Shown: positions 1 through 64,000 of the stretch, piece after piece
Layout: every line of letters begins with the position of its first letter
How positions within the stretch are numbered: the stretch's first letter is position 1
NCBI RefSeq assembly: GCF_900115345.1
Contig: NZ_FOWC01000001.1
Location: 248,001-312,000 of the forward strand
Direction: 5' to 3'
DNA from: Amycolatopsis rubida
GTDB taxonomy: Bacteria > Actinomycetota > Actinomycetes > Mycobacteriales > Pseudonocardiaceae
Length of the DNA: 64,000 bases
Position numbers and translations under genes: made by a program
The notes under the pieces: model-generated
What the model was told of the DNA's origin: nothing
What the model saw: the letters and a program-made list of their open reading frames with translations, nothing else
The model's database searches: none

Positions 1-446
1 AAGCCGGTGAGGTGGCGGACCGGGAACTTCTTGATCACCACGAGCCAGGCGACGACGGTGATGAAGGTGACCGCCATGCCGTACTCGTACATGTTGCCCC
101 ACGGCGCGCGGTGCACCGCGAGTCCGCGCAGCACGATCGCCGACAGCTGCAGCAGCGCGCCGAGCACCAGCAGCGCCGCGCCCATCCGGCCGATCCGCTC
201 GGCGCGGCCGATCGCGCGCGGGGCCTCGGGCTCGGCCGGGACGTCGCCGTCTTCGATCCCGGCGTCGCCGGAGTCCGGTCCGCCCGCGCCGACCAGCACA
301 CGCTGGCGGCTGCGCTCGGCGGCGAGCCGGCCCTTGGCTCCGAAAGCCTGCTCGAAGAGCGTGAACAGCAGCGCCAGCACGTAAATCGCCACTGTCGTCG
401 TGTACAGCAGGTCGCTGTACTGCGAGAGAGTCTCGTTGATTTCCAT
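1..446 (-). CDS. ccsB: Cytochrome c biogenesis protein CcsB/CcsA (C-terminus cut by window edge)
   Basis: This is the heme-handling subunit of System II cytochrome c maturation, which presents heme to apocytochromes outside the membrane together with ResB. The first 148 codons are present and read without a stop to the window edge. They begin MEINETLSQYSDLLY, then a membrane segment at about residues 15-33, an acidic linker (about 45-70) and two further membrane segments. The ATG at 446 lies 3 bases after the resB stop, so the two are co-transcribed. The WWD heme motif of the family would lie in the missing part. The call rests on N-terminal architecture plus the ResB and CcdA neighbours. Confidence 0.85.
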   Translation of the reverse strand, partial: MEINETLSQYSDLLYTTTVAIYVLALLFTLFEQAFGAKGRLAAERSRQRVLVGAGGPDSGDAGIEDGDVPAEPEAPRAIGRAERIGRMGAALLVLGALLQLSAIVLRGLAVHRAPWGNMYEYGMAVTFITVVAWLVVIKKFPVRHLTG

Positions 447-449
447 GCC

Positions 450-2057
450 TCAGCTGCCCTTCCGGCCCGTGACCAGCCGTTCGCTGATCCGCTGGAATTC
501 CTCGCCGTATCCGGCTTGATCCGTGCGCGCGAGCCCCGCGACTTCGATCACGGTACTCGCGCCATCGTCGCGGCCCGGCCGCACCCGCACCCACACGCGA
601 CGCCGCTTGACCAGCAACGACGCCCCGAGCCCGGCGAACATCACGATCGCGAAGCCGAGCACGTAGCCCTGCGTCGGATCATGCGAGATCTGCAGGTTGA
701 CCCAGTTGTTGACGCCGTCGAAGCGGACCTTGGTGCCGTCGTCGAGCGTCAGTTCCTGGCCGACCGCGAGGTTCTTGCGGGCGACCCGCTTGAGCCTGCC
801 GTCCTGGACGCGGGACTGGTCGACCGAGAACACCGACTGGCCGCGGCCCGCGTCGAGGCCGAGGTCGCCGCGCAGCACGTCGACGGCGACCATCGGGTTG
901 TTCAGCTGCGGGGCGGTCGAGGTGAGCACGCCGCCGTGGATGAACGAGGACGGCGCGAAGAGGCCGGTGATCGCGAGCTGCTTGGTGCGCCGCTGGACCT
1001 CGTCGGTGATGCCGGGCTGGTCGAACTTCGTCGCGCCCTCGGACAGCATCGTCGCCGGGTTGCTGAACATCCACTGGGTGTTCTGGGTGCGCTTCTCGCC
1101 GTTCGGGAAAGTCACCGTGAACTGCGGCGAATAACCGTTGCCCAGCAGGTAAACCCGGTCGCCGACGGTGCGCAGCGGCTCGTTGACCTCCAGGTCGTAC
1201 GGCTTCCACGTGCCGGCCCGCAGGTCCTCGCCGGACTGGTACTCGATGTGCGAGTGGTAGTAGTCAGCCTGGTTCGTGGCGGTGTAGCGGGCGGTGAAGT
1301 CGTTGACCTTCACGCAGAACGGGTCGAGGTCGGTGCCGTCGACGCGCAGGCCCGCTTCGAACGAGTCGTAGTTGTAGATGCCCGAGTTGCAGAACTGGCC
1401 GCCATTGGCCTGCACGATGACCTGGCCCTCGTAGCTGTAGAGCTTGCCGAGGGCGAAGAAGATGATCAGGCCGAGCATGCCGAAGTGGAAGAGCAGGTTG
1501 CCGGTCTCGCGCAGGTAGCCACGTTCGGCCGAGACGCTGAACCCGCCGCCGTCCTCCTCGCGCTCGACGCGCCGCCAGCCGGACAGCTGCTTGCGCACGT
1601 CCTCGCGGATCGTCTCCGGCGTGCGCGCGGTGCGGGCGATCCGGTGGTGCGGCATGCGCGCGAGATTGCGCGGCGTCAGCACCGGCTTCGCCCGCATTTG
1701 CTTGAAATACTCGAAGCTGCGCGGCGTGAGACAGCCGATCAGCGAGATCATCAGCAGGATGTAGATCGCGGAGAACCAGACGCTGGAGTAGACGTCGTAG
1801 AACTCCAGCTTGTCGAGCAGCGAACCCCACCAGCCGTGCGCGCTGATGTACTCGTCGACCTTCGGCGCGTTCAGCCGCCGCTGCGGCAGCAACGCGCCGG
1901 GAAGCGCGGCGAGCGCCAGCAGGAACAGCAGCACCAGCGCGGTGCGCATGGACGTCAGGCCGCGCCAGGTGTTGCGCAGGAAAGCCAGGACCTGCTTGGC
2001 CGCGGACGGCCGGTAGGACGGGTTCGGGTTCTTCGGGGGCGCTTCGGTAGTGGTCAC
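450..2057 (-). CDS. resB: Cytochrome c biogenesis protein ResB (Ccs1)
   Basis: ResB is the partner of CcsB in the System II cytochrome c synthase and chaperones apocytochrome and heme at the outer membrane face. The 535-residue protein has membrane segments near residues 37-57, 88-105 and 178-195, a large extracytoplasmic domain, and a last membrane segment near 464-483 followed by a basic cytoplasmic tail. This is the standard ResB plan. The chosen GTG at 2057 overlaps the ccdA stop by four bases (GTGA), giving translational coupling. The reading frame stays open far upstream of this start, but that stretch is inside ccdA and is not used. Length is normal for the family. Confidence 0.93.
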   Translation of the reverse strand: MTTTEAPPKNPNPSYRPSAAKQVLAFLRNTWRGLTSMRTALVLLFLLALAALPGALLPQRRLNAPKVDEYISAHGWWGSLLDKLEFYDVYSSVWFSAIYILLMISLIGCLTPRSFEYFKQMRAKPVLTPRNLARMPHHRIARTARTPETIREDVRKQLSGWRRVEREEDGGGFSVSAERGYLRETGNLLFHFGMLGLIIFFALGKLYSYEGQVIVQANGGQFCNSGIYNYDSFEAGLRVDGTDLDPFCVKVNDFTARYTATNQADYYHSHIEYQSGEDLRAGTWKPYDLEVNEPLRTVGDRVYLLGNGYSPQFTVTFPNGEKRTQNTQWMFSNPATMLSEGATKFDQPGITDEVQRRTKQLAITGLFAPSSFIHGGVLTSTAPQLNNPMVAVDVLRGDLGLDAGRGQSVFSVDQSRVQDGRLKRVARKNLAVGQELTLDDGTKVRFDGVNNWVNLQISHDPTQGYVLGFAIVMFAGLGASLLVKRRRVWVRVRPGRDDGASTVIEVAGLARTDQAGYGEEFQRISERLVTGRKGS

Positions 2058-2827
2058 AACGGCAGCTCGAGATCGGAGGCGACGGAGTTGCGGAGCCAGC
2101 CCATGACGTCTCCCCACAGCCCGGTGACCAGCAGAATGCCCACCACCATCAGCAGCGCCCCGCCGAAAATCTGCACGCGGCGGCCGTTGCGGCGAAGCCA
2201 GTCGGTGGCCCGCACGGCCCAGCGGGCGCCGAGCGCGATCAGCAGGAACGGGACGCCGAGGCCGAGACAGTAAACAAGCACCAGCACGTACCCGCGAACC
2301 GCGGCCCCGCCGGTCGCGCTGGCGAGACTGGTGACGGCCGAGAGCGTCGGCCCGATGCACGGCGTCCAGCCGAGCCCGAACACCGCCCCGAGCACCGGCG
2401 CGCCCCACAGCCCGCCGCCGGGCACGTGGTGCGAGCGGACCTCGCGCTGCAGTCCCGGGATCCAGCCGATGAAGACCAGCGCCATCAGGATGGTGAGGAC
2501 GCCGCCGATGCGCTGCAGCAGTTCCTCGTTGACCAGCAAGGTGTTCGCGAGCCAGACCAGCGTGCCCATGGTCGCGACGAACACCACGGTGAACCCGAGC
2601 ACGAACAGCCCCGCCGCACCGAGCACGGCGTAGCGGCCCTTCTTGCGCTCCTCGCCGTCGCGCACCGCCGGGGCGTCCGCACCGACGAGAGCCGCGAGGT
2701 AGGCGAGGTACCCGGGCACGAGCGGCACCACGCACGGCGACGCGAACGAGATGGCCCCGGCCACCAGCGCGACACCCGCGGCGAGCAGCAGCGGCCCGGA
2801 AAGCGCCAGCTCGGACACGGAGTTCAC
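2054..2827 (-). CDS. ccdA: Cytochrome c biogenesis / thiol-disulfide transport protein CcdA
   Basis: CcdA is a polytopic membrane protein that carries electrons from cytoplasmic thioredoxin to extracytoplasmic thioredoxin-like proteins, keeping apocytochrome cysteines reduced. The 257 residues show about six hydrophobic segments and the two family cysteines in proline contexts: C32 in SPCVVPLVPGYL and C157 in WTPCIGPTL. Start is the GTG at 2827. It heads the ccdA-resB-ccsB run with a four-base overlap into resB. The gene upstream on the same strand is the TlpA-like thioredoxin, separated by about 260 bp holding two hairpins, so ccdA may have its own promoter there. Confidence 0.95.
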   Translation of the reverse strand: MNSVSELALSGPLLLAAGVALVAGAISFASPCVVPLVPGYLAYLAALVGADAPAVRDGEERKKGRYAVLGAAGLFVLGFTVVFVATMGTLVWLANTLLVNEELLQRIGGVLTILMALVFIGWIPGLQREVRSHHVPGGGLWGAPVLGAVFGLGWTPCIGPTLSAVTSLASATGGAAVRGYVLVLVYCLGLGVPFLLIALGARWAVRATDWLRRNGRRVQIFGGALLMVVGILLVTGLWGDVMGWLRNSVASDLELPL

Positions 2828-2919
2828 GCACTTGAGAGTAGGCAGTGAGCTGGACGTGAGGCGGGCGGGGCCCGCTCACAGGACCTACGCCACAGCGGGG
2901 CCGGGACCTTGGTCCTGGG

Positions 2920-2963
2920 TCGTGAGTGTTGGCACCGGTGAGAACCGGGGCTGGCACTCACGA
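2920..2963. repeat. Dispersed palindrome, TCGTGAGTG family, copy 1
   Basis: Outer arms TCGTGAGTG (2920-2928) and CACTCACGA (2955-2963) are perfect complements. The core is CCGGT-GAGA-ACCGG; the part between is imperfectly paired. It lies between the TlpA-like gene and ccdA, 40 bp from copy 2. Probable stem-loop, possibly a terminator. Confidence 0.8.
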
Positions 2964-3040
2964 CGAGCCCGGGCCGGAACGTGCGCGCCTGCGCACTCGC
3001 CTGGCAAGGTCTCCCGCGCGGCAAGCGCGGTGGTCGGGTC

Positions 3041-3084
3041 TCGTGAGTGTTGATCGCGGTTCTCACCGCGATCAACACTCACGA
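3041..3084. terminator. Dispersed palindrome, TCGTGAGTG family, copy 2 (perfect 20-bp stem)
   Basis: A perfect 20-bp inverted repeat (3041-3060 with 3065-3084) closes on a four-base TCTC loop. It ends 2 bp from the stop of the minus-strand TlpA-like gene at 3087, the position expected for an intrinsic-type terminator. There is no U-tract, as is common in high-GC actinobacteria. Confidence 0.75.
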
Positions 3085-3086
3085 CG

Positions 3087-3668
3087 CTATTTCTCCGCGC
3101 TGAGCCGCTGCACCACCGGAACCAGGTCCGAAGCCAGCACCTGCCGCAGGAACACCGCCGCCACCCGGTGCTGTTTGTCCAGCACCAGGGTCGACGGGAT
3201 GATGTTGCGCGGGTACCCGGACAGCTGAAGCAGCACGCGTCCGGACGGGTCCCAGATCGACGGGTACGTCAGGCCGCGGTCGCGGACGAAGTCCTGGGCC
3301 ACGTCGCGGGCCGGGTCGCGGACGTCGAGGCCGATCACCTGGGCGCCGACCGGGGCGATCTGCTTGCTCGCGGTCTCCAGTTCGGGCGCTTCGGCGCGGC
3401 ACGGGCCGCACCATTGGCCCCACAGGTTGATCACCAGCGCCTTGCCGGGGAAGTCCTCGATCGAGAGCTGTTTGCCCTCGTGCATCAGGTCGTCGCCGGC
3501 CAGCGTCGGGGCTTTCTGGCGTTCGTTCTCCGGGTAGCTGATGTCGACCTTGCCGCCAGGCGAGACGAAGGTGAAGGTGCCACCCGAGACGACCGCGTCC
3601 TTGCCGGTCGAGCAGCCCGTCACGACCAGCGCGGCGGCCATCAGGACCCCGAGCAGCCGCCGTTTCAT
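3087..3668 (-). CDS. TlpA/ResA-like thioredoxin lipoprotein
   Basis: This is an extracytoplasmic thiol-disulfide oxidoreductase, probably the reductant of apocytochrome c CXXCH motifs and a client of CcdA. The 193-residue protein begins [10 protein letters not shown] with a lipobox ending VTGC (C19), so it should be lipid-anchored. The thioredoxin-fold active site is WGQWCGPC (C87, C90), and a cis-proline region IIPST follows near residue 160. The ATG at 3668 overlaps the stop of the upstream phosphatase gene by four bases. The frame remains open further upstream, but there it lies inside the phosphatase gene. Hairpin copy 2 follows the stop. Confidence 0.9.
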   Translation of the reverse strand: MKRRLLGVLMAAALVVTGCSTGKDAVVSGGTFTFVSPGGKVDISYPENERQKAPTLAGDDLMHEGKQLSIEDFPGKALVINLWGQWCGPCRAEAPELETASKQIAPVGAQVIGLDVRDPARDVAQDFVRDRGLTYPSIWDPSGRVLLQLSGYPRNIIPSTLVLDKQHRVAAVFLRQVLASDLVPVVQRLSAEK

Positions 3669-4291
3669 GCGCCGGTCACCTTGGGGTCGGTGGTGCCCGC
3701 GGGCTCGCTGTAGACGATCTCCAGCAGCTCTTCGCCGTCGAACACCAGGCTGGTGAGCGACGCCAGCGAGCACTGCCGCTGCCGCGGGTCGTGCCACAGC
3801 CGCTTCGCTTCGAGGAACCGGCGAAGCGTCCAGATCGGCAGTTGGTGCGACACACACAGCGCTTCGCGCCCTTCGGCCTTTACGCGGGCACGGTGCACCG
3901 CGCCAAGCATCCGGTGTGCGATCTCGACGTACGGCTCGCCCCACGACGGCTTGAACGGGTTCACCAGGTGCGGCCACGCTTTCGGCTGCCGCAGCGCGCC
4001 GTCGCCCACGGCCACGCGCTGGCCTTCGAAGACGTTCGCCGCTTCGATGAGACCTTCGTCAGTGGCGATGTCGAGACGGTGCGCGCCCGCGATGGGTGCC
4101 GCGGTCTCCTGCGCGCGCTGAAGCGGCGAAGCGACGACATACGCGAGGTCGTGCCCAGACACTGCCTCGGCGACAGTGAGCGCCTGACGTTGCCCGCGCT
4201 CTGACAGCCGGAAGTTCGGCAGCCGCCCGTAGAGGATCTTCTCCGGGTTGTGGACTTCACCGTGCCGCAGCATGTGGACGACGGTGGTCAT
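3665..4291 (-). CDS. Histidine phosphatase (phosphoglycerate mutase-like) family protein
   Basis: The 208 residues carry the family's N-terminal LRHGE motif (H9 as phospho-acceptor) and the later SHQLPIW segment holding the second catalytic histidine. The substrate cannot be told from sequence; most stand-alone members are phosphatases rather than glycolytic mutases. It overlaps hemL upstream and the TlpA-like gene downstream by four bases each (ATGA), so all three are translationally coupled. The same gene order (hemL, this gene, thioredoxin, ccdA, resB, ccsA) is known from mycobacteria. A role in the heme or cytochrome pathway is only suggested by that context. Confidence 0.85.
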
Positions 4292-5592
4292 GGGCGAACC
4301 GCCTCAGCCGCCGCGCGCGCCGCCGTGGGCAACGCGGCCTCGATGACGGCGAATGCTTCGTCGTCCATCGCGGCGTTCACGAACCACGCCTCGTACGCGC
4401 TCGGCGGCGGGTACACGCCCGCTTCGAGCAGCGCGTGGAAGAACGCCGGGAAGCGCCACGTCTCGGTGGCCTGCGCGTCCGCGTAGTTGCGTACGGGCTT
4501 GTCGGTGAAGAAGACGCTCACCAGGTTGCCCGCGAACTGCACCGTGTGCGTGACCCCCGCTTCGCTGAGCGCCTTGTCGAAAAGCCCGCCGAGACGCTTC
4601 GCGTTGGCGTCGAGCTTCGCGTACACAGCGTCGTCGGCTTCGCGCAGCGCGGTAAGACCGGCGGCGACCGCCACCGGGTTCCCGGACAGCGTGCCCGCCT
4701 GATAGACGGGACCGCCGGGAGCGAGCTTCGCCATGATGTCCGCGCGGCCGCCGAACGCCGCGGCAGGCAGCCCGCCGGACATCACCTTGCCGAACGTGTA
4801 CAGGTCACCGGCCACACCTTCGAGGCCGAACCAGCCCGCACGCGAAACGCGGAAGCCGGTCATCACCTCGTCCATGATCAGCAGCGCGCCGTTTTCGTGC
4901 GCGAGGTCACGCAGCGCGGCGTTGAAGCCGGCGTCCGGCGGCACCGCGCCCATGTTGCCCGCGGCCGCCTCGGTGATCACTGCGGCGATCTGGCTCTCAT
5001 TCTCCGCAAAGGATTTCCGCAGTGCGTCAAGATCGTTGTACGGCAAGACAATCGTGTCCGCGGCCTGCGCGCCGGTGACGCCCGGCGAAGTCGGCAGGCC
5101 GAGTGTCGCTACGCCGGAACCCGCTTCGGCGAGCAGCGCGTCAACGTGCCCGTGGTAGCAGCCGGCGAACTTGATGATCTTGGCGCGGCCGGTGAAACCG
5201 CGAGCCAGCCGGATGGCGCTCATCGTGGCTTCGGTGCCGGAGTTGACCAGCCGGACCTGCTCGACCGGACCGACCCGGCCGATGATCTCCTCGGCGAGTT
5301 CGACCTCGCCGATCGTCGGCGTGCCGAAGGAAAGCCCGTGCTCCGCGGCCGCGCGGGCGGCGGCCACCACCTTCGGGTGCGCGTGCCCGAGGATCATCGG
5401 GCCCCACGAGGAGACGAGGTCGACGTAGCGGTTGCCGTCTGCGTCCCACAGATACGGGCCCTCGCCCCGGACCATGAACCGCGGCGTGCCGCCGACCGAG
5501 TTGAAGGCGCGCACCGGCGAGTTCACCCCGCCCGGAACGGCCGCCTTGGCGCGTGCGAACCATGCTTTGGACTGCTCGGTGCCAGTGCTCAC
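4288..5592 (-). CDS. hemL: Glutamate-1-semialdehyde 2,1-aminomutase
   Basis: HemL converts glutamate-1-semialdehyde to 5-aminolevulinate, the second step of the C5 heme pathway that begins with HemA (also in this window). The 434-residue protein shows the class-III aminotransferase fold: [10 protein letters not shown] for cofactor phosphate binding, [11 protein letters not shown] for the PLP-ring aspartate, and the Schiff-base lysine K269 in [13 protein letters not shown] chose the GTG at 5592 ([12 protein letters not shown]), which matches the family start. Codons further upstream look like non-coding leader. It heads a heme/cytochrome c operon on the minus strand, divergent from the TspO gene. 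Confidence 0.95.
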
Positions 5593-5777
5593 CGCTCCAG
5601 TCTTGCAAATCCTCCGTTCGGGTGTCGGTGGCGCCCAAGCTGCCACCCGACTGCCATCCGGCATTTCGGCCGGACCGCTCCTGACTTCACCCTCCTCCCC
5701 GCCGCCGCCCTCATGCGAGTAGCCGCGCTACGCAGTAACATTCCCAAGCGCATGGACGGGCGAGCCATGGAGGAGAC
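5593..5777. promoter_or_regulatory. Divergent hemL / TspO promoter region
   Basis: This 185-bp gap separates two divergent genes and must contain both promoters. An AGGAGA ribosome binding site sits just before the TspO GTG at 5778. I could not fix -35/-10 boxes with confidence, and I see no strong inverted repeat. Confidence 0.5.
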
Positions 5778-6263
5778 GTGACGGCGCCCACACACCGCCG
5801 GAACCCGTGGCTGATGCTCGCGGTGTTCTTCGGGCTGGTCGGCGTCATCGCACTGGTCGGCGCGCTGGCCGCGACGACCGCGCCGGACGCCTACAACCGG
5901 TACGTGCTGCCGGAGTGGGCCCTGCCCTCGTCCCTGTTCAGTCCGGTGTGGACGGTTCTGTACATCGTGCTCGCCGTCGCGGGCTGGACTTATTGGCGCA
6001 CCGACGGCGAGAACCAGGGCTTCGCCGCGTACGGCATCGGCCTGTTGTTCAACCTGATGTGGATCTCGCTGTTCTTCGCGGGCGGCTCCACACAGGTCGC
6101 GTGCGTGGACATCGTGCTGCTCGATTTCACCGTGATCGTGACGATCGCATTGTTCTACCGCCGGTCCCGCACCGCCGCGCTGCTGCTCGTGCCGTATCTG
6201 GCGTGGCTGCTCTACACGACGGCGCTGAACGTCGCGATCATCGCGCTCAACGACGTTCCCTAA
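5778..6263 (+). CDS. TspO/MBR family tryptophan-rich sensory protein
   Basis: TspO proteins are five-helix membrane proteins that bind porphyrins and heme and are linked to tetrapyrrole and oxidative-stress control. The 161 residues show five hydrophobic segments and the family signature LPEWALPSSLFSPVW followed by LYIVLAVAGW, which corresponds to the conserved WxPPxxxFxxVWxxLYxxM region. The later NLMWISLFF segment is also typical. Start is the GTG at 5778 behind AGGAGA. It diverges from hemL, a context that fits porphyrin handling. The last four bases overlap the convergent DUF5666-like gene. Function in this organism is inferred from the family. Confidence 0.9.
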   Translation: MTAPTHRRNPWLMLAVFFGLVGVIALVGALAATTAPDAYNRYVLPEWALPSSLFSPVWTVLYIVLAVAGWTYWRTDGENQGFAAYGIGLLFNLMWISLFFAGGSTQVACVDIVLLDFTVIVTIALFYRRSRTAALLLVPYLAWLLYTTALNVAIIALNDVP

Positions 6264-6811
6264 CGCCCCGGTTGCGCCACGATCGCCTGCGCGGTCACCG
6301 AGCCGTCCGCTCCGGTGCGGCCCTGGACGGTCACCGGCTGTCCCGGTTTGAGGTCGCTGAGCTTGCCCGGCTGAGTCACGCCGACCGTCGTGCTGTCCGA
6401 AGTGGACACTGTGACTTCGCTGCCCTGCATGGTCTTCACCGTGATCGTGCTCCCATCGACCTTCTCCACGGTGCCGACCGTCCCGCGACCGCCTGCCGCA
6501 CGTCCGCCGGAGCCGCCCTGCTGCCCAGCACCGGGGCCGGAACCAGTACCGGCGAAGGCCGTTCGGGCCCCGCCGGAAGAGCCGCTCGACGGACCGAACG
6601 CCGCGTGCGTCCACGCGCCGCCGGCGAACGCCAGCGCCAGCACGAGCAGCCCGGCGAGCACGAGCGTCGGCTTGCCGAACGGCCGCGCGACCTGCTTCAG
6701 CTCGGCGGTGAGATCGCCCTGGACGGCAGGCTCGGCAATGAGGTCTTCCGGACGCGGCGCGGCGGGTTCCTCCGGCGGGGTCGGAATGGGCTGGGTGGTC
6801 GACGCGGACAT
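6260..6811 (-). CDS. Membrane-anchored DUF5666-like protein of an ABC efflux operon
   Basis: The 183-residue protein has a cytoplasmic Pro/Glu-rich N-terminus, one membrane segment near residues 48-67, a Gly/Ser-rich linker, and a small beta-rich domain (VGTVEKVDGSTITVKT followed by VTVSTSDSTTV and GQPVTVQG). That domain resembles the OB-like repeats of DUF5666. Function is unknown. It starts 7 bp after the permease stop and is the last gene of a four-gene operon with a MacB-type exporter, so an accessory extracytoplasmic role is likely. It ends convergent with TspO, overlapping by four bases. Confidence 0.75.
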   Translation of the reverse strand: MSASTTQPIPTPPEEPAAPRPEDLIAEPAVQGDLTAELKQVARPFGKPTLVLAGLLVLALAFAGGAWTHAAFGPSSGSSGGARTAFAGTGSGPGAGQQGGSGGRAAGGRGTVGTVEKVDGSTITVKTMQGSEVTVSTSDSTTVGVTQPGKLSDLKPGQPVTVQGRTGADGSVTAQAIVAQPGR

Positions 6812-6818
6812 GACGCTC

Positions 6819-8021
6819 CTACTCGTGCCGGAGGGCGTCGATCGGCCGCAGCCGCGAAGCCCGGTTCGCCGGGAAACTGCCGAAGAAAAGCCCGATCAGC
6901 GCGGACACCGCGAACGCGAGCGCGATCGACGAAGGCACCACCACCGGCTGGATGCCCGCGATGCTGAACCGGCTGCCGACCACGCCGATCAGCACGCCGA
7001 GCAACCCGCCGAACAGGCTCAACATGGTCGCCTCGGCGAGGAACTGGCCGAGGATCGCCGAGCGCGGCGCGCCGATCGCCTTGCGGATGCCGATCTCGCG
7101 GATCCGCTCGGTGACCGTGACGAGCATGATGTTCGTAACCCCGATCCCGCCGACCAGCAGTGAGATCGCCGCGACCGCGCCGAGCAGCACGGTGAACGTG
7201 TCGATCGCCGACGTGCGGGTCTGCAGCAGCTGCGCGGAGTTCTGGATCTGGAAGTCCGGAGTGGCCGAGGCTTGAATGCCGTGCCGGGCGTCGAGGATCG
7301 CGGTGACCTCGGCTTGCGCGAGCCCGATCGCATCGGCGGTGGTCGCCTGCACGGCGATCTGGTTCAGGCCGCCGTAGCCGGCAAGCGAGTTCTGCACCGC
7401 GCTGATCGGGGCGATCGCGACGTCGTCGGCGTTCTGCAGCCCGGTGCTGCCCTTCGTCTGCAGCACGCCGATCACGGTGAACTGGATGCTGTTGACCAGT
7501 ACGTTCTTGCCGACCGGTTCGCCTGCACCGAAGATCGACTGCGCGGTCGTCGGCCCGAGCACGACGACCTTGCGCGCTTGCGTCACGTCCTCGGCGCTGA
7601 ACAGCTGACCGTCGGCGATCTGGCGATTCGTGGTGGTGAAGTAGCTGGGTTCGGTGCCGACGACGCTCGACACGTCGTAGGAGGTCTGCCCGTACGTCGC
7701 GGTCGCGCTGGTGTTCACCACCGGAGCCGCCGCCTTGACGTCCGGCGCGCCCACCGGATCGACCAGCGCGTGCGCGTCCTGCACGGTGAGCGGACGCACC
7801 TGGCTGGTCTGCCCGCCGCCGCGGACCGGCGTCACGTTGACCACGTCGGTGCCGAGCCCCTGGATGCTCGCGGTAATCGCCGCCGACGCGCCGTTTCCCA
7901 CTGCCACCAACAAGATCACCGACGCGACGCCGATGGTGATGCCGAGCGTGGTGAGCACCGAACGCAGTTTGTTCGAGGCGAGTCCGCGCACCGCGAACCG
8001 CATGATCTCGACGAAGTTCAC
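6819..8021 (-). CDS. MacB-type ABC transporter permease (FtsX family)
   Basis: This is the membrane subunit of a type VII (mechanotransmission) ABC system. The 400 residues follow the family plan: one N-terminal membrane segment near 20-42 in the LRSVLTTLGITIGVASV context, a large extracytoplasmic domain (about 45-275), then three C-terminal membrane segments. The IREIGIRKAIGA coupling-helix motif lies between the second and third segments. Start at 8021 overlaps the ATPase stop by four bases. In Gram-positives such pumps export peptides or drugs or work as stress sensors. The substrate is unknown. Confidence 0.93.
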   Translation of the reverse strand: MNFVEIMRFAVRGLASNKLRSVLTTLGITIGVASVILLVAVGNGASAAITASIQGLGTDVVNVTPVRGGGQTSQVRPLTVQDAHALVDPVGAPDVKAAAPVVNTSATATYGQTSYDVSSVVGTEPSYFTTTNRQIADGQLFSAEDVTQARKVVVLGPTTAQSIFGAGEPVGKNVLVNSIQFTVIGVLQTKGSTGLQNADDVAIAPISAVQNSLAGYGGLNQIAVQATTADAIGLAQAEVTAILDARHGIQASATPDFQIQNSAQLLQTRTSAIDTFTVLLGAVAAISLLVGGIGVTNIMLVTVTERIREIGIRKAIGAPRSAILGQFLAEATMLSLFGGLLGVLIGVVGSRFSIAGIQPVVVPSSIALAFAVSALIGLFFGSFPANRASRLRPIDALRHE

Positions 8022-8716
8022 GCGACCACCCCGGTGCGCACCTCGTCCGACACGATCCGCCCGTCGCTGACCCGCACGACGCGGTGCGCGTGCCGGGCGA
8101 CCTCGTCCTCGTGCGTGATCACAACGACCGTGCGGCCGAGCGCGTTGAGCCGGTCGAAGACGCCGAGGACGTCGACAGTGCTTGCGTGGTCGAGGTTTCC
8201 CGTCGGTTCGTCGGCGAGCAGCAGCGCCGGTCCGCCGACCAGCGCCCGTGCCACCGCGACGCGCTGCTGCTGTCCGCCGGACAGTTCATTCGGCAGATGC
8301 TTGGCCCGATCGGTCAGCCCGACCATCTCCAGCGCGGCGAGCGCGCGGCACCGCCGCTCCCCTCGCTTGAGTCCACTGTAGACCATCGGCAATTCCACAT
8401 TGGACAGCGCACTGGTACGCGGCACGAGATTGAAGGACTGGAAGATGAAGCCGATCTTTCGGTTGCGCAGCAGGGCAAGCTGACGTTCGTTGAGATCGGC
8501 GACGGAGAATCCGTCCAGCAGGTACCGGCCCGAGGTAGGCGTGTCGAGACAGCCGAGCATGTTCAGCAGCGTCGACTTCCCGGATCCGGACGCGCCCATG
8601 ATCGCGACGTACTCGCCCGGCCACACCCGCAGATCGACCCCGCGCAGCGCGTGCACCGCGGTTTCCCCGCTGCCGTAGGTCTTGCGCAGTCCGGAGACCG
8701 CGATCACCGGCTTCAT
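8018..8716 (-). CDS. MacB/LolD-type ABC transporter ATP-binding protein
   Basis: This is the nucleotide-binding subunit of the same exporter. The 232-residue protein shows Walker A GASGSGKST, the Q-loop region FIFQSFNLVPRTSALSNVELP that is typical of the MacB/LolD group, the ABC signature LSGGQQQRVAVARAL, Walker B LLLADEPTGNLD and the switch histidine in VVITHE. It overlaps the adaptor gene upstream and the permease gene downstream by four bases each, indicating one polycistronic unit in the order adaptor, ATPase, permease, DUF5666-like. Family assignment is secure; the transported compound is not. Confidence 0.95.
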   Translation of the reverse strand: MKPVIAVSGLRKTYGSGETAVHALRGVDLRVWPGEYVAIMGASGSGKSTLLNMLGCLDTPTSGRYLLDGFSVADLNERQLALLRNRKIGFIFQSFNLVPRTSALSNVELPMVYSGLKRGERRCRALAALEMVGLTDRAKHLPNELSGGQQQRVAVARALVGGPALLLADEPTGNLDHASTVDVLGVFDRLNALGRTVVVITHEDEVARHAHRVVRVSDGRIVSDEVRTGVVA

Positions 8717-9954
8717 CCCCGGCCCCCGCCGCCGACGCCGCCCTGGCGTCCGCCGCCGAATCCGCCCTGCTGACCACCGCCGAACCCGCCGAGACCGCCC
8801 CGTTGCTGGCCGTTGGACCCACTCGAGGTCGTCGGCGACGCAGCCGTGAGCACCACGCTGTCGCCTTCGTTGAGCCCGGACTTGATCTCCACAGTGGACT
8901 CTCCGCGCACGCCGACCTCGACCTGCCGCGAAACCGGCTGCCCGTTCTGCTCCACCGTGACCACGTTCGTCGTCCCGCTGGTCCGCACCGCCGCGGCCGG
9001 AACGCTCAGTACGCCATCGGCTTCCGCGACCGTGATCACGACGCTCGCCGACTGTCCGGGCCGCAGCCCCGACGGCGGGTTCGACAACGCCAGCTTCGCG
9101 CCGTAACTGACGACGTTGCTGCTCGTGGTCGGGGTGAGGTCAATGCTGGAAACGGTCGCCTGCAATGGTTGATCCGGCGTCGCGTTCAGCGTGACCGTGG
9201 CTTTCTGACCGGTTTTCACCTTGCTCACGTCAATTTCCGCCACCGAAGTATTGACGACAAGAGTGCCCATATCGGTAATATCGATAAAACCAGTGCTGCT
9301 ACTGCTGCTTGAGGACGACTGTTGCCCGGATTGTCCACCGGAGCCGGAACTCGACGTGGACGCACTTGCGGAACTGCTGCTGGAATTGGACCCGCTGCCC
9401 GCTTGCTGCCCGACCGTCCCGTTGATCGCGGTAACCGTTCCCGCGCCCGGCGCGGTCAATGTCGTGGCGGCGAGTGCTGATTCCGCGTTGTCCACGTCCA
9501 GCTGCGCTTGATCCACTTTGGCCTGCAACGAGGTGGTGCTGCTCTGCGCCTGGGCCGAGGTCTGGTTCGCGGGCGGGTTGTCCTCCGCCGTCGTCAGGTT
9601 GTCCTCGGCGACCGCGAGATTGGCCTTGGCGACCTGAAGTTGTTTGCTTGCCTGGGAAGAGTCGATGGTGGCGAGCTTCTGCCCGGCGCTCACGACGTCG
9701 CCGACCTGCACGTCGATGCTGGTGACCTTGCCGGATGTCGTGAAATTCGCGGCCCCGGTGTAGGTGCTCGCGATCGTGCCCGCCGCCGCAACGGTCTGGG
9801 CGACATTCGCGCGCCGGACCGGCGTCGTCCGGGTTTGCGCCTGCGCGGTCGAACCAGCAGGCGAAAAGGCTTGGTAAATCCCGAAAGCCGCGCCGCCGAG
9901 CAGCACGACAAGGACTCCGTTGACCACCCAGGTTCGTGTGCGCAGCCGCGTCAT
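8713..9954 (-). CDS. HlyD/MacA-like periplasmic adaptor subunit of ABC exporter
   Basis: The 413-residue protein has an N-terminal membrane anchor (about residues 9-28), a split lipoyl/barrel-sandwich domain (VTSIDVQVGDVVSAGQKLATID, then TAPGAGTVTAINGTVGQ) around a short coiled-coil hairpin, and beta-barrel domains. This is the membrane-fusion-protein layout. A Ser-rich stretch interrupts it near residues 187-225, and the last 35 residues are Gly/Gln-rich. It is the first gene of the efflux operon and overlaps the ATPase gene by four bases. In a Gram-positive-type envelope its role is a sensor or chaperone for the permease rather than a tunnel connector. Confidence 0.88.
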   Translation of the reverse strand: MTRLRTRTWVVNGVLVVLLGGAAFGIYQAFSPAGSTAQAQTRTTPVRRANVAQTVAAAGTIASTYTGAANFTTSGKVTSIDVQVGDVVSAGQKLATIDSSQASKQLQVAKANLAVAEDNLTTAEDNPPANQTSAQAQSSTTSLQAKVDQAQLDVDNAESALAATTLTAPGAGTVTAINGTVGQQAGSGSNSSSSSASASTSSSGSGGQSGQQSSSSSSSSTGFIDITDMGTLVVNTSVAEIDVSKVKTGQKATVTLNATPDQPLQATVSSIDLTPTTSSNVVSYGAKLALSNPPSGLRPGQSASVVITVAEADGVLSVPAAAVRTSGTTNVVTVEQNGQPVSRQVEVGVRGESTVEIKSGLNEGDSVVLTAASPTTSSGSNGQQRGGLGGFGGGQQGGFGGGRQGGVGGGGRG

Positions 9955-10018
9955 GGCCGCAAGATTGCGGGGCTTGCTTAGCAGTCAGCTGTTGGTTCCC
10001 TGTGGGGCAGCTGTGTAA

Positions 10019-10423
10019 TCAGTCCTTCTTCTTTTTGTGCCGCGCCCGCACCGCGAGCAGCAATTGCCGGACCGCGTCCACCACTAATACCGCGGACAGC
10101 GTGCCGAGCCCGAGCGCCCCGGCGATATGTCCGCCGAAGTACCGTTCGGAGGCCAATTTCGTGCCGTCGCCCGCCGTGGTGACGACCGTGCCGACCCCGG
10201 CGTGCCACAGCGCGAACGCCGCCCACAGCACCAATCCGGCCACCACGACCTCGCCGAGCGCGACGAACGCGCGCCACGGCTGGTTGAGCTTCGTCCGCGG
10301 CTGCGTTTCCTCCGGCGGCCAAAGCCCGGCTCCGGTCGGCTGGGGTAGGTCGATCACGGGATCCAGCCTTTCAGGTTCGCCGTCGTCGCGCGTCCCTCGT
10401 GCGGGTTCAGTTCCGGGAGTCAT
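10019..10423 (-). CDS. Hypothetical two-helix membrane protein
   Basis: The 134 residues hold a hydrophilic N-terminus of about 48 residues, two hydrophobic segments (about 53-72 and 98-120) and a basic tail ending in KKKK. I do not recognise the family. The start at 10423 lies 17 bases inside the preceding minus-strand gene, so the two are coupled. Coding is supported by the overlap arrangement, the membrane segments and GC3-rich codons. It may serve with the two membrane proteins upstream of it in the hemB neighbourhood, but nothing in the sequence shows a function. Confidence 0.65.
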   Translation of the reverse strand: MTPGTEPARGTRDDGEPERLDPVIDLPQPTGAGLWPPEETQPRTKLNQPWRAFVALGEVVVAGLVLWAAFALWHAGVGTVVTTAGDGTKLASERYFGGHIAGALGLGTLSAVLVVDAVRQLLLAVRARHKKKKD

Positions 10424-10892
10424 CGGCTTGTTCCTCGGTGTTCTCGTCCTCCGGATGGTTCTTCGCGGCCAGCTCCGCGAGCGCGGTCTTCAGCGCTTCG
10501 ACGTCGCGGGCCCAGGCGAGCACCACCGTGCCGTCGTCCAGCTCGACCGGCAACTCGTCGTACTTCCGCGGCACCGACCAGCCGCCGCCGAGCACGCGCG
10601 TCCCGACCGGCGCACCGACGTCGGTCACCGAGGCGATCCGCTCCGCGGCCACCGTCTCGCGTCCTTGCCGCACCTGCTCGGTGGTGACCTCAAGCGAAAG
10701 GAACCGGCGCCGCGCGTACACCCACGGCAGCGTCAGCCCGCACAGCGCGGCACCGATCAGCACCCAGCCGACGACGTGCGTCGGTCCGCCGGTGGCCAGT
10801 TCGGCGAGCGCGCCCAGCAGTGCGAACAGCGGGCCCCAGATCAGCGCCGACCAGCCGACGCCAGGCTCGGAGTACAGCGTCCTGGCCGCCAT
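10407..10892 (-). CDS. Hypothetical membrane protein with C-terminal beta-rich (PH-like/DUF3093-like) domain
   Basis: The 161-residue protein has two membrane segments in its first 65 residues (LIWGPLFALLGALAELA and VVGWVLIGAALCGLTL), then a soluble part with alternating beta pattern (LEVTTEQVRQGRETVAAERIASV). It ends in an acidic tail. Two helices followed by a small beta domain recalls DUF3093 or bacterial PH-domain proteins, but I cannot confirm either. The ATG at 10892 shares one base with the preceding stop (TAATG), so the gene is coupled to the four-helix protein upstream. Confidence 0.7.
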   Translation of the reverse strand: MAARTLYSEPGVGWSALIWGPLFALLGALAELATGGPTHVVGWVLIGAALCGLTLPWVYARRRFLSLEVTTEQVRQGRETVAAERIASVTDVGAPVGTRVLGGGWSVPRKYDELPVELDDGTVVLAWARDVEALKTALAELAAKNHPEDENTEEQADDSRN

Positions 10893-11464
10893 TACAGCTT
10901 CTTGCCGACCTTCGGGAAGTAGTCCGCGACCTTCGGCAGGTACAGCAGGATCAGCATGACGACCAGCGCCAGCGACGACGCGAGCGCGAAGATGCTGCGG
11001 ATCACCCCGAGTTCGAACACGATGCCGAGCACCGCCAGCAGGGTCGCGATGCTGCGTGCCGAACGCGTGCCCTCGCGGGCCTTCCAGGCGAACAGCACGA
11101 GCAGCGCGCCGAAGCACAGCGAGCCGATCAGCATGGCCCACACCAGCGTGTTGGCGTTGGCCTGCACCTGAGCGACGTCGACCTTCTGGCCGCTCTGCCG
11201 CACCTGCTCGATCGCCCGGTCGACCAGCTGCTGCTTGAGCAAGACGGTGACGACCTGCCCGGCCACCACGATCACCGCGGCCACGATGGCGAGCACGAAC
11301 GCGCCGTGCACCGGCGTCGGCGGCTTGGCCTTCGGCGCGGTCTGCCCCGGCAGCACCGGATCCGGCGCGCGCCCGCGTTTGCGGCGCTCGTCGTCGGTGA
11401 GCCCGGAAAGATCGTCCGAGGTCACGCTGGCTGGCTTCGGGGTGTTCTCGTCCTTCTCGGCCAC
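10892..11464 (-). CDS. Hypothetical four-helix membrane protein next to hemB
   Basis: The 190 residues start with a hydrophilic, basic N-terminus (residues 1-50, with DDERRKRGRAPDP). Four hydrophobic segments follow, near 54-76, 105-125, 135-155 and 158-175. It lies 20 bp downstream of hemB on the same strand. A membrane protein at this position beside hemB is also known in mycobacteria (the Rv0513 position), though I cannot judge similarity. It is coupled to the next gene by a TAATG junction. Function unknown; no catalytic motif seen. Confidence 0.75.
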   Translation of the reverse strand: MAEKDENTPKPASVTSDDLSGLTDDERRKRGRAPDPVLPGQTAPKAKPPTPVHGAFVLAIVAAVIVVAGQVVTVLLKQQLVDRAIEQVRQSGQKVDVAQVQANANTLVWAMLIGSLCFGALLVLFAWKAREGTRSARSIATLLAVLGIVFELGVIRSIFALASSLALVVMLILLYLPKVADYFPKVGKKL

Positions 11465-11484
11465 CCGAAAGACCCTACCCGGGC

Positions 11485-12456
11485 TCAGTCCAGCCAGGCC
11501 GCGGCCTCGGCCGCCCAGTAGGTCAGGATCAGGTCCGCCCCCGCGCGGCGGATGGACGTGAGCACCTCAAGCACCGTGCGCTCGCGCTCGATCCAGCCGT
11601 TCGCCGCGGCCGCCTCGACCATCGCGTACTCGCCGGAGATGTTGTACGCCGCGACCGGAACCGGCGAAATGTCGGCCGCCGCCTTGATGATGTCCAAATA
11701 GGACAGTGCAGGCTTGACCATGACCATGTCCGCGCCCTCGGCCAAGTCGAGTTCGAGCTCGCGCATCGCCTCGCGCGCGTTGCCGAGGTCCTGCTGGTAG
11801 GTCTTGCGGTCGCCCTTGAGCTGGGAGTCGACGGCCTCGCGGAAGGGACCGTAGAACGCGCTGGCGTACTTGATCGAGTAGGCGAGAATGGCGGTCTCGC
11901 TGTGCCCGACCTCGTCGAGCGCCCGGCGGATCACGCCGACCTGCCCGTCCATCATCCCGCTCGGCCCGAGCACATGCGCTCCCGCTTCCGCCTGCGCGAC
12001 ACCCATGTCGGCGTACAACCGGAGCGTGGCGTCGTTGTCGACCACGCCGTCCGCGTCGAGCACGCCGCAGTGCCCGTGGTCGGTGAACTCGTCCAGGCAG
12101 GTGTCGGCCATCAGCACGGTGGAGTCGCCGAGTTCGCTGCGCAGATCCCGCAACGCGACGTTGAGGATGCCGTTCTCGTCGACCGCGCCGGACCCTTGCG
12201 CGTCCCGCTTCTCCGGAACGCCGAAGAGCATGAGCCCGCCGACCCCGGCGTTGACCGCCTCGACCGCGGCCTTGCGAAGAGTGTCGCGAGTGTGCTGAAC
12301 GACGCCCGGCATGCTGGCGATCGGCCGCGGCGCGTCCAGACCCTCGGCCACGAACATCGGCAGAATCAGCTGCCGTGGCCGCACCGTGGTCTCACTGACC
12401 ATCCTGCGCATTGCCGGAGTAGTACGAAGCCTGCGGGGTCGCTGCTCGGGGAACAC
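11485..12456 (-). CDS. hemB: Delta-aminolevulinic acid dehydratase (porphobilinogen synthase)
   Basis: HemB condenses two 5-aminolevulinates to porphobilinogen. The 323-residue protein carries both active-site lysines, K196 in [13 protein letters not shown] and K248 in [12 protein letters not shown]. The metal site reads [13 protein letters not shown] (C120, D122, C130), so one of the three zinc cysteines is aspartate, an intermediate between Zn and Mg enzymes. I chose the GTG at 12456 ([18 protein letters not shown]), which fits the family N-terminus. A GGAGG lies very close to it, so an internal ATG is possible. It follows hemD after about 120 bp containing two hairpins. Confidence 0.93.
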
Positions 12457-12478
12457 ACCTCCAAGGTACTCCGGAGCC

Positions 12479-12522
12479 TCGTGAGTGTTCACGCCGGTGA
12501 GCACCGGCGTCGCCACTCACGA
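12479..12522. repeat. Dispersed palindrome, TCGTGAGTG family, copy 3
   Basis: Outer arms 12479-12487 and 12514-12522 are perfect complements. An inner perfect stem ACGCCGGT/ACCGGCGT (12491-12510) closes on GAGC. The arms are separated by a three-base mismatch. It lies just upstream of hemB and downstream of hemD. Confidence 0.8.
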
Positions 12523-12534
12523 CCCCAGAAACGG

Positions 12535-12567
12535 CGAGGGCCCCCTCAAGCCTCAAGGGAGCCCTCG
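12535..12567 (-). terminator. Hairpin downstream of hemD
   Basis: CGAGGGC (12535-12541) pairs with GCCCTCG (12561-12567), with further partial pairing inside (CCCT/AGGG). It begins 7 bp after the hemD stop on the minus strand, as expected for a terminator or attenuator between hemD and hemB. Confidence 0.6.
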
Positions 12568-12574
12568 TCACACC

Positions 12575-14107
12575 TCAGCTGCGCCGAGTCCGCTTGGCCT
12601 TCCGCGGTGGAGGCAACGCCCCCTCCGCCCGAAGCCGAGCCGCGTGCTCGGCAAGAGCGTCCACCAGATGCGGCACATCAGCCTTCTCCGGCTGAACATC
12701 CACCCGCAGACCGAACTCCACCGCAGTCTCGGCGGTCTTCGGCCCGATGCACGCGACCAGCGTGCGAGTGTGCGGCTTCCCGGCAATCCCCACCAGGTTC
12801 CGCACCGTCGACGACGAGGTGAAACAGACCGCGTCAAAGCCGCCGGTCTTGATCATCTCGCGGGTCTCGGCTGGCGGCGGCGCGGCCCGCACGGTCCGGT
12901 AGGCCGTGACGTCGTCCACTTCCCAGCCGCGTTCGACCAGGCCGGCCGACAGGATCTCGGTGGCGATGTCGGCGCGCGGCAGCAGGACGCGGTTGACCGG
13001 GTCCAGCACGTCGTCGTACGGCGGGAACTCGGCCAGCAGGCCCTCGGACGACTGCTCGCCGGTCGGGACCAGCTCCGGAATGATGCCGAAGGAACGCACC
13101 TTCGCCGCGGTCGATTCGCCGACGCAGGCGATCTTCACGCCGGAGAACGCCCGCGCGTCCAGGCCGAACTCCTCGAACTTCTCCCACACCGCGCGCACCG
13201 CGTTGGTGGAGGTGAAGACGATCCACTGGTAGCGGCCGTCGACCAGGCCCTTGACCGACCGCTCCATCTGCGCCGGGCTGCGGGGCGGCTCGACCGAAAT
13301 GGTCGGCACCTCGTGCGAGGTCGCGCCGTGGCCGCGCAGCCGCTCGGCCATCTCGCCCGCCTGCTCCTTGGTGCGCGGCACCAGGACCTTCCAGCCATAC
13401 AGCGCCCGCGACTCCCACCAGGACAGCTTCGACCGCTGCCCGGCGGCCTGCCCGACGGTCACGACCAGCGGGCCGACCAGCTCGCCCGCGTCGTTCGCGA
13501 CCGAGGCCAGCGTGGTGTCCAGCGTGCGCTGGGTGTTGATGGTGCCGTTCGCGGTGACCGCGACCGGGGTGGTCGGCGGCAGCCCCTTCTCGGTGAGCTG
13601 GCTCGCTGCCTCGGCCAGGTGCGCCGAGGTCGCGTGCAGCACGATCGGGCCCGCGACGGCGGCCAGCGCGCCCCAGTCGACCTCGCCGCGGACGTCCGCC
13701 TCGGTGTAGGTGCCGCCGAGCGCGACCCCCGCGTACGCCGGCACCGCGGTGCCCGGCGCGACGCCCGGGATGACGTCGAACACCGCCGAGGTGCGGGCGA
13801 CGGCCTGGACCTCGGCCACGACGGCCGGGCTGGTCAGCGGGTCGCCGGAGACCAGCCGCAGCGCGAGCCTGCCTGCCTTGGCCTCGGCGGTCAGGTCCTT
13901 GGCGACGTCGGACGGTTCGCCGACGGCGGGACGGACCTCGGCGCCGGCGGCGGCGAAGGCGAGCACGCTGGCGGGCACGTCCGGGTCGGTCACCACGACC
14001 TCGGCCTTGGCCAGGAGTTCCTGGGCGCGGACGGTGAGCAGCCCGGCGTCCCCGGGGCCCGAGCCCACGAAGGCGACGCGCCCGGCGGTCTTGCGAGCAG
14101 GGGTCAT
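12575..14107 (-). CDS. hemD: HemD: uroporphyrinogen-III synthase fused to an N-terminal SUMT-like methyltransferase domain
   Basis: The 510-residue protein has a tetrapyrrole-methylase-like domain (about residues 8-250, opening VAFVGSGPGDAGLLTVRA) and a C-terminal uroporphyrinogen-III synthase domain (about 265-490, with VFTSTNAV, IACVGESTA and VCFTSSST). The synthase closes and flips ring D of hydroxymethylbilane. The N-terminal half keeps the SAM-loop GxGPGD. It lacks the usual RLKGGDPFxFGRG sequence, reading RLVSGDPLTSPAVV instead, so methyltransferase activity is doubtful. Start is the ATG at 14107 behind GAGGAG. It follows hemC with 82 bp between. The same fusion exists in mycobacteria. 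Confidence 0.93.
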   Translation of the reverse strand: MTPARKTAGRVAFVGSGPGDAGLLTVRAQELLAKAEVVVTDPDVPASVLAFAAAGAEVRPAVGEPSDVAKDLTAEAKAGRLALRLVSGDPLTSPAVVAEVQAVARTSAVFDVIPGVAPGTAVPAYAGVALGGTYTEADVRGEVDWGALAAVAGPIVLHATSAHLAEAASQLTEKGLPPTTPVAVTANGTINTQRTLDTTLASVANDAGELVGPLVVTVGQAAGQRSKLSWWESRALYGWKVLVPRTKEQAGEMAERLRGHGATSHEVPTISVEPPRSPAQMERSVKGLVDGRYQWIVFTSTNAVRAVWEKFEEFGLDARAFSGVKIACVGESTAAKVRSFGIIPELVPTGEQSSEGLLAEFPPYDDVLDPVNRVLLPRADIATEILSAGLVERGWEVDDVTAYRTVRAAPPPAETREMIKTGGFDAVCFTSSSTVRNLVGIAGKPHTRTLVACIGPKTAETAVEFGLRVDVQPEKADVPHLVDALAEHAARLRAEGALPPPRKAKRTRRS

Positions 14108-14189
14108 CGTTGGTGTTCTTCTCCTCTTGGGCGGCCGGTGCTCCGGCCGCTGGTGTCGGGCAGGTCGTGCGGGTCGGTGACGGCTGGCG

Positions 14190-15137
14190 TCACAGCGCGG
14201 GGCCGAGCAGTTCCCCGGCTCCCAGGTCAAGCAGTTCGGCGGCCAGTTCCCGGCCGAGCTTCTCCGCCTCGCCGATCCCGGCGATCGCGGAAGCCCGCAC
14301 CATGTCGACGCCGCCGTTCTCGCCTTCGACGGCAGCGGTGCCGCGCAGCGAGATGCGCTCCACCACCGCGCCCTCGTCGTCGAGGTCCTCGACGATCTCG
14401 GCGAGCGCGCCCACCGGCGCGCTGCACCCGGCTTCGAGCGCGGCGAGCAGAGCCCGTTCGGCCGTCACCGCGACCCGCGTGCTCTCGTCGTCCGCCGCGG
14501 ACGCGAGCAGGTGCTCGACGTCCACGTCGGCGGCCCGGCACTCCAGCGCCAGCGCCCCCTGCGCGGGGGCGGGCAGCATCTGGATCGGGTCGAGGGTTTC
14601 GGTGATCTCGTCCACCCGGCCGACCCTGGCCAGTCCGGCACGCGCGAGCACCACGGCATCCAGCTCGCCGTCGGTGACCTTGCGCATGCGGGTATCGATA
14701 TTGCCTCGGATCGGCACGATTTCCAAACCGAGACCCAGCGCGCGCAGCTGAGCCATCCGCCGCGCCGCGCCGGTGCCGACCTTCGCGCCCGGCGGAAGCT
14801 CGCCGAGGGTGAGGCCGTCGCGCGCGATGAGCGCGTCGCGCGGGTCCTCGCGCGGCGGCACCGCGGCCAGCACGAGACCGTCCTCGGGTGCGGTGGGCAG
14901 GTCCTTGTACGAGTGCACAGCGACGTCGATCTCGTTGCGCAGCAACGCTTCCCGCAGCGCCGAGGTGAACACGCCGACGCCGATCTGCGAGATCGGGGCA
15001 CTGGAGAGGTCGCCGGGCGTGGTGACGGTGACGAGCTCCACCTCCGCCCCGGTGGCGCGGAGGGTGTCGGCGACGATGCCGGTCTGCGCGAGGGCGAGCT
15101 TGCTGCCCCGCGTGCCGATGCGAATGACTCTGGTCAC
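14190..15137 (-). CDS. hemC: Hydroxymethylbilane synthase (porphobilinogen deaminase)
   Basis: HemC polymerises four porphobilinogens into hydroxymethylbilane using a covalent dipyrromethane cofactor. The 315-residue protein shows the N-terminal [13 protein letters not shown] substrate-binding motif, HSYKDLPT, the [11 protein letters not shown] and IRGNIDTR arginine motifs, [10 protein letters not shown], and the cofactor cysteine C238 in [11 protein letters not shown]. The GTG start at 15137 directly abuts the hemA TAA stop, so hemA and hemC are translated from one message. Length and motif order are fully typical. Confidence 0.97.
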
Positions 15138-16451
15138 TTACCGCTTCTTCTCGGATTCCGGCGCTGTCGGGCTCGCCACGGCCGCAGGAGCCTGCGGGTC
15201 GAGGCAGAACAGTTCCCGCAACGCGTTGGCGTAGTCGGTGTCGGCCGTCTCGGCGGCCAGCTGCTTGACCCGCACCGTCGGCGCGTGCAGCAGCTTGTCG
15301 ACCACGCGGCGAACCGTGCGGCCGACCTCTTCGCGAACCTGGCTGTCGAGTTCCGGCAGCCGGTTGTCCAGGCGGAGCAGCTCCGCGTCCACCACCTCGG
15401 CCGCGCGCCTGCGCAGCGCGGTGACCGTGGGCGTGACCTCGGCACTGCGCTGTCCGGCGAGGTACTCGCGCACCTCGTCGAGCACGATGCCGGCGGCTTT
15501 GGCGGTCTGCCGGTCGGTGGTCGGGGCGCCGGCGTCGCGCATGCGCCGCTGGATCGTCTCCAGATCGACCACGGTGACGTCGGCGAGTCCGGCGACCGCG
15601 GCGTCGACGTCCTTGGGCAGCCCGAGATCGCAGACGACCAACCGGCGTCCGGCGCGCGCGGGCACATGCCCGGCGAGGAAGACCGCGTCCTGCGCCCCGG
15701 TGCAGGCCACGACGAGGTCGGCCTGCTCGACCGCCTCGGCGAGCGAGGACAGCGGCACCGAACGAGCCGGAATCCCCTCGGCGACGACCTTTTCGGCCAG
15801 CCGGACAGCGTTGGCTTCGGTGCGGTTGGCCACGGTGATCTCGGCGATCCCGGCCTTGCGCAGCTGCGCCGCGGTGAGCGCGCCCATCGAACCGGCCCCG
15901 ACGATCAGCGCGTGCTTGCCCGCGATGTCCCCCGCGGCGGCGAGCGCCTCGGACACGACGGACGCGCCGAGCTGGTCGAGCCCGGTCTCGGCGTGCACGC
16001 GCTTGCCGACGCGCAGCGTGGTCTGGATCAGCTCGTGCAGCGTGCGGCCGACGGTGCCGGCGTCGCGCGCGGTCGCGTACGAGGAACGGACCTGGCCGAG
16101 GATCTGGGTCTCGCCGACCACCATCGAGTCCAGGCCCGAGGCGACGGAGAACAGGTGCTCGACAGCCGCGCCCGCGTAGTGCACGTACAGGCTGTCGTAC
16201 AGCTCGGCGGGCTCCATCCCGGCCTTGCGGGAGAGCACGTCCGAGACGTCGTTGACGCCGCCGTGGAAGGTCTCGACCACGGCGTAGACCTCGATGCGGT
16301 TGCACGTCGAGACGAGCATGACCTCGCTGACGTGCTCCGCCTGCTGCAGGTCGTGCAGGACCTTGGTCAGCTCGTCCGCGGGGATCGCCGCACGCTCCAG
16401 CGTGCCGAGATCCGCACTGCGATGGGAGAGCCCGACCGCCAACACGCTCAT
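15138..16451 (-). CDS. hemA: Glutamyl-tRNA reductase
   Basis: HemA reduces glutamyl-tRNA to glutamate-1-semialdehyde, the committed step of C5 heme synthesis. The 437-residue protein has the catalytic cysteine C50 in [11 protein letters not shown], the conserved [10 protein letters not shown] segment, an NADPH-binding GAGSMG motif near residue 187, and a C-terminal helical dimerisation domain. Its ATG at 16451 shares one base with the rex stop (TGATG). This makes a rex-hemA-hemC-hemD unit like the rex-hemACD operon described in Streptomyces, where Rex senses NADH/NAD+ ratio. Confidence 0.97.
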
Positions 16452-17668
16452 CAGCGCACCACCATTCCGAGACCGCCGTCCGTACCGGCGCCGTTTCGTC
16501 CGCCGCTGCCATTGTCGGCGGGCCTGCCGGTGCCGGGTAACCCGGCATTCCCCTGGTTTTCCGGGGTGCCGCCGCCCGCGCCGGCCGCGCTGTCGGCGCG
16601 CCGAGCCACGTGGAACGAAAGGATCTGCAGCTCGACGGCCAGGTCGACCTTGCGGACCTCGACGTGTGCCGGCACCTGGAGCACTACCGGCGCGAAGTTG
16701 AGGATGCACTGGACGCCGCCTGCCACCAGCCTGTCGCACACCGACTGCGCGGCGGTAGGAGGTGTGGCGATGATCCCCACGGAAATCTCCCGTTCGGAGC
16801 AAACCCGAGGAATGTCGTCCATGTGCGAGACCGGGAGACCCCCTACGGGAACGCCGATCAAGTCGGGGTCGAGGTCGAAGAGCGCCTCGACCGGGAAACC
16901 CCGGCCGGGGAAGCCGCCGTAGTTGGCGAGCGCGTGGCCGAGGTTGCCGATTCCGGCCACGGCGACCCGGTGCTGCCGGGTGAGGCCGAGGATCCGCTCG
17001 ATCTGGCTGACGAGCACCTGCACCTCGTAGCCGACGCCGCGGGTCCCGTAGGAGCCCAGGTAGGAGAGATCTTTGCGGAGCTTGGCGGAGTTCACGCCCG
17101 CTGCCGCGGAGAGCTCCTCGCTGGAGACGGCGGTGGTGCCCTGCTCGGCCAAGCCGGAGAGGATCCGCAGGTAGACGGCCAGCCGCGCGACCGCGGCCTC
17201 CGGGATCTGCTTCGCGCGGACCGCGGTGTCTTCCGCGTCGGAGACGGCGGGCATCTCGGCGGTCGGCGCGTTGTCGGCGTCCGGGGCGGGGCGGGAAGTC
17301 CGGGCCGCGCGGCGGGTGCGGGGTTTGGCGTCTTCCTCGGCCGGGGTTTCGGCGGCGGCTCGGGCGCCCGCCCGGCTGGCGCGGCCGTTGCCGGACGCGG
17401 CCCGGCCATTTCCGGAGACGCGCCCGTTGCCCGCGGCGTGGTCGCCGCCGCCGGCGACCTGGTCGTCCCCGTTCTCGGCGCGAGCCGCCGAGTTTCCGTT
17501 GCGCGCCAAGCCGTTCTCGCTCACCGTGGCTCGACGGCGGCTGCCCGCGGCGTGCCGCCCGCCGGACCGGCGCGCGGCGGGCGGGGCGGGTTCGGCGGCG
17601 TCGGATTCGTCACGGGGAGGCGTGGCCGGCGGTTCGGCACCGCTGCGCCCGCCCCGCTGTGTCACCAC
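16451..17668 (-). CDS. rex: Redox-sensing transcriptional repressor Rex with long disordered extensions
   Basis: Rex is a dimeric repressor released from DNA by NADH. The core spans about residues 150-355: a winged helix ([16 protein letters not shown] to [13 protein letters not shown]) and a Rossmann domain with [12 protein letters not shown] and [10 protein letters not shown]. The total of 405 residues is far longer than the usual 210-250. About 150 residues precede the core (Ala/Gly/Arg/Asn-rich, with repeated NGR motifs), and about 50 Gly/Asn-rich residues follow. The GTG at 17668 is the most upstream start in frame; a later start would shorten the extension. The Rex operator lies about 145 bp upstream. 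Confidence 0.9.
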
Positions 17669-17810
17669 GCTGACTTCTCCTCAATCCGGCTTCGTGCCCG
17701 CGCTGTCCCCCACCTGCCTCGACCGGCAGTGGAAAACCAACCCTTGACCCCACGGCTTCCGTCCGGTTCGATGCCGGTCCTCGCGGGGACGGGTTCCTAC
17801 GGTAGTCCAC

Positions 17811-17828
17811 TTGTGAACGCATGCACAA
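17811..17828. promoter_or_regulatory. Rex operator (ROP)
   Basis: The sequence TTGTGAACGCATGCACAA is an inverted repeat that closely matches the known Rex box TGTGAACGCGTTCACA. It lies 143 bp upstream of the rex GTG and is the only such site I noticed. This implies autoregulation of rex-hemACD by NADH/NAD+ status. Confidence 0.85.
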
Positions 17829-17871
17829 AGTCACTGGTCATCCGCATGACCGGAAGCACAACCGCACTCGC

Positions 17872-19428
17872 TCAGGCGGCGGTGAACGGCACCGTGTGCC
17901 ACCCGCTCGCGCCGTCCGGGACCGGGTCCGCGGGGTGGTCTGTCTGCGTGTACCCGGACTGATCCGTCGCCCGCACCGTCACCGTGTGGCTGCCCGGCGG
18001 GACCGGCACCTCGGCCCACCACATCCGCCAGGTGTCCTGGTTGACCTCGGCCGAAAGCGTCGCCGGGAACCACGCGCCCTGGTCCACCCGCACCTCGACC
18101 TTCGCGATCCCGACGTGCTGGGCCCACGCCGTCCCCGCGACCCGGACCTTGCCCGCGCGCACCGACGTCCCGTCACCCGGTGCGTCGATCCGCGATTCGG
18201 TCTTGATCGGGGCCTGCTCCGCCCAGCCGCGCTGCAGCCAGTAGGCCTGCCGCGCGTCCCAGGTCGTGAACTCCAGGTCGGTGACCCATTTGGTCGCCGA
18301 GACGTAGCCGTAGAGCCCGGGGATCACGATCCGCGCCGGGAAGCCGTGCTCGACCGGCAGTGCCTCGCCGTTCATGCCGATCGCGAGCATCGCGCCGCGT
18401 GCCGGGTCGAGCGCGACGTTGGCCGGAGTGCCGCAGGTGAAGCCGTCGGCACTGGTCGCGTACATCTGCTGCGCGCCCGTTCGCACTCCCGCCGCGTCCA
18501 GCAGGTCGACCAGGTCCACGCCGATGAAGTTCGCGGTGGAGATCAGGTCGCCGCCGACCTCGTTGGAGACGCAGGTGAGCGTCACGGTCCGTTCCACCAG
18601 CGGCCGGTTCCGGATGTCCGCGTAGGAGAAGCTCACCTCGCGGTCGACCAGGCCGTGGATCTTCAGAGTCCAGTCCTCGGCCCGCACCTGCGGCACGACG
18701 AACGCGGTGTCGATCCGGTAGAAGCTCCCGTTCGGCGTGATGAACGGCGGCGAGCCGAGCTTGTGGAAATCCGCGTCCGGCGGCAGCGGCGGGGCCTTCT
18801 TCGCGGCGACCAGCGGGCCGATCGACGCGCGCGAGCCGGTCGCGCTGCTGGTGGTGGACACGACCTCGCCGACGATCGCCGCCACGCCGGCGCCTGCCGC
18901 GATTCCCGCGCCGCGCTGCAACACCTGGCGACGGCTGAGTCCTTGCCGCGGTTCGGTTTCCGCCGGCAGCGCGCGTTTGTGCAGCCAGCTGAACACCAGC
19001 AGCGAAGCACCCAGCGCCAGTACCGGAGCCAGCAATGCGAGCTGTCCGACGTCCGTGCGCTCGAACACCGCGACGATCCCGAACGCGCCGACCACGATCA
19101 CCAGCACCTGGCCGGGCAGCGGGCGACGGCGTGAAAGCTGTCCGGCGAGCACCGCGAACGCCAGCAGCACCACGGCCAGGCCGATCTTGAGCACGGTCTT
19201 GTCGGCGGTCCCGATCGTCTGCTCCGCCCACACCACGACGGCGTGCGGGCTGTGCGCGATGACGAAGTCCGCGACCGCGACGAACGGCGACGCGTTGTAT
19301 CCGACAAATCCGGCGACCAGATGCCCCACGCCCAGCGCGACGGCCAGCGAGACCAGCCCGATGAATGTCGCGATGCCCAGCGACAGGCGCGGCCGGGCGG
19401 CCGGCGGGGCTTCTTTCAACGCACTCAC
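17872..19428 (-). CDS. Membrane-anchored molybdopterin-dependent oxidoreductase (sulfite oxidase family)
   Basis: The 518-residue protein has about four N-terminal membrane segments (residues 15-160) and a linker. A sulfite-oxidase-type molybdopterin domain follows (about 215-415), with the molybdenum-ligand cysteine in TLTCVSNEVGG and the GLYGYVSATKWV segment. A C-terminal Ig-like dimerisation domain ends with HTVTVRATDQ. It probably acts outside the membrane on an unknown substrate (S- or N-oxide or sulfite class). I chose the GTG at 19428; a TTG 42 bases upstream is also in frame. It lies upstream of rex, separated by the Rex operator, suggesting a redox context. Confidence 0.88.
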   Translation of the reverse strand: MSALKEAPPAARPRLSLGIATFIGLVSLAVALGVGHLVAGFVGYNASPFVAVADFVIAHSPHAVVVWAEQTIGTADKTVLKIGLAVVLLAFAVLAGQLSRRRPLPGQVLVIVVGAFGIVAVFERTDVGQLALLAPVLALGASLLVFSWLHKRALPAETEPRQGLSRRQVLQRGAGIAAGAGVAAIVGEVVSTTSSATGSRASIGPLVAAKKAPPLPPDADFHKLGSPPFITPNGSFYRIDTAFVVPQVRAEDWTLKIHGLVDREVSFSYADIRNRPLVERTVTLTCVSNEVGGDLISTANFIGVDLVDLLDAAGVRTGAQQMYATSADGFTCGTPANVALDPARGAMLAIGMNGEALPVEHGFPARIVIPGLYGYVSATKWVTDLEFTTWDARQAYWLQRGWAEQAPIKTESRIDAPGDGTSVRAGKVRVAGTAWAQHVGIAKVEVRVDQGAWFPATLSAEVNQDTWRMWWAEVPVPPGSHTVTVRATDQSGYTQTDHPADPVPDGASGWHTVPFTAA

Positions 19429-19486
19429 CCCACCATCTTCGGCGGGTCCGGCCGGGTCCGGCCCGTTCAAAGCGCTTACGGGTTGC

Positions 19487-19723
19487 TTACCGCAGTGCCG
19501 CGCGCAGCCGTTCTTCCTCGACGCGCCAATACCCGTGCTCGACCCCGTCGATCAGGATCACCGGCACCTGGTCGCCGTATTCGGCCCGCCATTCCGGGTC
19601 GCTGTCGACGTCCGCGGTCTCCCACGGCACACCCAGCTCGCCACAGATCCGCGCGACGTCCGCCTCGGCCACGTCGCACAGGTGGCATCCTTCGCGGCTC
19701 ATCACGGTCACTTTGCGCACCAA
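19487..19723 (-). CDS. Glutaredoxin-like protein (DUF836 type)
   Basis: This small thioredoxin-fold protein of 78 residues has an N-terminal CHLC motif (REGCHLCDVAEADV), a cis-proline segment QVPVILIDG, and a GYWRV beta strand. All are features of the glutaredoxin/DUF836 group. It probably exchanges electrons with mycothiol or a thioredoxin partner in the cytoplasm; the partner is unknown. A similar gene lies next to hemA in mycobacteria (Rv0508). It sits between the ligase gene and the molybdoenzyme gene on the same strand. Start is the GTG at 19723. Confidence 0.88.
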   Translation of the reverse strand: MVRKVTVMSREGCHLCDVAEADVARICGELGVPWETADVDSDPEWRAEYGDQVPVILIDGVEHGYWRVEEERLRAALR

Positions 19724-19735
19724 CCCACCTTAGGC

Positions 19736-21241
19736 TCAGCGCAACTTCAGCCGGCGCAGCTTCCCCGTCGCCGAATGCGGCAGCGCTTCCGCGAACTCGA
19801 CGGTGTGCGGCACCTTGTACCCGGCGAGATGCGCGGTGCACTGGTCCACCACCTGCTGCTCCGACAACGCCGCGCCCTCCGCAGGCACCACGACCGCCTT
19901 CACCGCTTCGCCGCTTCGCTCGTCGACCACGCCCACGACGGCGGCCTCGGCCACCCCAGGCAGCTGCGAGATCACTTCCTCGACCTCATGCGGGAAGACG
20001 TTGAAGCCATTCACGATGATCAAGTCGTTGGCCCGGTCGACCAGGTGCAGATCGCCGTCGGAATCGAGGTAGCCGACGTCGCCGGTCCGGAACCAGCCCT
20101 CGGCGTCCGGCCCGTGCGCACCGTCCGGCCAGTACCCGGAGAACAGGTTCGCGCCGCGCACCGACACCAGCCCGGTGCTGCCGCCTGCCTCGAAGACGTC
20201 GTCCGGCTCCTCCGGATCGAGCGGCAGTTCGTCCGCGGACCCGTCCGACCCCACCAGCCGCAGCTCGATCCCGGGCAGCGGCCGTCCGACCGATCCGGGC
20301 TTCGGATAGCCGGTGACCAGCGTCGACGTCACCACCGGCGCGCATTCGGTGAGCCCGTAGCCCTCGTACACCTCGACCCCGGCGGCCTCCCGGATCGCCG
20401 CGAGCACCTTCGGATGCAACGGCGCTGCACCGGAGGTCAGCCGTTGCACAGTCGCCAGGCCGTCAGCCAGTTCTTCGGGGTCGAGCGCGGCGAATTCGTT
20501 GTACATCGCGGGCACGCCGGTGATCGCCGTGACGCGATGCTCGGCGCAGTCCTGGAGCGTCCGCCGGGCCTCGAAGCGTTCGGACAGCACCAGCGTCGCG
20601 CCGACCGCCGTGGCCATGAGCAGGCCGGGGCCGAGGCCGTAGACGTGGAAGAGCGGGATCGACACCAGCACCCGGTCGTCGTGCTCGGTCACCCCGTCCA
20701 CCTGGGACAACTGGTCGAGGTTCGCGAGCAACGCACGGTGCGACAGCAGCACTCCGCGCGGCGGGCCGGTCGTGCCGGAGGTGTAGGAGATGACCGCGAT
20801 GTCCTCGCCGGAGCGGCCGAGTTCGACCGGATCGCCCGGCTCGTCGCTGCGCGGCGGCAGTCCGGCGATGCCCTCGGGCAGCTCGGCGTCGTCGCGCTGC
20901 ACCACGCGTTTCGCGCCGCAGTGCTCCAGCAGCCGTTCCAGTTCGGGCGCGGGGGCCTGCGGAGACAGCGGCACGGCGATTCCGCCCGCGCGCAGCACCG
21001 CGAACAGGGCGACCGCGAAGTCAGCCGACGTCGGGAGCCGCAGCACCACCGGGTCGCCCGGCGCGACGCCGGCGGAGACCAGCCGGCGTGCTTGCGCGTG
21101 CGCTGCTTCGTCCAGCTCTCGCCAGGTCAGCGTGGCACCCGTGCCCGTCTCGGCGAGCGCCGTGCGTTCCGGCCAGCGGCCGGCCGCGTCGGCGAGCAGG
21201 CCGGCGACGCCGTGGGCGGTGCTGATCCGGTCCACCCCCAC
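19736..21241 (-). CDS. AMP-binding acyl-CoA synthetase/ligase
   Basis: The 501-residue protein belongs to the ANL superfamily that activates carboxylates as acyl-adenylates and usually transfers them to CoA. Motifs in order are the P-loop YTSGTTGPPRG, the A5 motif YGLTECAP, GWFRTGDVGYLD, and the C-terminal lysine in ATGKLRRLKL. The acid specificity cannot be read by eye; medium- or long-chain fatty or aromatic acids are possible. It starts at a GTG (21241, or 21235 two codons later) and is followed after 12 bp by the glutaredoxin-like gene. The start faces the ECF sigma operon. Confidence 0.9.
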   Translation of the reverse strand: MGVDRISTAHGVAGLLADAAGRWPERTALAETGTGATLTWRELDEAAHAQARRLVSAGVAPGDPVVLRLPTSADFAVALFAVLRAGGIAVPLSPQAPAPELERLLEHCGAKRVVQRDDAELPEGIAGLPPRSDEPGDPVELGRSGEDIAVISYTSGTTGPPRGVLLSHRALLANLDQLSQVDGVTEHDDRVLVSIPLFHVYGLGPGLLMATAVGATLVLSERFEARRTLQDCAEHRVTAITGVPAMYNEFAALDPEELADGLATVQRLTSGAAPLHPKVLAAIREAAGVEVYEGYGLTECAPVVTSTLVTGYPKPGSVGRPLPGIELRLVGSDGSADELPLDPEEPDDVFEAGGSTGLVSVRGANLFSGYWPDGAHGPDAEGWFRTGDVGYLDSDGDLHLVDRANDLIIVNGFNVFPHEVEEVISQLPGVAEAAVVGVVDERSGEAVKAVVVPAEGAALSEQQVVDQCTAHLAGYKVPHTVEFAEALPHSATGKLRRLKLR

Positions 21242-21415
21242 CCCTCTCGTTCCGTTGCGGATTCGTCATCTTGTCACCCGTAATGGGGATGCCGCGCGAT
21301 CGTCGCACCTCTGCCTGACCGGGACACTACCTACTTCGCGGTAACAACACGTATGCTGCACTGCGTCGCCGGGTGGCGTTGATCACTACCGGGTGACCCG
21401 AGCAAGGGAGTCGTC

Positions 21416-21526
21416 GTGCCGAAGCTGCCGGTCCACGAGGGTGTGGGACACGCGCCGCGGCACGCCCGCACGCCCTCGGGTACGCACCCGGCCGCGCCAG
21501 GGACAGCCGGAGGTGCCGCTCGATGA
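21416..21526 (+). CDS. Small leader ORF (36 residues) coupled to the ECF sigma gene
   Basis: A GTG at 21416 sits 6 bases after AAGGGAG, a good ribosome binding site. The frame reads 36 codons, beginning VPKLPVHEGVGHAP, and ends at a TGA that overlaps the sigma-factor ATG (ATGA). The overlap geometry is that of a translated, coupled leader. The peptide is His-, Pro- and Gly-rich with no recognisable domain. It may be a regulatory leader or a misread of an untranslated leader, so coding remains to be shown. Confidence 0.45.
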   Translation: MPKLPVHEGVGHAPRHARTPSGTHPAAPGTAGGAAR

Positions 21527-22233
21527 CCCGTCCGATCACCCTGTCCGCCGCTCCCCATCGCGGTCCGGTCTCGATGTTCGCCGACCGCGTGTTCGGCTCG
21601 TCCGCGGCCGCCGTGCCGCTGCCCAAGGCCGACGCCGAACCGGACCCCGCCGAGGTCGCGAAGGCCGAGGCGTGGGAACTGGTGCGGGCCGCGCAGGCGG
21701 GCGAGTCGTCCGCGTTCGGGCAGCTGTATGACCGGTACGTCGACGTCGTCTACCGTTACGCGCTCTTCCGCCTCGGCGACCGCGACCTGGCCGAGGACGT
21801 CACCAGCGAGACCTTCCTGCGCGCGCTGCGCCGGATCACGTCGGTCAGCTACCAGGGCCGCGACGTCGGCGCGTGGTTCGTCACCATCGCCCGCAACCTG
21901 ATCCTCGACCACGTGAAGTCCAGCCGGTTCCGGCTCGAGGTCGTCACCGACGAAGTCGCCGAACCGGGCGGTGTGCCCGGCGGACCGGTCGGCCCGGTCG
22001 CCCAAGCCGGGCCCGAACAGCAGGCGATCGCGGGCGCGACCCGCACGGAGCTGCTGCGCTGCGTCGCCGAGCTCGGCGAGGACCAGCGCGAATGCATCGT
22101 GCTGCGGTTCCTGCAGGGGCTGTCGGTCGCGGAGACCGCGCAGATCATGGACCGCAACGAGGGCGCGGTGAAGGCGCTGCAGCACCGGGCGGTCCGGCGG
22201 CTCGCGCAGCTGCTGCCCACCGGCCTGCGTTGA
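21523..22233 (+). CDS. ECF-family RNA polymerase sigma factor (BldN-like)
   Basis: The 236-residue protein has an N-terminal extension of about 48 residues, a sigma-70 region 2 (FGQLYDRYVDVVYRYALFRLG, DLAEDVTSETFLRAL) and region 4 (LGEDQRECIVLRFLQGLSVAE, AVKALQHRAVRRL). An N-terminal extension on an ECF sigma, with a DUF5667 protein gene downstream, is the arrangement of Streptomyces bldN-rsbN, which controls morphological differentiation. GGAGGT lies 8 bases before the ATG. The target regulon is unknown; the BldN link is by architecture and neighbour. Confidence 0.9.
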   Translation: MTRPITLSAAPHRGPVSMFADRVFGSSAAAVPLPKADAEPDPAEVAKAEAWELVRAAQAGESSAFGQLYDRYVDVVYRYALFRLGDRDLAEDVTSETFLRALRRITSVSYQGRDVGAWFVTIARNLILDHVKSSRFRLEVVTDEVAEPGGVPGGPVGPVAQAGPEQQAIAGATRTELLRCVAELGEDQRECIVLRFLQGLSVAETAQIMDRNEGAVKALQHRAVRRLAQLLPTGLR

Positions 22234-22330
22234 TCGTTCAACGAACAGCCGTAACTTTTCCGGCTTCTTAATCGTTTCTCACCCAGACCGGCGGTCAGGG
22301 CCGGGCGTTGGGTGGAGACGGAGCAGCACC

Positions 22331-23419
22331 GTGGGCGTGCCCGGGTGGTTTTCGCGTGGTCGGACCGAGAGCGAGCGGTTCGACGACGCGATCAATGCTT
22401 CCCCCGGACGGCGGCCGGACGAGTTCGCCGAAGAGCTGGCCCTGGTCGGCGCACTGCACGAACTGGGCCAAGCAGGCGCCCCCGATCCCGCTACCCGAGC
22501 CCGGATTCGCGCCGAGATCGAAGGCCGCATCGGCGAACCGCTCCCCCGCCGACGGTGGCGGCCGCGAATGGCCGACCTCGTCGCCGCGGGCATCGCGTTA
22601 ATCCTCGGCCTTGGCGGGCTCACCCTGCTGCTTTCACGAGACGCCCTGCCCGGAGACGCGCTGTACAGCGTGAAGCGAGCAGGCGAAGTCACGTCGCTCG
22701 GCCTGACCTTCGGCGACGGGGCCAAGGCCGAGAAACACCTGAAGTTCGCCGCGAACCGCGTCACCGAACTGGGCCGGATGAGCGACGCCAGCCCGTCGGC
22801 GTACCAAACCGCCCTGCACGATTTCAGCAGCGACGTCCGCGCGGGCGTGGCCGAACTCACCGAGTTGGCGACGACAGCCGGCAACCGCGCGCGGCTGACG
22901 ACGCTGGAATCGTGGGCGCAGACCCAGTCGCAGCACTTGGAAGCGGAGCAGGCCGACTTCCCGGCATCCGCCCGCGAGGATCTCCAGCAGGCTCGCCTCC
23001 TGCTCGACCGGGTACAGCAGCGGACTTCCGCGCTCGGCTCGCGGCTGAGCTGCTACCAGATCACCACCGGCACCACCGACGAACTGGGCCTCCTCCCGGC
23101 GCGCGGCGCGTGCACGCAGCAACCGCTCTCGCCCGGCGGCTCCACGCCGAGCAGCCCGCCTCCGGCCCCCGGGACGAGCGTCCCGCCGACGGATTCCCCG
23201 CTGCCGGTGCGCTCGGTCTCGTCGCCGACGCTGAGCAACCCGGGCACCCCGACCCCGACGCCGACCTCGGCCGAGGTCCCGCACCCGCCGGTCCCGCCGA
23301 GCGTCTCGCCGCCGATCACCGCTCCCACGCCGCCGCGGATCCCGACCCGGCCCGCGCCCCCGCCGGTCGTCTCGATCCCGCCGTTGCTGCCCGGACTCCC
23401 GCCGATCGTCATCGGCTGA
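22331..23419 (+). CDS. DUF5667 membrane protein, probable anti-sigma factor (RsbN-like)
   Basis: The 362 residues divide into a cytoplasmic N-terminus of about 80 residues that could hold the sigma factor, one membrane segment (about 85-104, [19 protein letters not shown]), a DUF5667 region ([16 protein letters not shown], then helices to about 240) and a long Pro/Ser/Thr-rich tail outside the cell. In Streptomyces the DUF5667 protein RsbN is the membrane anti-sigma factor for BldN. The GTG at 22331 lies 97 bp after the sigma stop. The cell-wall-spanning proline tail is longer than expected for a simple anti-sigma. Confidence 0.8.
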
Positions 23420-23574
23420 CGCCGAGGTCAGCGACGTGCGTCACTCCGGAGCGCAACCCCTGTCCGAGGCGCGGGCCACATCTCCAACGGGTGAGTCGCA
23501 CGGTCGCTACCCTGTGCTGCAGGACCCGGTCGGCGTCGTCCGCCGGGACGTGCCCGAACCTGGAGGCGGTGTGC

Positions 23575-24468
23575 GTGTCAGCTTGGCGTGGCAAGGATAA
23601 GAGTCAGGAACTGGAGCGGCTCGCCACGCTCGCCGGAGAAGCGTCGGCGGAGGCCGCCTCCTCCTCGGCTCAGCTGGCGACGACGGTTCCGCCCGCGCCG
23701 CCGGACCTCACCGCGGGTGCCTTCTTCGACGTGGACAACACGATGATGATGGGCGCGTCGATCTTCTACTTCGCTCGCGGGCTGGCCGCGCGCAAGTTCT
23801 TCACCTCGGCCGACCTCGCCGGTTTCGTGTGGGACCAGGTCAAGTTCCGCATCGGCGGCCGCGAGAACAAGGCCGACATCAAGACCCACCGCGAGCGTGC
23901 GCTGTCCTTTGTGGCCGGTCGCACGGTCGAGGAGCTCACCACGATGAGCGAGGAGATCTACGACGAGCTGATGGCGGACAAGATCTGGTCCGGCACCCGC
24001 GCGCTCGCGCAGATGCACCTCGACGCGGGCCAGCGCGTGTGGCTCGTCACGGCGACGCCGATCGAACTCGCCGCGATCATCTCGCGCCGCCTCGGCCTCA
24101 CCGGCGCGCTCGGCACGGTCGCGGAAACCAAGGACGGCGTCTACACCGGACGGTTGGTCGGCGACATGCTGCACGGCCGCGCGAAGGCGCACGCGGTCCG
24201 CGCGCTCGCGTCGCGGGAGGGTCTGAACCTCAAGCGCTGCACGGCTTATTCGGATTCGCAGAACGACGTCCCGATGCTGTCGGTCGTCGGCACCGCGGTC
24301 GCGGTCAACCCGGACAGCGGCCTGCGCGACGTCGCCCGCGCCCGCGGCTGGGAGATCCGTGATTTCCGCACTGGGCGCAAAGCCGCGCGGATCGGCGTCC
24401 CGTCCGTGCTCGGCGCGGGTGCCGTGGCAGGGGCCGTGGCGGCGGGGATGGCCTATCGCCGCCGGTAA
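23575..24468 (+). CDS. HAD-IB family phosphatase (SerB1-like)
   Basis: The 297-residue protein carries HAD motif I as FFDVDNTMM (D52, D54), motif II VTATP (about residue 161), the lysine of motif III (RAKAHAV) and motif [11 protein letters not shown]. The C-terminus has a short hydrophobic segment before RRR. The substrate may be phosphoserine or a lipid phosphate; the family includes both. The GTG at 23575 is 8 bases after GGAGG, better spaced than the GTG two codons upstream. In mycobacteria a gene of this type (serB1) lies in the same neighbourhood. Its stop is followed at once by palindrome copy 4. Confidence 0.88.
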
Positions 24469-24471
24469 AGC

Positions 24472-24502
24472 GTCGTGAGTGCTGACGATCAGCACTCACG
24501 AC
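24472..24502. terminator. Dispersed palindrome copy 4, bidirectional terminator candidate
   Basis: Perfect 14-bp arms (24472-24485 with 24489-24502) close on a CGA loop. It fills the gap between two convergent genes (HAD phosphatase stop at 24468, RidA stop at 24503), which is where a bidirectional terminator would act. It is a short form of the TCGTGAGTG family lacking the inner CCGGT core. Confidence 0.8.
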
Positions 24503-24910
24503 CTACTCCAGCACCGCAATACCCTCCACCTCCACCAACAAATCCGGCTCCGCCAGACACGCCACCCCCACCCCCGTCAACGGCGCCTGCACCGTCACTC
24601 CCAGCTTCTTCTCCGCCCGCTGCACCCCCGCGACGAACTCGCCCATCTTCTCCGGCGACCACTCGACGAAATACACCGTCAGCCGGACCACGTCGGCGAA
24701 CGTGGCGTCCACCTCGGCCAGCGCCGCGGCCACGTTCAGGTAGGCCTGCTCGACCTGCGCGGCCAGGTCCCCTTCGCCGACGTGCCCGCCATCCGCGGTC
24801 CGCGCCACCTGCCCGGCGATGTAGACCGTCCGCGAGCCCGTCGCGACGGCCACCTGCCGGTAGAGGCCGACCTGCGGCAGCGAAGCGGGATTGACCAGGC
24901 TGACGGCCAT
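24503..24910 (-). CDS. RidA/YjgF family protein (copy 1)
   Basis: RidA proteins hydrolyse reactive enamine/imine intermediates or act on related substrates as trimers in the cytoplasm. The 135 residues include the typical opening (SLVNPASLPQ, YRQVAVATGSRTVYIAGQ), a central LTVYFVEW strand and the C-terminal LLVEVEGIAVLE strand. The usual arginine near position 105 is not evident, so the true substrate may differ. The ATG at 24910 follows GGAGGAAAC. It diverges from a TetR gene with a perfect palindrome between, implying control by that regulator. Confidence 0.85.
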   Translation of the reverse strand: MAVSLVNPASLPQVGLYRQVAVATGSRTVYIAGQVARTADGGHVGEGDLAAQVEQAYLNVAAALAEVDATFADVVRLTVYFVEWSPEKMGEFVAGVQRAEKKLGVTVQAPLTGVGVACLAEPDLLVEVEGIAVLE

Positions 24911-24950
24911 GTTTCCTCCTGAAGCCTTGAAGATCCTCGGTCCTGAAAAC

Positions 24951-24968
24951 ATAGCATTGCAATGCTAT
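24951..24968. promoter_or_regulatory. Palindromic operator for the adjacent TetR regulator
   Basis: ATAGCATTGCAATGCTAT is a perfect 18-bp palindrome in the 69-bp gap between the divergent RidA and TetR genes, 11 bp from the TetR start. AT-richness stands out against the GC-rich surroundings. Position and symmetry fit an autoregulatory TetR operator overlapping both promoters. Confidence 0.8.
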
Positions 24969-24979
24969 AGAATGCCGCC

Positions 24980-25591
24980 ATGGCGAGGGCGAAGGATCCG
25001 GCAGTGCGCACCTTGCTGCTCGAACGGGCAGCGCAGCTGCTCCGCACCCGCGAACCGATCACCCTGCGCTCGCTCGTAACCGGGACCGGGGTGTCGACGA
25101 TGGCCGTCTACACGCACTTCGACAACATGGACGGGCTGTGGAAAGCCTTGCGGCAGGAGGGTTTTACCCGTCTGGCGCACCGGATGGCCGAGGTCGGCCA
25201 GTCCGCCGATCCGGTACGCGACCACGCCGCGCTGATCTCCGCGTACCTCGGCAACGCGCTGGCCCACCCCGACCTGTACCGCGTGATGTTCGACGCCAAC
25301 TTCGAGCTGGAAGACGCCCAAGCCGCCGACGACACCCTCGAATACCTGGTGCAAGCCGCCGCCCGCGGCCGCGACACCGGCCGGTACCGCGAAGGCCTCG
25401 ACGCGCTCGAACTCGCCACGCAAAGCTGGGCCATTGCGCACGGCCTGGTCTCGCTGGTCGCGAACGGTCCCCTGCCGCGCGGCACGCTCGACCACGGCGC
25501 ACCCCTGCTGACCGCGCTGTTCGTCAGCGTCGGCGACGAACCGCAACGCTGCGAACGCTCAGTGCGCCGCGGCTGGCAGCTGCCCGGGTAA
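24980..25591 (+). CDS. TetR family transcriptional regulator
   Basis: The 203-residue protein has an N-terminal helix-turn-helix (residues about 12-58, ITLRSLVTGTGVSTMAVYTHFDNMDGLWKAL) and a C-terminal ligand domain with the WAIAHGLVSLVANG helix seen in the TetR_C_13/WHG-type group. It diverges from the RidA gene over a perfect palindrome and probably represses both genes until a small ligand is present. The ligand is unknown. The start ATG at 24980 is clear. The gene ends 3 bp before the convergent acyltransferase stop. Confidence 0.9.
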   Translation: MARAKDPAVRTLLLERAAQLLRTREPITLRSLVTGTGVSTMAVYTHFDNMDGLWKALRQEGFTRLAHRMAEVGQSADPVRDHAALISAYLGNALAHPDLYRVMFDANFELEDAQAADDTLEYLVQAAARGRDTGRYREGLDALELATQSWAIAHGLVSLVANGPLPRGTLDHGAPLLTALFVSVGDEPQRCERSVRRGWQLPG

Positions 25592-25594
25592 AGC

Positions 25595-26623
25595 TCAGCC
25601 GCGGAATACGCTGCGCCGCTGGGAAAGCCGCCGGTACAGCGAATGCTGGATCGACTCGCGCACCTGGTCGGTGAGCGTGAACACCAGCATCGGGTCGTCG
25701 AGCGCGTCCGGGCCGTAGTCGTCGGTGCGGATCGGCTCGCCGAACTCGATGGTCCACTTCGTCGGCAGCGGCACCGCGCCGAGCGGGCCCAGCAGCGGGA
25801 AGAACGGCGTGACCGGGAAGTAGGGCAGCCCGAACAGCCGGGCCAGCACCTTGAGCTCGCCGATCTTCGGATACGTCTCCTCGGCCCCGACCACCGACAC
25901 CGGAATGATCGGCACGCCCGCGCGCATCGCCGCGGACACGAACCCGCCGCGGCCGAAGCGCTGCAGCTTGTACCGCGCGGAGAACGGCTTTCCGACGCCC
26001 TTGAACCCTTCCGGCCACACGCCGACCAGTTCGCCATTGGTCAGCAAGCGTTCGGCGTCGGCGTTGCAGGCGAGCGTCTGCCCGGACTTGCGGGCGAACG
26101 ACCCGACCAGCGGCAGCTTGAACACCAGGTCCGCGCCGAGACCGCGCAGATGCCGTCCGCCGGTCTCGTCGTGCACCGCGACCGCGGTCATCAGCGCGTC
26201 GAGCGGCAAGGTGCCGGAGTGGTTGGACACCAGCAGCGCGCCGCCCGCCTTCGGCAGGTTCTCGACGCCGAACGTGTCGACGCGGAACCACTTCTCGTAC
26301 AACGCGCGCAGCGGCGGCAGCACGAGCGTCTCGGTGAGCTCGGCGTCGAAGCCGAACTCGTCCACCGCGTAGTCGCCGGTGAGCCGGTGGCGCAGGAAGG
26401 TGAGCGCGCTGCGCACCGATTCCGACAGCGGATCGGCCGCGGGCTCGCGCACCGGGCCGGACGGCTGCGCCGGGAAGTCGACGACCGGCGCGTCCACCCG
26501 CTCCTCAGCCTGCTCGGGAACCTCGGCCGGCTTCTCCCGTCCGGGTCCGTGCAGCGGAATGACCTGTGCCTCAGCACCGTTCACGGGGTTCGCCTCACTT
26601 CCGGCCCTCGTCGCGTGGTTCAT
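25595..26623 (-). CDS. Lysophospholipid acyltransferase family protein
   Basis: The 342-residue protein has a Pro/Glu-rich N-terminus (about 85 residues) and an acyltransferase domain with VSNHSGTLPLDAL as the catalytic block (spacing differs from the classic NHX4D), VWPEGFKGVGKPF as the second block and VPIIPVSVVGAEE as the last. The substrate is probably a glycerolipid or other alcohol acceptor at the inner membrane face. It overlaps the upstream epimerase stop by four bases (ATGA). The pair corresponds to Rv0501/Rv0502 of mycobacteria by order and type, which places it in envelope lipid metabolism by inference. Confidence 0.88.
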   Translation of the reverse strand: MNHATRAGSEANPVNGAEAQVIPLHGPGREKPAEVPEQAEERVDAPVVDFPAQPSGPVREPAADPLSESVRSALTFLRHRLTGDYAVDEFGFDAELTETLVLPPLRALYEKWFRVDTFGVENLPKAGGALLVSNHSGTLPLDALMTAVAVHDETGGRHLRGLGADLVFKLPLVGSFARKSGQTLACNADAERLLTNGELVGVWPEGFKGVGKPFSARYKLQRFGRGGFVSAAMRAGVPIIPVSVVGAEETYPKIGELKVLARLFGLPYFPVTPFFPLLGPLGAVPLPTKWTIEFGEPIRTDDYGPDALDDPMLVFTLTDQVRESIQHSLYRRLSQRRSVFRG

Positions 26624-27666
26624 CGGCGCGCCTGCCCGGTGGCAGCGGCCTCAAGCACCTTGCCCGCCAGCCCGGCCAGCGCGCCGCCGTCGAGCACCGG
26701 ACGCAGGCCGCGGCCGGCCACGTAGTCGTCGAACGCCTCGCGGGTGGTCCAGCGGGGCGTGTACCCGAACTCCTTCTTGAGCTTCGTGATGTCGACCGCG
26801 CGGCCGAAGTTCAGCAGCCGCACCTGGTCGGCGGAGAAATCGACCAGCCGCGCGCCGCGCAGCAGCTTCCCGACCGAGGGCACCACGCCGCGCGGCATCG
26901 GCAGCCCGACCCGGCCCGCCCGGCGGATCGCCTGCGACAGCGTGAGCACGCCCTCGGAGGCGACGTTGAACACGCCCGGCCGGTCTTCCAGCGTCGCCAT
27001 TTCCAGCACTGACAGCGCGTCTGACCCGTGCAGCAGCTGCAGCCGGGAGTCGTAGCCGAAGACCGTCGGCACGACCGGCAGCGAGAAGTACCGGGCCAGC
27101 ACGGTGTCGACCTCGGGGCCGATGATGTTCGCGAACCGGGCGAGCGTGATGATCAGATCCGGGCGGCGGCGGGCGAGGCCGCGCACATAGCCCTCCATCT
27201 CGACCGCGTCCTTCGCGTATCCGCTGGACGACGGCGGGATCAGCTCCGAATCCTCGGTGAACACCGCCTGCGAACGCGCGCCCGCGCCGTACACCGCGGC
27301 GCTGGACTTCACCACGAGCTTGCGCACCTTCGGCGCGCGCTGGCACGCGGCGAGCAGCCGCATCGTGCCGATGACGTTGACTTCCTTGACCGCGGCGCGC
27401 CGGCTCGGCCCGGCCGGATGCGCGGTGCACGAGGTGTGCACGACGGTGTCCACCTCGGCGCTGCTGATCACCTTCGCGATGAGCGGATTGCGAATGTCGG
27501 CGCGCACGAACTCGGCGCGGCCCATCCGCTGCTGGACGTCCTTGGCCGGCGGGGCGGTGTCGACGCCGATCACCCGCTCGAGATCCGGATGGGAGCCGAG
27601 CCGGGCGAGCAGCTTCCCGCCAAGGTCGCCGGCGACCCCGGTGACGAGCACGATGTTCGAGGCCAT
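26620..27666 (-). CDS. NAD-dependent epimerase/dehydratase family protein
   Basis: This extended short-chain dehydrogenase has 348 residues. The Rossmann motif is VTGVAGDLGGKLLARL, a conserved acidic GVDTA follows strand 2, and SSAAVYG precedes the active-site region. The usual YxxxK is not clear: the sequence reads SGYAKDAVEMEGY, so catalysis may be altered or the motif shifted. The C-terminal domain has NIIGPEVD and GVFNVASEG segments. It is translationally coupled to the acyltransferase gene. The sugar or sterol substrate is unknown. Confidence 0.88.
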   Translation of the reverse strand: MASNIVLVTGVAGDLGGKLLARLGSHPDLERVIGVDTAPPAKDVQQRMGRAEFVRADIRNPLIAKVISSAEVDTVVHTSCTAHPAGPSRRAAVKEVNVIGTMRLLAACQRAPKVRKLVVKSSAAVYGAGARSQAVFTEDSELIPPSSSGYAKDAVEMEGYVRGLARRRPDLIITLARFANIIGPEVDTVLARYFSLPVVPTVFGYDSRLQLLHGSDALSVLEMATLEDRPGVFNVASEGVLTLSQAIRRAGRVGLPMPRGVVPSVGKLLRGARLVDFSADQVRLLNFGRAVDITKLKKEFGYTPRWTTREAFDDYVAGRGLRPVLDGGALAGLAGKVLEAAATGQARR

Positions 27667-27875
27667 GGAACTCCCTGATCGGCAGCAGTGTGCAAGACGG
27701 AGTGATCACTGGGGGTGCGCGAACTTGCACTCGCTGGAAGCATCGCGCTGATGCACCTGCCATGTTACCGGCCCCGGACACCCTTCTGACCAGGCCTTAC
27801 CTCGTTTTTACGAGGGACGTCCGGATTGCGATACGCGCCTCACTCGATCGGGCGTACCCGGGCCCGAACATGAGT

Positions 27876-27904
27876 GTGGCCCGTCCAGGGACTGGACGGG
27901 CCAC
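27876..27904 (-). terminator. Rho-independent-type hairpin after the bS22 gene
   Basis: A perfect 13-bp stem (27876-27888 with 27892-27904) closes on a GGA loop. It lies 24 bp past the stop of the minus-strand bS22-type gene. No long U-tract follows. Confidence 0.8.
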
Positions 27905-27927
27905 GAAACGCTAGCCGCGCGGACGGC

Positions 27928-28029
27928 TCACTTGCCGGCCTTGCGCCGCTGCACGCGCGTACGGCGCAGCAGCTTGCGGTGCTTCTTCTTCGACATGCGC
28001 TTGCGGCGCTTCTTGATCACGGAACCCAT
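27928..28029 (-). CDS. bS22-type / AURKAIP1-COX24 domain small ribosomal protein (33 aa)
   Basis: This 33-residue, extremely basic peptide begins [19 protein letters not shown] and ends RRKAGK, with about 18 Lys/Arg. It matches the actinobacterial AURKAIP1/COX24-domain peptide that was found as protein bS22 in mycobacterial 30S subunits. The ATG at 28029 and TGA at 27930-27928 frame exactly 34 codons. It lies between the excisionase-type HTH gene and the epimerase gene, as in mycobacteria (Rv0500B position). A strong hairpin follows. It is too short for routine gene finders and easily missed. Confidence 0.92.
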
Positions 28030-28216
28030 GGGCGCTCCTCTTGGTCGTCGGTCACGCTGCCCGGCGCAGCGTCCAACGGGTGGAGCGCACAGGCACGAGC
28101 GGTTTACCAGGCTACTAGCGTCCCGGCGCGGGCTGGTCGGCGGGCATGGTTTGACGCATGCCCGGCGACCCCCCGGACCCGGCCTCGCCGCCGCACTCGA
28201 CGGAGCGGCGGAGCCG

Positions 28217-28432
28217 TTATCCGACGTCGAAGTAAGCCCCTTGCAGATACTCGTGCACCGCTTTTTCCGGCACCCGGAAGGACTTCCCGACTCTGACCGC
28301 GGGAAGTTCGCCCGAATGCACCAGGCGGTACACGGTCATCTTCGAGACCCGCATCAGCGTGGCCACTTCGGCGACTGTCAAAAACTGGACCTGCCCTACC
28401 GCGGGCAAATCCTCCTTCTTGTTCGGCGACAT
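28217..28432 (-). CDS. Excisionase/BldC-type helix-turn-helix protein
   Basis: The 71-residue protein is a single winged helix-turn-helix of the MerR-like excisionase (HTH_17) type: [37 protein letters not shown], with a short C-terminal helix to YFDVG. Such proteins bind DNA as small dimers or filaments (as BldC does). The same gene type precedes the bS22 peptide in mycobacteria (Rv0500A). The ATG at 28432 is chosen because it begins the conserved region; an open frame upstream lacks coding character. A 12-bp palindrome lies just upstream and may be its own operator. Confidence 0.88.
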
Positions 28433-28909
28433 GTTTACCGCGTCCTTCGACACGTGTCGCGCCACGAGGCTTCCCCACCTGTGGTATCGACACGCACGTG
28501 CTCTTCCGAGGGTAGCGGGACAGGTGGGACTCGTGCGACGCCTGTCACCAGGATGGGCCCTCACCAGGGGCTTCGCGTAGCCCGGACGGCGCAGCGGTAT
28601 CCGGTTTGCCGGATTCGGCCGATCGTCCACTCCAGCGCCGGGGGCACTGAACGGACCAGTGCACCCGCCGCCGCCCTCCTTCGAGCCCGAGCCCGAACCA
28701 CTCCAATGGCACCTAGCCGTTGCGTGCGGGCTCTCTCCGCTCCCGCCGACGGCCGGGCCGCGCTCGGCCAGGGACAACCCTCGCCACTGCGCCAGCGGGG
28801 GCCACGCGATGCCGAGGTGCGCCAAAAAGCCCCGACGAGCACCGCTCCCGCGAACCGCCCCACACCGCGCTGCTGAAAAACCCCGTTGAGGCGGTTCGCG
28901 CACAGGCGA
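28433..28909. other. Intergenic region between proC and the excisionase-type gene, with 12-bp palindrome
   Basis: No gene is supported in these 477 bp; open frames here have no family features. The palindrome CGACACGTGTCG (28448-28459) lies 16 bp upstream of the HTH start and could be an autoregulatory site. The rest holds the promoter of that gene and otherwise nothing I can name. Confidence 0.45.
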
Positions 28910-29722
28910 TCAGTTTTCGTGGGCGCGGCCCAGCTCCTCCGAACGGTCACGAGCGGCCTCGATCGCGTCGAGCAGTGCCGCGCGCACGCCGTGCTTCTCC
29001 AGTTCGCGGATCGCGTTGATGGTCGTCCCGGCCGGGGACGTCACCGCCTCGCGCAGCAGCACCGGGTGGTCCTGGCCCTCGGCCAGCATCTTCGCCGCGC
29101 CGACCGCCGACTGGATGATCAGCTGCCCGGCCAGCGCGCGCGGCAGGCCGAGCAGGATGCCCGCGTCGATCATGGCCTCGACCAGGTAGAAGAAGTACGC
29201 CGGACCGGATCCCGACAGCGCGGTGACCGCGTCCTGCTGCCGCTCCGGCACCTCGACGACCTGGCCGACGTGCGACAGCAGCTCCTTGACCGTCGCGAGG
29301 TGCGCGGGCGTCGCGTGCTTGCCGGGTGAGATCGCGCTCATCGCCTCGCCGACCAGCATCGGAGTGTTCGGCATCACGCGGACCACCGGCACCCCCGAAG
29401 CGAGGCGGCGTTCGTACAGCGCGGTCGGCAGTCCCGCGCACAGCGAGACGACCAGCGACGCGGTCCCGAGCAGCGGGGCCAGCTCGTCCAGCACCGGCTC
29501 GATGTCCTGTGGCTTCACCGCGACCACGAGGATGTCCGCGCGCCGGGCCGCGTCCGCGACGGTCGCCGCTTTCATGCCCGGATAGCGCGTCTCCAGCTCG
29601 CGCGCCCGCTGTTCGTACCGCTCGGTGAAGAGCAGGTCGCCTGGCTCCTGGCCGCCGTTGAGCAGGCCCGACAGCAGGGCTTCGCCGATCTTTCCCGCAC
29701 CCAGCACCGCGATGACACTCAT
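28910..29722 (-). CDS. proC: Pyrroline-5-carboxylate reductase
   Basis: ProC reduces pyrroline-5-carboxylate to proline with NAD(P)H, the last step of proline synthesis. The 270-residue protein has the N-terminal Rossmann motif IAVLGAGKIGEALLSGL, the VAVKPQ segment, VRVMPNTPMLVGEAMSA, and the C-terminal dimerisation signature beginning SGSGPAYFFYLVEAM, with SPAGTT near residue 230. I chose the ATG at 29722 because the family begins at this Rossmann strand. The gene is monocistronic or follows the thioesterase gene about 110 bp upstream. Confidence 0.96.
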   Translation of the reverse strand: MSVIAVLGAGKIGEALLSGLLNGGQEPGDLLFTERYEQRARELETRYPGMKAATVADAARRADILVVAVKPQDIEPVLDELAPLLGTASLVVSLCAGLPTALYERRLASGVPVVRVMPNTPMLVGEAMSAISPGKHATPAHLATVKELLSHVGQVVEVPERQQDAVTALSGSGPAYFFYLVEAMIDAGILLGLPRALAGQLIIQSAVGAAKMLAEGQDHPVLLREAVTSPAGTTINAIRELEKHGVRAALLDAIEAARDRSEELGRAHEN

Positions 29723-29831
29723 GCCGTCGCCTCCGTGCGCAGTTTCACGCTGGTTGCGCTGGAGGCGACGCCATGAATCGCGATGATTCGCTTGCAAGCT
29801 GCGCTCATGCGGCCAGCGTGCCAAACGCGGC

Positions 29832-30662
29832 TCAGCCGCCCGGTGCCGGGGCGAGCGCCAGCTGCCGCACCTGTGCGACGAGCCTGCCCTGGGCGTCCAC
29901 GACGGTCGCGTCCGAGTCGAACCACGGCTCGTGCACCGAGCGCGATTCGACGAGGATCCGCAGCCAGCCCGGGGCCGGACGGGTGCGCAGCAGCGAGGTC
30001 ATCTGGACGGTCGGGGCCCATCCGTGCCTGCCGAGGTTCGCCACCACCGGCGGGTTGAGGTCCCCCGCCAGCAGCGAGAAGTACACGTCGGGCTGGCCAA
30101 CGCGCGGACGCGCCCACATCCGCAGCCGGGGCGGGTCGCCGGTGCGTCCGGACAGGAATCCCGCGGTCGCCGGATCCAGGCGGACGTCGCAGGCGGCAGA
30201 CAGGTGGAACGGGCCTTCCGGAGTGTCCTTGCCGAGCTGCGGCGCGCTCGACGGCGGTTCGGCGGGCATCTGCGGCAGGTCCGTCCATTCGGAACGGCGC
30301 ATCGGCAACCGGCCGACCGTGACCCTCGCCTCGACGCAGGCCCGGCCGCGCTGTTCGAGCGACACCGCGACCACCGAAACCCGGCGGCCGACCTTGCGCA
30401 CGTCGGCGCGCAGCAACACCGGGCCGAGCGCGGGCGCGTGCAGGAATTCGGTGCTCACCGCGAGCGGATCGACCGTCGCGTCCCCGCGCTCGTGCAACGC
30501 GGCGGCGGCGGTTTTTGCCAGCAATGCCACCAGGAACCCGCCGTGCGGATGGACCCCGATCGACCATTCCGCACGCAGCGTCGCGGTGAACGTGCCGTCC
30601 CCGAGCGACCGCACTGAGGTGGCCCCGTCGAAAGCGGTCGCGGTGTCGTCGGCCGCGCTCAC
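29832..30662 (-). CDS. Thioesterase family protein (double hotdog)
   Basis: The 276 residues look like two fused hotdog domains of the acyl-CoA thioesterase TesB/4HBT_3 type. The first holds HPHGGFLVALLAKTAAAAL and LAVSTEFLHAPALGP, the second LNPPVVANLGRHGWAP and FDSDATVVDAQGRLVAQ. These enzymes hydrolyse acyl-CoA; chain length cannot be judged. Start is the GTG at 30662. It lies between proC and the isomerase gene, matching the Rv0499 position in mycobacteria. Confidence 0.82.
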   Translation of the reverse strand: MSAADDTATAFDGATSVRSLGDGTFTATLRAEWSIGVHPHGGFLVALLAKTAAAALHERGDATVDPLAVSTEFLHAPALGPVLLRADVRKVGRRVSVVAVSLEQRGRACVEARVTVGRLPMRRSEWTDLPQMPAEPPSSAPQLGKDTPEGPFHLSAACDVRLDPATAGFLSGRTGDPPRLRMWARPRVGQPDVYFSLLAGDLNPPVVANLGRHGWAPTVQMTSLLRTRPAPGWLRILVESRSVHEPWFDSDATVVDAQGRLVAQVRQLALAPAPGG

Positions 30663-30823
30663 GGACGACCGGCCACGGCGATACGGCGCGTGGAACCGGG
30701 TCCGGCGAAATCTGGAGACGGCGATGGCAACGAGGTCACGCCCGCACTTTACGGTGCCCGGCCGCCTTTGCGAGCCGAGCCGGGCAGGGACCGCCCGGAC
30801 AGCCGAGCAAGATCACCCGCGGA

Positions 30824-31627
30824 TCATTGCCCCAGATGCAACCGGGCGAACAGCAGCGCTTCGGCCAGCGCCCGGGCCCGCGACGCTGTGTCGGTGGCGT
30901 GGCGGGTGTTGACCTCCAGCACTACCTGCCCGGAAAAGCCGTCACTGACCAGCTTCTCCAGCAATTCCGCACACGGCTGCCCGCCACGCCCCGGAATCAG
31001 GTGCTCGTCCTTCGGAATCCCCGTCCCATCCGCCAAATGGACGTGGCTCAACCCCGCCCCCATCCGGTCCGCGAGCGCCAGCGCGTCCATCCGCGCCGCG
31101 GCCGAATGCGACAGATCCAAGGTGTAGTGCCGGAATCCGACGTCCGTGGGATCGATCGAGGGCCGGAAAGCCGACACGCGCGCGTCACGCGAACCGCCGG
31201 GCGGGCGGACCTTGAACATGTTCTCCACTGCGATGTCCACGCCGCTGGCGTCCTCCAGCTCGTCCACCAGATCGCCGAACGCGTCGCCATACCGCCGCTG
31301 CCAGCGGAACGGCGGATGCACCACGACCGTGCGCGCGCCGAGCTCCAGCGCGGCGTCCACGGAGCGGCGCAGGCGCACCTCCGGGTCCGGCGACCAGATC
31401 CGCTGCGTGATCAGCAGCGAAGGCGAATGCACCGACAGCACCGGCATCCCGGTACGCCGCGACCAGCGCCGGATCGCCGAGACGTCCTGGCTGATCGGAT
31501 CCGCCCAGACCATGACCTCGACGCCGTCGTAGCCAAGATCGGCGGCCAGCTCGAAGGCCGCGCCCGCGCGCAGCGGCCACACCGAGGCGGTGCTCAGACC
31601 CACGGGGACGGGCGCGCTCTCACTCAC
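30824..31627 (-). CDS. Sugar phosphate isomerase/epimerase family (xylose isomerase-like TIM barrel)
   Basis: The 267-residue TIM-barrel protein carries the metal-site pattern of the AP-endonuclease-2/IolE superfamily: LGYDGVEVMV, VVHPPF, the IAVENMF glutamate, YTLDLSHSA aspartate and histidine, LSHVHLADG and the late LEVN glutamate. It is expected to bind a divalent metal and isomerise a small sugar or related compound. The exact substrate is unknown. Start is the GTG at 31627, 34 bp after the stop of the preceding Pro-rich membrane-protein gene's neighbour region. It corresponds to Rv0498 by position. Confidence 0.87.
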   Translation of the reverse strand: MSESAPVPVGLSTASVWPLRAGAAFELAADLGYDGVEVMVWADPISQDVSAIRRWSRRTGMPVLSVHSPSLLITQRIWSPDPEVRLRRSVDAALELGARTVVVHPPFRWQRRYGDAFGDLVDELEDASGVDIAVENMFKVRPPGGSRDARVSAFRPSIDPTDVGFRHYTLDLSHSAAARMDALALADRMGAGLSHVHLADGTGIPKDEHLIPGRGGQPCAELLEKLVSDGFSGQVVLEVNTRHATDTASRARALAEALLFARLHLGQ

Positions 31628-31661
31628 GCGCCCATCCTGCCCCAGCGTCCTCGGCGGCGAG

Positions 31662-33368
31662 CTACTTGGCCACCAGCAACAGCGCCGCGGGCGACACCGT
31701 CACCACCAACCCGACGAGAATCGCCAGCAGGGTCGTCTGCAGGTCCTCGGCGCGCCGGATCTTCCGCACGATCCAGACCAGCGCGACGATCACCAGCAGC
31801 GCGCCCACGAGCGCGGCGGGCGCGAGGTTGACCCACAGCCAGTTGAAGCCCAGCCACACGGCGGCACCGCCGACGACGCCCAGCGCGAGCTGTCCGGCCA
31901 GCGTCAGCCACTGCTTGCCCGCGGACACTGCGGGTTCCGGCTCGGCTTCGGTCTCCGGGGCGTCGGCTTCCTCGGGGTAGTCGTCGTACTCGTCGCCTTC
32001 GGCGTAACCCTCGGCGTGCTCGTAGCCCTCGGCGTGCTCGTACCCGTAGCCGTCGTCGCCCTCGAAGTCCGGCTGGTCCTCGGGGTAACCGGACGGCTCG
32101 GCGAATTCGCGCTCGTACTCGGCCAGGTCGTCCTCGGCCGGGTCCTTGCCGCCCGGCGCGAACGGCATCGGGGCCGGGTAGCCCGCGGTCGGCGGGCCCG
32201 CGTCGTAGTCCGCCGCGGCGGGCGGGTACTCGTCCTCGTAGCCGTCGTCGACGTAGTCGTCCTCGGCGTATCCCTCCGCCGGTTCCGGCTCCGCACCAGC
32301 GGGCGGGACCGCTGGCATCATGCCGACCTCGGTGTCCTCCAGCTGCTCCGCCTGCCGGCGCTGACGCCAGCCGACAAGACCCGCTGGCGGCGCGTCCTCG
32401 GTGCCGCCCTCGGCGGGCGGACCGTCGATCGCGTCGAACTGCTCGGTGTGCGGCTCCTGCTTCGGTGCCGGACGGCGGGCCGGGGCACGCCGCGGCCGGT
32501 TGGGCGGAGCTGCCGGAGCACCGGGGGCCGGGAACGCACCGCTCGCCATCGGCGGTGCGGGCGGTTCCGGGGCATCGCCGTCGAGACCGTCGAGGCGGGC
32601 GGCCAAGCCGCCGTCCTGAGGCGGGGGCGGCGGAGCCTGCGGGGCCGGTCGACGGCGGACTGGCGGCACCGCGCCGCGGGTCTCCTCGTCGGCGGCCTGC
32701 GGACGCGGCGGACGGCCGCGCGGCGGCACCGGCATCTGCCCGGATTCCTGCGGCGGCGCGGGCGGACGCGCGTATCCGGAGTCCTGCGGCGCGGCGGGAC
32801 GCAGGTAGCCGGTGCCCTGCGGACCGGCCGCGGGCGGCGCGGGGCGGGCGAACTGGCCCGACTCCTGCGGCGGCGCGGGCGGGCGCACGTAGGCCGAATC
32901 CTGCTGGCCGTTGGCGGGAGGCCGCGGGTACTGCCCGGACTCCTGCGGCGGAGCCGGGGGACGCACGTAGGCCGAGTCCTGCTGGCCGTTCGGCTGCGGA
33001 GCCGGGTACTGGCCGTTCATCGGCGGCGGACCGGATTCCTGCGGCACGGGGTACTGGCCCGAAGGCTGCTGCCCAGGACGCGGGTACTGGCCCGATTCCT
33101 GCGGGCCGGGCCGCTGGGCCGCGTCCGGACGGCGGCGGCCGCCCGGGGGGCGCGAAGGAGGCGGTGGGGTGCCGCCCTCGGACGCCACCCGGTCGATGAT
33201 CGCCTGCGGTCCGGTGTCGGTGAGGCCCGAGCGCCGCGGGGCGGCCTCGTCCTCGTCATCGGCCGCCCTGCGCCTGCGTCGCCGTCCGCCGTCGACCTGC
33301 TGCCCGTGCTGGGCGAGCAGTTCGGCCACGGTCTTCTGGGGCTGGTCGCCGCCGGTCTGGTCCGTCAT
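31662..33368 (-). CDS. Proline-rich repeat membrane protein (Rv0497-like)
   Basis: The 568-residue protein starts with a basic segment (GGRRRRRRAADDEDEAA) and a conserved-looking GPQAIIDRVASEGG. About 150 residues of Pro/Gln repeats follow (QDSAYVRPPAPPQESGQ units), then an acidic Tyr/Glu/Asp stretch (residues about 370-480, with YEHAEG repeated). Three membrane segments close the C-terminus (about 490-565). The mycobacterial counterpart at this position is a shorter membrane protein, so the central repeats look expanded. The N-terminus is probably cytoplasmic. The ATG at 33368 is preferred over upstream codons. Function unknown; it lies between ppx and the isomerase gene. Confidence 0.8.
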   Translation of the reverse strand: MTDQTGGDQPQKTVAELLAQHGQQVDGGRRRRRRAADDEDEAAPRRSGLTDTGPQAIIDRVASEGGTPPPPSRPPGGRRRPDAAQRPGPQESGQYPRPGQQPSGQYPVPQESGPPPMNGQYPAPQPNGQQDSAYVRPPAPPQESGQYPRPPANGQQDSAYVRPPAPPQESGQFARPAPPAAGPQGTGYLRPAAPQDSGYARPPAPPQESGQMPVPPRGRPPRPQAADEETRGAVPPVRRRPAPQAPPPPPQDGGLAARLDGLDGDAPEPPAPPMASGAFPAPGAPAAPPNRPRRAPARRPAPKQEPHTEQFDAIDGPPAEGGTEDAPPAGLVGWRQRRQAEQLEDTEVGMMPAVPPAGAEPEPAEGYAEDDYVDDGYEDEYPPAAADYDAGPPTAGYPAPMPFAPGGKDPAEDDLAEYEREFAEPSGYPEDQPDFEGDDGYGYEHAEGYEHAEGYAEGDEYDDYPEEADAPETEAEPEPAVSAGKQWLTLAGQLALGVVGGAAVWLGFNWLWVNLAPAALVGALLVIVALVWIVRKIRRAEDLQTTLLAILVGLVVTVSPAALLLVAK

Positions 33369-33516
33369 ACCGTGCTGTCCAAAGCGCGCTCGGGGTTGGT
33401 TGTGGTCACTCGGGCACACCTGCCTCCGGAGCCGCGCGCAATCGACACCGTGCAGTGCATGTCCGTCACCTCTTCACCGTGCCTGGTCTTCGTCGGCCAA
33501 GTCCAGTCCGCTGCTG

Positions 33517-34500
33517 TCACCGGTCCTCCCCGCTCGCCGAAACGCCGGCGGCCGCTGCCCCAGTGTCGTCCGCCCCGTTGGCATGGTCCAACCGGCGCAG
33601 GATGACGCCCTCTCGCAGCGCCCAGGGGCAAATCTCCAACTCGGTCAGGGAGAGCGCCCGCATCGCGGCCTGCGCCACCAGTGCACCGGCCACGAGCTGG
33701 TGCGACCGGCTCCCGCTGACGCCTTCCAGCTGGGCCAGATCCGCGGCGGTCATCCGCGAAATGAAGGCGATGAGCTGGCGAAGGGCAGTGTCAGTGAGCG
33801 TACGGCGCACGCGGGGGCCCGCCGCCGAGGGGGCCGCCCCGGTCAGCCGGGCGAGCGAGCGGAACGTCTTGGAGGTCGCCACGACCCGGTCCGGCAGGCC
33901 CTGTCCGGCGACCTTCTTCGCGAGCCCGGCGAACTGGTCCTCCAGCCAGGCCGACGTCGCGACTACCTCGGAACGCGTGGGCGGGTCGTTGCGGAAGCGG
34001 GTGCGGGTGGTGCGCCCGGCGCCCAGCGGAAGCGACTCCGCGAGTTCGGGTTCCTCGTCGCGACCCATCGCGACCTCGAACGAACCGCCGCCGATGTCCA
34101 GCACCAGCAGTTTCCCGGCCGACCAGCCGTACCACCGGCGCACCGCGAGGAAGGTGAGCCGCGCCTCGTCCTCGCCGGACAGCACGCGCAGGGTGACGCC
34201 GGTCTCGGCGCCTACCCTGGCCAGCACCTTCGCCGAGTTCTTCGCCTCACGCACCGCGGACGTCGCGAACGCCAGCACGTCCTCGCAGCCGAGCCGCGCG
34301 GCCGCGGCCTTGGCCGATTCGACCGCCCGCACCAGGCCGTCCTCGCCGGGACGGCTCAATTCGCCGGACCCGGTGAGCTGCTCGGCCAGCCGCAGCATCG
34401 TTTTCTCGGAGTGCATCGGGGTCGGGTGGGCGCCACGGTGGGCGTCCACCACGAGCAAGTGGACGGTGTTGGAACCGACGTCGAGTACCCCTAGGCGCAC
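33517..34500 (-). CDS. ppx: Ppx/GppA exopolyphosphatase family protein
   Basis: The 327-residue protein has the actin-like ATPase fold of the Ppx/GppA family: VLDVGSNTVHLLVVDA at the N-terminus, FATSAVREAKNS, VLSGEDEARLTF with the catalytic glutamate, and VLDIGGGSFEVAMG. It lacks the C-terminal HD-like domain of long E. coli enzymes, as do the short actinobacterial ones. It should cleave polyphosphate and/or pppGpp in the cytoplasm. The GTG at 34500 precedes RLGVLDVGSN. It follows the regX3 gene after a long hairpin, so polyphosphate metabolism and phosphate signalling lie side by side here as in mycobacteria. Confidence 0.92.
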   Translation of the reverse strand: MRLGVLDVGSNTVHLLVVDAHRGAHPTPMHSEKTMLRLAEQLTGSGELSRPGEDGLVRAVESAKAAAARLGCEDVLAFATSAVREAKNSAKVLARVGAETGVTLRVLSGEDEARLTFLAVRRWYGWSAGKLLVLDIGGGSFEVAMGRDEEPELAESLPLGAGRTTRTRFRNDPPTRSEVVATSAWLEDQFAGLAKKVAGQGLPDRVVATSKTFRSLARLTGAAPSAAGPRVRRTLTDTALRQLIAFISRMTAADLAQLEGVSGSRSHQLVAGALVAQAAMRALSLTELEICPWALREGVILRRLDHANGADDTGAAAAGVSASGEDR

Positions 34501-34618
34501 GAGGATTCAGCGTACCGGTCCCAGTGCCAGGTCTCGAAACTGTAACCAACTCCACTCGGATCTACATCAACTCAGCGTGCGCGACCCGGCACGGTGTGCG
34601 GTGAAACCCGGACAAAAG

Positions 34619-34669
34619 CCGTGAAGGACTCTTTGAAGGAATCAGATTCCCTCAAGGAGTCCTTCACGG
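34619..34669. terminator. Long hairpin, GTGAAGGACTC family copy A, after regX3
   Basis: Outer arms CCGTGAAGGACTC (34619-34631) and GAGTCCTTCACGG (34657-34669) are perfect. Inside, GGAATC pairs with GATTCC and TTGA with TCAA with small mismatches. It lies 19 bp past the regX3 stop, so it probably ends the senX3-regX3 message. Confidence 0.8.
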
Positions 34670-34687
34670 ACGGTCCGGGAGGGCGGC

Positions 34688-35377
34688 TCAGGTCTCGAAC
34701 TTGTAGCCGAGCCCGCGCACGGTCACCAGGTGCCGCGGCGAACCCGGGTCCGGCTCGATTTTCGAGCGGAGCCGCTTCACGTGGACGTCGAGCGTCTTGG
34801 TGTCGCCGACGTAGTCCGCGCCCCACACCCGGTCGATCAGCTGGCCGCGGGTGAGCACCCGGCCGACATTGCGCAGCAGATACTCCAGCAGGTCGAACTC
34901 CTTGAGCGGCAACGAGACCTCGCCGCCGTCCACGGTCACCACGTGCCGTTCGACGTCCATCCGCACCGGCCCGGCCGACAGCACCAGCGGCGCGAGTTCG
35001 CCGTCGCTGCCCGGTTCGCCGCCGCGGCGCAGTACCGCGCGCACCCGCGCGATCAGCTCGCGCGCGGAGTACGGCTTGGTCACGTAATCGTCGGCGCCGA
35101 GTTCCAGCCCGACGACCTTGTCGATCTCGCTGTCGCGCGCGGTCACCATGATCACCGGCACCGCGGAGCGTTGCCGCAGCTGCTTGCAGACGTCGGTGCC
35201 GCTCATCCCGGGCAGCATCAGGTCGAGCAGCACGATGTCGGCGCCGTTGCGGTCGAACTCTTCAAGCGCCTGCTGGCCGGTCACCGCGACTGCCGCGGTG
35301 AAACCCTCCTTGCGCAGCAAGAAGGCGAGCGGGTCGGCGAAGGACTCTTCGTCCTCGACTATGAGAACCCTCGTCAC
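34688..35377 (-). CDS. regX3: Two-component response regulator RegX3
   Basis: This OmpR-family regulator has 229 residues. The receiver domain carries the acidic pair in VEDEES, the phospho-acceptor D52 in LLDLMLPG and the KPYSARELIARV lysine. The winged-helix DNA-binding domain (about 130-229) has LPLKEFDLLEYLLRN and HVKRLRSKIE with VRGLGYKFE. It pairs with SenX3 and in mycobacteria and relatives governs the phosphate-starvation response. The GTG at 35377 follows GGAGGAAACCT and overlaps the senX3 stop by four bases. A long hairpin follows the stop. Confidence 0.95.
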   Translation of the reverse strand: MTRVLIVEDEESFADPLAFLLRKEGFTAAVAVTGQQALEEFDRNGADIVLLDLMLPGMSGTDVCKQLRQRSAVPVIMVTARDSEIDKVVGLELGADDYVTKPYSARELIARVRAVLRRGGEPGSDGELAPLVLSAGPVRMDVERHVVTVDGGEVSLPLKEFDLLEYLLRNVGRVLTRGQLIDRVWGADYVGDTKTLDVHVKRLRSKIEPDPGSPRHLVTVRGLGYKFET

Positions 35378-36612
35378 AGGTTTCCTCCATGGTCTGGGCT
35401 GGAGACTTCCTGCCCGGTTGCCACGAGCCGGGGTGTCCGCTCGGGGGTCTTGTCCGGCCGCGCGGGCGCGGCCTTGCGTGCGGTGTCGGCGGGTTCGGTG
35501 CGCACGTGCGCGGGGATGCGCAGGGTGAACGTCGACCCGGTGCCGGGACGGCTCCACAGGCCGACCGAACCGCCGTGGTTGGCCGCGACGTGTTTCACGA
35601 TCGCCAGTCCGAGTCCGGTGCCGCCGGTGGCGCGCGAACGCGCTTTGTCCGCCCGGTAGAAGCGTTCGAACACGCGCTGCTGCTCGTCCTCGGCAATGCC
35701 GATGCCGCGGTCGGTCACCGCGATCTCGACCATGCCGTCGGCGAGCCGGCGCGAGATCGACACCGGGCTGCCCGCCGACGAGTACGCGACGGCGTTCTCC
35801 AGCAGGTTCGACAGCGCGGTGACCAGCAGCGTCCGATCGCCCTCGATGAGCAGGCCGCTGGCGGCGTCGGTGGTGATGGTGATGTCGGCGGATTCCGCGG
35901 ACAGCGTGGTGCGCCCGAGCGCCTCGCGCACGACGGCGTCGACCTCGACCACGTTGAGGTCGGGCAGCCGTTCGGCGCCCTGGAGCCGCGACAGCGCGAT
36001 GAGTTCGGTGACGAGCTGGCCGAGCCGGGTGGATTCGCGCAGGATCTTGCCGCCGAAGCGGCGGACCTCCTCGACGTCCTCGGCGGCGTCCAGCACGGCC
36101 TCGGTGAGCAGCGCGATCGCACCGACCGGGGTCTTCAGCTCGTGGCTGACGTTGGCCACGAAGTCGCGGCGCACCGCCTCCAGCCGGATCGCCTCGGAGT
36201 GGTCGACGGCCTCGACGACGGTGAACCCGTCGCCGAGCGGCCGGACCTCGCCGAGCACCGCCTCGGGCTGGCGGCGGCCGCGGCTCTCCAGCGGCGAGAG
36301 GTCGACCTCCATCGGCTCGTCGGTCTCGACCACCTGCTCGGCGGCCTTGCGCGCCCGCGGATCGGCCTGGTTCACCCGGACCAGGCCGAGTTCGTACGCC
36401 CGCGGGTTGTGCAGCACAAGGTCGCCGAACCGGTTGAGCACGATGACGCCGTTGTTGGAAGAGCGGATCAGCCGCATCAGCAGCTCCGCGACTGTGGGAC
36501 CGGTGGGCCGGGCCGCCTCGCGCCGGGCGCGCGCCCTGGCCGTCAGGAACCCGGCGACCGCGCCGACGACAAGAGCGCCGATGGCCGTCAGCAGGACAAC
36601 AGGCGTGGTCAC
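35374..36612 (-). CDS. senX3: Sensor histidine kinase SenX3
   Basis: The 412-residue kinase has one clear N-terminal membrane segment (about 5-25), a PAS-like region (LIRSSNNGVIVLNRFGDLVLHNPRA) and the HisKA helix with FVANVSHELKTPVGAI as phosphorylation site. The ATPase domain carries NLLENAVAYS (N box), VTDRGIGI (G1), FERFYRADKARSR (F) and GGTGLGLAIVKH (G2). The tail of about 35 residues is Pro/Arg-rich. SenX3 signals phosphate status to RegX3. Unlike M. tuberculosis, where repeats separate the two genes, here they overlap by four bases. Confidence 0.95.
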   Translation of the reverse strand: MTTPVVLLTAIGALVVGAVAGFLTARARARREAARPTGPTVAELLMRLIRSSNNGVIVLNRFGDLVLHNPRAYELGLVRVNQADPRARKAAEQVVETDEPMEVDLSPLESRGRRQPEAVLGEVRPLGDGFTVVEAVDHSEAIRLEAVRRDFVANVSHELKTPVGAIALLTEAVLDAAEDVEEVRRFGGKILRESTRLGQLVTELIALSRLQGAERLPDLNVVEVDAVVREALGRTTLSAESADITITTDAASGLLIEGDRTLLVTALSNLLENAVAYSSAGSPVSISRRLADGMVEIAVTDRGIGIAEDEQQRVFERFYRADKARSRATGGTGLGLAIVKHVAANHGGSVGLWSRPGTGSTFTLRIPAHVRTEPADTARKAAPARPDKTPERTPRLVATGQEVSSPDHGGNL

Positions 36613-36762
36613 GGGGGAATCGTAAGCATCCCGGTAGCCTTCCGGCCTAGTCCTGGAAGCCCGGTCGTGAGGCGAGTGACACCTGAGGGGGACATATTCG
36701 CCTCGGGGTCAGGCCCTGTTCACCCGATCGAGATGTTCCGGCACAATCGGCACGCTTAGCGT

Positions 36763-37641
36763 TCAGCGCGCGTCGAGGGTCTTGAGGTCCTCGTCGGATA
36801 GCTTCAGCGCCGCCGCGGCGACGTTCTGGTCCAGGTGCGCGGGGTCACTCGTACCGGGGATCGCCAGCACGTGCGGACCCTGCGCGAGCGTCCACGCCAG
36901 CCGCACCTGAGCGCTCGTCGCGTCATGCCGCCGCGCGACCTCGGCGACTCGTTCGTCTTCGTCGGACTGTCCACTCGCGACCGCGAAGAACGGCACGAAA
37001 GCCACACCCTGTTCGCCGCACAGCCGCAGCAGTTCGTCGTCCTCGCGGCGGACGGACAGGCCGTACTGGTTCTGCACGCACACCACCGGCGCGATCGCTT
37101 GGGCCTCGGCGAGGTGTTCGGCGCTGACGTTGGAAATGCCCAGCTCGCCGATCAGCCCCTCGGTGCGCAGTTCGGCCAGCGCGCCGAAGTGCTCGGCGAG
37201 CGAGCCGGAGCCGCGGTCCAGGCCGGTGCCGATGCGCAGGTTGACGACGTCGATGCGATCGCGGCCGAGTTCGCGCAGGTTCTGCTCGACCTGGCCGCGC
37301 AGTTCGTCGGGACGGGCGAACGGCCGGAACTGGCCGGATTCGTCGCGCGACGGGCCGACCTTGGTGGTCAGCACGAGGTCGTCGCCGTACGGAGCGAGCG
37401 CGGCCTTGATCAAGGCGTTGGCCGACCAGGTGGCACCGAAGTAGAACGCCGCGGTGTCGATGTGGTTCACGCCCAGTTCCACGGCTCGGCGCAGCACCGA
37501 AATCGCGCGACCGGCGTCGATCGGCGCGGCCGGGTCGAGCGAGCCGCCGAGCCGCATCGAGCCGAAGCCGAGCCGGTTGACGGTGCGGGAGCCGAGCTGC
37601 CAGGTGCCCGCGGCAGCGGCGGGAAGTGTCGTTTCGGTCAT
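36763..37641 (-). CDS. Aldo/keto reductase
   Basis: The 292-residue (beta/alpha)8 oxidoreductase has the family pattern LGFGSMRLGG, NHIDTAAFYFG (aspartate and tyrosine of the catalytic tetrad), VLTTKVG (lysine), DVVNLRIGTG in place of the usual xxxxHxPD histidine strand, LIGELGISNVSAEHL and VLAIPGTSDPAHLDQN for NADPH. The catalytic histidine seems absent from its usual place, which is known in some subfamilies. Substrate unknown. The ATG at 37641 diverges from a LuxR-type regulator gene across a 75-bp gap with an 18-bp palindrome. Confidence 0.9.
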   Translation of the reverse strand: MTETTLPAAAAGTWQLGSRTVNRLGFGSMRLGGSLDPAAPIDAGRAISVLRRAVELGVNHIDTAAFYFGATWSANALIKAALAPYGDDLVLTTKVGPSRDESGQFRPFARPDELRGQVEQNLRELGRDRIDVVNLRIGTGLDRGSGSLAEHFGALAELRTEGLIGELGISNVSAEHLAEAQAIAPVVCVQNQYGLSVRREDDELLRLCGEQGVAFVPFFAVASGQSDEDERVAEVARRHDATSAQVRLAWTLAQGPHVLAIPGTSDPAHLDQNVAAAALKLSDEDLKTLDAR

Positions 37642-37679
37642 GTCTCCAGCGTGCTTCGCGGCCGGTCGTCGCGGTGGGT

Positions 37680-37697
37680 TTGGCAGCAAGCTGCCAA
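37680..37697. promoter_or_regulatory. Palindromic operator between aldo/keto reductase and LuxR-type regulator
   Basis: TTGGCAGCAAGCTGCCAA is a perfect 18-bp inverted repeat in the 75-bp divergent gap. It lies 39 bp from the reductase ATG and 20 bp from the regulator GTG. It probably is the regulator's binding site controlling both genes. Confidence 0.75.
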
Positions 37698-37716
37698 CGC
37701 GGGAACACTGGACGAC

Positions 37717-38343
37717 GTGCCCCGAGCCGAGGAAGTCGCGAACATCCGCGACGAGCGAGAACTGGTCGAACGCGCCGGACACCTGCTCGCCGGAGCCGAC
37801 GAGTTCGCCTGCGCCGCGAACGACCTGCACACCTGGTCCGCGATGCAGAAATTCGCCCAGGAGCTGCCGAAAGAGCGGAAGCTGCGGATCCGCAAGGTCT
37901 ACCTGTCGCGCGTCCTGCTCGACCCGGCGGGCGCGGAACACCTGCGGACACTGCACCGGCTCGGCGCGGAAGTCCGGGTCAGCGACCACGAGATCAACGA
38001 GACGATCCTGCTCGACGGCCGCGTCGCCATCCTCGCCGCCGGTCCCGGCTACAACGTCGTGACCGCCCCGGATCTGGTGCGCGGCATCTCGTCGCTGTTC
38101 GAGGCCGCCTGGCGCTCGTCGACCGCGATGGAGGCGTACGAGACGCGGTTCGCCGAGTTGCGGCAGTACACGCCACAGCTGCTGGACCTGCTGTCTTCCG
38201 GTTCCACGGACGAGAAGGCGGCCCGGGCGATGGGCGTCGGGCTGCGGACGTACCGTCGGCGGGTGGCGGAATTGATGGATGTACTGGGTGCGACGTCGCG
38301 GTTCCAAGCGGGTGCTCTCGCGAGGGAGGCGGGCCTGCTGTGA
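37717..38343 (+). CDS. LuxR-type HTH transcriptional regulator with TrmB/PLD-like sensor domain
   Basis: The 208-residue protein has an N-terminal alpha/beta domain that recalls the PLD-like effector domain of TrmB-type regulators (IRKVYLSRVLLDPAG, LRTLHRLGAEVRVSD, ETILLDGRVAIL). A C-terminal LuxR-type helix-turn-helix follows (about 150-205, LLDLLSSGSTDEKAARAMGV then TYRRRVAELMDVLGATSRFQAG). It diverges from the aldo/keto reductase over a palindrome and is probably its local regulator. I use the GTG at 37717; in-frame GTG codons further upstream would run through the palindrome. The next gene overlaps the stop (GTGA). Confidence 0.8.
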   Translation: MPRAEEVANIRDERELVERAGHLLAGADEFACAANDLHTWSAMQKFAQELPKERKLRIRKVYLSRVLLDPAGAEHLRTLHRLGAEVRVSDHEINETILLDGRVAILAAGPGYNVVTAPDLVRGISSLFEAAWRSSTAMEAYETRFAELRQYTPQLLDLLSSGSTDEKAARAMGVGLRTYRRRVAELMDVLGATSRFQAGALAREAGLL

Positions 38344-39245
38344 GGCGCGCCGTTCTCGCCGCGGCGTTGCTCACCGCGGGATGCGCCGCGTCCGAGCAAC
38401 CCGCGCCGCCCGCGCCTGCTCCCGCACCGGCGAATGTGGCCTATGTGGACACCAAGGCGACCAGCGACGCGGTGTCCGGCGTCAAAAAGGCCGTGGAGAC
38501 GGCGTTCAGCTACGACTCCACGAAGCCGGAAGAGGTCGCGAAAACCGAGCAGGAGTACCTGACCGGCGGGGCTCGCGCGCAGTTCGACAAGACCTTCGCC
38601 GAGGTCCGCACTGAGCCGGTGACCACGCAGACACAGGTGATCGAAACCGGTCTGGCCGAGCTGACCCCGGAGCACGCGCGGATGCTGGTGGTGGCCGCGC
38701 AGCACAGCAAACGCCCCGACGGAGCCAAGAACCAGAGCGTCGCGCTCATCCTGGTCACCGCGGGCAAGGCGAACGGGCACTGGCAGCTGCAGGATTTGAA
38801 CTTCGACCCGCGCGGAAAGCTCACCGCAGCCCCCAGCCCAGCGGACGGCCTCGCCGCGACCCGGGACGCCGCCGTCAACGCGGCTGTCCAGGACGGCGGG
38901 ATCCTGATGACCATCGACCCGAAGAACATCGACGGCAGCTACGCGAAGTGGGAAGAGGTGGCCGCCGAACCGCTTCTCTCGCAGTTCCGGATGAGCCGCC
39001 AGGAGACCGAGGACAGCATCCGCAAGACCGGGAAGAAGGCGGCCTTCGGCGCGGATTCGACCGCCGCGCTGACCGAACTCAGCCCGGACGGCACCAAGGC
39101 GGCGGCGGTGCTGTCGGCATTGGTGACGACGAGCGGCGGCCAGAACCCGGGGGAAAACCGGCTGCCGGTCCACCTCGACCTCGTCCGGCAGGGCACCGAG
39201 TGGAAGGTGTCCGGGATCCGGGCGTTCTCCAGCGCAGGGTCGTGA
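38340..39245 (+). CDS. Hypothetical lipoprotein
   Basis: The 301-residue protein starts RRAVLAAALLTAGCAAS with a lipobox LTAGC, so it should be a lipid-anchored extracytoplasmic protein, with a Pro/Ala linker after the cysteine. The body has one and perhaps two NTF2-like or Mce-associated-like alpha+beta units (AVETAFSYDSTKPEEVAKTEQEYL with LVVAAQHSK strands), but I do not recognise the family. The GTG at 38340 overlaps the regulator stop by four bases, so it belongs to that operon. Its TGA stop at 39243-39245 is formed by the first arm of palindrome copy 5. Confidence 0.8.
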   Translation: MRRAVLAAALLTAGCAASEQPAPPAPAPAPANVAYVDTKATSDAVSGVKKAVETAFSYDSTKPEEVAKTEQEYLTGGARAQFDKTFAEVRTEPVTTQTQVIETGLAELTPEHARMLVVAAQHSKRPDGAKNQSVALILVTAGKANGHWQLQDLNFDPRGKLTAAPSPADGLAATRDAAVNAAVQDGGILMTIDPKNIDGSYAKWEEVAAEPLLSQFRMSRQETEDSIRKTGKKAAFGADSTAALTELSPDGTKAAAVLSALVTTSGGQNPGENRLPVHLDLVRQGTEWKVSGIRAFSSAGS

Positions 39246-39283
39246 GCGGCAATCCCGGTTCTAACCGCGACCAGCACTCACGA
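39240..39283. repeat. Dispersed palindrome, TCGTGAGTG family, copy 5
   Basis: TCGTGAG (39240-39246) pairs with CTCACGA (39277-39283) and the core is CGGT-TCTA-ACCG. The middle of the stem is mismatched. The left arm supplies the TGA stop codon of the lipoprotein gene. Confidence 0.75.
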
Positions 39284-39308
39284 CGCCACCGCTCGCCGCC
39301 AGCCCTGC

Positions 39309-39350
39309 TCGTGAGGCAATCCCGGTTCTAACCGCGACGAACACTCACGA
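39309..39350. repeat. Dispersed palindrome, TCGTGAGTG family, copy 6
   Basis: TCGTGAG (39309-39315) pairs with CTCACGA (39344-39350) around CGGT-TCTA-ACCG. It is a near-duplicate of copy 5, 26 bp away, sharing the run CAATCCCGGTTCTAACCGCG. The pair looks like a local tandem duplication. Confidence 0.75.
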
Positions 39351-39459
39351 CGCGATCCCGGCACCCCCGCGCAAACTGCCGCGCCCCGCCGCACCGCCGC
39401 ACGCACCGCCGCCCCGCCGCACCGCCGCCCCGCCGCACGCCTCGCCGCCCCGCCGCACA
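39351..39459. repeat. GC-rich CCGCCGCAC-type low-complexity stretch
   Basis: Between palindrome copies 6 and 7 lie about 100 bp made mostly of CCGCCGCACCG/CCGCCCCGCCG words. I see no gene. It resembles a short degenerate tandem array. Confidence 0.6.
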
Positions 39460-39500
39460 TGAGTGGCGTTGCCGGTGAGAACCGGCCCCGCCACTCACGA
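39460..39500. repeat. Dispersed palindrome, TCGTGAGTG family, copy 7
   Basis: TGAGTGGCG (39460-39468) pairs with CGCCACTCA (39489-39497) and the inner core is CCGGT-GAGA-ACCGG. The right flank keeps the family's CACGA. It lies 13 bp from the gpmA stop and could terminate gpmA transcription. Confidence 0.78.
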
Positions 39501-39513
39501 GCGCGCGAAAGGC

Positions 39514-40263
39514 TCAGCGGCCCTGGTTCGCCACTGCGGCAGCGGCTTCCTTCGCCGCCTCCGGGTCGAGGTACTCGCCACCCGCCTTGACCGGCTTGAG
39601 GTCCGCGGTCAGGTCGTAGCGCAGCGGGATGCCGGTCGGGATGTTCAGCGCGGCGATAGCGTCGTCGGAGATTCCGTCGAGGTGCTTGACCAGCGCGCGC
39701 AGCGAGTTGCCGTGCGCGGCCACCAGCACGGTGCGGCCCGCCTGGAGGTCGGGGACGATCGCCGACTCCCAGTACGGCAGCAGCCGGGCCACGACGTCCT
39801 TCAGGCATTCGGTCAGCGGGGCCCGGTCGCCGAGGTCGGCGTACCGCGCGTCGCCCGCCTGGCTGAACTCGTCCTTCGGGTCGATGGCCGGCGGCGGCGT
39901 GTCGTACGAGCGGCGCCAGAGCATGAACTGCTCCTCGCCGAACTCGTCCAGCGTCTGCTTCTTGTTCTTGCCCTGCAGCGCGCCGTAGTGCCGCTCGTTG
40001 AGCCGCCAGTCGCGCTTGACCGGGATCCAGTGCCGGTCGGCGGCGTCGAGGGCGACGTTCGCCGTGCTGATCGCCCGGCGCAGCAGCGACGTGTGCACCA
40101 CGTCCGGCAGCAGCCCCGCCTCGGCGAGCAGCTGCCCGCCCTGGCGGGCTTCGCGCTCGCCGGTCTCCGAAAGGGGCACGTCCACCCAGCCGGTGAACAG
40201 GTTTTCCGCGTTCCACGTGCTCTGTCCGTGCCGCAGCAGCACCAGGGTCCCAAGTTCGGCCAT
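39514..40263 (-). CDS. gpmA: 2,3-bisphosphoglycerate-dependent phosphoglycerate mutase
   Basis: This is the glycolytic and gluconeogenic interconversion of 3- and 2-phosphoglycerate. The 249-residue protein has the full dPGM motif set: [47 protein letters not shown], and [19 protein letters not shown]. Length matches family norms. I use the ATG at 40263, which is better spaced from GGCAGG than the ATG two codons upstream. Gpm next to senX3-regX3 is also the mycobacterial order (Rv0489-Rv0491), though here the AKR operon is inserted between. Confidence 0.96.
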
Positions 40264-40683
40264 GGCCATCAGCCTGCCAGAACGCGTGCGCGCCGCCAGT
40301 AGTGCGTCCACCCCTCTACCCAGAGTGCGTTACCCGGGAGTAACACTTTCACCCGACCCGCAGCCGGGTTGCCGACGAGCGGGCGAAAGAGTGCAAGGCG
40401 CTGCGCACTGTTATCCCCGTCAGCAAATTTCACTCGAACGGAGTAACCAGTAGTCTTGTGATTACTGGTCGATATCTGACAGGTTGGGCATGTCCCGCTC
40501 AGCCGGATTCCACGCACTCCCGGCTGATCACGGGCAGTGACCGCGGCTCGTCTCCCCCCTGCCGAGCCGCGGCCCGCCGGCCCCGTTGGCATCCCCCTCG
40601 TCACCGGGTCCAGCAGGCGGGACCTGCAGCGGGACGGCTCGAGATCGCGACTCCCCCTCCCTCGAGCCGTTCCGCCAGCCCCC
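40264..40683. other. Intergenic region with two terminator-like hairpins
   Basis: No gene is supported in these 420 bp. It holds the gpmA promoter at the left. Two hairpins lie at the right: 40541-40572 (perfect 10-bp stem CCGCGGCTCG/CGAGCCGCGG) and 40631-40673 near the stop of the DUF4349 lipoprotein gene. An AT-richer part around 40420-40490 contains ACCAGTA...TACTGGT and may be the gpmA upstream control region. Confidence 0.55.
40631..40673 (-). terminator. Hairpin terminator of the DUF4349 lipoprotein gene
   Basis: ACGGCTCGAG (40634-40643) and CTCGAGCCGT (40661-40670) are perfect complements; with one G-U pair the stem extends to 13 bp. It starts 10 bp past the stop on the minus strand. 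A second hairpin (40541-40572) follows. Confidence 0.75.
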
Positions 40684-41508
40684 TCACTGCGCGGGCCTGG
40701 CCTTACGCCGCCGCAACCACCAGAACACCGCGCCCGCCGGGATCCCGAACGCGGTCACAAACGGCAGCAGCACGCCGAGCACACGCACCAGCCCGCCGCA
40801 GAAGGCGACGAATGCGTCCCAGCCGCCGGACAGCCCGGCGAGGAAGCCGCCAGTCTCCGCCGTCGCGGCCGCCTGCTTCGTCACCGACAGCGACACGGTC
40901 GCCATCGCGACCTTCCCGGCCAGTGACGCCTGCTGCCGCTCCAGCGACTCCAGCGTGGCCTGCCTGCTCGTCAGCTCGCTCTCGACAGACGCGATCTCGG
41001 ACACCGACTGCGCCTTCGCCAGCAGCGCGCGCATCCGGTCGACGCTCGCCCGCTGGGTCGCCAGCCGCGCGTCCACGTCGACCACCTGCGAGGTCACGTC
41101 CTGTGCGCTGATTTCCCGCCGCCTCACCTGGCCGAGCCCGCCGAGCTGGTCCAGCACGCCGTCGAGTTTCTCCGCCGGCACGGACAAGGTCAGCGACGCG
41201 GAATCGTCCGTCGCGCTCTCCTGCCCGGGGTAGCCGCCCGCAGCGGTCGCGATCGCCTTGGCGCGGGACACGACGTCGCCAGTCTTCGGGGTGGTCAGTT
41301 CCAGCCGAGCGCTGCGTGCCAGTTTGCGGTCAGTCGCGCCGGGCTCGGGCACGTACGCCTGCGCGTTGCCCTGCCTCGGCGCTGCCCCCTGCTCCTGCTG
41401 CTGCGCGGGCGCGACAGCCGACCTCGCCGAGTCCGCGGTGTTGCCGCTGCATCCAGCCAGCAGCAACACCGCGGCACCCGCGAGCACGTATCTCCATCGG
41501 GTCCGCAT
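40684..41508 (-). CDS. DUF4349 domain-containing lipoprotein
   Basis: The 274-residue protein has a signal peptide with lipobox LLAGC (C20) and a Gln/Ala-rich linker. The DUF4349 domain follows (about 62-230), made of a ferredoxin-like beta unit (RSARLELTTPKTGDVV, ASLTLSVPAEKLDGVL) and a long coiled coil (VDARLATQRASVDRMRALLA to LESLERQQASLAG). A membrane segment (about 240-262) precedes the basic tail RRRKARPA. Function of the domain is unknown; it is common in envelope proteins. It is transcribed after the ybjN-like gene, 66 bp away. Confidence 0.88.
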   Translation of the reverse strand: MRTRWRYVLAGAAVLLLAGCSGNTADSARSAVAPAQQQEQGAAPRQGNAQAYVPEPGATDRKLARSARLELTTPKTGDVVSRAKAIATAAGGYPGQESATDDSASLTLSVPAEKLDGVLDQLGGLGQVRRREISAQDVTSQVVDVDARLATQRASVDRMRALLAKAQSVSEIASVESELTSRQATLESLERQQASLAGKVAMATVSLSVTKQAAATAETGGFLAGLSGGWDAFVAFCGGLVRVLGVLLPFVTAFGIPAGAVFWWLRRRKARPAQ

Positions 41509-41574
41509 TCCCGTCTCCCTCCAGTCGTTGGCGGTGAGACGAAGCGACGGTGCGGACCCGTTGCACGGAATCGG

Positions 41575-42087
41575 TTACGACTCGGTCAACCCCGGTTCGT
41601 GCCCTCCGGCGGGTTCGGCGAGGTGTTTGAACGCCTGGAGGTTCGCCAGCGATTCGCCGCGCGAGACGCGCCAGTCCCATTCGCGCTTGATCGACGTGGC
41701 GAATCCGATTTCCAGCAGGATGTTGAAATCGCCGTCGGCGGCTTCGAGCACCTGGCCGAGGATCTTGTCCAGTTCGGACTCGGTCACCGTCTCCTTGCCG
41801 AAGCGGCCGACCAGGTAGATGTCGCCGAGACTGTCCACTGTGTAGTGCACACCGTAAAGCCGGGCGTTGCGCTGCAACAGGAACCGGTACACGTCCTCGT
41901 GCCGTTCGTCCGGACGGCGGCAGACGAACGCCTCCACCGAGAACGCGTGGTCGCCGTCCACGAGCCAGCAGTTGGTCTGCAGCTTCTTGGTTCCCGGCAA
42001 CGTCACGAAATAGCGGCCTGCGCCGCGACGGTCGTAGGCGAGCCCACTTGAGTCCAAAGTGGACTTGATAGTCGCGTCAAGGCTCAC
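41575..42087 (-). CDS. YbjN domain-containing protein
   Basis: The 170-residue protein is of the YbjN type, a chaperone-like fold related to type III secretion chaperones. It shows [51 protein letters not shown] and DIYLVGRF strands followed by a helical C-terminus. Its GTG at 42087 overlaps the mshA stop by four bases. The same pair (mshA, YbjN protein) is conserved in mycobacteria (Rv0486, Rv0487), suggesting a link to mycothiol synthesis or MshA stability; this is inference. Confidence 0.88.
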
Positions 42088-43382
42088 ACTGCCACCTCCG
42101 CCCGCAGTTCCAGCGCCTGCCGGAACGCTCTGGTCGCTTGAGCATAGATCTCCAGCAGCGAATCCGTGGTGCGCCGCCAGGAAAACCGCTGCGCGTGCCG
42201 CGTCGCGTTGGCCGCCAGTTCGGCTCGCCGGTCCGGCCGCAGCGCGACCGCGGCGAGCGCGTCGGCCCATTCCGGAGCGCCGTGCGACGGAACCAGCAGC
42301 CCGGAAACCCCGTGCGGCACCGCGACCGGCAGCCCGCCGACCTCCGCCGCCACCACCGGCGTACCGCACGCCTGTGCTTCGAGCGCGACCAAACCGAACG
42401 ATTCGTTGTAGCTCGGCACCGCGACGACGTCGGCCGCGCGGAACACCGTGCGCAGCTTCAACCCGGTCTGCGGCGGCAGGAACCGCACCTGCTCGGCAAT
42501 GCCCAGCGACACCGCCAGTTCGCGCAATGCCTGCGGCTGCTCCAACCCGGTGCCAGACGGTCCGCCGACCACCAGAACCACCAGCCGCGACGCCAATTCC
42601 GGCCGCCGTCGCAGCATTTCCGCCGCGGCGTGCAACAGCACGTCCGGAGCCTTGAGCGGCTGAATCCGTCCGGCAAAAGCGAGCACGACAGCGTCCGGCG
42701 ACAGGTTCAGCTCGCGACGCGCGTCCAGCTGCGAGCCAGGCGTGAACCGTTCGAGGTCGACACCCGGCGGCACGGCATGCACAGCGTGCGTGGCAGCTCC
42801 GTAGAGATCGACCAGCTGCCTCGCCTCCACCTGCGTGTTCGCGACAAGACAGTCCGCTTCGGCGACCACCTGCTCCTCGCCCATCACGCGCGTGCGCGGC
42901 TCGGGTTTGTCACCCTCGGCGAGCAGCGCGTTCTTGACCTTGGCCAGCGTGTGCGCGGTGTGCACGAGCGGCACTCCCCACCGGTCCCGGGCCAGCCAGC
43001 CGACTTGACCGGACAGCCAGTAGTGCGAGTGGATCAGGTCGTAGTAGCCCGGCTCGTGAAACGCTTCCGCGCGCAGCACGCCCGAGGTGAACGCGCACAG
43101 CTGCGCGGGCAGTTCGTCGCGCGCCAGCGGCTCGAACGGCCCGGCGGGCACATGCCGCACCGTGACGCCGGGAGCCAGTTCGGCCAGCGGCGGCTGCTCC
43201 GACGAGGTCGCCCTCGTGAAGACCTCGACCTCGATGCCGCGTCGCGCCATCTCCTGCGCGGTCTGGCTGACGTACACGTTCATCCCGCCGGCGTCGCCGG
43301 TGCCCGGTTGCTCGAGCGGGGAGGTGTGCACGGACAAGACCGCGATCCGGCGCGGCTCAGCGATGAATCCCTTGAGGGTCAC
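42084..43382 (-). CDS. mshA: D-inositol-3-phosphate glycosyltransferase MshA
   Basis: MshA transfers N-acetylglucosamine from UDP-GlcNAc to inositol-3-phosphate, the first step of mycothiol synthesis. The 432-residue GT-B enzyme has the N-terminal [20 protein letters not shown], where MshA binds its acceptor, [38 protein letters not shown] and the nucleotide-sugar glutamate motif [20 protein letters not shown]. The GTG at 43382 is preferred: it begins just before the conserved domain and sits behind AGGAG. It overlaps the ybjN-like gene. Mycothiol is consistent with an actinobacterial host. Confidence 0.96.
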
Positions 43383-43395
43383 CTGGTCACTCCTG

Positions 43396-44217
43396 CTACT
43401 CGGCTGCGTCCCCGGCGAACCGCCGCAGCGCGGAGTTGAAGTCCTCCGGCTCCTCGATGAACGGCAGATGCCCGGCCTCAACGAACCAACGCAGGACCGC
43501 CCCCGGAATCTTCCCGGCCGAATACTCTGCCGCCGAAGGATCCACCACGCCGTCGGCCGAGCCGTGCACCACCAGCGTCGGTTTGTCGACCGCGGAAAGC
43601 ACCTCACCACTGCCGATGTCCCGCCGGAACAGCGCGCCGCGCACCGCGGGCGGCACCGAAAGCGAACTGCCGAGCATCGCCTGCGCGTACGCACCAGGCA
43701 CCTTCGGACTGGTCTGGGAGCGGGCGAACTCGACCAGCGCGGGGATCGCCGTCGCAGCGTCGGCCGAGAGCGCCGCGGGCAGCGCGGCCCGCATGATCGG
43801 CCCGGTCGCGCCGCCTTCGCGCTTGCGGCCGATCTCGGTGATCGCGCCCACCAGCACAATGCCGCCGAGCCGTGCGGTGCCGTGCTCGCGCAGGTAGTCC
43901 GCGATCACCAGTCCGCCGTAGGACCAGCCGACGACGATCGCGTCCGGACCGGCGAAGTCGAGCACCGCGGCGAGGTCTCCCGCCCACTGCGCGGGATCGT
44001 CGTAACCGTCCGAGGGGACGTCGGAGCCGCCGTGTCCGCGCAGGTCCATCGCGACGAGCCGGAACTGCCCGCTCAGCGCCGGGTCGGCCAGCTGAGCGGA
44101 CCAGGCCGCGGCGGACTGGGCCCAGCCGTGCACGAAAACGATCGGACGCGCGTTCTCCGGGCCCTCGACGCGCAGTGCGATCCGCACGCCGCCGGCCCCG
44201 GTTACCTCAGTGTTCAC
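43396..44217 (-). CDS. Alpha/beta hydrolase
   Basis: The 273-residue protein has the alpha/beta-hydrolase order: oxyanion HGWAQ after [16 protein letters not shown], the nucleophile elbow GWSYGG (serine), a lid region, [13 protein letters not shown] for the aspartate and [13 protein letters not shown] for the histidine. Esterase, lipase or epoxide-hydrolase-like activity is possible; the substrate is not predictable. It lies 13 bp upstream of mshA on the same strand and may share its transcript. Confidence 0.9.
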
Positions 44218-44246
44218 GCCCTACTTCGTAGCAGACGGCCCTTGCC

Positions 44247-45434
44247 TCACTTCGCGGCCGAGAGCGACTTCCAGGTCGGCCAGTCGTAGAACCAGTCCTT
44301 GACGTCGGAGTTGGTCGGGCTGCCCAGCTTCGAACCGGTGACCTCGACCGGGTCGCCGATCATCGCCGTGTCGAAGTAGGCCTTGGCGTCCGCCTCAAGC
44401 AGGTTGACGCAGCCGTGCGAGTTGTTCGTCTTGCCGATCGCGGCCGCGTTGTCCTGGTTCTCGTGGATGAACTCGCCGTGGTTGGAGAACCGGCAGGCCC
44501 ACTTCTTGTTGACGTTGGTGTAGCCGTAGCGGGCGTTGTCGAACACCGCGTGCGGCTCCTTGGACATGATGATGAAGGTGCCGTTCGGGGTGTTGCGGTC
44601 GACGACCGAGTCCAGCCCGTTGGAGCACGGGTAGCTCGCGCTCTCCGCACCGCCGCGGTAGACCTTCATCACATGGTCCGGGGTGTGGATCTTGACCACC
44701 TGGTTGCGGCCGATCTTGAACTTGGTGCTGACGTCCGATTTCACGTAGACGCCCCCGCCGAGGTCAACGCCGTACAGGTTGGCCTCGACCTCGACGGTCG
44801 TGTTGGCCGGCCAGTACTCCTTGGGCCGCCAGTCCACCTGGTTCGCCGACAGCCAGGCCCACGAGCCCTCGACGTCCTTGCTGGTCTTGACCTTGAGCGC
44901 CTTCTCGACGGCGACCCGGTCCTTCGGAGCGGCCCCGTTGAACTTCACGCTGATCGGCATCGCGACGCCGACCTCGGCGTCGTCGCCGGGGTTCAGCGTG
45001 GCGCGCACCGTCTTGGCCGGGCTGACCGTGGCGAACGACCCCTTCAGCTCAGCGGGGCGCTGGTCGCTGCCGGTCGCCTTGGCCGCGTAGTTGTAGGTCT
45101 TGCCGTAGCCGAGCGGTTCGGAACTGGTCCAGGACAGGCCGTCGGGCGCGATCTCGCCCTTGATCTCGTCGCCGCCCTCGTTGGTCAGCTTGACCTCGGT
45201 GAGCTTGCCTTCGGTGACCTTCACCACCACTGGCTCGCGCACGCTCGCGTCCTTGGCTCCGGCGGCCGGGGTCGCGGTGAGCTTCGCCACCGGGGCGACC
45301 GGCTTGCCGCCGTTGTCGCCGCTTCCGCCCTGCGGCACCGCGGTGCCGTCGTTGCTGCCGCCCGAGCACGCGGCGGCCAGCGCAGCCGCACTCGCCGCGG
45401 CGACGACCTTGAACACCGTACGGCGCTCGATCAC
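44247..45434 (-). CDS. L,D-transpeptidase lipoprotein (LprQ/LdtMt5-like)
   Basis: The enzyme forms 3-3 cross-links in peptidoglycan or attaches proteins to it. The 395-residue protein has a signal sequence with lipobox-like LAAAC, two Ig-like domains (about 60-250, VREPVVVKVTEGKLTEVKL and further beta strands), and a YkuD catalytic domain with HGEFIHENQDN and the catalytic NNSHGCVNLLEADAK. The start GTG at 45434 has GGAGG 8 bases upstream. It lies beside murB as in mycobacteria (Rv0482, Rv0483), so two cell-wall genes are grouped on one strand. Confidence 0.93.
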   Translation of the reverse strand: MIERRTVFKVVAAASAAALAAACSGGSNDGTAVPQGGSGDNGGKPVAPVAKLTATPAAGAKDASVREPVVVKVTEGKLTEVKLTNEGGDEIKGEIAPDGLSWTSSEPLGYGKTYNYAAKATGSDQRPAELKGSFATVSPAKTVRATLNPGDDAEVGVAMPISVKFNGAAPKDRVAVEKALKVKTSKDVEGSWAWLSANQVDWRPKEYWPANTTVEVEANLYGVDLGGGVYVKSDVSTKFKIGRNQVVKIHTPDHVMKVYRGGAESASYPCSNGLDSVVDRNTPNGTFIIMSKEPHAVFDNARYGYTNVNKKWACRFSNHGEFIHENQDNAAAIGKTNNSHGCVNLLEADAKAYFDTAMIGDPVEVTGSKLGSPTNSDVKDWFYDWPTWKSLSAAK

Positions 45435-45609
45435 GGTCTTACCTCCACTTGTCCCCCGCACCGGCTTCTCCCACGCACATCAGCGCCGGTGAGCGATTCG
45501 ACGTTACCTGCGAACCGGAAATTCCTCTCCATCCCGCAAGACGTTTCACCCGGTGTCCGGTTGCTGCCGGTTTCCTGTCCGTTGGCTCACTCGGGTTACC
45601 CCGTGCGCC

Positions 45610-46665
45610 TCAGAGCGAACAGTTGATCAGCAGCGGTTCGGGATGGAGCCGCACACCGAACCGGGCCTCGACGCCGTCACGGACCTCGCGCGCCAGCGTC
45701 AGCAGGTCTTCGGTGCTGGCCTCGCCGCGGTTGGTGAGCGCGAGAGTGTGCTTGGCAGACAGCGAAACCCGGCCGCCCGGCCCCGGGTACCCCTTGCCGA
45801 ACCCAGCCCGCTCGATCAGCCACGCGGCGGACAGCTTCACCCCGCCCTTGGCCGGGTACTGCGGGATCTTCCCCTCAGCCGACTCCGCGATCCGGCTCAG
45901 CACCGCCGCCGCTTCTTCCCCGGGGACGATCGGGTTGGTGAAGAACGAGCCCGCGCTCCAGGTGTCGTGATCCGCCGGGTCGAGCACCATGCCCTTGCCC
46001 CTGCGCAGCCCAAGCACCGCTTCCCGGACCTGCGCGGCGGGGACTTTCGCGTCGATCTCGACACCCAGCGTGCGCGCCAACTCGGCGTACCGGATAGGCG
46101 CGGACTGCCCGCTCGGGTCGATCCGGAACCGCACACTCAGCACAACGCCACGGTCTGTGCCCTTGAGCACGCTGGTGCGGTAAGCGAAGCCGAGTTCGTC
46201 AGCCTTGACCGTCCGTACCTCCTTCGCGGCCCGGTCGTACAACTCGACGGAGACGATCGACTCAGCCACCTCGCCGCCGTACGCGCCGACGTTCTGGATC
46301 GGCGTCGCCCCCACCGAGCCCGGAATCCCGGAAAGACACTCAAGCCCGCCGAGGCCGTTGTCGACCAGCGCGGAGACAAACGCGTCCCACTCCTGCCCAG
46401 CCGCGACCTCGACGATGTCGGCGTCGCGAGTCCAGCCGGTGTTGGCGATCCGCACGAGAGTGCCTGCGAAGCCTTCGTCGCCGACGACGAGATTCGATCC
46501 GCCGCCGAGCAACAGAACGGGCTCACCCGCGTCGTCGGCATCGCGCACGGCGGCGACGAGTTCCGCGGCGGTGGTCGCGATCACGAGCCGACGCACCGGT
46601 CCGCCGACGCGGAGAGTAGTGAAGTCGGCGAGGCGAGCCGGACCAGGCGTTTCAGCGATGTCCAC
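45610..46665 (-). CDS. murB: UDP-N-acetylenolpyruvoylglucosamine reductase
   Basis: MurB reduces the enolpyruvyl intermediate to UDP-N-acetylmuramic acid with NADPH and FAD. The 351-residue protein shows DFTTLRVGGPVRRL, the FAD-binding LLLGGGSNLVVGDEGF and GIPGSVGATPIQNVGAYGGEV, YRTSVLKG, the catalytic SAGSFFTNPIV serine, and SAAWLIERAGFGKGYPGP. It is a type-I enzyme. I use the GTG at 46665 (VDIAETPGPARLADF); longer open frame upstream runs into repeat DNA. It is followed by the transpeptidase gene after 175 bp. Confidence 0.95.
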   Translation of the reverse strand: MDIAETPGPARLADFTTLRVGGPVRRLVIATTAAELVAAVRDADDAGEPVLLLGGGSNLVVGDEGFAGTLVRIANTGWTRDADIVEVAAGQEWDAFVSALVDNGLGGLECLSGIPGSVGATPIQNVGAYGGEVAESIVSVELYDRAAKEVRTVKADELGFAYRTSVLKGTDRGVVLSVRFRIDPSGQSAPIRYAELARTLGVEIDAKVPAAQVREAVLGLRRGKGMVLDPADHDTWSAGSFFTNPIVPGEEAAAVLSRIAESAEGKIPQYPAKGGVKLSAAWLIERAGFGKGYPGPGGRVSLSAKHTLALTNRGEASTEDLLTLAREVRDGVEARFGVRLHPEPLLINCSL

Positions 46666-46712
46666 GGATACTGACGGTACTGCCCGCCCCCGCCCCGCCC
46701 CCTCGGACCGTC

Positions 46713-46761
46713 CGTGAGGGCCACCCTCATTGACTCTGACTCCCGCAGGGTTCCCCTCACG
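46713..46761. repeat. GTGAAGGACTC hairpin family, degenerate copy B
   Basis: CGTGAGGG (46713-46720) pairs with CCCTCACG (46754-46761). The interior holds GACTCTGACTC, resembling the GGAATCAGATTCC centre of copy A. Just upstream of murB. Confidence 0.6.
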
Positions 46762-46776
46762 ACCCTCCACCGGCCC

Positions 46777-46835
46777 GCGAGAGGCCCCTTCACGAACGCG
46801 GGTTCCCTCAAGGAGCCCTTCACAGACCACCGCCG
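46777..46835. repeat. GTGAAGGACTC hairpin family, degenerate copy C
   Basis: On the minus strand this reads GTGAAGGGCTCCTTGAGGGAA, then a GC-rich centre and GTGAAGGGGCC. The first half differs from copy A (34619-34669) at few positions. It is 16 bp from copy B. Confidence 0.6.
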
Positions 46836-46912
46836 CCCGGATGCGCCCCGCGAACCCCCGCAACCACCAGCCCCCATCCGCGCGCACCCATCACCTGCCC
46901 GAACCGCCGCAC

Positions 46913-47140
46913 CCCACGATCGAGGCACCCGGCCCCTCCCCCGCAGCCGATGCACCCACGGTCGAGGCACCCCGCCCCTTCCCACCCACGGTCGAGGCAC
47001 CCAGCCCCTCCCCGCCACCGCTGCACCCACGGTCGAGGCACCCAGCCCCTCCCCGCAGCCGACGCACCCACCACCGAGACACCCAGCCCTCCCCGCAGCC
47101 GACGCACCCGACCATCGAGACACCCAGCCCTCCCCCGCAC
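46913..47140. repeat. Imperfect tandem repeat array (about six units of 35-42 bp)
   Basis: Units share CACCCACGGTCGAGGCACCC followed by a GCCCCTCCCCGCAGCCGACG-like part. Starts are near 46913, 46951, 46986, 47027, 47069 and 47107; the last two units diverge (CGAGACACCC). Unit length is not constant, so slippage-type growth is likely. No coding sense. Confidence 0.75.
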
Positions 47141-47160
47141 CCCGATCCGAAGCCCCCCTG

Positions 47161-47217
47161 CGGGCGGCGGGTGCTTGTCAAGGCATCTTTCCCGCCTTGA
47201 CAAGCACCCGCCGCCCG
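47161..47217. terminator. Perfect 24-bp inverted repeat hairpin
   Basis: Bases 47161-47184 are perfectly complementary to 47194-47217; the loop is ATCTTTCCC. The stem contains GTGCTTGTCAAGGC. It is the longest perfect stem in the window. It stands between divergent genes, so it is not an ordinary terminator of either neighbour. Confidence 0.75.
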
Positions 47218-47320
47218 TCAGCACAATCAACCTTCGGGGTGCCCCACACCAGCAACCAGGCCAATGTCGCCCCCAGGCGACGAGCCCCCACCCCCACCCC
47301 CACCCGGTACTGTCCGTTTC

Positions 47321-47821
47321 ATGGGATCCCGGATCGAGCACCGCGGCGAATTCACCGGCTCGCTCGAAAACGTCTTCACCGCAGTAGCAGGCGAGGAAGC
47401 ACTCCAAGCACGCCTGGAAGCGCTAGGCGGCGACGACGCCAAACTCCTCGCCTACACCGCCGAAGGCGACTCCGTCCGTTACGAACTCCAGCACGGCATC
47501 AAGGCGGCCAAACTCCCCCAAGCCGTCCGCGCCCTGCACAAAGGCGACATCATCGTCAACCGCACCCAGACCTGGAAGCGGTCCGGCGACGAGTACACCG
47601 GCCGGTCCGACGTCGGCGTAGGCGGCGTCCCCGGCGAGATCGGCGCTTCGACCTACCTCTCCCCCAAGGACGGCAAGGTCCTCCTCCGCACCACCGGCGA
47701 GGTCGTGGTGCGCATCCCCCTCTTCGGCGGCCGGATCGAGGAGTTCGTCTCCGAGCAGGTGGTCAACCTGCTGCGGCGCGAGGACGAGTTCACCGCGCAG
47801 TGGCTGGCCGAGCACGCCTGA
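47321..47821 (+). CDS. DUF2505 domain-containing protein
   Basis: The 166-residue protein is a START/SRPBCC-like fold of the DUF2505 group: FTGSLENVFTAVAGEEALQARLEALGG, VRYELQHGIKAAKLPQAVRAL, WKRSGDEYTGRSDVGVGGVPGEI and VVRIPLFGGRIEEFVSEQVVNLLRREDEFTAQWL at the end. The C-terminal helix closes a hydrophobic cavity in this fold, so lipid or small-molecule binding is possible. The ATG at 47321 is better than the upstream in-frame ATG, which would add a poly-Pro leader. In mycobacteria a DUF2505 gene lies divergent from murB in the same way (Rv0481c). Confidence 0.88.
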   Translation: MGSRIEHRGEFTGSLENVFTAVAGEEALQARLEALGGDDAKLLAYTAEGDSVRYELQHGIKAAKLPQAVRALHKGDIIVNRTQTWKRSGDEYTGRSDVGVGGVPGEIGASTYLSPKDGKVLLRTTGEVVVRIPLFGGRIEEFVSEQVVNLLRREDEFTAQWLAEHA

Positions 47822-47826
47822 CCCCG

Positions 47827-48600
47827 GTGGGAGCCCCGACCAGGGGCACCACCAATCCCAACCGGTTGCGCCGGGTCGACCGCTGGCTCGCGAGCGACCC
47901 GGGCGTCACGCGGCTGCTGCGGCGCGGCGAGAGTCCCCTTGTCGTCGATCTCGGCTACGGAGCGTCGCCGGTCACGACCGTCGAACTGGCCCGCTGGCTG
48001 GCACGCGTGCGGCCGGACGTCCGGGTGCTCGGGCTCGAACTCGACCCGGAGCGTGTCGCCGCCGCTCTGCCCGCCGCTGATCCGCCCCGGCTCGACTTCC
48101 GGCGCGGCGGCTTCGAGCTGGCCGGGACGCGACCGGTCCTGGTGCGCGCGTTCAACGTGCTCCGCCAATACGCCGCGGCCGAGGTCCCGGGCGCGTGGCA
48201 GCTGATGCTCGACGCGATGCCGCCGGAGGGCCTGCTGGTCGAAGGCACCTGCGACGAGATCGGCAGGCTGGTCACGTGGGTCGTGGTCGGGGCAGGCGGT
48301 CCGCGCACGCTGACCCTGTCGCTTCGCCTCGCCGAACTCGACCGTCCGTCCACAGTGGCCGAACGGTTGCCGAAGATCCTCATCCACCGCAACGTTCCCG
48401 GCGAACGCGTGCACGCCTTGATGTCTACTTTGGACGAATGCTGGGCGGCCGCCGCGCCGCACCGGTCCTTCGGCGTGCGCGCCCGCTGGACGACCACCGT
48501 CGCCATGCTCGCCGACCGCGGCTGGCCGGTTATCGGCAATCCGGACCGGCGCAGGCTCGGCGAGCTGACCGTGGCCTGGGAGAGCGTCGCGCCGCGCTGA
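47827..48600 (+). CDS. Class I SAM-dependent methyltransferase-like protein
   Basis: The 257-residue protein has a Rossmann-type SAM motif I (LVVDLGYGASPVTTVELARWL), a motif II acidic residue in VLGLELDPERV, and LVRAFNVLRQY later in the fold. The usual GxGxG is reduced to GYGAS. The C-terminal half (ERLPKILIHRNVPGERVHAL) has no known partner. The acceptor is unknown. The GTG at 47827 is 5 bp after the DUF2505 stop, so the genes are co-transcribed. Confidence 0.75.
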   Translation: MGAPTRGTTNPNRLRRVDRWLASDPGVTRLLRRGESPLVVDLGYGASPVTTVELARWLARVRPDVRVLGLELDPERVAAALPAADPPRLDFRRGGFELAGTRPVLVRAFNVLRQYAAAEVPGAWQLMLDAMPPEGLLVEGTCDEIGRLVTWVVVGAGGPRTLTLSLRLAELDRPSTVAERLPKILIHRNVPGERVHALMSTLDECWAAAAPHRSFGVRARWTTTVAMLADRGWPVIGNPDRRRLGELTVAWESVAPR

Positions 48601-48642
48601 ACCCACCTGTTCACCACCCGCACCCCGCTGGGTCATCCCTTG

Positions 48643-49467
48643 GTGACCTTCAGTGCTGACGATGAGCGGGTGGAACTGCTGGAACACGTCACCGAGCTGA
48701 TCCGGGGCACGCTCGGCTCGCCCTGGCTGTGGGTGCTCGTGTTCGCGATCGCCGGACTGGACGCGCTGCTCCCGTTCATGCCGAGCGAAACGACCGTGGT
48801 GACCGTCGCCGTTCTGATCGGACCGGACCCGGGCAGGCTCGCGCTGCTGGTCGTCGTGTCCGCCGCCGGGGCGTGGGCGGGCGACTGTCTCGGCTACGCC
48901 GTCGGCCGCGCCGCCGGGCCGCGTGCCGTCGCCTGGCTGCAGCGCGGGCCTTCCGGACGGCAACGCTACGAATGGGCCCGCGACCAGGTGCGCAGACAAG
49001 CGCCGCTGCTGATCGTCGCCGCGCGCTACCTGCCCGGCGGACGCGTCGCGAGCGCGCTGGCCAACGGAAGCCTCGGCTATCCGCTGCGCCGGTTCGTGCC
49101 GCTCGACGCCGCGGGCGCGACGCTGTGGTCGGTGTACAGCGCGCTGGTCGGGCTCGCCGGCGGGGCCGCGTTCGCCGACCGTCCGGTGTACGGCCTGCTG
49201 CTGTCGTTCCTGCTCGGGCTGCTGCTGGTCGTGCTCATCGAATTCGGCCGGCGAGCGCGGGTGCGCAGGCTACGGTCAGTGCATGGACGCGCCACGGCTG
49301 CTGGAAGCGATCGACATCCACGCCGACCGGATCAAGGCCGCGACGCTCGCCGCGGGTCCGGCCGCGCCGGTCCTGAACTGTCCGGAGTGGACAGTGCGGG
49401 ACCTGGTGACGCACCTGACGACGGTGCTCTCGTACGCGGTCGCTGCGTTCACCGACCGGAATGCTGA
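48643..49467 (+). CDS. DedA family membrane protein with out-of-frame C-terminal overlap
   Basis: DedA proteins are multi-helix membrane proteins linked to undecaprenyl-phosphate and phospholipid flipping. About 214 residues are typical: PSETTVVTVAVLIG, WAGDCLGYAVGRAAG, ARYLPGGRVASALANGSLGYPLRRF and several membrane segments. The frame then runs another 60 residues, rich in Arg/Gly, inside the next gene and stops at 49467, so the overlap is 185 bases. Either the natural stop was lost or a frameshift exists near 49270. The start is a GTG at 48643; a TTG one codon earlier is possible. Confidence 0.8.
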   Translation: MTFSADDERVELLEHVTELIRGTLGSPWLWVLVFAIAGLDALLPFMPSETTVVTVAVLIGPDPGRLALLVVVSAAGAWAGDCLGYAVGRAAGPRAVAWLQRGPSGRQRYEWARDQVRRQAPLLIVAARYLPGGRVASALANGSLGYPLRRFVPLDAAGATLWSVYSALVGLAGGAAFADRPVYGLLLSFLLGLLLVVLIEFGRRARVRRLRSVHGRATAAGSDRHPRRPDQGRDARRGSGRAGPELSGVDSAGPGDAPDDGALVRGRCVHRPEC

Positions 49468-49975
49468 GTCACCGCGCGCAAGCACCTGGGAAGACACGCT
49501 CGGCCGCTGGGACGGCGAACGGATGGCCGTCCGCGAAGCCCTGCGCCGTCCGGCGGAAACCCCGCTGCGCTCGCCTTTCCCGCACGGTGGTCCGATCACC
49601 GTCGGCGATTGGACGCGCCGGCTCGCGCACGAGTTCGCCATCCACCGGCTCGATGCGGAAAGCGCCCTGCCGTCGCCGCCGGTCACCCGGTACCGCACGG
49701 AATTCGCCGAGGACGGCATCGACGAGTTCCTCGCCTTCCTGAGCCCGCGCCGCGGCCGGCCAAGCTGCCGCGACGGGATCGTCCAGGTCAGCACCGACAC
49801 CCGGACCTGGACCGTTCTGCTGCACGCCGGCCAGCCGCCCGCGCTGGGCGAAGGCGTCCCGGATCTCACGCTCACCGGACCGGCCGACGACGTCTACCGC
49901 GCGCTGTGGGGCCGGCCGAACCACGCCGAGAACGTCGGCGACGCCACCCTTCTGGAGCCCCTCGCCGCACCCTGA
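49283..49975 (+). CDS. Maleylpyruvate isomerase-type mycothiol-dependent enzyme family protein
   Basis: The 230-residue protein belongs to the DinB-like mycothiol-dependent group: LLEAIDIHADRIKAATLA, VLNCPEWTVRDLVTHLTTVLSYAVAAF with the conserved PxWTVxDLxxHL signature, the WTRRLAHEFAIHRLDAE metal-histidine block, and a C-terminal SCP2-like part with TWTVLLHAGQPP. These enzymes use mycothiol and a metal for isomerisation or thiol transfer. The reaction here is unknown. mshA in the same window shows that mycothiol is made. Its start lies inside the DedA frame. Confidence 0.88.
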   Translation: MDAPRLLEAIDIHADRIKAATLAAGPAAPVLNCPEWTVRDLVTHLTTVLSYAVAAFTDRNAESPRASTWEDTLGRWDGERMAVREALRRPAETPLRSPFPHGGPITVGDWTRRLAHEFAIHRLDAESALPSPPVTRYRTEFAEDGIDEFLAFLSPRRGRPSCRDGIVQVSTDTRTWTVLLHAGQPPALGEGVPDLTLTGPADDVYRALWGRPNHAENVGDATLLEPLAAP

Positions 49976-49999
49976 CCAGCAGGCGACGAGAATGGGTGG

Positions 50000-50872
50000 G
50001 TGTCAGATCCCCAGCGTTACGTGCTCACGTTCGGCTGCCCCGACCGCACCGGCATCATCGCCCGCATCTCGGGCTTCCTCGCCGACCACGGCGGAATGAT
50101 CGTCGAGGCGGCGTATCACACCGATCCCGACTCGGGCTGGTTCTTCACCCGCCAGGTCGTCCGCGCCGATTCGCTGCCGTTCGACGCCCAGGGGTTGCGC
50201 GAGCGGTTCAGCGAGGTCGCGAACGAACTGTCCGCCGAGTCGAGCTGGCAGGTGCGCGACACCGGCGAGCGCCCGCGCGCCGTGGTGCTGGTGTCGAAGG
50301 CCGGGCACTGCCTCTACGACCTGCTCGGCCGGGTCGCCTCCGGTGAGCTGGACGTGGACATCGCCGCGGTGATCGGCAACCACGATTCGCTCGCGGACAT
50401 CACGCGCGCGCACGGGATCCCCTTCCACCACGTGCCGTTCCCGGCAGGCGACCCGGACGGCAAGGCGGCCGCGTTCGCCAAGGTCCGCGAACTGGTCGAC
50501 GCACACGACCCGCACGCGATCGTGCTGGCGCGGTTCATGCAGGTCCTGCCCGCGGAACTGTGCGCGGCGTGGACCGGACGCGCGCTGAACATCCACCACA
50601 GCTTCCTGCCGTCGTTCATCGGCGCGAAGCCGTATCACCAGGCGCACACGCGCGGAGTGAAGCTCGTCGGCGCGACCTGCCACTACGTCACCGCGGATCT
50701 GGACGCCGGGCCGATCATCGAACAGGACGTCATCCGCGTCGACCACGGCGATTCGGTGCAGGACCTGGTGCGCAAGGGCCGGGACATCGAAAAGGTGACG
50801 CTCGCGCGCGGCCTGCGCTGGCACCTCGAAGGGCGAGTTCTGGTGCACGGTAATCGGACCATGGTGATGTGA
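50000..50872 (+). CDS. purU: Formyltetrahydrofolate deformylase
   Basis: PurU hydrolyses 10-formyl-THF to formate and THF and balances one-carbon pools. The 290-residue protein has an N-terminal ACT domain (VLTFGCPDRTGIIARISGFLADHG) and a formyltransferase-like catalytic domain. Its motifs are AVIGNHDSLADIT, LARFMQVLP, NIHHSFLPSFIGAKPYHQAHTRGVKLVGATCHYVT and DAGPIIEQDVIRVDH with the catalytic aspartate. The GTG at 50000 starts SDPQRYVLTF. It follows the isomerase-like gene after 24 bp and is followed by palindrome copy 8. Confidence 0.96.
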   Translation: MSDPQRYVLTFGCPDRTGIIARISGFLADHGGMIVEAAYHTDPDSGWFFTRQVVRADSLPFDAQGLRERFSEVANELSAESSWQVRDTGERPRAVVLVSKAGHCLYDLLGRVASGELDVDIAAVIGNHDSLADITRAHGIPFHHVPFPAGDPDGKAAAFAKVRELVDAHDPHAIVLARFMQVLPAELCAAWTGRALNIHHSFLPSFIGAKPYHQAHTRGVKLVGATCHYVTADLDAGPIIEQDVIRVDHGDSVQDLVRKGRDIEKVTLARGLRWHLEGRVLVHGNRTMVM

Positions 50873-50874
50873 CA

Positions 50875-50920
50875 CTCGTGAGTGTTTGCCGCGGTCAGAA
50901 CCGCGACAAACACTCACGAG
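50875..50920. terminator. Dispersed palindrome copy 8, between convergent purU and alcohol dehydrogenase
   Basis: 14-bp perfect outer arms (50875-50888 with 50907-50920), one mismatch, then CGCGGT/ACCGCG closing on CAGA. It fills the gap between two convergent stop codons (50872 and 50924), as expected for a bidirectional terminator. Confidence 0.82.
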
Positions 50921-50923
50921 CCG

Positions 50924-51973
50924 CTACGCGCCGATCGTCGCGGCGTCGATCACGAAGCGGTACCGTACGTCGCTGTTCTCGACCCGCGCGTACGCCTCGT
51001 TCACCTGGTCCGCGCTGATCGTCTCGATCTCCGCGCCGACGCCGTGCTCGGCACAGAAGTCCAGCATCTCCTGGGTTTCCGCGATGCCGCCGATCATCGA
51101 ACCGGCCAGCACGCGGTTGCCACCGATCAGGGAGAAGACGTTGTACTCCAACGGTTCCCCCGGGGCGCCGACGTTCACCATCGCGCCGCCGACGCGCAGC
51201 AGGCTGAGGTAGGCGTCGACCGGCAGCTTCGCCGACACGGTGTTGAGGATGACGTCGAACCGGCCGGTGAGCGTCTCGAAGGTCGACTCGTCGCCGGTCG
51301 CGTAGTAGTCCTTCGCGCCGAGCCGAAGCCCGTCTTCCTGCTTCTTCAGGCTCTGGCTGAGCACGGTGACGTCCGCGCCCATCGCGACGGCCAGCTTGAC
51401 CGCCATGTGCCCGAGCCCGCCGAGCCCGACGACGGCGACCTTCTTGCCCGGTCCCGCACCCCATCGGCGCAGCGGCGAGTACGTGGTGATGCCCGCACAC
51501 AGCAGCGGCGCGGCCACGTCGAGGGAAATGCCTTCCGGGATCCGGCAGACGAACGCGTCCTTCACCACGATCTGGCGGCTGTATCCGCCGTAGGTGTTCT
51601 CGCCGTCGAAGCCGACCCCGTTGTACGTCTGCACGTTGCCCTTGACGCAGAACTGCTCGGATCCGGCGCGGCAGTACTCGCATTCGCCGCACGAATCGAC
51701 CATGCAGCCGACCCCGACCCGGTCGCCGACCTGGTACTTCGTGACGTCCGAGCCGACCGCGGCGACCACGCCGGCGATCTCGTGGCCCGGCACCATCGGG
51801 AAGATCGCGGTCCCCCAGTCCTGGTTGACCTGGTGCAGGTCGCTGTGGCAGATGCCGGCGTAGGCGATGTCGATGAGCACGTCGCCGGGCCGCAGGTCGC
51901 GGCGCTCGATCGTCGTCGGCGCGAGCGGTCCGCCCGGCGCCGGGGCGGCGATGGCGGAGGTGGTCGTGGTCAT
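50924..51973 (-). CDS. Zinc-dependent NAD(P)-dependent alcohol dehydrogenase (cinnamyl-alcohol-dehydrogenase type)
   Basis: The 349-residue MDR enzyme has the catalytic zinc set C42 (AGICHSDLH), H64 (VPGHEIAG) and a later cysteine in [12 protein letters not shown]. The structural zinc cysteines are C95, C98, C101 and C109 ([16 protein letters not shown]), and the Rossmann motif is [15 protein letters not shown]. The CAD/YahK-like subgroup reduces aldehydes with NADPH. It diverges from a TetR gene over an inverted repeat, so it is probably induced by an aldehyde or alcohol; that is inference. Confidence 0.93.
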
Positions 51974-52013
51974 GAAGCCCTCCTGGGTGTCCCGTCCGGC
52001 CGGGACAAAGTCG

Positions 52014-52033
52014 ATGTAAGAACCCTCTTACAT
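52014..52033. promoter_or_regulatory. Inverted-repeat operator between alcohol dehydrogenase and TetR genes
   Basis: ATGTAAGAACCCTCTTACAT has perfect 8-bp arms and a 4-bp spacer. It lies 41 bp from the dehydrogenase ATG and 61 bp from the TetR ATG. It is AT-rich in a GC-rich context and is the likely TetR operator, possibly covering a -10 element. Confidence 0.8.
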
Positions 52034-52093
52034 AGACTAGCGTGGACCTCGGCTTATTCCTCGACGCGACCACGATCGGGTGTGACACACGGC

Positions 52094-52711
52094 ATGGCGG
52101 CGCAGTACCACCACCGCAATCTGCGCGCCGAACTCGTGCGCGTGGCTTTCGACCTCATCGCGGAAAACGGGATCACCGGGTTCTCGGTCGCCGAAGCCGC
52201 GCGCCGGGCGAAAGTCTCCGCCGCCGCGCCATACCGGCATTTCCCGGACCGCGCCGCGTTGCTGGCCGCAGTCGGCACGGTCGCGGCGCGCCGGCTTCGC
52301 GAACTCGCCGACGAAGCAGCCGCCGCCGAGACCGACGACGGTGCCGCGCTGGCCGCCGTCGCCGCCGCGCACACCAAGTTCCTCATCGACACCCGGATCG
52401 GGCTGCACGTCTTCTTCGCCGCCGAGCTGACTGGCGCGCAATACGCCGAACTGCACGAGGCCCGCCGTGAACTGATCGACGCGTCGCTGCTGCGCTGCCT
52501 CGCGATCGCGCCGGATCCGGCTATCGCGCTGGAACTGATGGAGCAGCTCCACACCCAGGCCTACGGCTACGGCGATTTCTACCTCAACGGCGTCCACCAA
52601 TGGCTTGGCTATCCGACGGAGCAGGTCGTCGCCAAGTCCCGGCGGGCGGCGCGGATCGTGATCGAGGCTTATCGCGCGGAGACTCCGGCGATCAGTCCGG
52701 CGGAGTGGTGA
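52094..52711 (+). CDS. TetR family transcriptional regulator
   Basis: The 205-residue protein has an N-terminal TetR helix-turn-helix (about 8-55, YHHRNLRAELVRVAFDLIAENGITGFSVAEAARRAKVSAAAPYRHF), then the TetR_C-type helices with LIDTRIGLHVFFAAEL. It probably represses the divergent dehydrogenase gene through the inverted repeat at 52014-52033. I use the ATG at 52094 (MAAQYHHRNL); a GTG four codons upstream is in frame. Its last 20 bases overlap the convergent WYL gene. Confidence 0.9.
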   Translation: MAAQYHHRNLRAELVRVAFDLIAENGITGFSVAEAARRAKVSAAAPYRHFPDRAALLAAVGTVAARRLRELADEAAAAETDDGAALAAVAAAHTKFLIDTRIGLHVFFAAELTGAQYAELHEARRELIDASLLRCLAIAPDPAIALELMEQLHTQAYGYGDFYLNGVHQWLGYPTEQVVAKSRRAARIVIEAYRAETPAISPAEW

Positions 52712-53636
52712 CGTAGCGGTCAGCCAGCCAAGCGCCGAAGGCGTGCAAACGATCGGTGAGCGCGGGCGGTTCCAGCACGTCGAAATCCACGTCCAGGTAA
52801 GCCAGCCAGCGCGCGGCCCAGTCGAGATCGTCGGTGCCGAACCGGAGTTCGCACTCGTCGCCGTCCTCGACCACGGTGGCGACGCCCGGGTCGACAAGTT
52901 CCCGCACCAGATCTGCGGACGTGCGCATCTGGACCCGGACGCGATGCCGCCAGCCCGCGTTCGTGATCAGATCGGCCACAGTGGACGGTGGTTCCGGCGC
53001 GGGCAGCTTGATCCCGAGCGGCTGGACCGCCTCGATTCTTTCTACCGCAAAGGTTTTCCATTCGCTGGTCCCGCGCGGGCAAGCGACGAGATACCACTGC
53101 CGCCGGACCGTGATGAGCCGATAAGGCTGCACATCAACGGGTTTCGCGGACGGAGCGGCCACGGCTCGATGCCGGATCCGGACCGCTTCGCCAGCCCGGC
53201 AAGCCAACGCGAGCGGCACCAGAATGTCCCGTGCCGCCTGCCGGAAAGGCTTGCCCGGTAACGATTCCACCTCCGCGAGCGCGGCTAGCCGGGTCTGCCA
53301 GCGCGTCGGCACCACCTGGGTCAGCTTGGCCAGCGCGGTCACTGTGGCGGTTTCCAGCCCGTCGACCGTCACTGCCGTTTGCAGGCCGAGCGAGACCGCG
53401 GCGACCTCGTCGGCGTCCAGCAGCAGCGGCGGCATCGCAGTGCCGTGCGCCAGCCGATAGCCGCCGGCCCGGCCCGGTTCACCGTCGATGCGATAGCCGA
53501 GTTCGCGCAGCTGAGCGATGTCGCGCCGCGTCGTGCGCTCGGTGACGCCGAGCCGGGCCGCGAGGTCGGTGGCGGAGATGCCAGGGCGCGCCTGCAGCAA
53601 CGCCAGTGTCTCCAGGCGACGGCTCGTCGTGGTCAT
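52692..53636 (-). CDS. WYL domain-containing transcriptional regulator (YafY-type)
   Basis: The 314-residue protein has an N-terminal helix-turn-helix of the HTH_11 type (TTTSRRLETLALLQARPGIS, LAARLGVTERTTRRDIAQLRELGY). A central WYL domain (about 135-205) follows, with ARDILVPLALACRAGEAVRIRH, YRLITVRRQWYLVACPRG and FAVERIEAV. The C-terminal WCX extension ends WLAYLDVDFDVLEPPAL. WYL regulators bind nucleotide or nucleic-acid ligands. It diverges from the RidA gene copy 2, which may be its target. It overlaps the convergent TetR gene by 20 bases. Confidence 0.92.
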   Translation of the reverse strand: MTTTSRRLETLALLQARPGISATDLAARLGVTERTTRRDIAQLRELGYRIDGEPGRAGGYRLAHGTAMPPLLLDADEVAAVSLGLQTAVTVDGLETATVTALAKLTQVVPTRWQTRLAALAEVESLPGKPFRQAARDILVPLALACRAGEAVRIRHRAVAAPSAKPVDVQPYRLITVRRQWYLVACPRGTSEWKTFAVERIEAVQPLGIKLPAPEPPSTVADLITNAGWRHRVRVQMRTSADLVRELVDPGVATVVEDGDECELRFGTDDLDWAARWLAYLDVDFDVLEPPALTDRLHAFGAWLADRYVTTPPD

Positions 53637-53698
53637 GGTCCCGATTCTCGCGCAAAACTAGGACAGTATCCGACCGGGTATCTGGTCATACTCGTTTT

Positions 53699-54091
53699 AT
53701 GACTCAGCTGCTCCGCCCCGAAGGGCTCGTCCAGTCCCCCGCCTTCGCCCAGGTCGCCGTGGTCCCGCCGGGCGCGACGACGATCTACGTCGGCGGCCAG
53801 AACGCGGTCGACGCGAACGGCGCGCTCGTCGGCGGAACCGACGTCGCCGCGCAGGTCGAGCGGGTGATGGCCAACCTGGAAACGGCACTGGCCGCCGGGG
53901 GCGCGACCGTCCAGGATGTGGTGATGCTGAACATCCTGCTGGTCGCGGACGTCGATCTCGCCGGGGCTTATCCGGCCGCCGCCGCGGCGCTGGCGGGCGC
54001 GACGCCGCCGGTCACCGTCCAGCGCGTGGCCGGGCTGGCGGTACCGGGCGCGCTCGTCGAGGTCAGCGCGATCGCGGCGGTGGCCCGGTGA
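53699..54091 (+). CDS. RidA/YjgF family protein (copy 2)
   Basis: The 130-residue protein has the RidA fold pattern: QVAVVPPGATTIYVGGQNAVDANG, VERVMANLETALAAGGATVQDVV, MLNILLVADVD, and the C-terminal RVAGLAVPGALVEVSAIAAV. As in copy 1, I do not see the usual catalytic arginine block, so it may belong to a Rid subgroup other than RidA proper. The ATG at 53699 is clear. It diverges from the WYL regulator and overlaps the next gene (GTGA). Confidence 0.85.
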   Translation: MTQLLRPEGLVQSPAFAQVAVVPPGATTIYVGGQNAVDANGALVGGTDVAAQVERVMANLETALAAGGATVQDVVMLNILLVADVDLAGAYPAAAAALAGATPPVTVQRVAGLAVPGALVEVSAIAAVAR

Positions 54092-54492
54092 GCGTCGGGC
54101 AGACCAAGGACGCGGGCTGGCAGATCGGCGTCTCGAAGACGATCGGCCGCTCCGCCGAGGATGTCTGGGACTTCATCACGTCCGCGGAAGGCGTGGCGAT
54201 CTGGCTCGGCGAGGGCGTCACGGTCCAGCCCGAACCCGGCGTCGGCTACGAGACCGCCGACGGAATCCGCGGCGAGACGCGCAGCTTCCGCGAAATGGAC
54301 CGGATCCGGCTCACCTGGCAACCGGCCGGCTGGTCGCACGCGACGACCCTGCAACTGGCCGTGCGCGCCAGCGGCCCGGAAAAAGCAATGCTGCGCATTC
54401 ACCAGGAACGGCTGGCCGATGCCGCCGAACGGGAGCGGCAGCGCCGCCATTGGCAGGGAGTTCTCGCCGAACTGATCACCGCGCTTGCCTAG
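54088..54492 (+). CDS. SRPBCC (AHSA1-like) family protein
   Basis: The 134-residue protein shows the AHSA1/START fold: ISKTI-type first strand (VSKTIGRSAEDVWDFITSAEGVAIWLG), VTVQPEPGVGYETADGIRGE, FREMDRIRLTWQPAGW, and a long C-terminal helix ERERQRRHWQGVLAELI. It should bind a hydrophobic ligand, perhaps as a small cytosolic hydrolase or carrier; no catalytic residues can be named. The GTG at 54088 overlaps the RidA gene by four bases. Confidence 0.85.
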   Translation: MSVGQTKDAGWQIGVSKTIGRSAEDVWDFITSAEGVAIWLGEGVTVQPEPGVGYETADGIRGETRSFREMDRIRLTWQPAGWSHATTLQLAVRASGPEKAMLRIHQERLADAAERERQRRHWQGVLAELITALA

Positions 54493-54546
54493 CCCGCGAC
54501 TGACAGAGGACCCTGGAACGCAAGCGGTTCACCGGCAGGAGGCGCG

Positions 54547-55206
54547 ATGCTCTGCGTGTTCGACGTCAACGAGACACTGCTCGATCTGACGGTGCTCGAC
54601 CCGCTGTTCACCCAGCTCACCGGTGATCCGGAAGCGCGCCAGGAATGGTTCACGCTCGCGATCCACACCGTGCTCACGGTGACCGCGGCCGGCCAGTACC
54701 GCGATTTCGCGCAGATCGCCGGGGAAGCCGCTGCCGCCGTGTGCGCGCGGCACGGCCATGAACTGACCGACGCCGAACTGGTGAAGGTCGGCGACGGTCT
54801 GCGCACTTTGCCCGCGCACGCCGACGTCGTGCCCGGCCTGGACCGCTTGCGCCAAGCCGGGCACCAGGTCGTCGCCCTCACGAATTCGCCGCTCGCGACC
54901 GCCGAGGCGCAGTTGCAGAACGCTGGCCTGGCCACGAAATTCGAGCGGATCTTCTCCGCGCAGCAGGTCAGCAGGCTCAAGCCCGCACCGGAGCCGTACC
55001 TCCAGGTGCTGCGTGCCTTCGGCGTCGAACCCGGCCAAGCGGTGATGATCGCCGCGCACGGCTGGGACATCGCCGGGGCGCAAGCAGCAGGACTCCGGAC
55101 CGCGCTGCTCGCGCGTCCCGGAGTCCACCCGCTGCCCGGCCTGCCGGCCGCGACCTACACCGCGGCGACGATGCCCGAACTGGCGGACGCGATCGTCAGG
55201 AGCTGA
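54547..55206 (+). CDS. Haloacid dehalogenase type II family hydrolase
   Basis: The 219-residue HAD protein begins MLCVFDVNETLLDLTVLDP with the nucleophile D6, typical of type II haloacid dehalogenases. ALTNSPLATAEAQL is motif II, SRLKPAPEPYLQVL holds the lysine, and IAAHGWDIAGAQAAGLRTALL is motif III/IV. The substrate may be a 2-haloacid or a phosphate ester. It is 54 bp after the SRPBCC gene on the same strand. Its last 11 bases overlap the convergent reductase gene. Confidence 0.9.
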   Translation: MLCVFDVNETLLDLTVLDPLFTQLTGDPEARQEWFTLAIHTVLTVTAAGQYRDFAQIAGEAAAAVCARHGHELTDAELVKVGDGLRTLPAHADVVPGLDRLRQAGHQVVALTNSPLATAEAQLQNAGLATKFERIFSAQQVSRLKPAPEPYLQVLRAFGVEPGQAVMIAAHGWDIAGAQAAGLRTALLARPGVHPLPGLPAATYTAATMPELADAIVRS

Positions 55207-56209
55207 GGCGCACCAGCATCTTTCCGGTGTTGGCCCCGCTGAGCAGGCCGAGGAAGGCGTCCGGCGCGTTGCGGATACCGTCCACAAAGGTCTCCGAGTA
55301 CTTGATCTCCCCGGACGCGACGAGCGGCGCGACCTCGGCCACGAACTCCTGCATCAGGTGCCAGTGATCCAGCACGAGCAGGCCGCGCATGGTGATCCGC
55401 TTCGCGATGAGCTGCACCAGGTTGCGCGGAGCCGGGGTCGGCTCGGTCGCGTTGTACTGCGAGATCATGCCGCAGATGGCGATCCGGCCGTGCAGGTTCA
55501 TCGACGCGATCGCGGCTTCCAGATGCTCGCCGCCGACGTTGTCGAAGTAGACGTCGATGCCCTCGGGCGCGGCCGCGGCGAGCTGCTCGGCGACCGGTCC
55601 GTCCTTGTAGTTGAAGGCGGCGTCGAAGCCGAGTTCTTCGGTGAGATAGCGGACCTTCTCCGCCGAACCCGCGCTGCCGATCACGCGCTTGGCGCCCTTG
55701 AGCCGCGCCAGCTGACCGACGAGCGAGCCGACCGCACCGGCCGCGCCGGAGACGAAAACCGTGTCGCCCGGCTTGAATTCCGCGCTCACCAGCAGCCCGG
55801 CGTACGCGGTGAGGCCCGGCATTCCGAGCACGCCGAGGTAGGTCGAGAGCGGCGCGACGGAATCGTCCACTTTGACCGCTCGCTTGGCGTCGAGTACCGC
55901 GTGCGTGCGCCAGCCGGCCTGGTGCAGTACGTGCTCGCCGACCGCGAAGTCGTCCACAGTGGACTCGATGACCTCGCCGACCGCGCCGCCCTGCATGGCC
56001 TCGCCGACCGCGAACGGCGGCGAGTAGGACTTCACGTCGTTCATCCGGCCGCGCATCGCCGGATCGACGCTCATCACCACGTTGCGCACCAGGATCTGCC
56101 CGGGACCCGGCTTCGGCACCTCGGTCTCGACGATGTCGAAAGTGTCCATGGTCGGGACGCCGTGCGGACGGGCCGCGAGCCGGATCTCAGTCGCTGTGGG
56201 TGCGTTCAC
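55196..56209 (-). CDS. NADP-dependent oxidoreductase (MDR, PTGR/CurA-type)
   Basis: The 337-residue medium-chain dehydrogenase lacks zinc ligands and matches the leukotriene-B4-dehydrogenase/CurA subgroup: VMSVDPAMRGRMND, MQGGAVGEVIES, the NADPH motif VSGAAGAVGSLVGQLARLKG, YFDNVGGEHLEAAIASM and the ICGMISQYN segment. Such enzymes reduce alpha,beta-unsaturated carbonyls. It ends convergent with the HAD gene. A hairpin (56250-56291) lies upstream. Confidence 0.92.
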   Translation of the reverse strand: MNAPTATEIRLAARPHGVPTMDTFDIVETEVPKPGPGQILVRNVVMSVDPAMRGRMNDVKSYSPPFAVGEAMQGGAVGEVIESTVDDFAVGEHVLHQAGWRTHAVLDAKRAVKVDDSVAPLSTYLGVLGMPGLTAYAGLLVSAEFKPGDTVFVSGAAGAVGSLVGQLARLKGAKRVIGSAGSAEKVRYLTEELGFDAAFNYKDGPVAEQLAAAAPEGIDVYFDNVGGEHLEAAIASMNLHGRIAICGMISQYNATEPTPAPRNLVQLIAKRITMRGLLVLDHWHLMQEFVAEVAPLVASGEIKYSETFVDGIRNAPDAFLGLLSGANTGKMLVRLSS

Positions 56210-56249
56210 CGTCGAACTCCGTTTCGTTCAAGCTGGATTGAAGCGGGGC

Positions 56250-56291
56250 GCGCGCCCCGGCTATCCGGCCAACGGAGAAACCGGGGCGCGC
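56250..56291. terminator. GC-rich hairpin downstream of the SRPBCC gene
   Basis: GCGCGCCCCGG (56250-56260) is perfectly complementary to CCGGGGCGCGC (56281-56291); the loop is 20 nt. It lies 32 bp past the stop of the minus-strand SRPBCC gene. Confidence 0.65.
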
Positions 56292-56322
56292 ATTCCGATT
56301 GTCCCCGGGGTTGTGGCAAGCG

Positions 56323-56757
56323 CTACACGATCTCCGCGAGCTTGCCGAGCACGCCGTCGTAGATCTTCTTCAACCCGCCCGGCGCGAAGGTCTTCTCGAA
56401 GAAGCCGCCGATGCCGCCCGCGCCGTCCCAGCTGGTCTGGATGCGGACGAGCGAACGCTCTCCGGAGGAGGTGACGGTCCAGGTGGTGACCATGCTGGAG
56501 TTCGCGTCGGTCTCGACGAAGGTACCCGGCGACGGCTCGGTCACCGTGGCCGCGACATCGCGCACGCGCTTGGACGTGGCCTGCAGCTTCCAGCTGGCCT
56601 TCGTGCCGGCGCCGACGCCGCCTTCGCTGACCTCGTAGTCGCGGTAGTGCTCGGTGAGCAGCTTCGGCCGAGTCTCGGCGTAGTCCGCGACCAGCTCACG
56701 CACGCGTTCCACCGGCGCGTCGATCGTGCGCTCCGCGGTGGCCGTGACCTTGCCCAT
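56323..56757 (-). CDS. SRPBCC family protein (polyketide cyclase-like)
   Basis: The 144-residue protein has the START-like fold: TATAERTIDAPVERVRELVADYAETRP, VGAGTKASWKLQATSKRVRDVAATVTEP, STMVTTWTV-type strands (SSMVTTWTVTSSGERSLVRIQTSW) and a C-terminal helix. A ligand-binding or carrier role is likely, as in the family; nothing more specific can be read. It is transcribed alone, flanked by palindrome copy 9 upstream and a GC-rich hairpin downstream. Confidence 0.87.
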   Translation of the reverse strand: MGKVTATAERTIDAPVERVRELVADYAETRPKLLTEHYRDYEVSEGGVGAGTKASWKLQATSKRVRDVAATVTEPSPGTFVETDANSSMVTTWTVTSSGERSLVRIQTSWDGAGGIGGFFEKTFAPGGLKKIYDGVLGKLAEIV

Positions 56758-56804
56758 GTCGTTTCCTCCTCAGGGTTCCGCCACCGCAACCCTTGCACAT
56801 GGGT

Positions 56805-56850
56805 GTCGTGAGTGGCGATCCCGGTGAGAACCGGGATCGCCACTCACGAC
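56805..56850. terminator. Dispersed palindrome copy 9 (perfect 21-bp stem)
   Basis: Arms 56805-56825 and 56830-56850 are perfect over 21 bp and close on GAGA, a GNRA-type tetraloop if transcribed on the plus strand. It begins 3 bp after the minus-strand stop of the substrate-binding protein gene (56854). It is the most complete member of the family. Confidence 0.85.
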
Positions 56851-56853
56851 CGC

Positions 56854-57771
56854 TCAACTCAGCCCCTGCTGCTTCAGCCAGTCCTTGGCCACGTCCGCCG
56901 CGGGTTCGCCGTCCGCGTCGACCCGCTTGTTCAGCTCGCGCATGCCGTCCGTGGTGAGCTTCGCGCTGACGGCGTTGACGGCAGTCGCGAAGTCCGCACC
57001 GCGCTCGTCGAGCACCTTCTTGTTCACCGCGGGCACCACGTTCTCGGTGGGCACGATGGTGAGGTCGTCCTTGAGCGCGACGTACTGCGAGTCGCCGACC
57101 AGCGGGCTGACCGAGTCGACCGGGATCACCGTGACCGCGCCGGAGTTGAGCTGCTGCACGCGCGGCCCGGCCTCCTGCACGGTCTGGAAGGTGGCGTTCG
57201 TCAGCTTGTAGACGTCCTTGAAGCCCTGGAAGCACGGCAGCCGCTTCTCGCACTCCGGCGGACCGGCCATGACGACCTTGTCGAGCTTCTTCAGGTCGCT
57301 GATCGACGCGATGCCCTTCGACTTCGCGAGGTCGGCCTTCACGATGTAGGTGTTCTTGTCCTCGGCCGCGGCGTAGTTCAGCAGCCCGACGCCCTCTGGA
57401 GCGAAAAACTTCGCCAGCTGTTCGTGCTCGGCCTTGGCGTCCTTGGTGGCCTCCTTGCCGAAGCCGGTCGTGATCGCCGCGCCCTGGTACTCCGGCAGGA
57501 ACTGCAGCTCGCCGGATTTGAGCGACGGGTAGACCAGCTCCCGCGAGCCGAGGTTCAGCTTCCGGGTGACCGGATAGCCCTTCGCCTCCAGCGCGCTCGC
57601 GTAGATCTCGGCCAGGATCTGGCTGTCGGTGAAGTTGAACGAGGCGACGACGATCGGAGCGCCGCCCTTGCTCGGCGCGGCCGGCTGGTCGCTTCCCCCA
57701 CCGCACGCGGTCAAGCCGAGCGCGGCCGTCGCCAGCAGCGCGGCCGCTCGGATGTTCCGGGTCCAGCGCAC
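56854..57771 (-). CDS. Osmoprotectant-type ABC transporter substrate-binding lipoprotein (OpuC/ProX-like)
   Basis: This is a glycine-betaine/choline/carnitine-type binding protein of 305 residues. The lipobox LGLTAC gives a lipid anchor. FNFTDSQILAEIYASALEAKGYPV, NLGSRELVYPSLKSGELQFLPEYQG and QEAGPRVQQLNSGAVTVIPVDSVSPLVGD match the OpuAC/ProX domain used by OpuC systems. I use the second GTG (57771), 11 bases from AGGAG; the first GTG at 57783 is adjacent to it. It is divergent from two permease genes of the same system. Confidence 0.88.
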   Translation of the reverse strand: MRWTRNIRAAALLATAALGLTACGGGSDQPAAPSKGGAPIVVASFNFTDSQILAEIYASALEAKGYPVTRKLNLGSRELVYPSLKSGELQFLPEYQGAAITTGFGKEATKDAKAEHEQLAKFFAPEGVGLLNYAAAEDKNTYIVKADLAKSKGIASISDLKKLDKVVMAGPPECEKRLPCFQGFKDVYKLTNATFQTVQEAGPRVQQLNSGAVTVIPVDSVSPLVGDSQYVALKDDLTIVPTENVVPAVNKKVLDERGADFATAVNAVSAKLTTDGMRELNKRVDADGEPAADVAKDWLKQQGLS

Positions 57772-57911
57772 GTGTCCCCACACTCCTCAGTTCACTCGTT
57801 AGTGGGAATGGACCCTAACCGCGACCCCCGACAGAAACCACTGGTGAGGAATCCTGCCCGGGGAATCTCACGAGCCGGAATATTGTCGCTCGATCGGGGT
57901 AAGGTCGCGCC

Positions 57912-58604
57912 GTGCACGCGTCCGTGACCCCGCTGCTGGCCGACAGCAGCCGTCCCCTCTTCGAATGGCGGTGGGTCGAACGCAACGCCGACGCGATTCT
58001 GCAGCGGCTCGGCGAGCACATCGCCCTCACCGCGACCGCGCTCGGCGTCGGCCTCGTGCTCTCGCTCGCGCTGGCCACGCTGTGCCTGCGCTACCGCTGG
58101 TTCTATCCGTTCGTGGTCGGCACGGCGGGCGCGCTCTACGTGATCCCGAGCCTCGGCGCGTTCGCGCTGCTGGTCCCGCTGCTCGGGTTCTCCTTCGCCA
58201 CCTCGGTCATCCCGCTGGCGACGTACACGCTGCTGATCCTGATCCGCAACATCGTGACCGGCGTGCAGCAGGTACCGACCGAAGTGCGCGAAGCGGCGAT
58301 CGGGATGGGCTTCACGCCGCGGCGGTTGTTGTGGCAGGTGGAGCTGCCGCTCGCGCTGCCGGTGGTGATCGCCGGGCTGCGGGTGGCCGCGGTGACGACG
58401 ATCGGCCTGGTCACCGTCACGTCGCTGCTCGGCATGGGCGGGCTCGGCTACTTCATCCGGGCCGGCATCCAGACGACGATCCCGAATCCGAGCCCGATCA
58501 TCGTCGGCGTCGTGCTGTCGATCGCGCTGGCCGTACTCGTCGATTTGCTGCTGTGGCTGAGCGAACGCGCGCTGGCCCCGTGGGCGCGGAGGGCCGTTCG
58601 ATGA
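57912..58604 (+). CDS. Osmoprotectant-type ABC transporter permease 1 (OpuCB/ProW-like)
   Basis: The 230-residue permease has about five membrane helices and the binding-protein-dependent transport signature: IALTATALGVGLVLSLALATL, EVREAAIGMGFTPRRLLWQVELPLALPVVIAGLR (EAA loop), and SLLGMGGLGYFI. It resembles OpuCB/OpuCD. The start is the GTG at 57912. It overlaps permease 2 by four bases (ATGA). No ATP-binding subunit lies in this cluster. Confidence 0.92.
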   Translation: MHASVTPLLADSSRPLFEWRWVERNADAILQRLGEHIALTATALGVGLVLSLALATLCLRYRWFYPFVVGTAGALYVIPSLGAFALLVPLLGFSFATSVIPLATYTLLILIRNIVTGVQQVPTEVREAAIGMGFTPRRLLWQVELPLALPVVIAGLRVAAVTTIGLVTVTSLLGMGGLGYFIRAGIQTTIPNPSPIIVGVVLSIALAVLVDLLLWLSERALAPWARRAVR

Positions 58605-59314
58605 GCTTTTTCGAGCAGCTGAGCCACTGGCTCGCCGACCCGAACCGCTGGAGCTGGACCGATCCGGCCGGGATTCCGTTCCGGACTGTGCAGCATCTGT
58701 GGTTTTCCGCGCTGGCACTGGCGATCTCGATCATCCTGACGGTGCCGCTCGCGCTGTGGCTCGGGCACTACCGGCGCGGCCAGTTCCTGGCGAGCAGCGC
58801 GGTGAACATCGGCCGCGCGATCCCGAGTTTCGGGCTGATCATCCTGTTCTGGTTCCTGGCCAGCAGGTGGGGCGCGAACACGGACTTCTGGCCGCTGCTG
58901 CTCGCGCTCGTCGCGCTGGCGCTGCCGCCGCTGTTCACCAACACCTACGCGGGCGTGGTGCAGGTGGAACAGGACGTCGTCGACGCGGCGCGCGGCACCG
59001 GGTACCGCGAATGGCAGATCATGCTGCGTGTGGAACTGCCGCTGTCGTCGCCGGTGATCGTGGCCGCCGCGCGAGTGGCGTTCCTGCAACTGATCGCGAC
59101 GGTCGCGATCGGCGCGATCGTCAACGACGGCGGCGGTCTGGGCCGCTACATCGTGGACGGTTTCGCCCTCGGCGAGCAGGGCCACGGCGAAATCTTCGGC
59201 GGCGGGGTGGCGGTGGTGGTGCTGGCGCTGGTGTGCGAGGGGGTGTTCGCGCTGCTGACCAAACTGGCCACGCCTCGCGGGTTGGCGCTCCAGCAGGCCC
59301 GTCGGGACTCGTGA
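58601..59314 (+). CDS. Osmoprotectant-type ABC transporter permease 2
   Basis: This second permease of the same importer has 237 residues. It has five to six membrane helices, FSALALAISIILTVPLALWLG, GRAIPSFGLIILFWFLA, the EAA loop DVVDAARGTGYREWQIMLRVELPLSSPVIVAAAR, and IVNDGGGLGRYIVDGF. The ATG at 58601 overlaps permease 1. Two different permeases side by side are typical of OpuC-type systems. Its stop TGA (59312-59314) is part of the left arm of palindrome copy 10. Confidence 0.92.
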   Translation: MSFFEQLSHWLADPNRWSWTDPAGIPFRTVQHLWFSALALAISIILTVPLALWLGHYRRGQFLASSAVNIGRAIPSFGLIILFWFLASRWGANTDFWPLLLALVALALPPLFTNTYAGVVQVEQDVVDAARGTGYREWQIMLRVELPLSSPVIVAAARVAFLQLIATVAIGAIVNDGGGLGRYIVDGFALGEQGHGEIFGGGVAVVVLALVCEGVFALLTKLATPRGLALQQARRDS

Positions 59315-59352
59315 GTGTTTATGCCGGTTCTCACCGGGATAAACACTCACGA
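59309..59352. terminator. Dispersed palindrome copy 10, overlapping both convergent stop codons
   Basis: Arms 59309-59322 and 59339-59352 are perfect over 14 bp, then one mismatch and CCGGT-TCTC-ACCGG. Left arm carries the permease TGA. The last codons and stop (59331-59333) of the convergent lyase-like gene lie inside it. Confidence 0.82.
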
Positions 59353-60692
59353 CACACCGCGGCCAGCCGATCAACCTCCGCCCCCAGCGACCGATCAACC
59401 ACCACCGGCTCGACCCTCGCCGCGAGCCAGGCGTAGGTGTCGCCCAGCCTCGGTGCCCCCGGGGTTTCGAGCAGATACCGCGCCTGCCGCCCGGCGATCA
59501 GCTCGCACGCGGTGATGGCGAAGAAGCGTTCGATAACTGTCTCCAGCTCGGCTCCGGCCTTGCTGGCAAACGCTTGCACATCCTCCTGACCAGCGGAAGT
59601 GTCCAACGACCCCAGCGTCGCCGGTGCGGCCAGCCCTCGCATCGCGTGCAGCTCGCCGGCCGCGCGTTTGTGCAACGGCGCAAGCCCGGCCTGCGGCCCC
59701 GGATCCACCGCAAGCTGCGGCGGCAAACCGCTGAACTGCGGATCGAGGAGGCGGTGCAAGCGCTGTACCGAGATTTCCGCCGCGTGGACGAGGGCTGCCT
59801 TGACCGCGTCCATCCTCAGCCCGAGCGCTGTGGCGTGATAGCCGGTTGTCGGGACGAACTCGCCGTTGACAAAGGCCGGTGAGTCCGCTGGAGTTTCCCA
59901 GGACTCCTGCAAGGCTTCCCGTAGTTCCCCGTCAGTCCGGCTGACGTATTCGAGCACCTTCGGGCCGACTCGCACCGAGATCGGAGCCTGCACGACTCCC
60001 TTTTTCGCGGCGGCCCCCTCGATGAGGTTCTCGATGCTGGTGCCGCGGTAGATCGCTTGCGGCGCACCAAGAACGTCCACGGTGATCGCCGCGCAGACCG
60101 TCTGCCAATCGACCAGCCGACGCAGCCTCTTGCCGCAAACCCACGCGTACGCCTCGGCCAGCGGCGAACCTTGAATCAGGCTCGCCCCTTCCTTCGGCCC
60201 CAGCACGAACGGCCGTACCCCGCGCCGTTCCAGCGCTTCCGCCGCCGGAACTTCGGCGCCGTCCTCGATGACCGTGCCGAGCCCGATGAAGGTCTGGAAC
60301 GCGTGCGCCAGCGGGATGATCTCGCCCGCGCTGCCGAGACTGTCGCGCGGGACGGCGGGGAGGAACCCGTCGTTGAGCCGGTCCACGAGGAAGGTGACCA
60401 GCTCGGGACTGACCGCCGCGTCGCCGCGAAGAAACCCGCGCAGCCGCATGCGCAGCAACGCCCGGGTCAGCTCCGGCGACAACCACGGCTTCCCGCCGAC
60501 CGCGCGGCCGACCAGCAGATTGCGCTGATGGCCGGCCTGCTGCTCGGCGGTGAGCCGGGTTCCGGCGAGCCGTCCCATGCCGGTGTTGACGCCGTAGACC
60601 GGGCTGTCCTTGTCCAGCGCGGCCAGCATCGCCTCGCGCTGCCGCTTGAGCGCTTCGAGCGCGGCCGGGCTGATCTCGACTGGTTCGTCCAC
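59331..60692 (-). CDS. Histidine/phenylalanine ammonia-lyase superfamily protein lacking the MIO triad
   Basis: The 453-residue protein has the aromatic-amino-acid-lyase fold: YGVNTGMGRL (catalytic Y33), the helix block RNLLVGRAVG and DSLGSAGEIIPLAH where enzymes have GSVGASGDLAPLAH. The Ala-Ser-Gly that forms the MIO cofactor reads Ser-Ala-Gly (121-123), so MIO cannot form normally. Further positions differ: Q174 in KEGASLIQG for the usual asparagine, and PISVRV for the YSLRC region, keeping the arginine; E370 is kept. At 453 residues it is shorter than HAL (about 510). It may be another lyase, mutase-like or non-catalytic. The GTG start is at 60692. Confidence 0.85.
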   Translation of the reverse strand: MDEPVEISPAALEALKRQREAMLAALDKDSPVYGVNTGMGRLAGTRLTAEQQAGHQRNLLVGRAVGGKPWLSPELTRALLRMRLRGFLRGDAAVSPELVTFLVDRLNDGFLPAVPRDSLGSAGEIIPLAHAFQTFIGLGTVIEDGAEVPAAEALERRGVRPFVLGPKEGASLIQGSPLAEAYAWVCGKRLRRLVDWQTVCAAITVDVLGAPQAIYRGTSIENLIEGAAAKKGVVQAPISVRVGPKVLEYVSRTDGELREALQESWETPADSPAFVNGEFVPTTGYHATALGLRMDAVKAALVHAAEISVQRLHRLLDPQFSGLPPQLAVDPGPQAGLAPLHKRAAGELHAMRGLAAPATLGSLDTSAGQEDVQAFASKAGAELETVIERFFAITACELIAGRQARYLLETPGAPRLGDTYAWLAARVEPVVVDRSLGAEVDRLAAVCRECLSR

Positions 60693-60702
60693 TATGGACA
60701 GT

Positions 60703-61248
60703 TCAGCGCGCGAGCCCGTCGATGACCTCGGCGTTCGGCAGCCCCGCGAGCGCCGTACCGGAGATCAGGAGCTTGCTGCCGCGGATCCCGCTGCCGATCA
60801 CCAGCTCCGGCGCGTCCGCGACGGCTTGGTCGAGGAGGATCGGCCAGTCCGCGGGCAGCCCGACGGGCGTGATGCCGCCGTACTCCATGCCGGTGAGGGA
60901 AACGGCCTCGTCCATCGGCGCGAACGACGCCTTGCGCACGTCGAGGCGGCGCTTGATGACGCCGTTGACGTCGGCGCGGGTCGTCGCGAGCACGAGCGCC
61001 GCGGCGAACCGGACCTCGCCAGCCCGCTTGCCAGCGACAACGACGCAGTTCGCGGAGGCTGTCAACGGCGAGCCGTACGCCTCGCAGAACGCGGCGGTGT
61101 CGGCGAGTTCCGGATCGATCTCGGTGACGCCGAGTTCGTCCGGCGCGGGCATCGCGGCAAGCGCCTTGGCGACGGGTTCGGCAAGCAGGTCGGTACGGGT
61201 CGGCGCGGGAACGACGGTGAGGCTTCCGGCGATAGTCCAGGTGGTCAC
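60703..61248 (-). CDS. YbaK/EbsC family protein (aminoacyl-tRNA deacylase-like)
   Basis: The 181-residue protein has the YbaK/prolyl-tRNA-editing fold: ELADTAAFCEAYGSPLTASANCVVVAG, LVLATTRADVNGVIKRRLDVRKASFAP, and EYGGITPVGLPADWPILLD, which matches the conserved GGxxPxGL signature. A trans-editing function on misacylated tRNA is the family role; specificity is unknown. I use the GTG at 61248 (TTWTIAGSLTV). It starts 31 bp after the DUF2516 stop and ends 10 bp before the lyase-like gene start, forming a same-strand run. Confidence 0.88.
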   Translation of the reverse strand: MTTWTIAGSLTVVPAPTRTDLLAEPVAKALAAMPAPDELGVTEIDPELADTAAFCEAYGSPLTASANCVVVAGKRAGEVRFAAALVLATTRADVNGVIKRRLDVRKASFAPMDEAVSLTGMEYGGITPVGLPADWPILLDQAVADAPELVIGSGIRGSKLLISGTALAGLPNAEVIDGLAR

Positions 61249-61279
61249 GGGCCCGAATGTAATCCGCCCGCCGCTCCGG

Positions 61280-61573
61280 TCACCAGTTGCGGTGGCCTCG
61301 CTGAACCTCGATGAGCTTCGGCCGCACGTCGACGATGTAGACGAGCGCCGCCGCCATCGCGGGCACCCAGAAGATGAACCCGGGCCCCTGGATCTGGAAA
61401 AGCACCAGGGCAAGCGTGGCCCCGCCGGTGATCAGCATCCAGATCGGCTTGGTCTTGCGATCGGCCGCCGAGTACGCGTCAGCTCGCTGGAGCAGCGCGT
61501 GAACGAAGGCGAAGAGCCCGACCAAGGCGCTGCCCCAGTGGATGACCCTGAGGATCCATTCGGCAACCAGCAC
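61280..61573 (-). CDS. DUF2516 family membrane protein
   Basis: The 97-residue protein has about three membrane segments (residues 5-25, 43-60, 63-80) with IHWGSALVGLFAFVHALLQRADAY and the KTKPIWMLITGGATL motif typical of DUF2516. It ends in a basic tail. Function unknown. A DUF2516 gene also lies close to the HbhA gene in mycobacteria (Rv0476). The GTG at 61573 opens the frame. Confidence 0.9.
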   Translation of the reverse strand: MLVAEWILRVIHWGSALVGLFAFVHALLQRADAYSAADRKTKPIWMLITGGATLALVLFQIQGPGFIFWVPAMAAALVYIVDVRPKLIEVQRGHRNW

Positions 61574-61733
61574 GCCGCCAGCTTACGGCAAACCGCCCAC
61601 GCCGCCCGCTCCCCCAAAACCCGGCGCCGCGACGTGACTGCTGGTCAGACTCGGACGGCCGGGTTCGGCCCGCGGTTAGCCGCAGCGAGCAAGTCTGGGG
61701 TGACAACGGTCACTCCGGGCGGATGTCCCTGCT

Positions 61734-61866
61734 TGGGTCGAACCCAGTCCGCCGCCGCGAACCTAGGTCGAACCCAGTCCGCCGCCGCGAACCTAGGTCG
61801 AACCCAGCTCGCCGCCACGAGCCTAGGTCGGACCCAGCTCGCCGCCACGAGCCTAGGTCGGACCTA
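61734..61866. repeat. 30-bp tandem repeat array, about 4.5 copies
   Basis: Period is exactly 30 bp with the unit beginning CCTAGGTCGAACCCAGTCCG; it recurs at 61761, 61791, 61821 and 61851. Copies 1-2 are identical over most of the unit. Later copies share paired substitutions (GTCC to GCTC, GCGAA to ACGAG). Each unit carries an internal GGTCGAACC/GGTCGGACC dyad. No spacers, so not CRISPR. Confidence 0.85.
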
Positions 61867-61881
61867 ACGACGCTCGCCCGA

Positions 61882-61898
61882 GTTGGGTCCGACCCAAC
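61882..61898. repeat. 17-bp palindrome at the end of the 30-bp array
   Basis: GTTGGGTCCGACCCAAC is a palindrome with a central C. It extends the GGTCCGACC core of the array's units, so it may be a derived unit. Confidence 0.5.
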
Positions 61899-61996
61899 AC
61901 CGGCCTCACCGAAACACTTCGCCGCAGCACACGGCGGCCGGACCAATCCACCCAACGCGGCCGCCGAAACACCCCGCACAGGAGAACGGCGGCACC

Positions 61997-62240
61997 GTCC
62001 CCCGATTCACCGGCGCGGCTGCAACCTCACCAACGCCCCCGCCACCGCAACCCCGCCACAGGGGTGCCCCGGCACGTCCCCCGATTCAGCAGCAATCTCA
62101 CCAACACCCCGCCACTACATCTCCACACCACCCCGGCACGTCGTCCGATTCAGCAGCAACCTCACCAACACCCCGCCACCCCATCCCACAGCACCCACAT
62201 CCCGCAGCACCCCGGCACGTCGCCCGATTCAGCGACACGG
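61997..62240. repeat. Degenerate tandem repeats of about 65-75 bp
   Basis: Four copies of CCCCGGCACGTC-nn-CCGATTCA are seen (near 61997, 62059, 62133, 62209), the middle three followed by AGCAGCAACCTCACC-like and AACACCCCGCCAC words. No coding sense. Confidence 0.65.
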
Positions 62241-62500
62241 GGCACAGTCCGCCATGCAGCGGCACGGCACCTCTCGCACGCGGAGCGTGCACCGTCCCCA
62301 ACACCGCGACACCGCAACGGCACAGTGCCCCGAACATCCCCAACGCAGCGCACGGCGGCCGGACCAACCCTCGGCCCGGCCGCCGTGCGACCCCTCGATC
62401 TTCAATTCTCGCCCTCGGCGACCCGGCGCAAACCGTCCCGCCCCAACGGTTCGGGCACCGAAGCGCCCGAACCGCCGTCAGTGCGGCAGCGACTTTTCCG

Positions 62501-63184
62501 TCACTTCTCCGTCTTCGGCGCGGCCGGCTTCTTCGCGTTCGCCGTCGTGGCGGTGGTCGTGCGGCGGGCCGGGGCAGCGGTCTTCGGCGCGGTGCGGTTC
62601 GCGGCCTTGCGGGCCGCCGAACGGGTCTCGTGCGCGACGTTCTCGCCGATTTCCTCGACCGCGTCCGCGGTCTCGCCGGCCACCTCGGTCACCTTGCGGG
62701 CGGCCTTCTCGCCAGCGGAACGGGTGCGCTTGGTGACCTTCGCCAGCACGCCGTCGACGCGCTCGCGGGTCTCCTCGGTCAGGCCGTCGACGCGCTCCTG
62801 CGCGGCGGTCAGCGCGTCGTCCAGCTGCTCAAGAGCCTTCTTGACCTGCGGCTGCGCGGCGATCTTGTCCCACGCCTGCTCACCGGACTCGGCCAGCTTG
62901 TTGTACAGCTTCAGCGCGGCCTCGGTGTACTCGTCGATGGCCTTGCGCAGTTCGGCCGGGTCGAGCTTCTCGCGGAGGCTCTCGACATCGGTCGGCAGCT
63001 CCTCGAAGCCCTTGCGGGCGGCCTCGGTGTTCTTGGTGACGTTGGCGCGGGCCTTGGAAACCGCGTCGGTCACGGCCTGGCTGGCCAGGTTGCCGGCGCC
63101 GAGCGCGGCGAGCAGCGGGGTGCGGACCTGGTCGAGCGCGGTGTTGACGGCCTTGCGGACGTCCTCGGTCTTGGGCGTAGTCAT
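62501..63184 (-). CDS. HbhA-like (heparin-binding hemagglutinin-like) coiled-coil protein
   Basis: The 227-residue protein is almost wholly helical: N-terminal VRKAVNTALDQVRTPLLAALGAGNLASQAV, long coiled coil to about residue 175, and a Lys/Ala/Thr/Pro-rich C-terminal tail (residues about 190-227, AARKAANRTAPKTAAPARRTT onward). This matches the HbhA plan of a membrane-near N-terminus, coiled coil and basic tail. In mycobacteria HbhA binds heparan sulfate; in an environmental actinomycete it more likely serves the envelope or lipid bodies. Start overlaps the XRE gene stop by four bases. Confidence 0.88.
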   Translation of the reverse strand: MTTPKTEDVRKAVNTALDQVRTPLLAALGAGNLASQAVTDAVSKARANVTKNTEAARKGFEELPTDVESLREKLDPAELRKAIDEYTEAALKLYNKLAESGEQAWDKIAAQPQVKKALEQLDDALTAAQERVDGLTEETRERVDGVLAKVTKRTRSAGEKAARKVTEVAGETADAVEEIGENVAHETRSAARKAANRTAPKTAAPARRTTTATTANAKKPAAPKTEK

Positions 63185-63606
63185 GCCGACTCCTCAGTGG
63201 TCTCTTGGGTGGTCTTCGGTGCGGTGTTCGCGGCGGCGTTTTCGCGCCGGAAGGACTCGTAGACGTCGAGCAGGACCTGCTTCTGCCGTTCGGTCAGCTC
63301 GGCGTCGGCGCGGATCGCGTCGCCGACCGGGCCGCCGGTCGGCAGGTCGAGGATTCCGGCCTGCACGTACAACGCTTCGGCCGAGATCCGCAGCCCTTTG
63401 GCGATCTGCTGCAGGATCTCCGCGCTGGGTTTGCGGACCCCGCGCTCGATCTGGCTCAGGTACGGATTGGACACTCCGGCGAGTTTCGACAGCTGGCGCA
63501 GCGAAATCTTCGCGGAACTGCGCTGCTGGCGGATGTACTCGCCGATGTCGGAGGCAATGTCCGCGACCTTGTCCATGGGGCGCTGTGCTCCGCCGGGTTC
63601 TGTCAT
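63181..63606 (-). CDS. XRE family transcriptional regulator upstream of the HbhA-like gene
   Basis: The 141-residue protein has an N-terminal XRE helix-turn-helix (about 19-76, IGEYIRQQRSSAKISLRQLSKLAGVSNPYLSQIERGVRKPSAEILQQIAKGL). A short C-terminal part follows with LTERQKQVLLDVYESFRREN. Its counterpart in mycobacteria is the Rv0474 position. The ATG at 63606 is used. It probably binds the inverted repeat at 63656-63676 in the divergent promoter, and controls itself and the HbhA-like gene. The effector is unknown. Confidence 0.92.
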   Translation of the reverse strand: MTEPGGAQRPMDKVADIASDIGEYIRQQRSSAKISLRQLSKLAGVSNPYLSQIERGVRKPSAEILQQIAKGLRISAEALYVQAGILDLPTGGPVGDAIRADAELTERQKQVLLDVYESFRRENAAANTAPKTTQETTEESA

Positions 63607-63655
63607 CCGGTCACCTCCTCGCGACCTACTCGACAGTACGCTCGCGTGCTAGCTA

Positions 63656-63676
63656 TTGCAAGCACCCTGCTTGCAA
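63656..63676. promoter_or_regulatory. Inverted-repeat operator of the XRE regulator
   Basis: TTGCAAGCA-CCC-TGCTTGCAA has perfect 9-bp arms and a 3-bp spacer. It lies in the divergent gap, 50 bp from the XRE ATG and 41 bp from the PCMT-like ATG. Symmetry and place fit an autoregulatory site. Confidence 0.8.
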
Positions 63677-63716
63677 CCATCGGGTGTGGTTCCGCTCACC
63701 CCGTTACCCTGGGCTT

Positions 63717-64000
63717 ATGCGGGCACAACGGTTGCGTCGACGCCTGGTCCGGCACCTCGTCGAAGAGGACGTGCTGCACGACGAGGCGTGGACGGACGCC
63801 TTCGCGACCGTCCCGCGGCACGCGTTCCTGCCGCGGTTTTTCGTGCCCTCCGGCAACGGCTGGGCCGCAGTCGACCGCAGCGACCCGGACTGGCTGGACC
63901 GCGTCTATTCGCGCGACGTCCTGGTCACCCAGCTCGACGACGACCCGGCGCTCTGGGACCGGGCCCGCGCACACGGACCGGTCCCGGGCACGGCGACCAG
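63717..64000 (+). CDS. Methyltransferase of protein-L-isoaspartate O-methyltransferase type (partial)
   Basis: The frame begins MRAQRLRRRLVRHLVEEDVL and runs off the right window edge after 94 codons. The segment AFATVPRHAFLPRFF matches the conserved entry of PCMT-like methyltransferases (VPRHxFLP). DPDWLDRVYSRDVLVTQL fits the next conserved stretch (VYSRxVLVTQxxDD). The SAM-binding motif lies beyond the window. Such proteins repair isoaspartate or, in actinomycetes, modify RiPP peptides; the choice cannot be made here. It diverges from the XRE regulator over a clear inverted repeat. Confidence 0.8.
   Translation, partial: MRAQRLRRRLVRHLVEEDVLHDEAWTDAFATVPRHAFLPRFFVPSGNGWAAVDRSDPDWLDRVYSRDVLVTQLDDDPALWDRARAHGPVPGTAT

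Follow-up and report, generated by a model that had tools for sequence, protein, structure and literature searches.

The window, a stretch of 64,000 nucleotides of Amycolatopsis rubida, contains ten copies of a dispersed palindrome. All ten lie at the places named in the original prediction, with two corrections of detail: the copy said to start at 39460 starts at 39457, and the short copy spans 24473-24501. The copies and their neighboring genes are as follows.

2920..2963: copy 1; exact arms, 16/20 Watson-Crick pairs; codirectional, 123 nt past the stop of the upstream gene
3041..3084: copy 2; exact arms, 20/20 pairs; 2 nt past the stop of an AhpC/TSA-domain gene (3087-3668, - strand)
12479..12522: copy 3; exact arms, 17/20 pairs; codirectional, 52 nt past the stop
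24473..24501: short copy of 29 bp, occupying the space that separates the convergent HAD (+) and L-PSP (-) genes
39240..39283: copy with 1 arm mismatch; its own TGA is the stop of the + strand gene 38436-39245
39309..39350: decayed copy of 42 bp, 2 arm mismatches
39457..39500: copy with a decayed left arm (2 mismatches), 13 nt past the stop of the His_Phos_1 gene 39514-40263 (- strand)
50876..50919: copy with exact arms, flanked by the convergent genes of a formyltransferase (+) and a zinc-ADH (-), whose stops are 3 and 4 nt away
56806..56849: copy with exact arms, 20/20 pairs; 4 nt past the stop of the OpuAC gene 56854-57771 (- strand)
59309..59352: copy with exact arms; the ABC-permease gene 58601-59314 (+ strand) ends on its TGA

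Both arms are exact in 7/10 copies. To call the copies intergenic was nearly right: those at 39240 and 59309 reach 6 nt into the upstream gene, since the TGA of the arm doubles as its stop codon. A core CCGGT-GAGA-ACCGG, or its reverse form with TCTC, had been attributed to all the long copies; it is exact in four of nine (2920, 39457, 56806, and 59309), and the rest carry GAGC, TCTA or CAGA loops or CGCGG stems. Copies 1 and 3 had been singled out as misfits to a simple terminator; their codirectional position, at the distances given above, is a minority context of the same family.

The 44-bp unit consists of TCGTGAGTG, a variable 8-nt word, GG, a centre that is usually TT(CT or AG)AA, CC, the complementary word, and CACTCACGA; it reaches 46 bp if the outer C or G on each side is included. 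The multi-species counts given here and below (length, loops, flanks, stop distance, and mismatches) exclude the other-taxon loci L021, L059, L074, L087, L091, and L127 and retain the Rhodococcus and Rhodococcoides loci. In this set, the length was 44 bp in 146/156 copies, and the base just outside the arm was C or G in 162 of the 163 copies on each side. Among the six flanking bases per side of the 163 copies, only this C/G at -1 and +1 was fixed, and neither an unpaired GTAG or CGTC tag nor any other fixed tetranucleotide was present; the outside C/G bases pair with each other in 70% of the copies versus 49% expected. Within 1.264 Mb of the own genome, 76 of the 77 exact 9-mer arms fall inside copies. 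The single solitary arm reads as a decayed copy, and the possibility that solitary arms are the ends of a larger transposon was thus rejected. The outer arms and the length are conserved far beyond the needs of a hairpin.

A search of the own genome found 100 exact-arm copies, against 0 for a reversed-pattern control, more than chance would give. A covariance model built on 21 own-genome copies, seven of the window copies among them, matched 10/10 window copies, on both strands (E <=1.1e-5), including the three outside the model; in the whole-genome search 150 candidates were scored, and the resulting count is therefore a lower bound. At least one copy occurs in 80 of 200 sampled genomes of the bacterial family (range 0-453 per genome). 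Nine relatives hold from 1 to 204 copies each, with two of them down to 1-2 and the maximum of 204 in the genome G210. No Rfam match above the gathering score was found in the window, and membership in an Rfam family was rejected on this basis. We recognised no description of this family in the open-licence literature, and the papers containing the 9-mer arm, among the matches listed, were unrelated by title.

Then, we evaluated the placement of the copies relative to genes. In an unbiased sample of 1.26 Mb of the own genome, 27 of the 39 copies are in convergent spaces, 12 in codirectional ones, and none in divergent ones, the background being 205, 718, and 206 spaces, respectively (Fisher p 1e-12, with copies counted one per space, yet three pairs share a space). 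In a wider, pattern-selected set, divergent gene pairs hold 9 of 182 context-scored copies; 12/156 copies, at locus edges, have no context class. Stop distances and mismatches were computed on copies of 44 bp that have no more than one arm mismatch, lie outside called genes, and have a neighboring gene on both sides: in 134 of 173, the nearest upstream stop is no more than 20 nt away, and in 47 of those 134 the TGA of the arm serves as the stop. The gap remaining beside 25 convergent own copies has a median of 9 bp, versus 56 bp for 179 copy-free convergent gaps. The family itself, the constancy of its ends and length, and its placement are computational results.

A mobile palindrome that is purely selfish or neutral, without any role in transcription, could produce such a distribution if 3' ends and convergent gaps were the only harmless insertion places. 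The lack of copies in divergent gaps (0/39) and the uneven copy number among the nine relatives fit this reading, which keeps some probability because the skew of codirectional own copies toward the upstream stop is only 9/12 (p 0.15). It accounts less well for copies that lie close against stop codons and take up most of a short convergent gap.

The predicted hairpin is strong, with a median of -36.5 kcal/mol over 35 own copies, and, as in canonical intrinsic terminators, it is GC-rich and near a stop codon. No U-tract was found: the 10 nt after the hairpin contain on average 1.24 T versus 1.52 in random genome 10-mers, as a selfish palindrome would also predict. A class that lacks U but is strongly structured is known among the transcript ends of Streptomyces (PMC8269248; PMC12207403); for Streptomyces clavuligerus it is discussed as I-shaped terminators or Rho-dependent transcript ends (PMC8269248). 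As described in PMC8269248, the S. clavuligerus ends share with the element strongly folded stems, the lack of a U-rich tract, and the position at 3' ends; they are a structural class of mapped ends, whereas the element is a repeated sequence family. The terminator-like use raised in the original prediction is probably supported. TRIT is a terminator model for Mycobacterium tuberculosis; its name appears in PMC3526491. The TRIT of the RNIE paper reportedly describes hairpins of conserved sequence that recur at the 3' ends of genes in an actinobacterium. The element would share this trait with TRIT and may differ from it in its lineage-specific words and turnover.

The variable positions of the palindrome stay paired, in 95.5% of cells versus 85.5 ± 1.0% in shuffles, and two-sided changes at these positions number 41 versus 15.3 ± 3.1. 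A cruder measure, the number of pairs showing any two-sided change, gave no separation (7 versus 6.0, a value reached by 98/500 shuffles). The proposed GNRA tetraloop did not hold up: GAGA/TCTC was found in 10/163 loops of the multi-species set versus 132/163 for TAGA/TCTA; among the 21 own-genome copies, the two forms occur 10 and 8 times. In 60 codirectional copies, the loop had no preferred sense relative to transcription (centre purine in 26, pyrimidine in 33), and the mismatches had no RNA-sense bias (G-U 26 versus A-C 27, p 1.0). Neither strand of a convergent copy is the only sense strand; on the + strand, these copies had 49 A-C and 31 G-U. Selection for a GNRA loop or for the RNA sense was rejected, as the codirectional copies are unbiased.

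The strong pairing could reflect a dedicated terminator family evolving in place, under RNA-level selection and by ordinary compensatory mutations. This explanation fits poorly with the conservation of outer arms and length and with the unbiased mismatches and loop; unbiased mismatches are what a selfish palindrome would leave, if its copies are born perfect and then decay. Orthologous loci sharing the same junction also bear on it. At four of six such loci, the two-arm words differ, with inner arms diverging more than the flanks; over 15 same-junction pairs, 10 of which come from the 59309 locus, the divergence was 0.30 for inner arms, 0.13 for flanks, and 0.07 for outer arms. Since the inner arms diverge beyond the flanks at these four loci, the words seem to change by rewriting and not by a drift of single bases, although few loci stand behind this reading. 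The original statement that covariation indicates selection for structure was thus correct about the pairing and too simple about its cause: four of the six loci look rewritten and the mismatches are unbiased. Evolution in place could explain the nearly unchanged words at the two other loci (56806 and own_389640) and at own_233952/G260, outside the same-junction filter, where the words are the same and the loop has changed. Rewriting at four loci argues against it, as do words that are common within genomes and mostly different between them, half-words being more alike within than between most genomes.

The words were also analysed by halves. In the first 50 of the 204 copies of G210, the 100 halves comprise 36 distinct words, versus a shuffled minimum of 58. 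Thirteen of these copies have arms differing at three or more of 8 positions, and in five of them both halves are exact words that other copies also carry; random mutation of one G210 arm yields an existing word in 0.5 to 3.6% of cases. It is therefore supported, for these 50 copies, that half-words behave as cohesive units. Block-wise chimeras were rejected in the own genome, where column-mixed words match other copies at least as well as the real halves do (share matching another copy at >=8/9: 0.92 versus 0.99).

A specific and rather doubtful scenario is that of a mobile palindrome without a known REP-type transposase, in which half-sites of dispersed copies would exchange at the centre TT(CT/AG)AA, through a hairpin nuclease and repair or a dedicated recombinase. 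Arms would be rewritten in one step, and hosts would swap the elements as gene-end terminators. Because the strands would stay complementary through such one-step rewriting, the covariation would then come from DNA copying and not from RNA selection.

Alternatively, the palindrome could be a chromosomal protein-recognition site, for a nucleoid protein, gyrase, or a site-specific recombinase, with the outer 9-mers and the TT(CT/AG)AA centre being read and the 3'-end position secondary. Arms almost private to the element, the C/G outside them and its pairing, the unit-like half-words of G210, and its centre, TTCTAA or TTAGAA in 50/50 of the same first 50 copies, would all suit a protein site. 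A protein reading the duplex would leave the complementarity of the variable middle unexplained, however, and the centre varies between copies of the own genome, unlike in G210; moreover, two relatives have only 1-2 copies and no candidate protein was identified. We hold this reading to be decidedly improbable.

To assess turnover, we compared orthologous gaps. The formyltransferase/ADH gap, in 30 genomes, contains nine 44-mers, three derivatives, four other hairpins, and fourteen cases without an evident hairpin; the element is thus dispensable there. Supported branches force at least five changes of 44-mer state, supported sister pairs differ in state, and the gains of the 44-mer replace about 13 bp and are not simple insertions. 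In the OpuAC slot, a hairpin was present in 15/15 genomes with alignable flanks (30 were fetched; L203-L217 were left out as their flanks did not align), with changes of sequence or of family that involve the outer arms too. The locus own_28826 carries different words in the own genome and in G260 at the same junction; the site is empty in G241, which a deletion with 2-bp microhomology could also explain. Three relatives are empty at 59309, where TCGTGAG alone remains, and deletion explains them equally well. A private copy of G210 (L182:7414) is surrounded by otherwise different intergenic DNA and was left out of the insertions. At the empty sites read, few of which were clean cases, no target-site duplication was seen by eye, and no clean insertion with target duplication was found.

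In general, orthologous gaps show recurrent gain or loss, and in the same slots the 44-mer is exchanged with other palindromes or ordinary terminators, with several changes forced by the tree. Fixed ends and length, together with presence/absence polymorphism at orthologous sites, are traits like those of transposable elements. The fourteen genomes without an evident hairpin are coherent with a selfish palindrome, whereas slots filled elsewhere by ordinary terminator hairpins or other palindromes, and an OpuAC slot with a hairpin in every alignable genome, are not what it would predict; we consider it unlikely, if a serious contender. Conversely, the OpuAC hairpin, kept despite changed sequence and outer arms, favors a terminator evolving in place, and the several state changes in a single gap do not. 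On the whole, evolution in place appears improbable.

MITEs and REPINs are non-autonomous dispersed repeats built on inverted repeats. The element resembles them in this respect; it differs in being 44 bp long, without internal cargo and with no target duplication or parent transposon found. The original prediction is supported in that the family is genuine, its variable stems are paired, and its size and placement resemble those of REPs. Indeed, the element is dispersed and in high copy, and only slightly longer than the 20-40 bp of REPs. Like the REP elements described in PMC3733652, it belongs to short dispersed palindromes with several families per genome, found after coding regions in convergent and codirectional spaces. 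Unlike tagged REPs (PMC3733652), it has no unpaired tetranucleotide tag and no Y1-transposase match in the genome, and unlike REPs as described there it is a near-perfect symmetric 44-mer whose ends are invariant and whose middle varies. The words actinobacteria, Amycolatopsis, Saccharopolyspora, and Rhodococcus are absent from the main text of PMC3733652.

A classical REP, with a RAYT (Y1/HUH tyrosine transposase) as its mobilising enzyme, would share the size, palindromy, post-gene placement, and clustered copies of the element (PMC3733652). The RAYT origin that had been suggested was rejected for the own genome, since PF01797 (Y1_Tnp) had 0 matches there, in a search that gives matches in 5/14 control genomes. 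No match was found in the ten other sampled genomes of the genus, and PF01797 was present in only 3 of the 30 family genomes with at least 10 copies versus 39 of the 170 others. With the flanks also lacking the GTAG or CGTC tag, a classical REP is extremely improbable. According to the abstract of PMC3733652, CGTC REPs apparently also have no dedicated transposase, so that a RAYT in the genome is not required for them.

The explanation that we favor, with a probability of roughly 0.54, is that of a non-coding, non-autonomous, REP-like palindrome that spreads and is rewritten as DNA, independently of RAYT, and is retained in the role of a 3'-end hairpin that works in both directions without a U-tract. 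Copies would spread and be homogenised within genomes without a RAYT/Y1 transposase, and be retained mainly at gene 3' ends. Each copy could act on both strands as a very stable hairpin, putatively ending or protecting transcripts without a U-tract, either as a bidirectional terminator or as a 3'-exonuclease barrier, which would be most useful where convergent genes nearly touch. New copies may arise by hairpin-mediated insertion, or by conversion between copies with half-arm exchange at the centre; no mobilising enzyme was found.

A palindrome present in up to hundreds of copies per genome in Amycolatopsis and related bacteria, mostly just after genes, and gained, lost, and exchanged there for other hairpins, suggests a spreading element serving as a gene-end signal. 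If this is right, REP-like dispersed palindromes extend to Pseudonocardiaceae, a group rich in antibiotic producers, with no detectable RAYT and with swaps with other hairpins in gene-end slots. It is also a warning that paired changes in a repeated hairpin can stem from DNA-level copying and not from RNA selection alone. Three simple controls point here to DNA-level copying: same-junction orthologues, G-U versus A-C mismatches in the RNA sense, and loop sense. The same gene pair with and without the hairpin in sister species offers natural experiments on how transcripts end between convergent genes in GC-rich actinobacteria.

Within the window, the site of copy 3 (12479..12522) has other sequence in four relatives, starting like palindrome family B. 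The short copy at 24473..24501 reads as a 15-bp internal deletion of the 44-mer, and the relative G260 retains the full 44-mer.

The palindrome family, a dispersed 44-bp element with fixed 9-base outer arms, is real, widespread and fast in turnover. The palindrome was found at all ten window positions proposed for it, and a covariance model built from 21 own-genome copies (seven of those in the window) recovered the ten on both strands. Both outer arms were exact in seven of them, while the other three had one or two arm mismatches. Genome-wide, as the original prediction expected, further copies exist: the pattern TCGTGAGTG-N(4-34)-CACTCACGA matched 100 times in the A. rubida genome (9.87 Mb, 45 contigs) and its reversed control 0 times, and in 1.264 Mb of this genome 76 of 77 exact arms lay within complete copies, the sole solitary arm reading as a decayed copy. 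Thus, the abundance of the family exceeds chance by far. A three-copy cluster at window 39240-39500 has decayed arms in all copies, and its layout varies among the relatives read.

Among 200 sampled Pseudonocardiaceae genomes, 80 carried at least one copy (22 of 46 genera; maximum 453 copies). The matches listed include Amycolatopsis, Kibdelosporangium, Lentzea, Prauserella, Qaidamihabitans, Haloechinothrix, Saccharopolyspora and others, as well as Rhodococcus rhodnii and Rhodococcoides kyotonense. The reversed control gave 0 in these Pseudonocardiaceae genomes except in six, with 1 or 2 matches in five and 32 in G028. This genome, unlike the others of the family, has 69 copies alongside those control matches, which could derive from the close spacing of neighbouring copies. 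Across the order Mycobacteriales, 30 of 397 sampled genomes matched, 26 from Pseudonocardiaceae and four from outside with 1 to 5 copies. Copy number (spacing 22-30) varies widely among relatives, ranging from 1 to 204 in our genome and nine others: own 98, G210 204, G213 111, G260 69, G231 31, G241 29, G219 25, G228 14, G207 2 and G218 1.

The unit is exactly 44 bp long in 146/156 copies of the first locus set, and reads TCGTGAGTG, variable word, GGT, 4-base loop region, ACC, complementary word, CACTCACGA. Just outside the arms stands a C or G, on each side in 162 of 163 copies. A GAGA/TCTC loop had been described, and it is present in 10/21 own copies (TAGA/TCTA in 8/21), but across species TAGA/TCTA is the usual loop (132/163). 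Over the inner 11 pairs, 163 non-redundant exact-arm copies averaged 9.57 Watson-Crick pairs, against 5.55 ± 0.12 with partners shuffled. In the 21 own copies, 95.5% of the variable stem cells pair, with 41 two-sided changes versus 15.3 in shuffles; the cruder tally of pairs showing at least one such change (7 versus 6.0) was not clearly above shuffles.

This covariation had been taken as selection for structure. In codirectional copies, selection on RNA structure is expected to leave more G-U than A-C pairs on the transcribed strand. In 60 such copies we found 26 versus 27 (p = 1.0) and no preferred loop sense (26 versus 33). The hairpin is not followed by a U-tract. Hence the pairing looks as if copies were born and rewritten as DNA and then decayed. 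In the relative G210, the centre was TTCTAA or TTAGAA in 50/50 copies listed, half-words were cohesive, and 5 of 13 strongly unequal copies joined two common half-words, as if halves had been exchanged at the centre; own-genome copies gave no such signal.

Rewriting is also suggested at single junctions. In 15 same-junction pairs, mean divergence was 0.067 for outer arms, 0.128 for flanks and 0.30 for the inner nine, values that are descriptive because the 59309 locus supplies ten of the pairs and the distant G207 takes part in four. Inner arms diverged beyond flanks at four of six loci (window copy 59309 and own-genome copies own_28826, own_343978 and own_379183), with no excess at window copy 56806 (0.00 versus 0.12) and no clear one at own_389640 (0.06 versus 0.05). 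At own_28826, the junction is identical and the words differ between our genome and G260, and G241 holds GA only. At own_379183, our genome and G241 have in common the derived end CACTCACAA but differ in the stem, at two base pairs swapped on both arms. The own_233952/G260 pair, excluded by the flank filter, has identical words and a different loop. This check shifts the balance very slightly from the preferred reading towards evolution in place.

The formyltransferase/ADH gap, orthologous to that of window copy 50876, was read in 30 of the genus's 80 genomes. It contained 44-mers with differing words in nine genomes, derivatives in three and other hairpins in four (the unrelated CCAATGTGGCATTGG repeat twice, conventional hairpins twice); in fourteen it was 18-22 bp long without evident hairpin. 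On the tree of flanking coding DNA, well supported branches require the 44-mer to have changed state at least five times, and its label is barely clustered (7 changes versus a shuffled mean of 8.0); L149/L155 and L160/L168, both supported as sister pairs, differ in 44-mer state. In two near relatives (L144, L145) the palindromic repeat CCCAATGTGGCATTGGG fills this gap, and its core had no match in 1.26 Mb of our genome. We also compared 16 own copies across a 410-kb syntenic stretch, sorting gap contents by eye. In G241, 15 gaps could be aligned: the family or a derivative occupies five, palindrome family B takes one, and nine are without. In G260 there were 13, and the corresponding counts are six, two and three, with two more gaps holding other sequence.

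Placement was assessed on gene calls predicted by a codon-usage script. An unbiased sample of 39 own copies (at most one arm mismatch; one called inside a gene counted as convergent) fell in 27 convergent, 12 codirectional and 0 divergent gaps, against 205, 718 and 206 available spaces (Fisher p = 1e-12, or 2e-10 by base pairs); three of the spaces hold two copies each. Of the 182 copies in a wider set selected by pattern, 113, 60 and 9 fell in these classes. In this set, the nearest upstream stop was within 20 nt in 134/173 copies, and in 47 the arm's own TGA is that stop. The remainder of convergent gaps had a median of 9 bp beside 25 own copies versus 56 bp in 179 copy-less gaps; the skew of codirectional own copies toward the upstream stop (9/12) was not significant.

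A hairpin 3' of the OpuAC gene was kept in all 15 genomes with alignable flanks (30 fetched): three are 44-mers of the family, and the others have CCCGGGAGTGGCGG, CCGTGAGTGGCGG or CGGGCCGCCCGGGG stems, with short T runs after some of them. Since the slot is conserved while its sequence is not, it hints at a function, and is the strongest such pointer in this analysis.

The family resembles REPs in size and placement. The nearest actinobacterial parallel may be TRIT of M. tuberculosis. The family lacks the REPs' own tetranucleotide tag and, unlike RAYT-associated REPs, has no Y1-transposase match in its genome by profile search (PF01797), which speaks against the suggested RAYT-type mobiliser. 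CGTC REPs apparently have no dedicated transposase either (PMC3733652). Among Streptomyces transcript ends there are classes with strong structure and few or no U residues (PMC8269248, PMC12207403), so by analogy U-less 3'-end hairpins are plausible in this lineage. Our inference on function and mobiliser is that the family most likely represents a REP-like element independent of RAYT, which is retained as a hairpin acting at 3' ends in both directions.

Other repeats occur alongside. Palindrome family B (CCGTGARGGG...CCCYTCACGG, mostly 51 bp) has an imperfect copy in the window, recognised by eye:
Window ~46711-46763: imperfect copy of the second palindrome family, B.
Exact-arm copies of family B number 24 in our genome and 58 in G228; seven of the 20 genomes sampled carry it, all of them Amycolatopsis, and in three orthologous gaps of the 410-kb comparison it stands in for the first family. 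At window ~47093-47290 lies a MITE-like, high-copy dispersed repeat of ~195 bp, with inverted ends GGCACCCCGAAGC / GCTTCGTATCGGGGTGC (read from own-genome copies) enclosing a CTTGTCAAGGC hairpin; among the matches listed, at least six of seven relatives had multiple matches. Unrelated 44-bp near-perfect palindromes were seen in Amycolatopsis (CCTCTGGATGCGGTACTTGC..., at L081, L084, L100 and L105) and in Saccharopolyspora hirsuta (GCGATTTCAATGGAAATC..., at L078).
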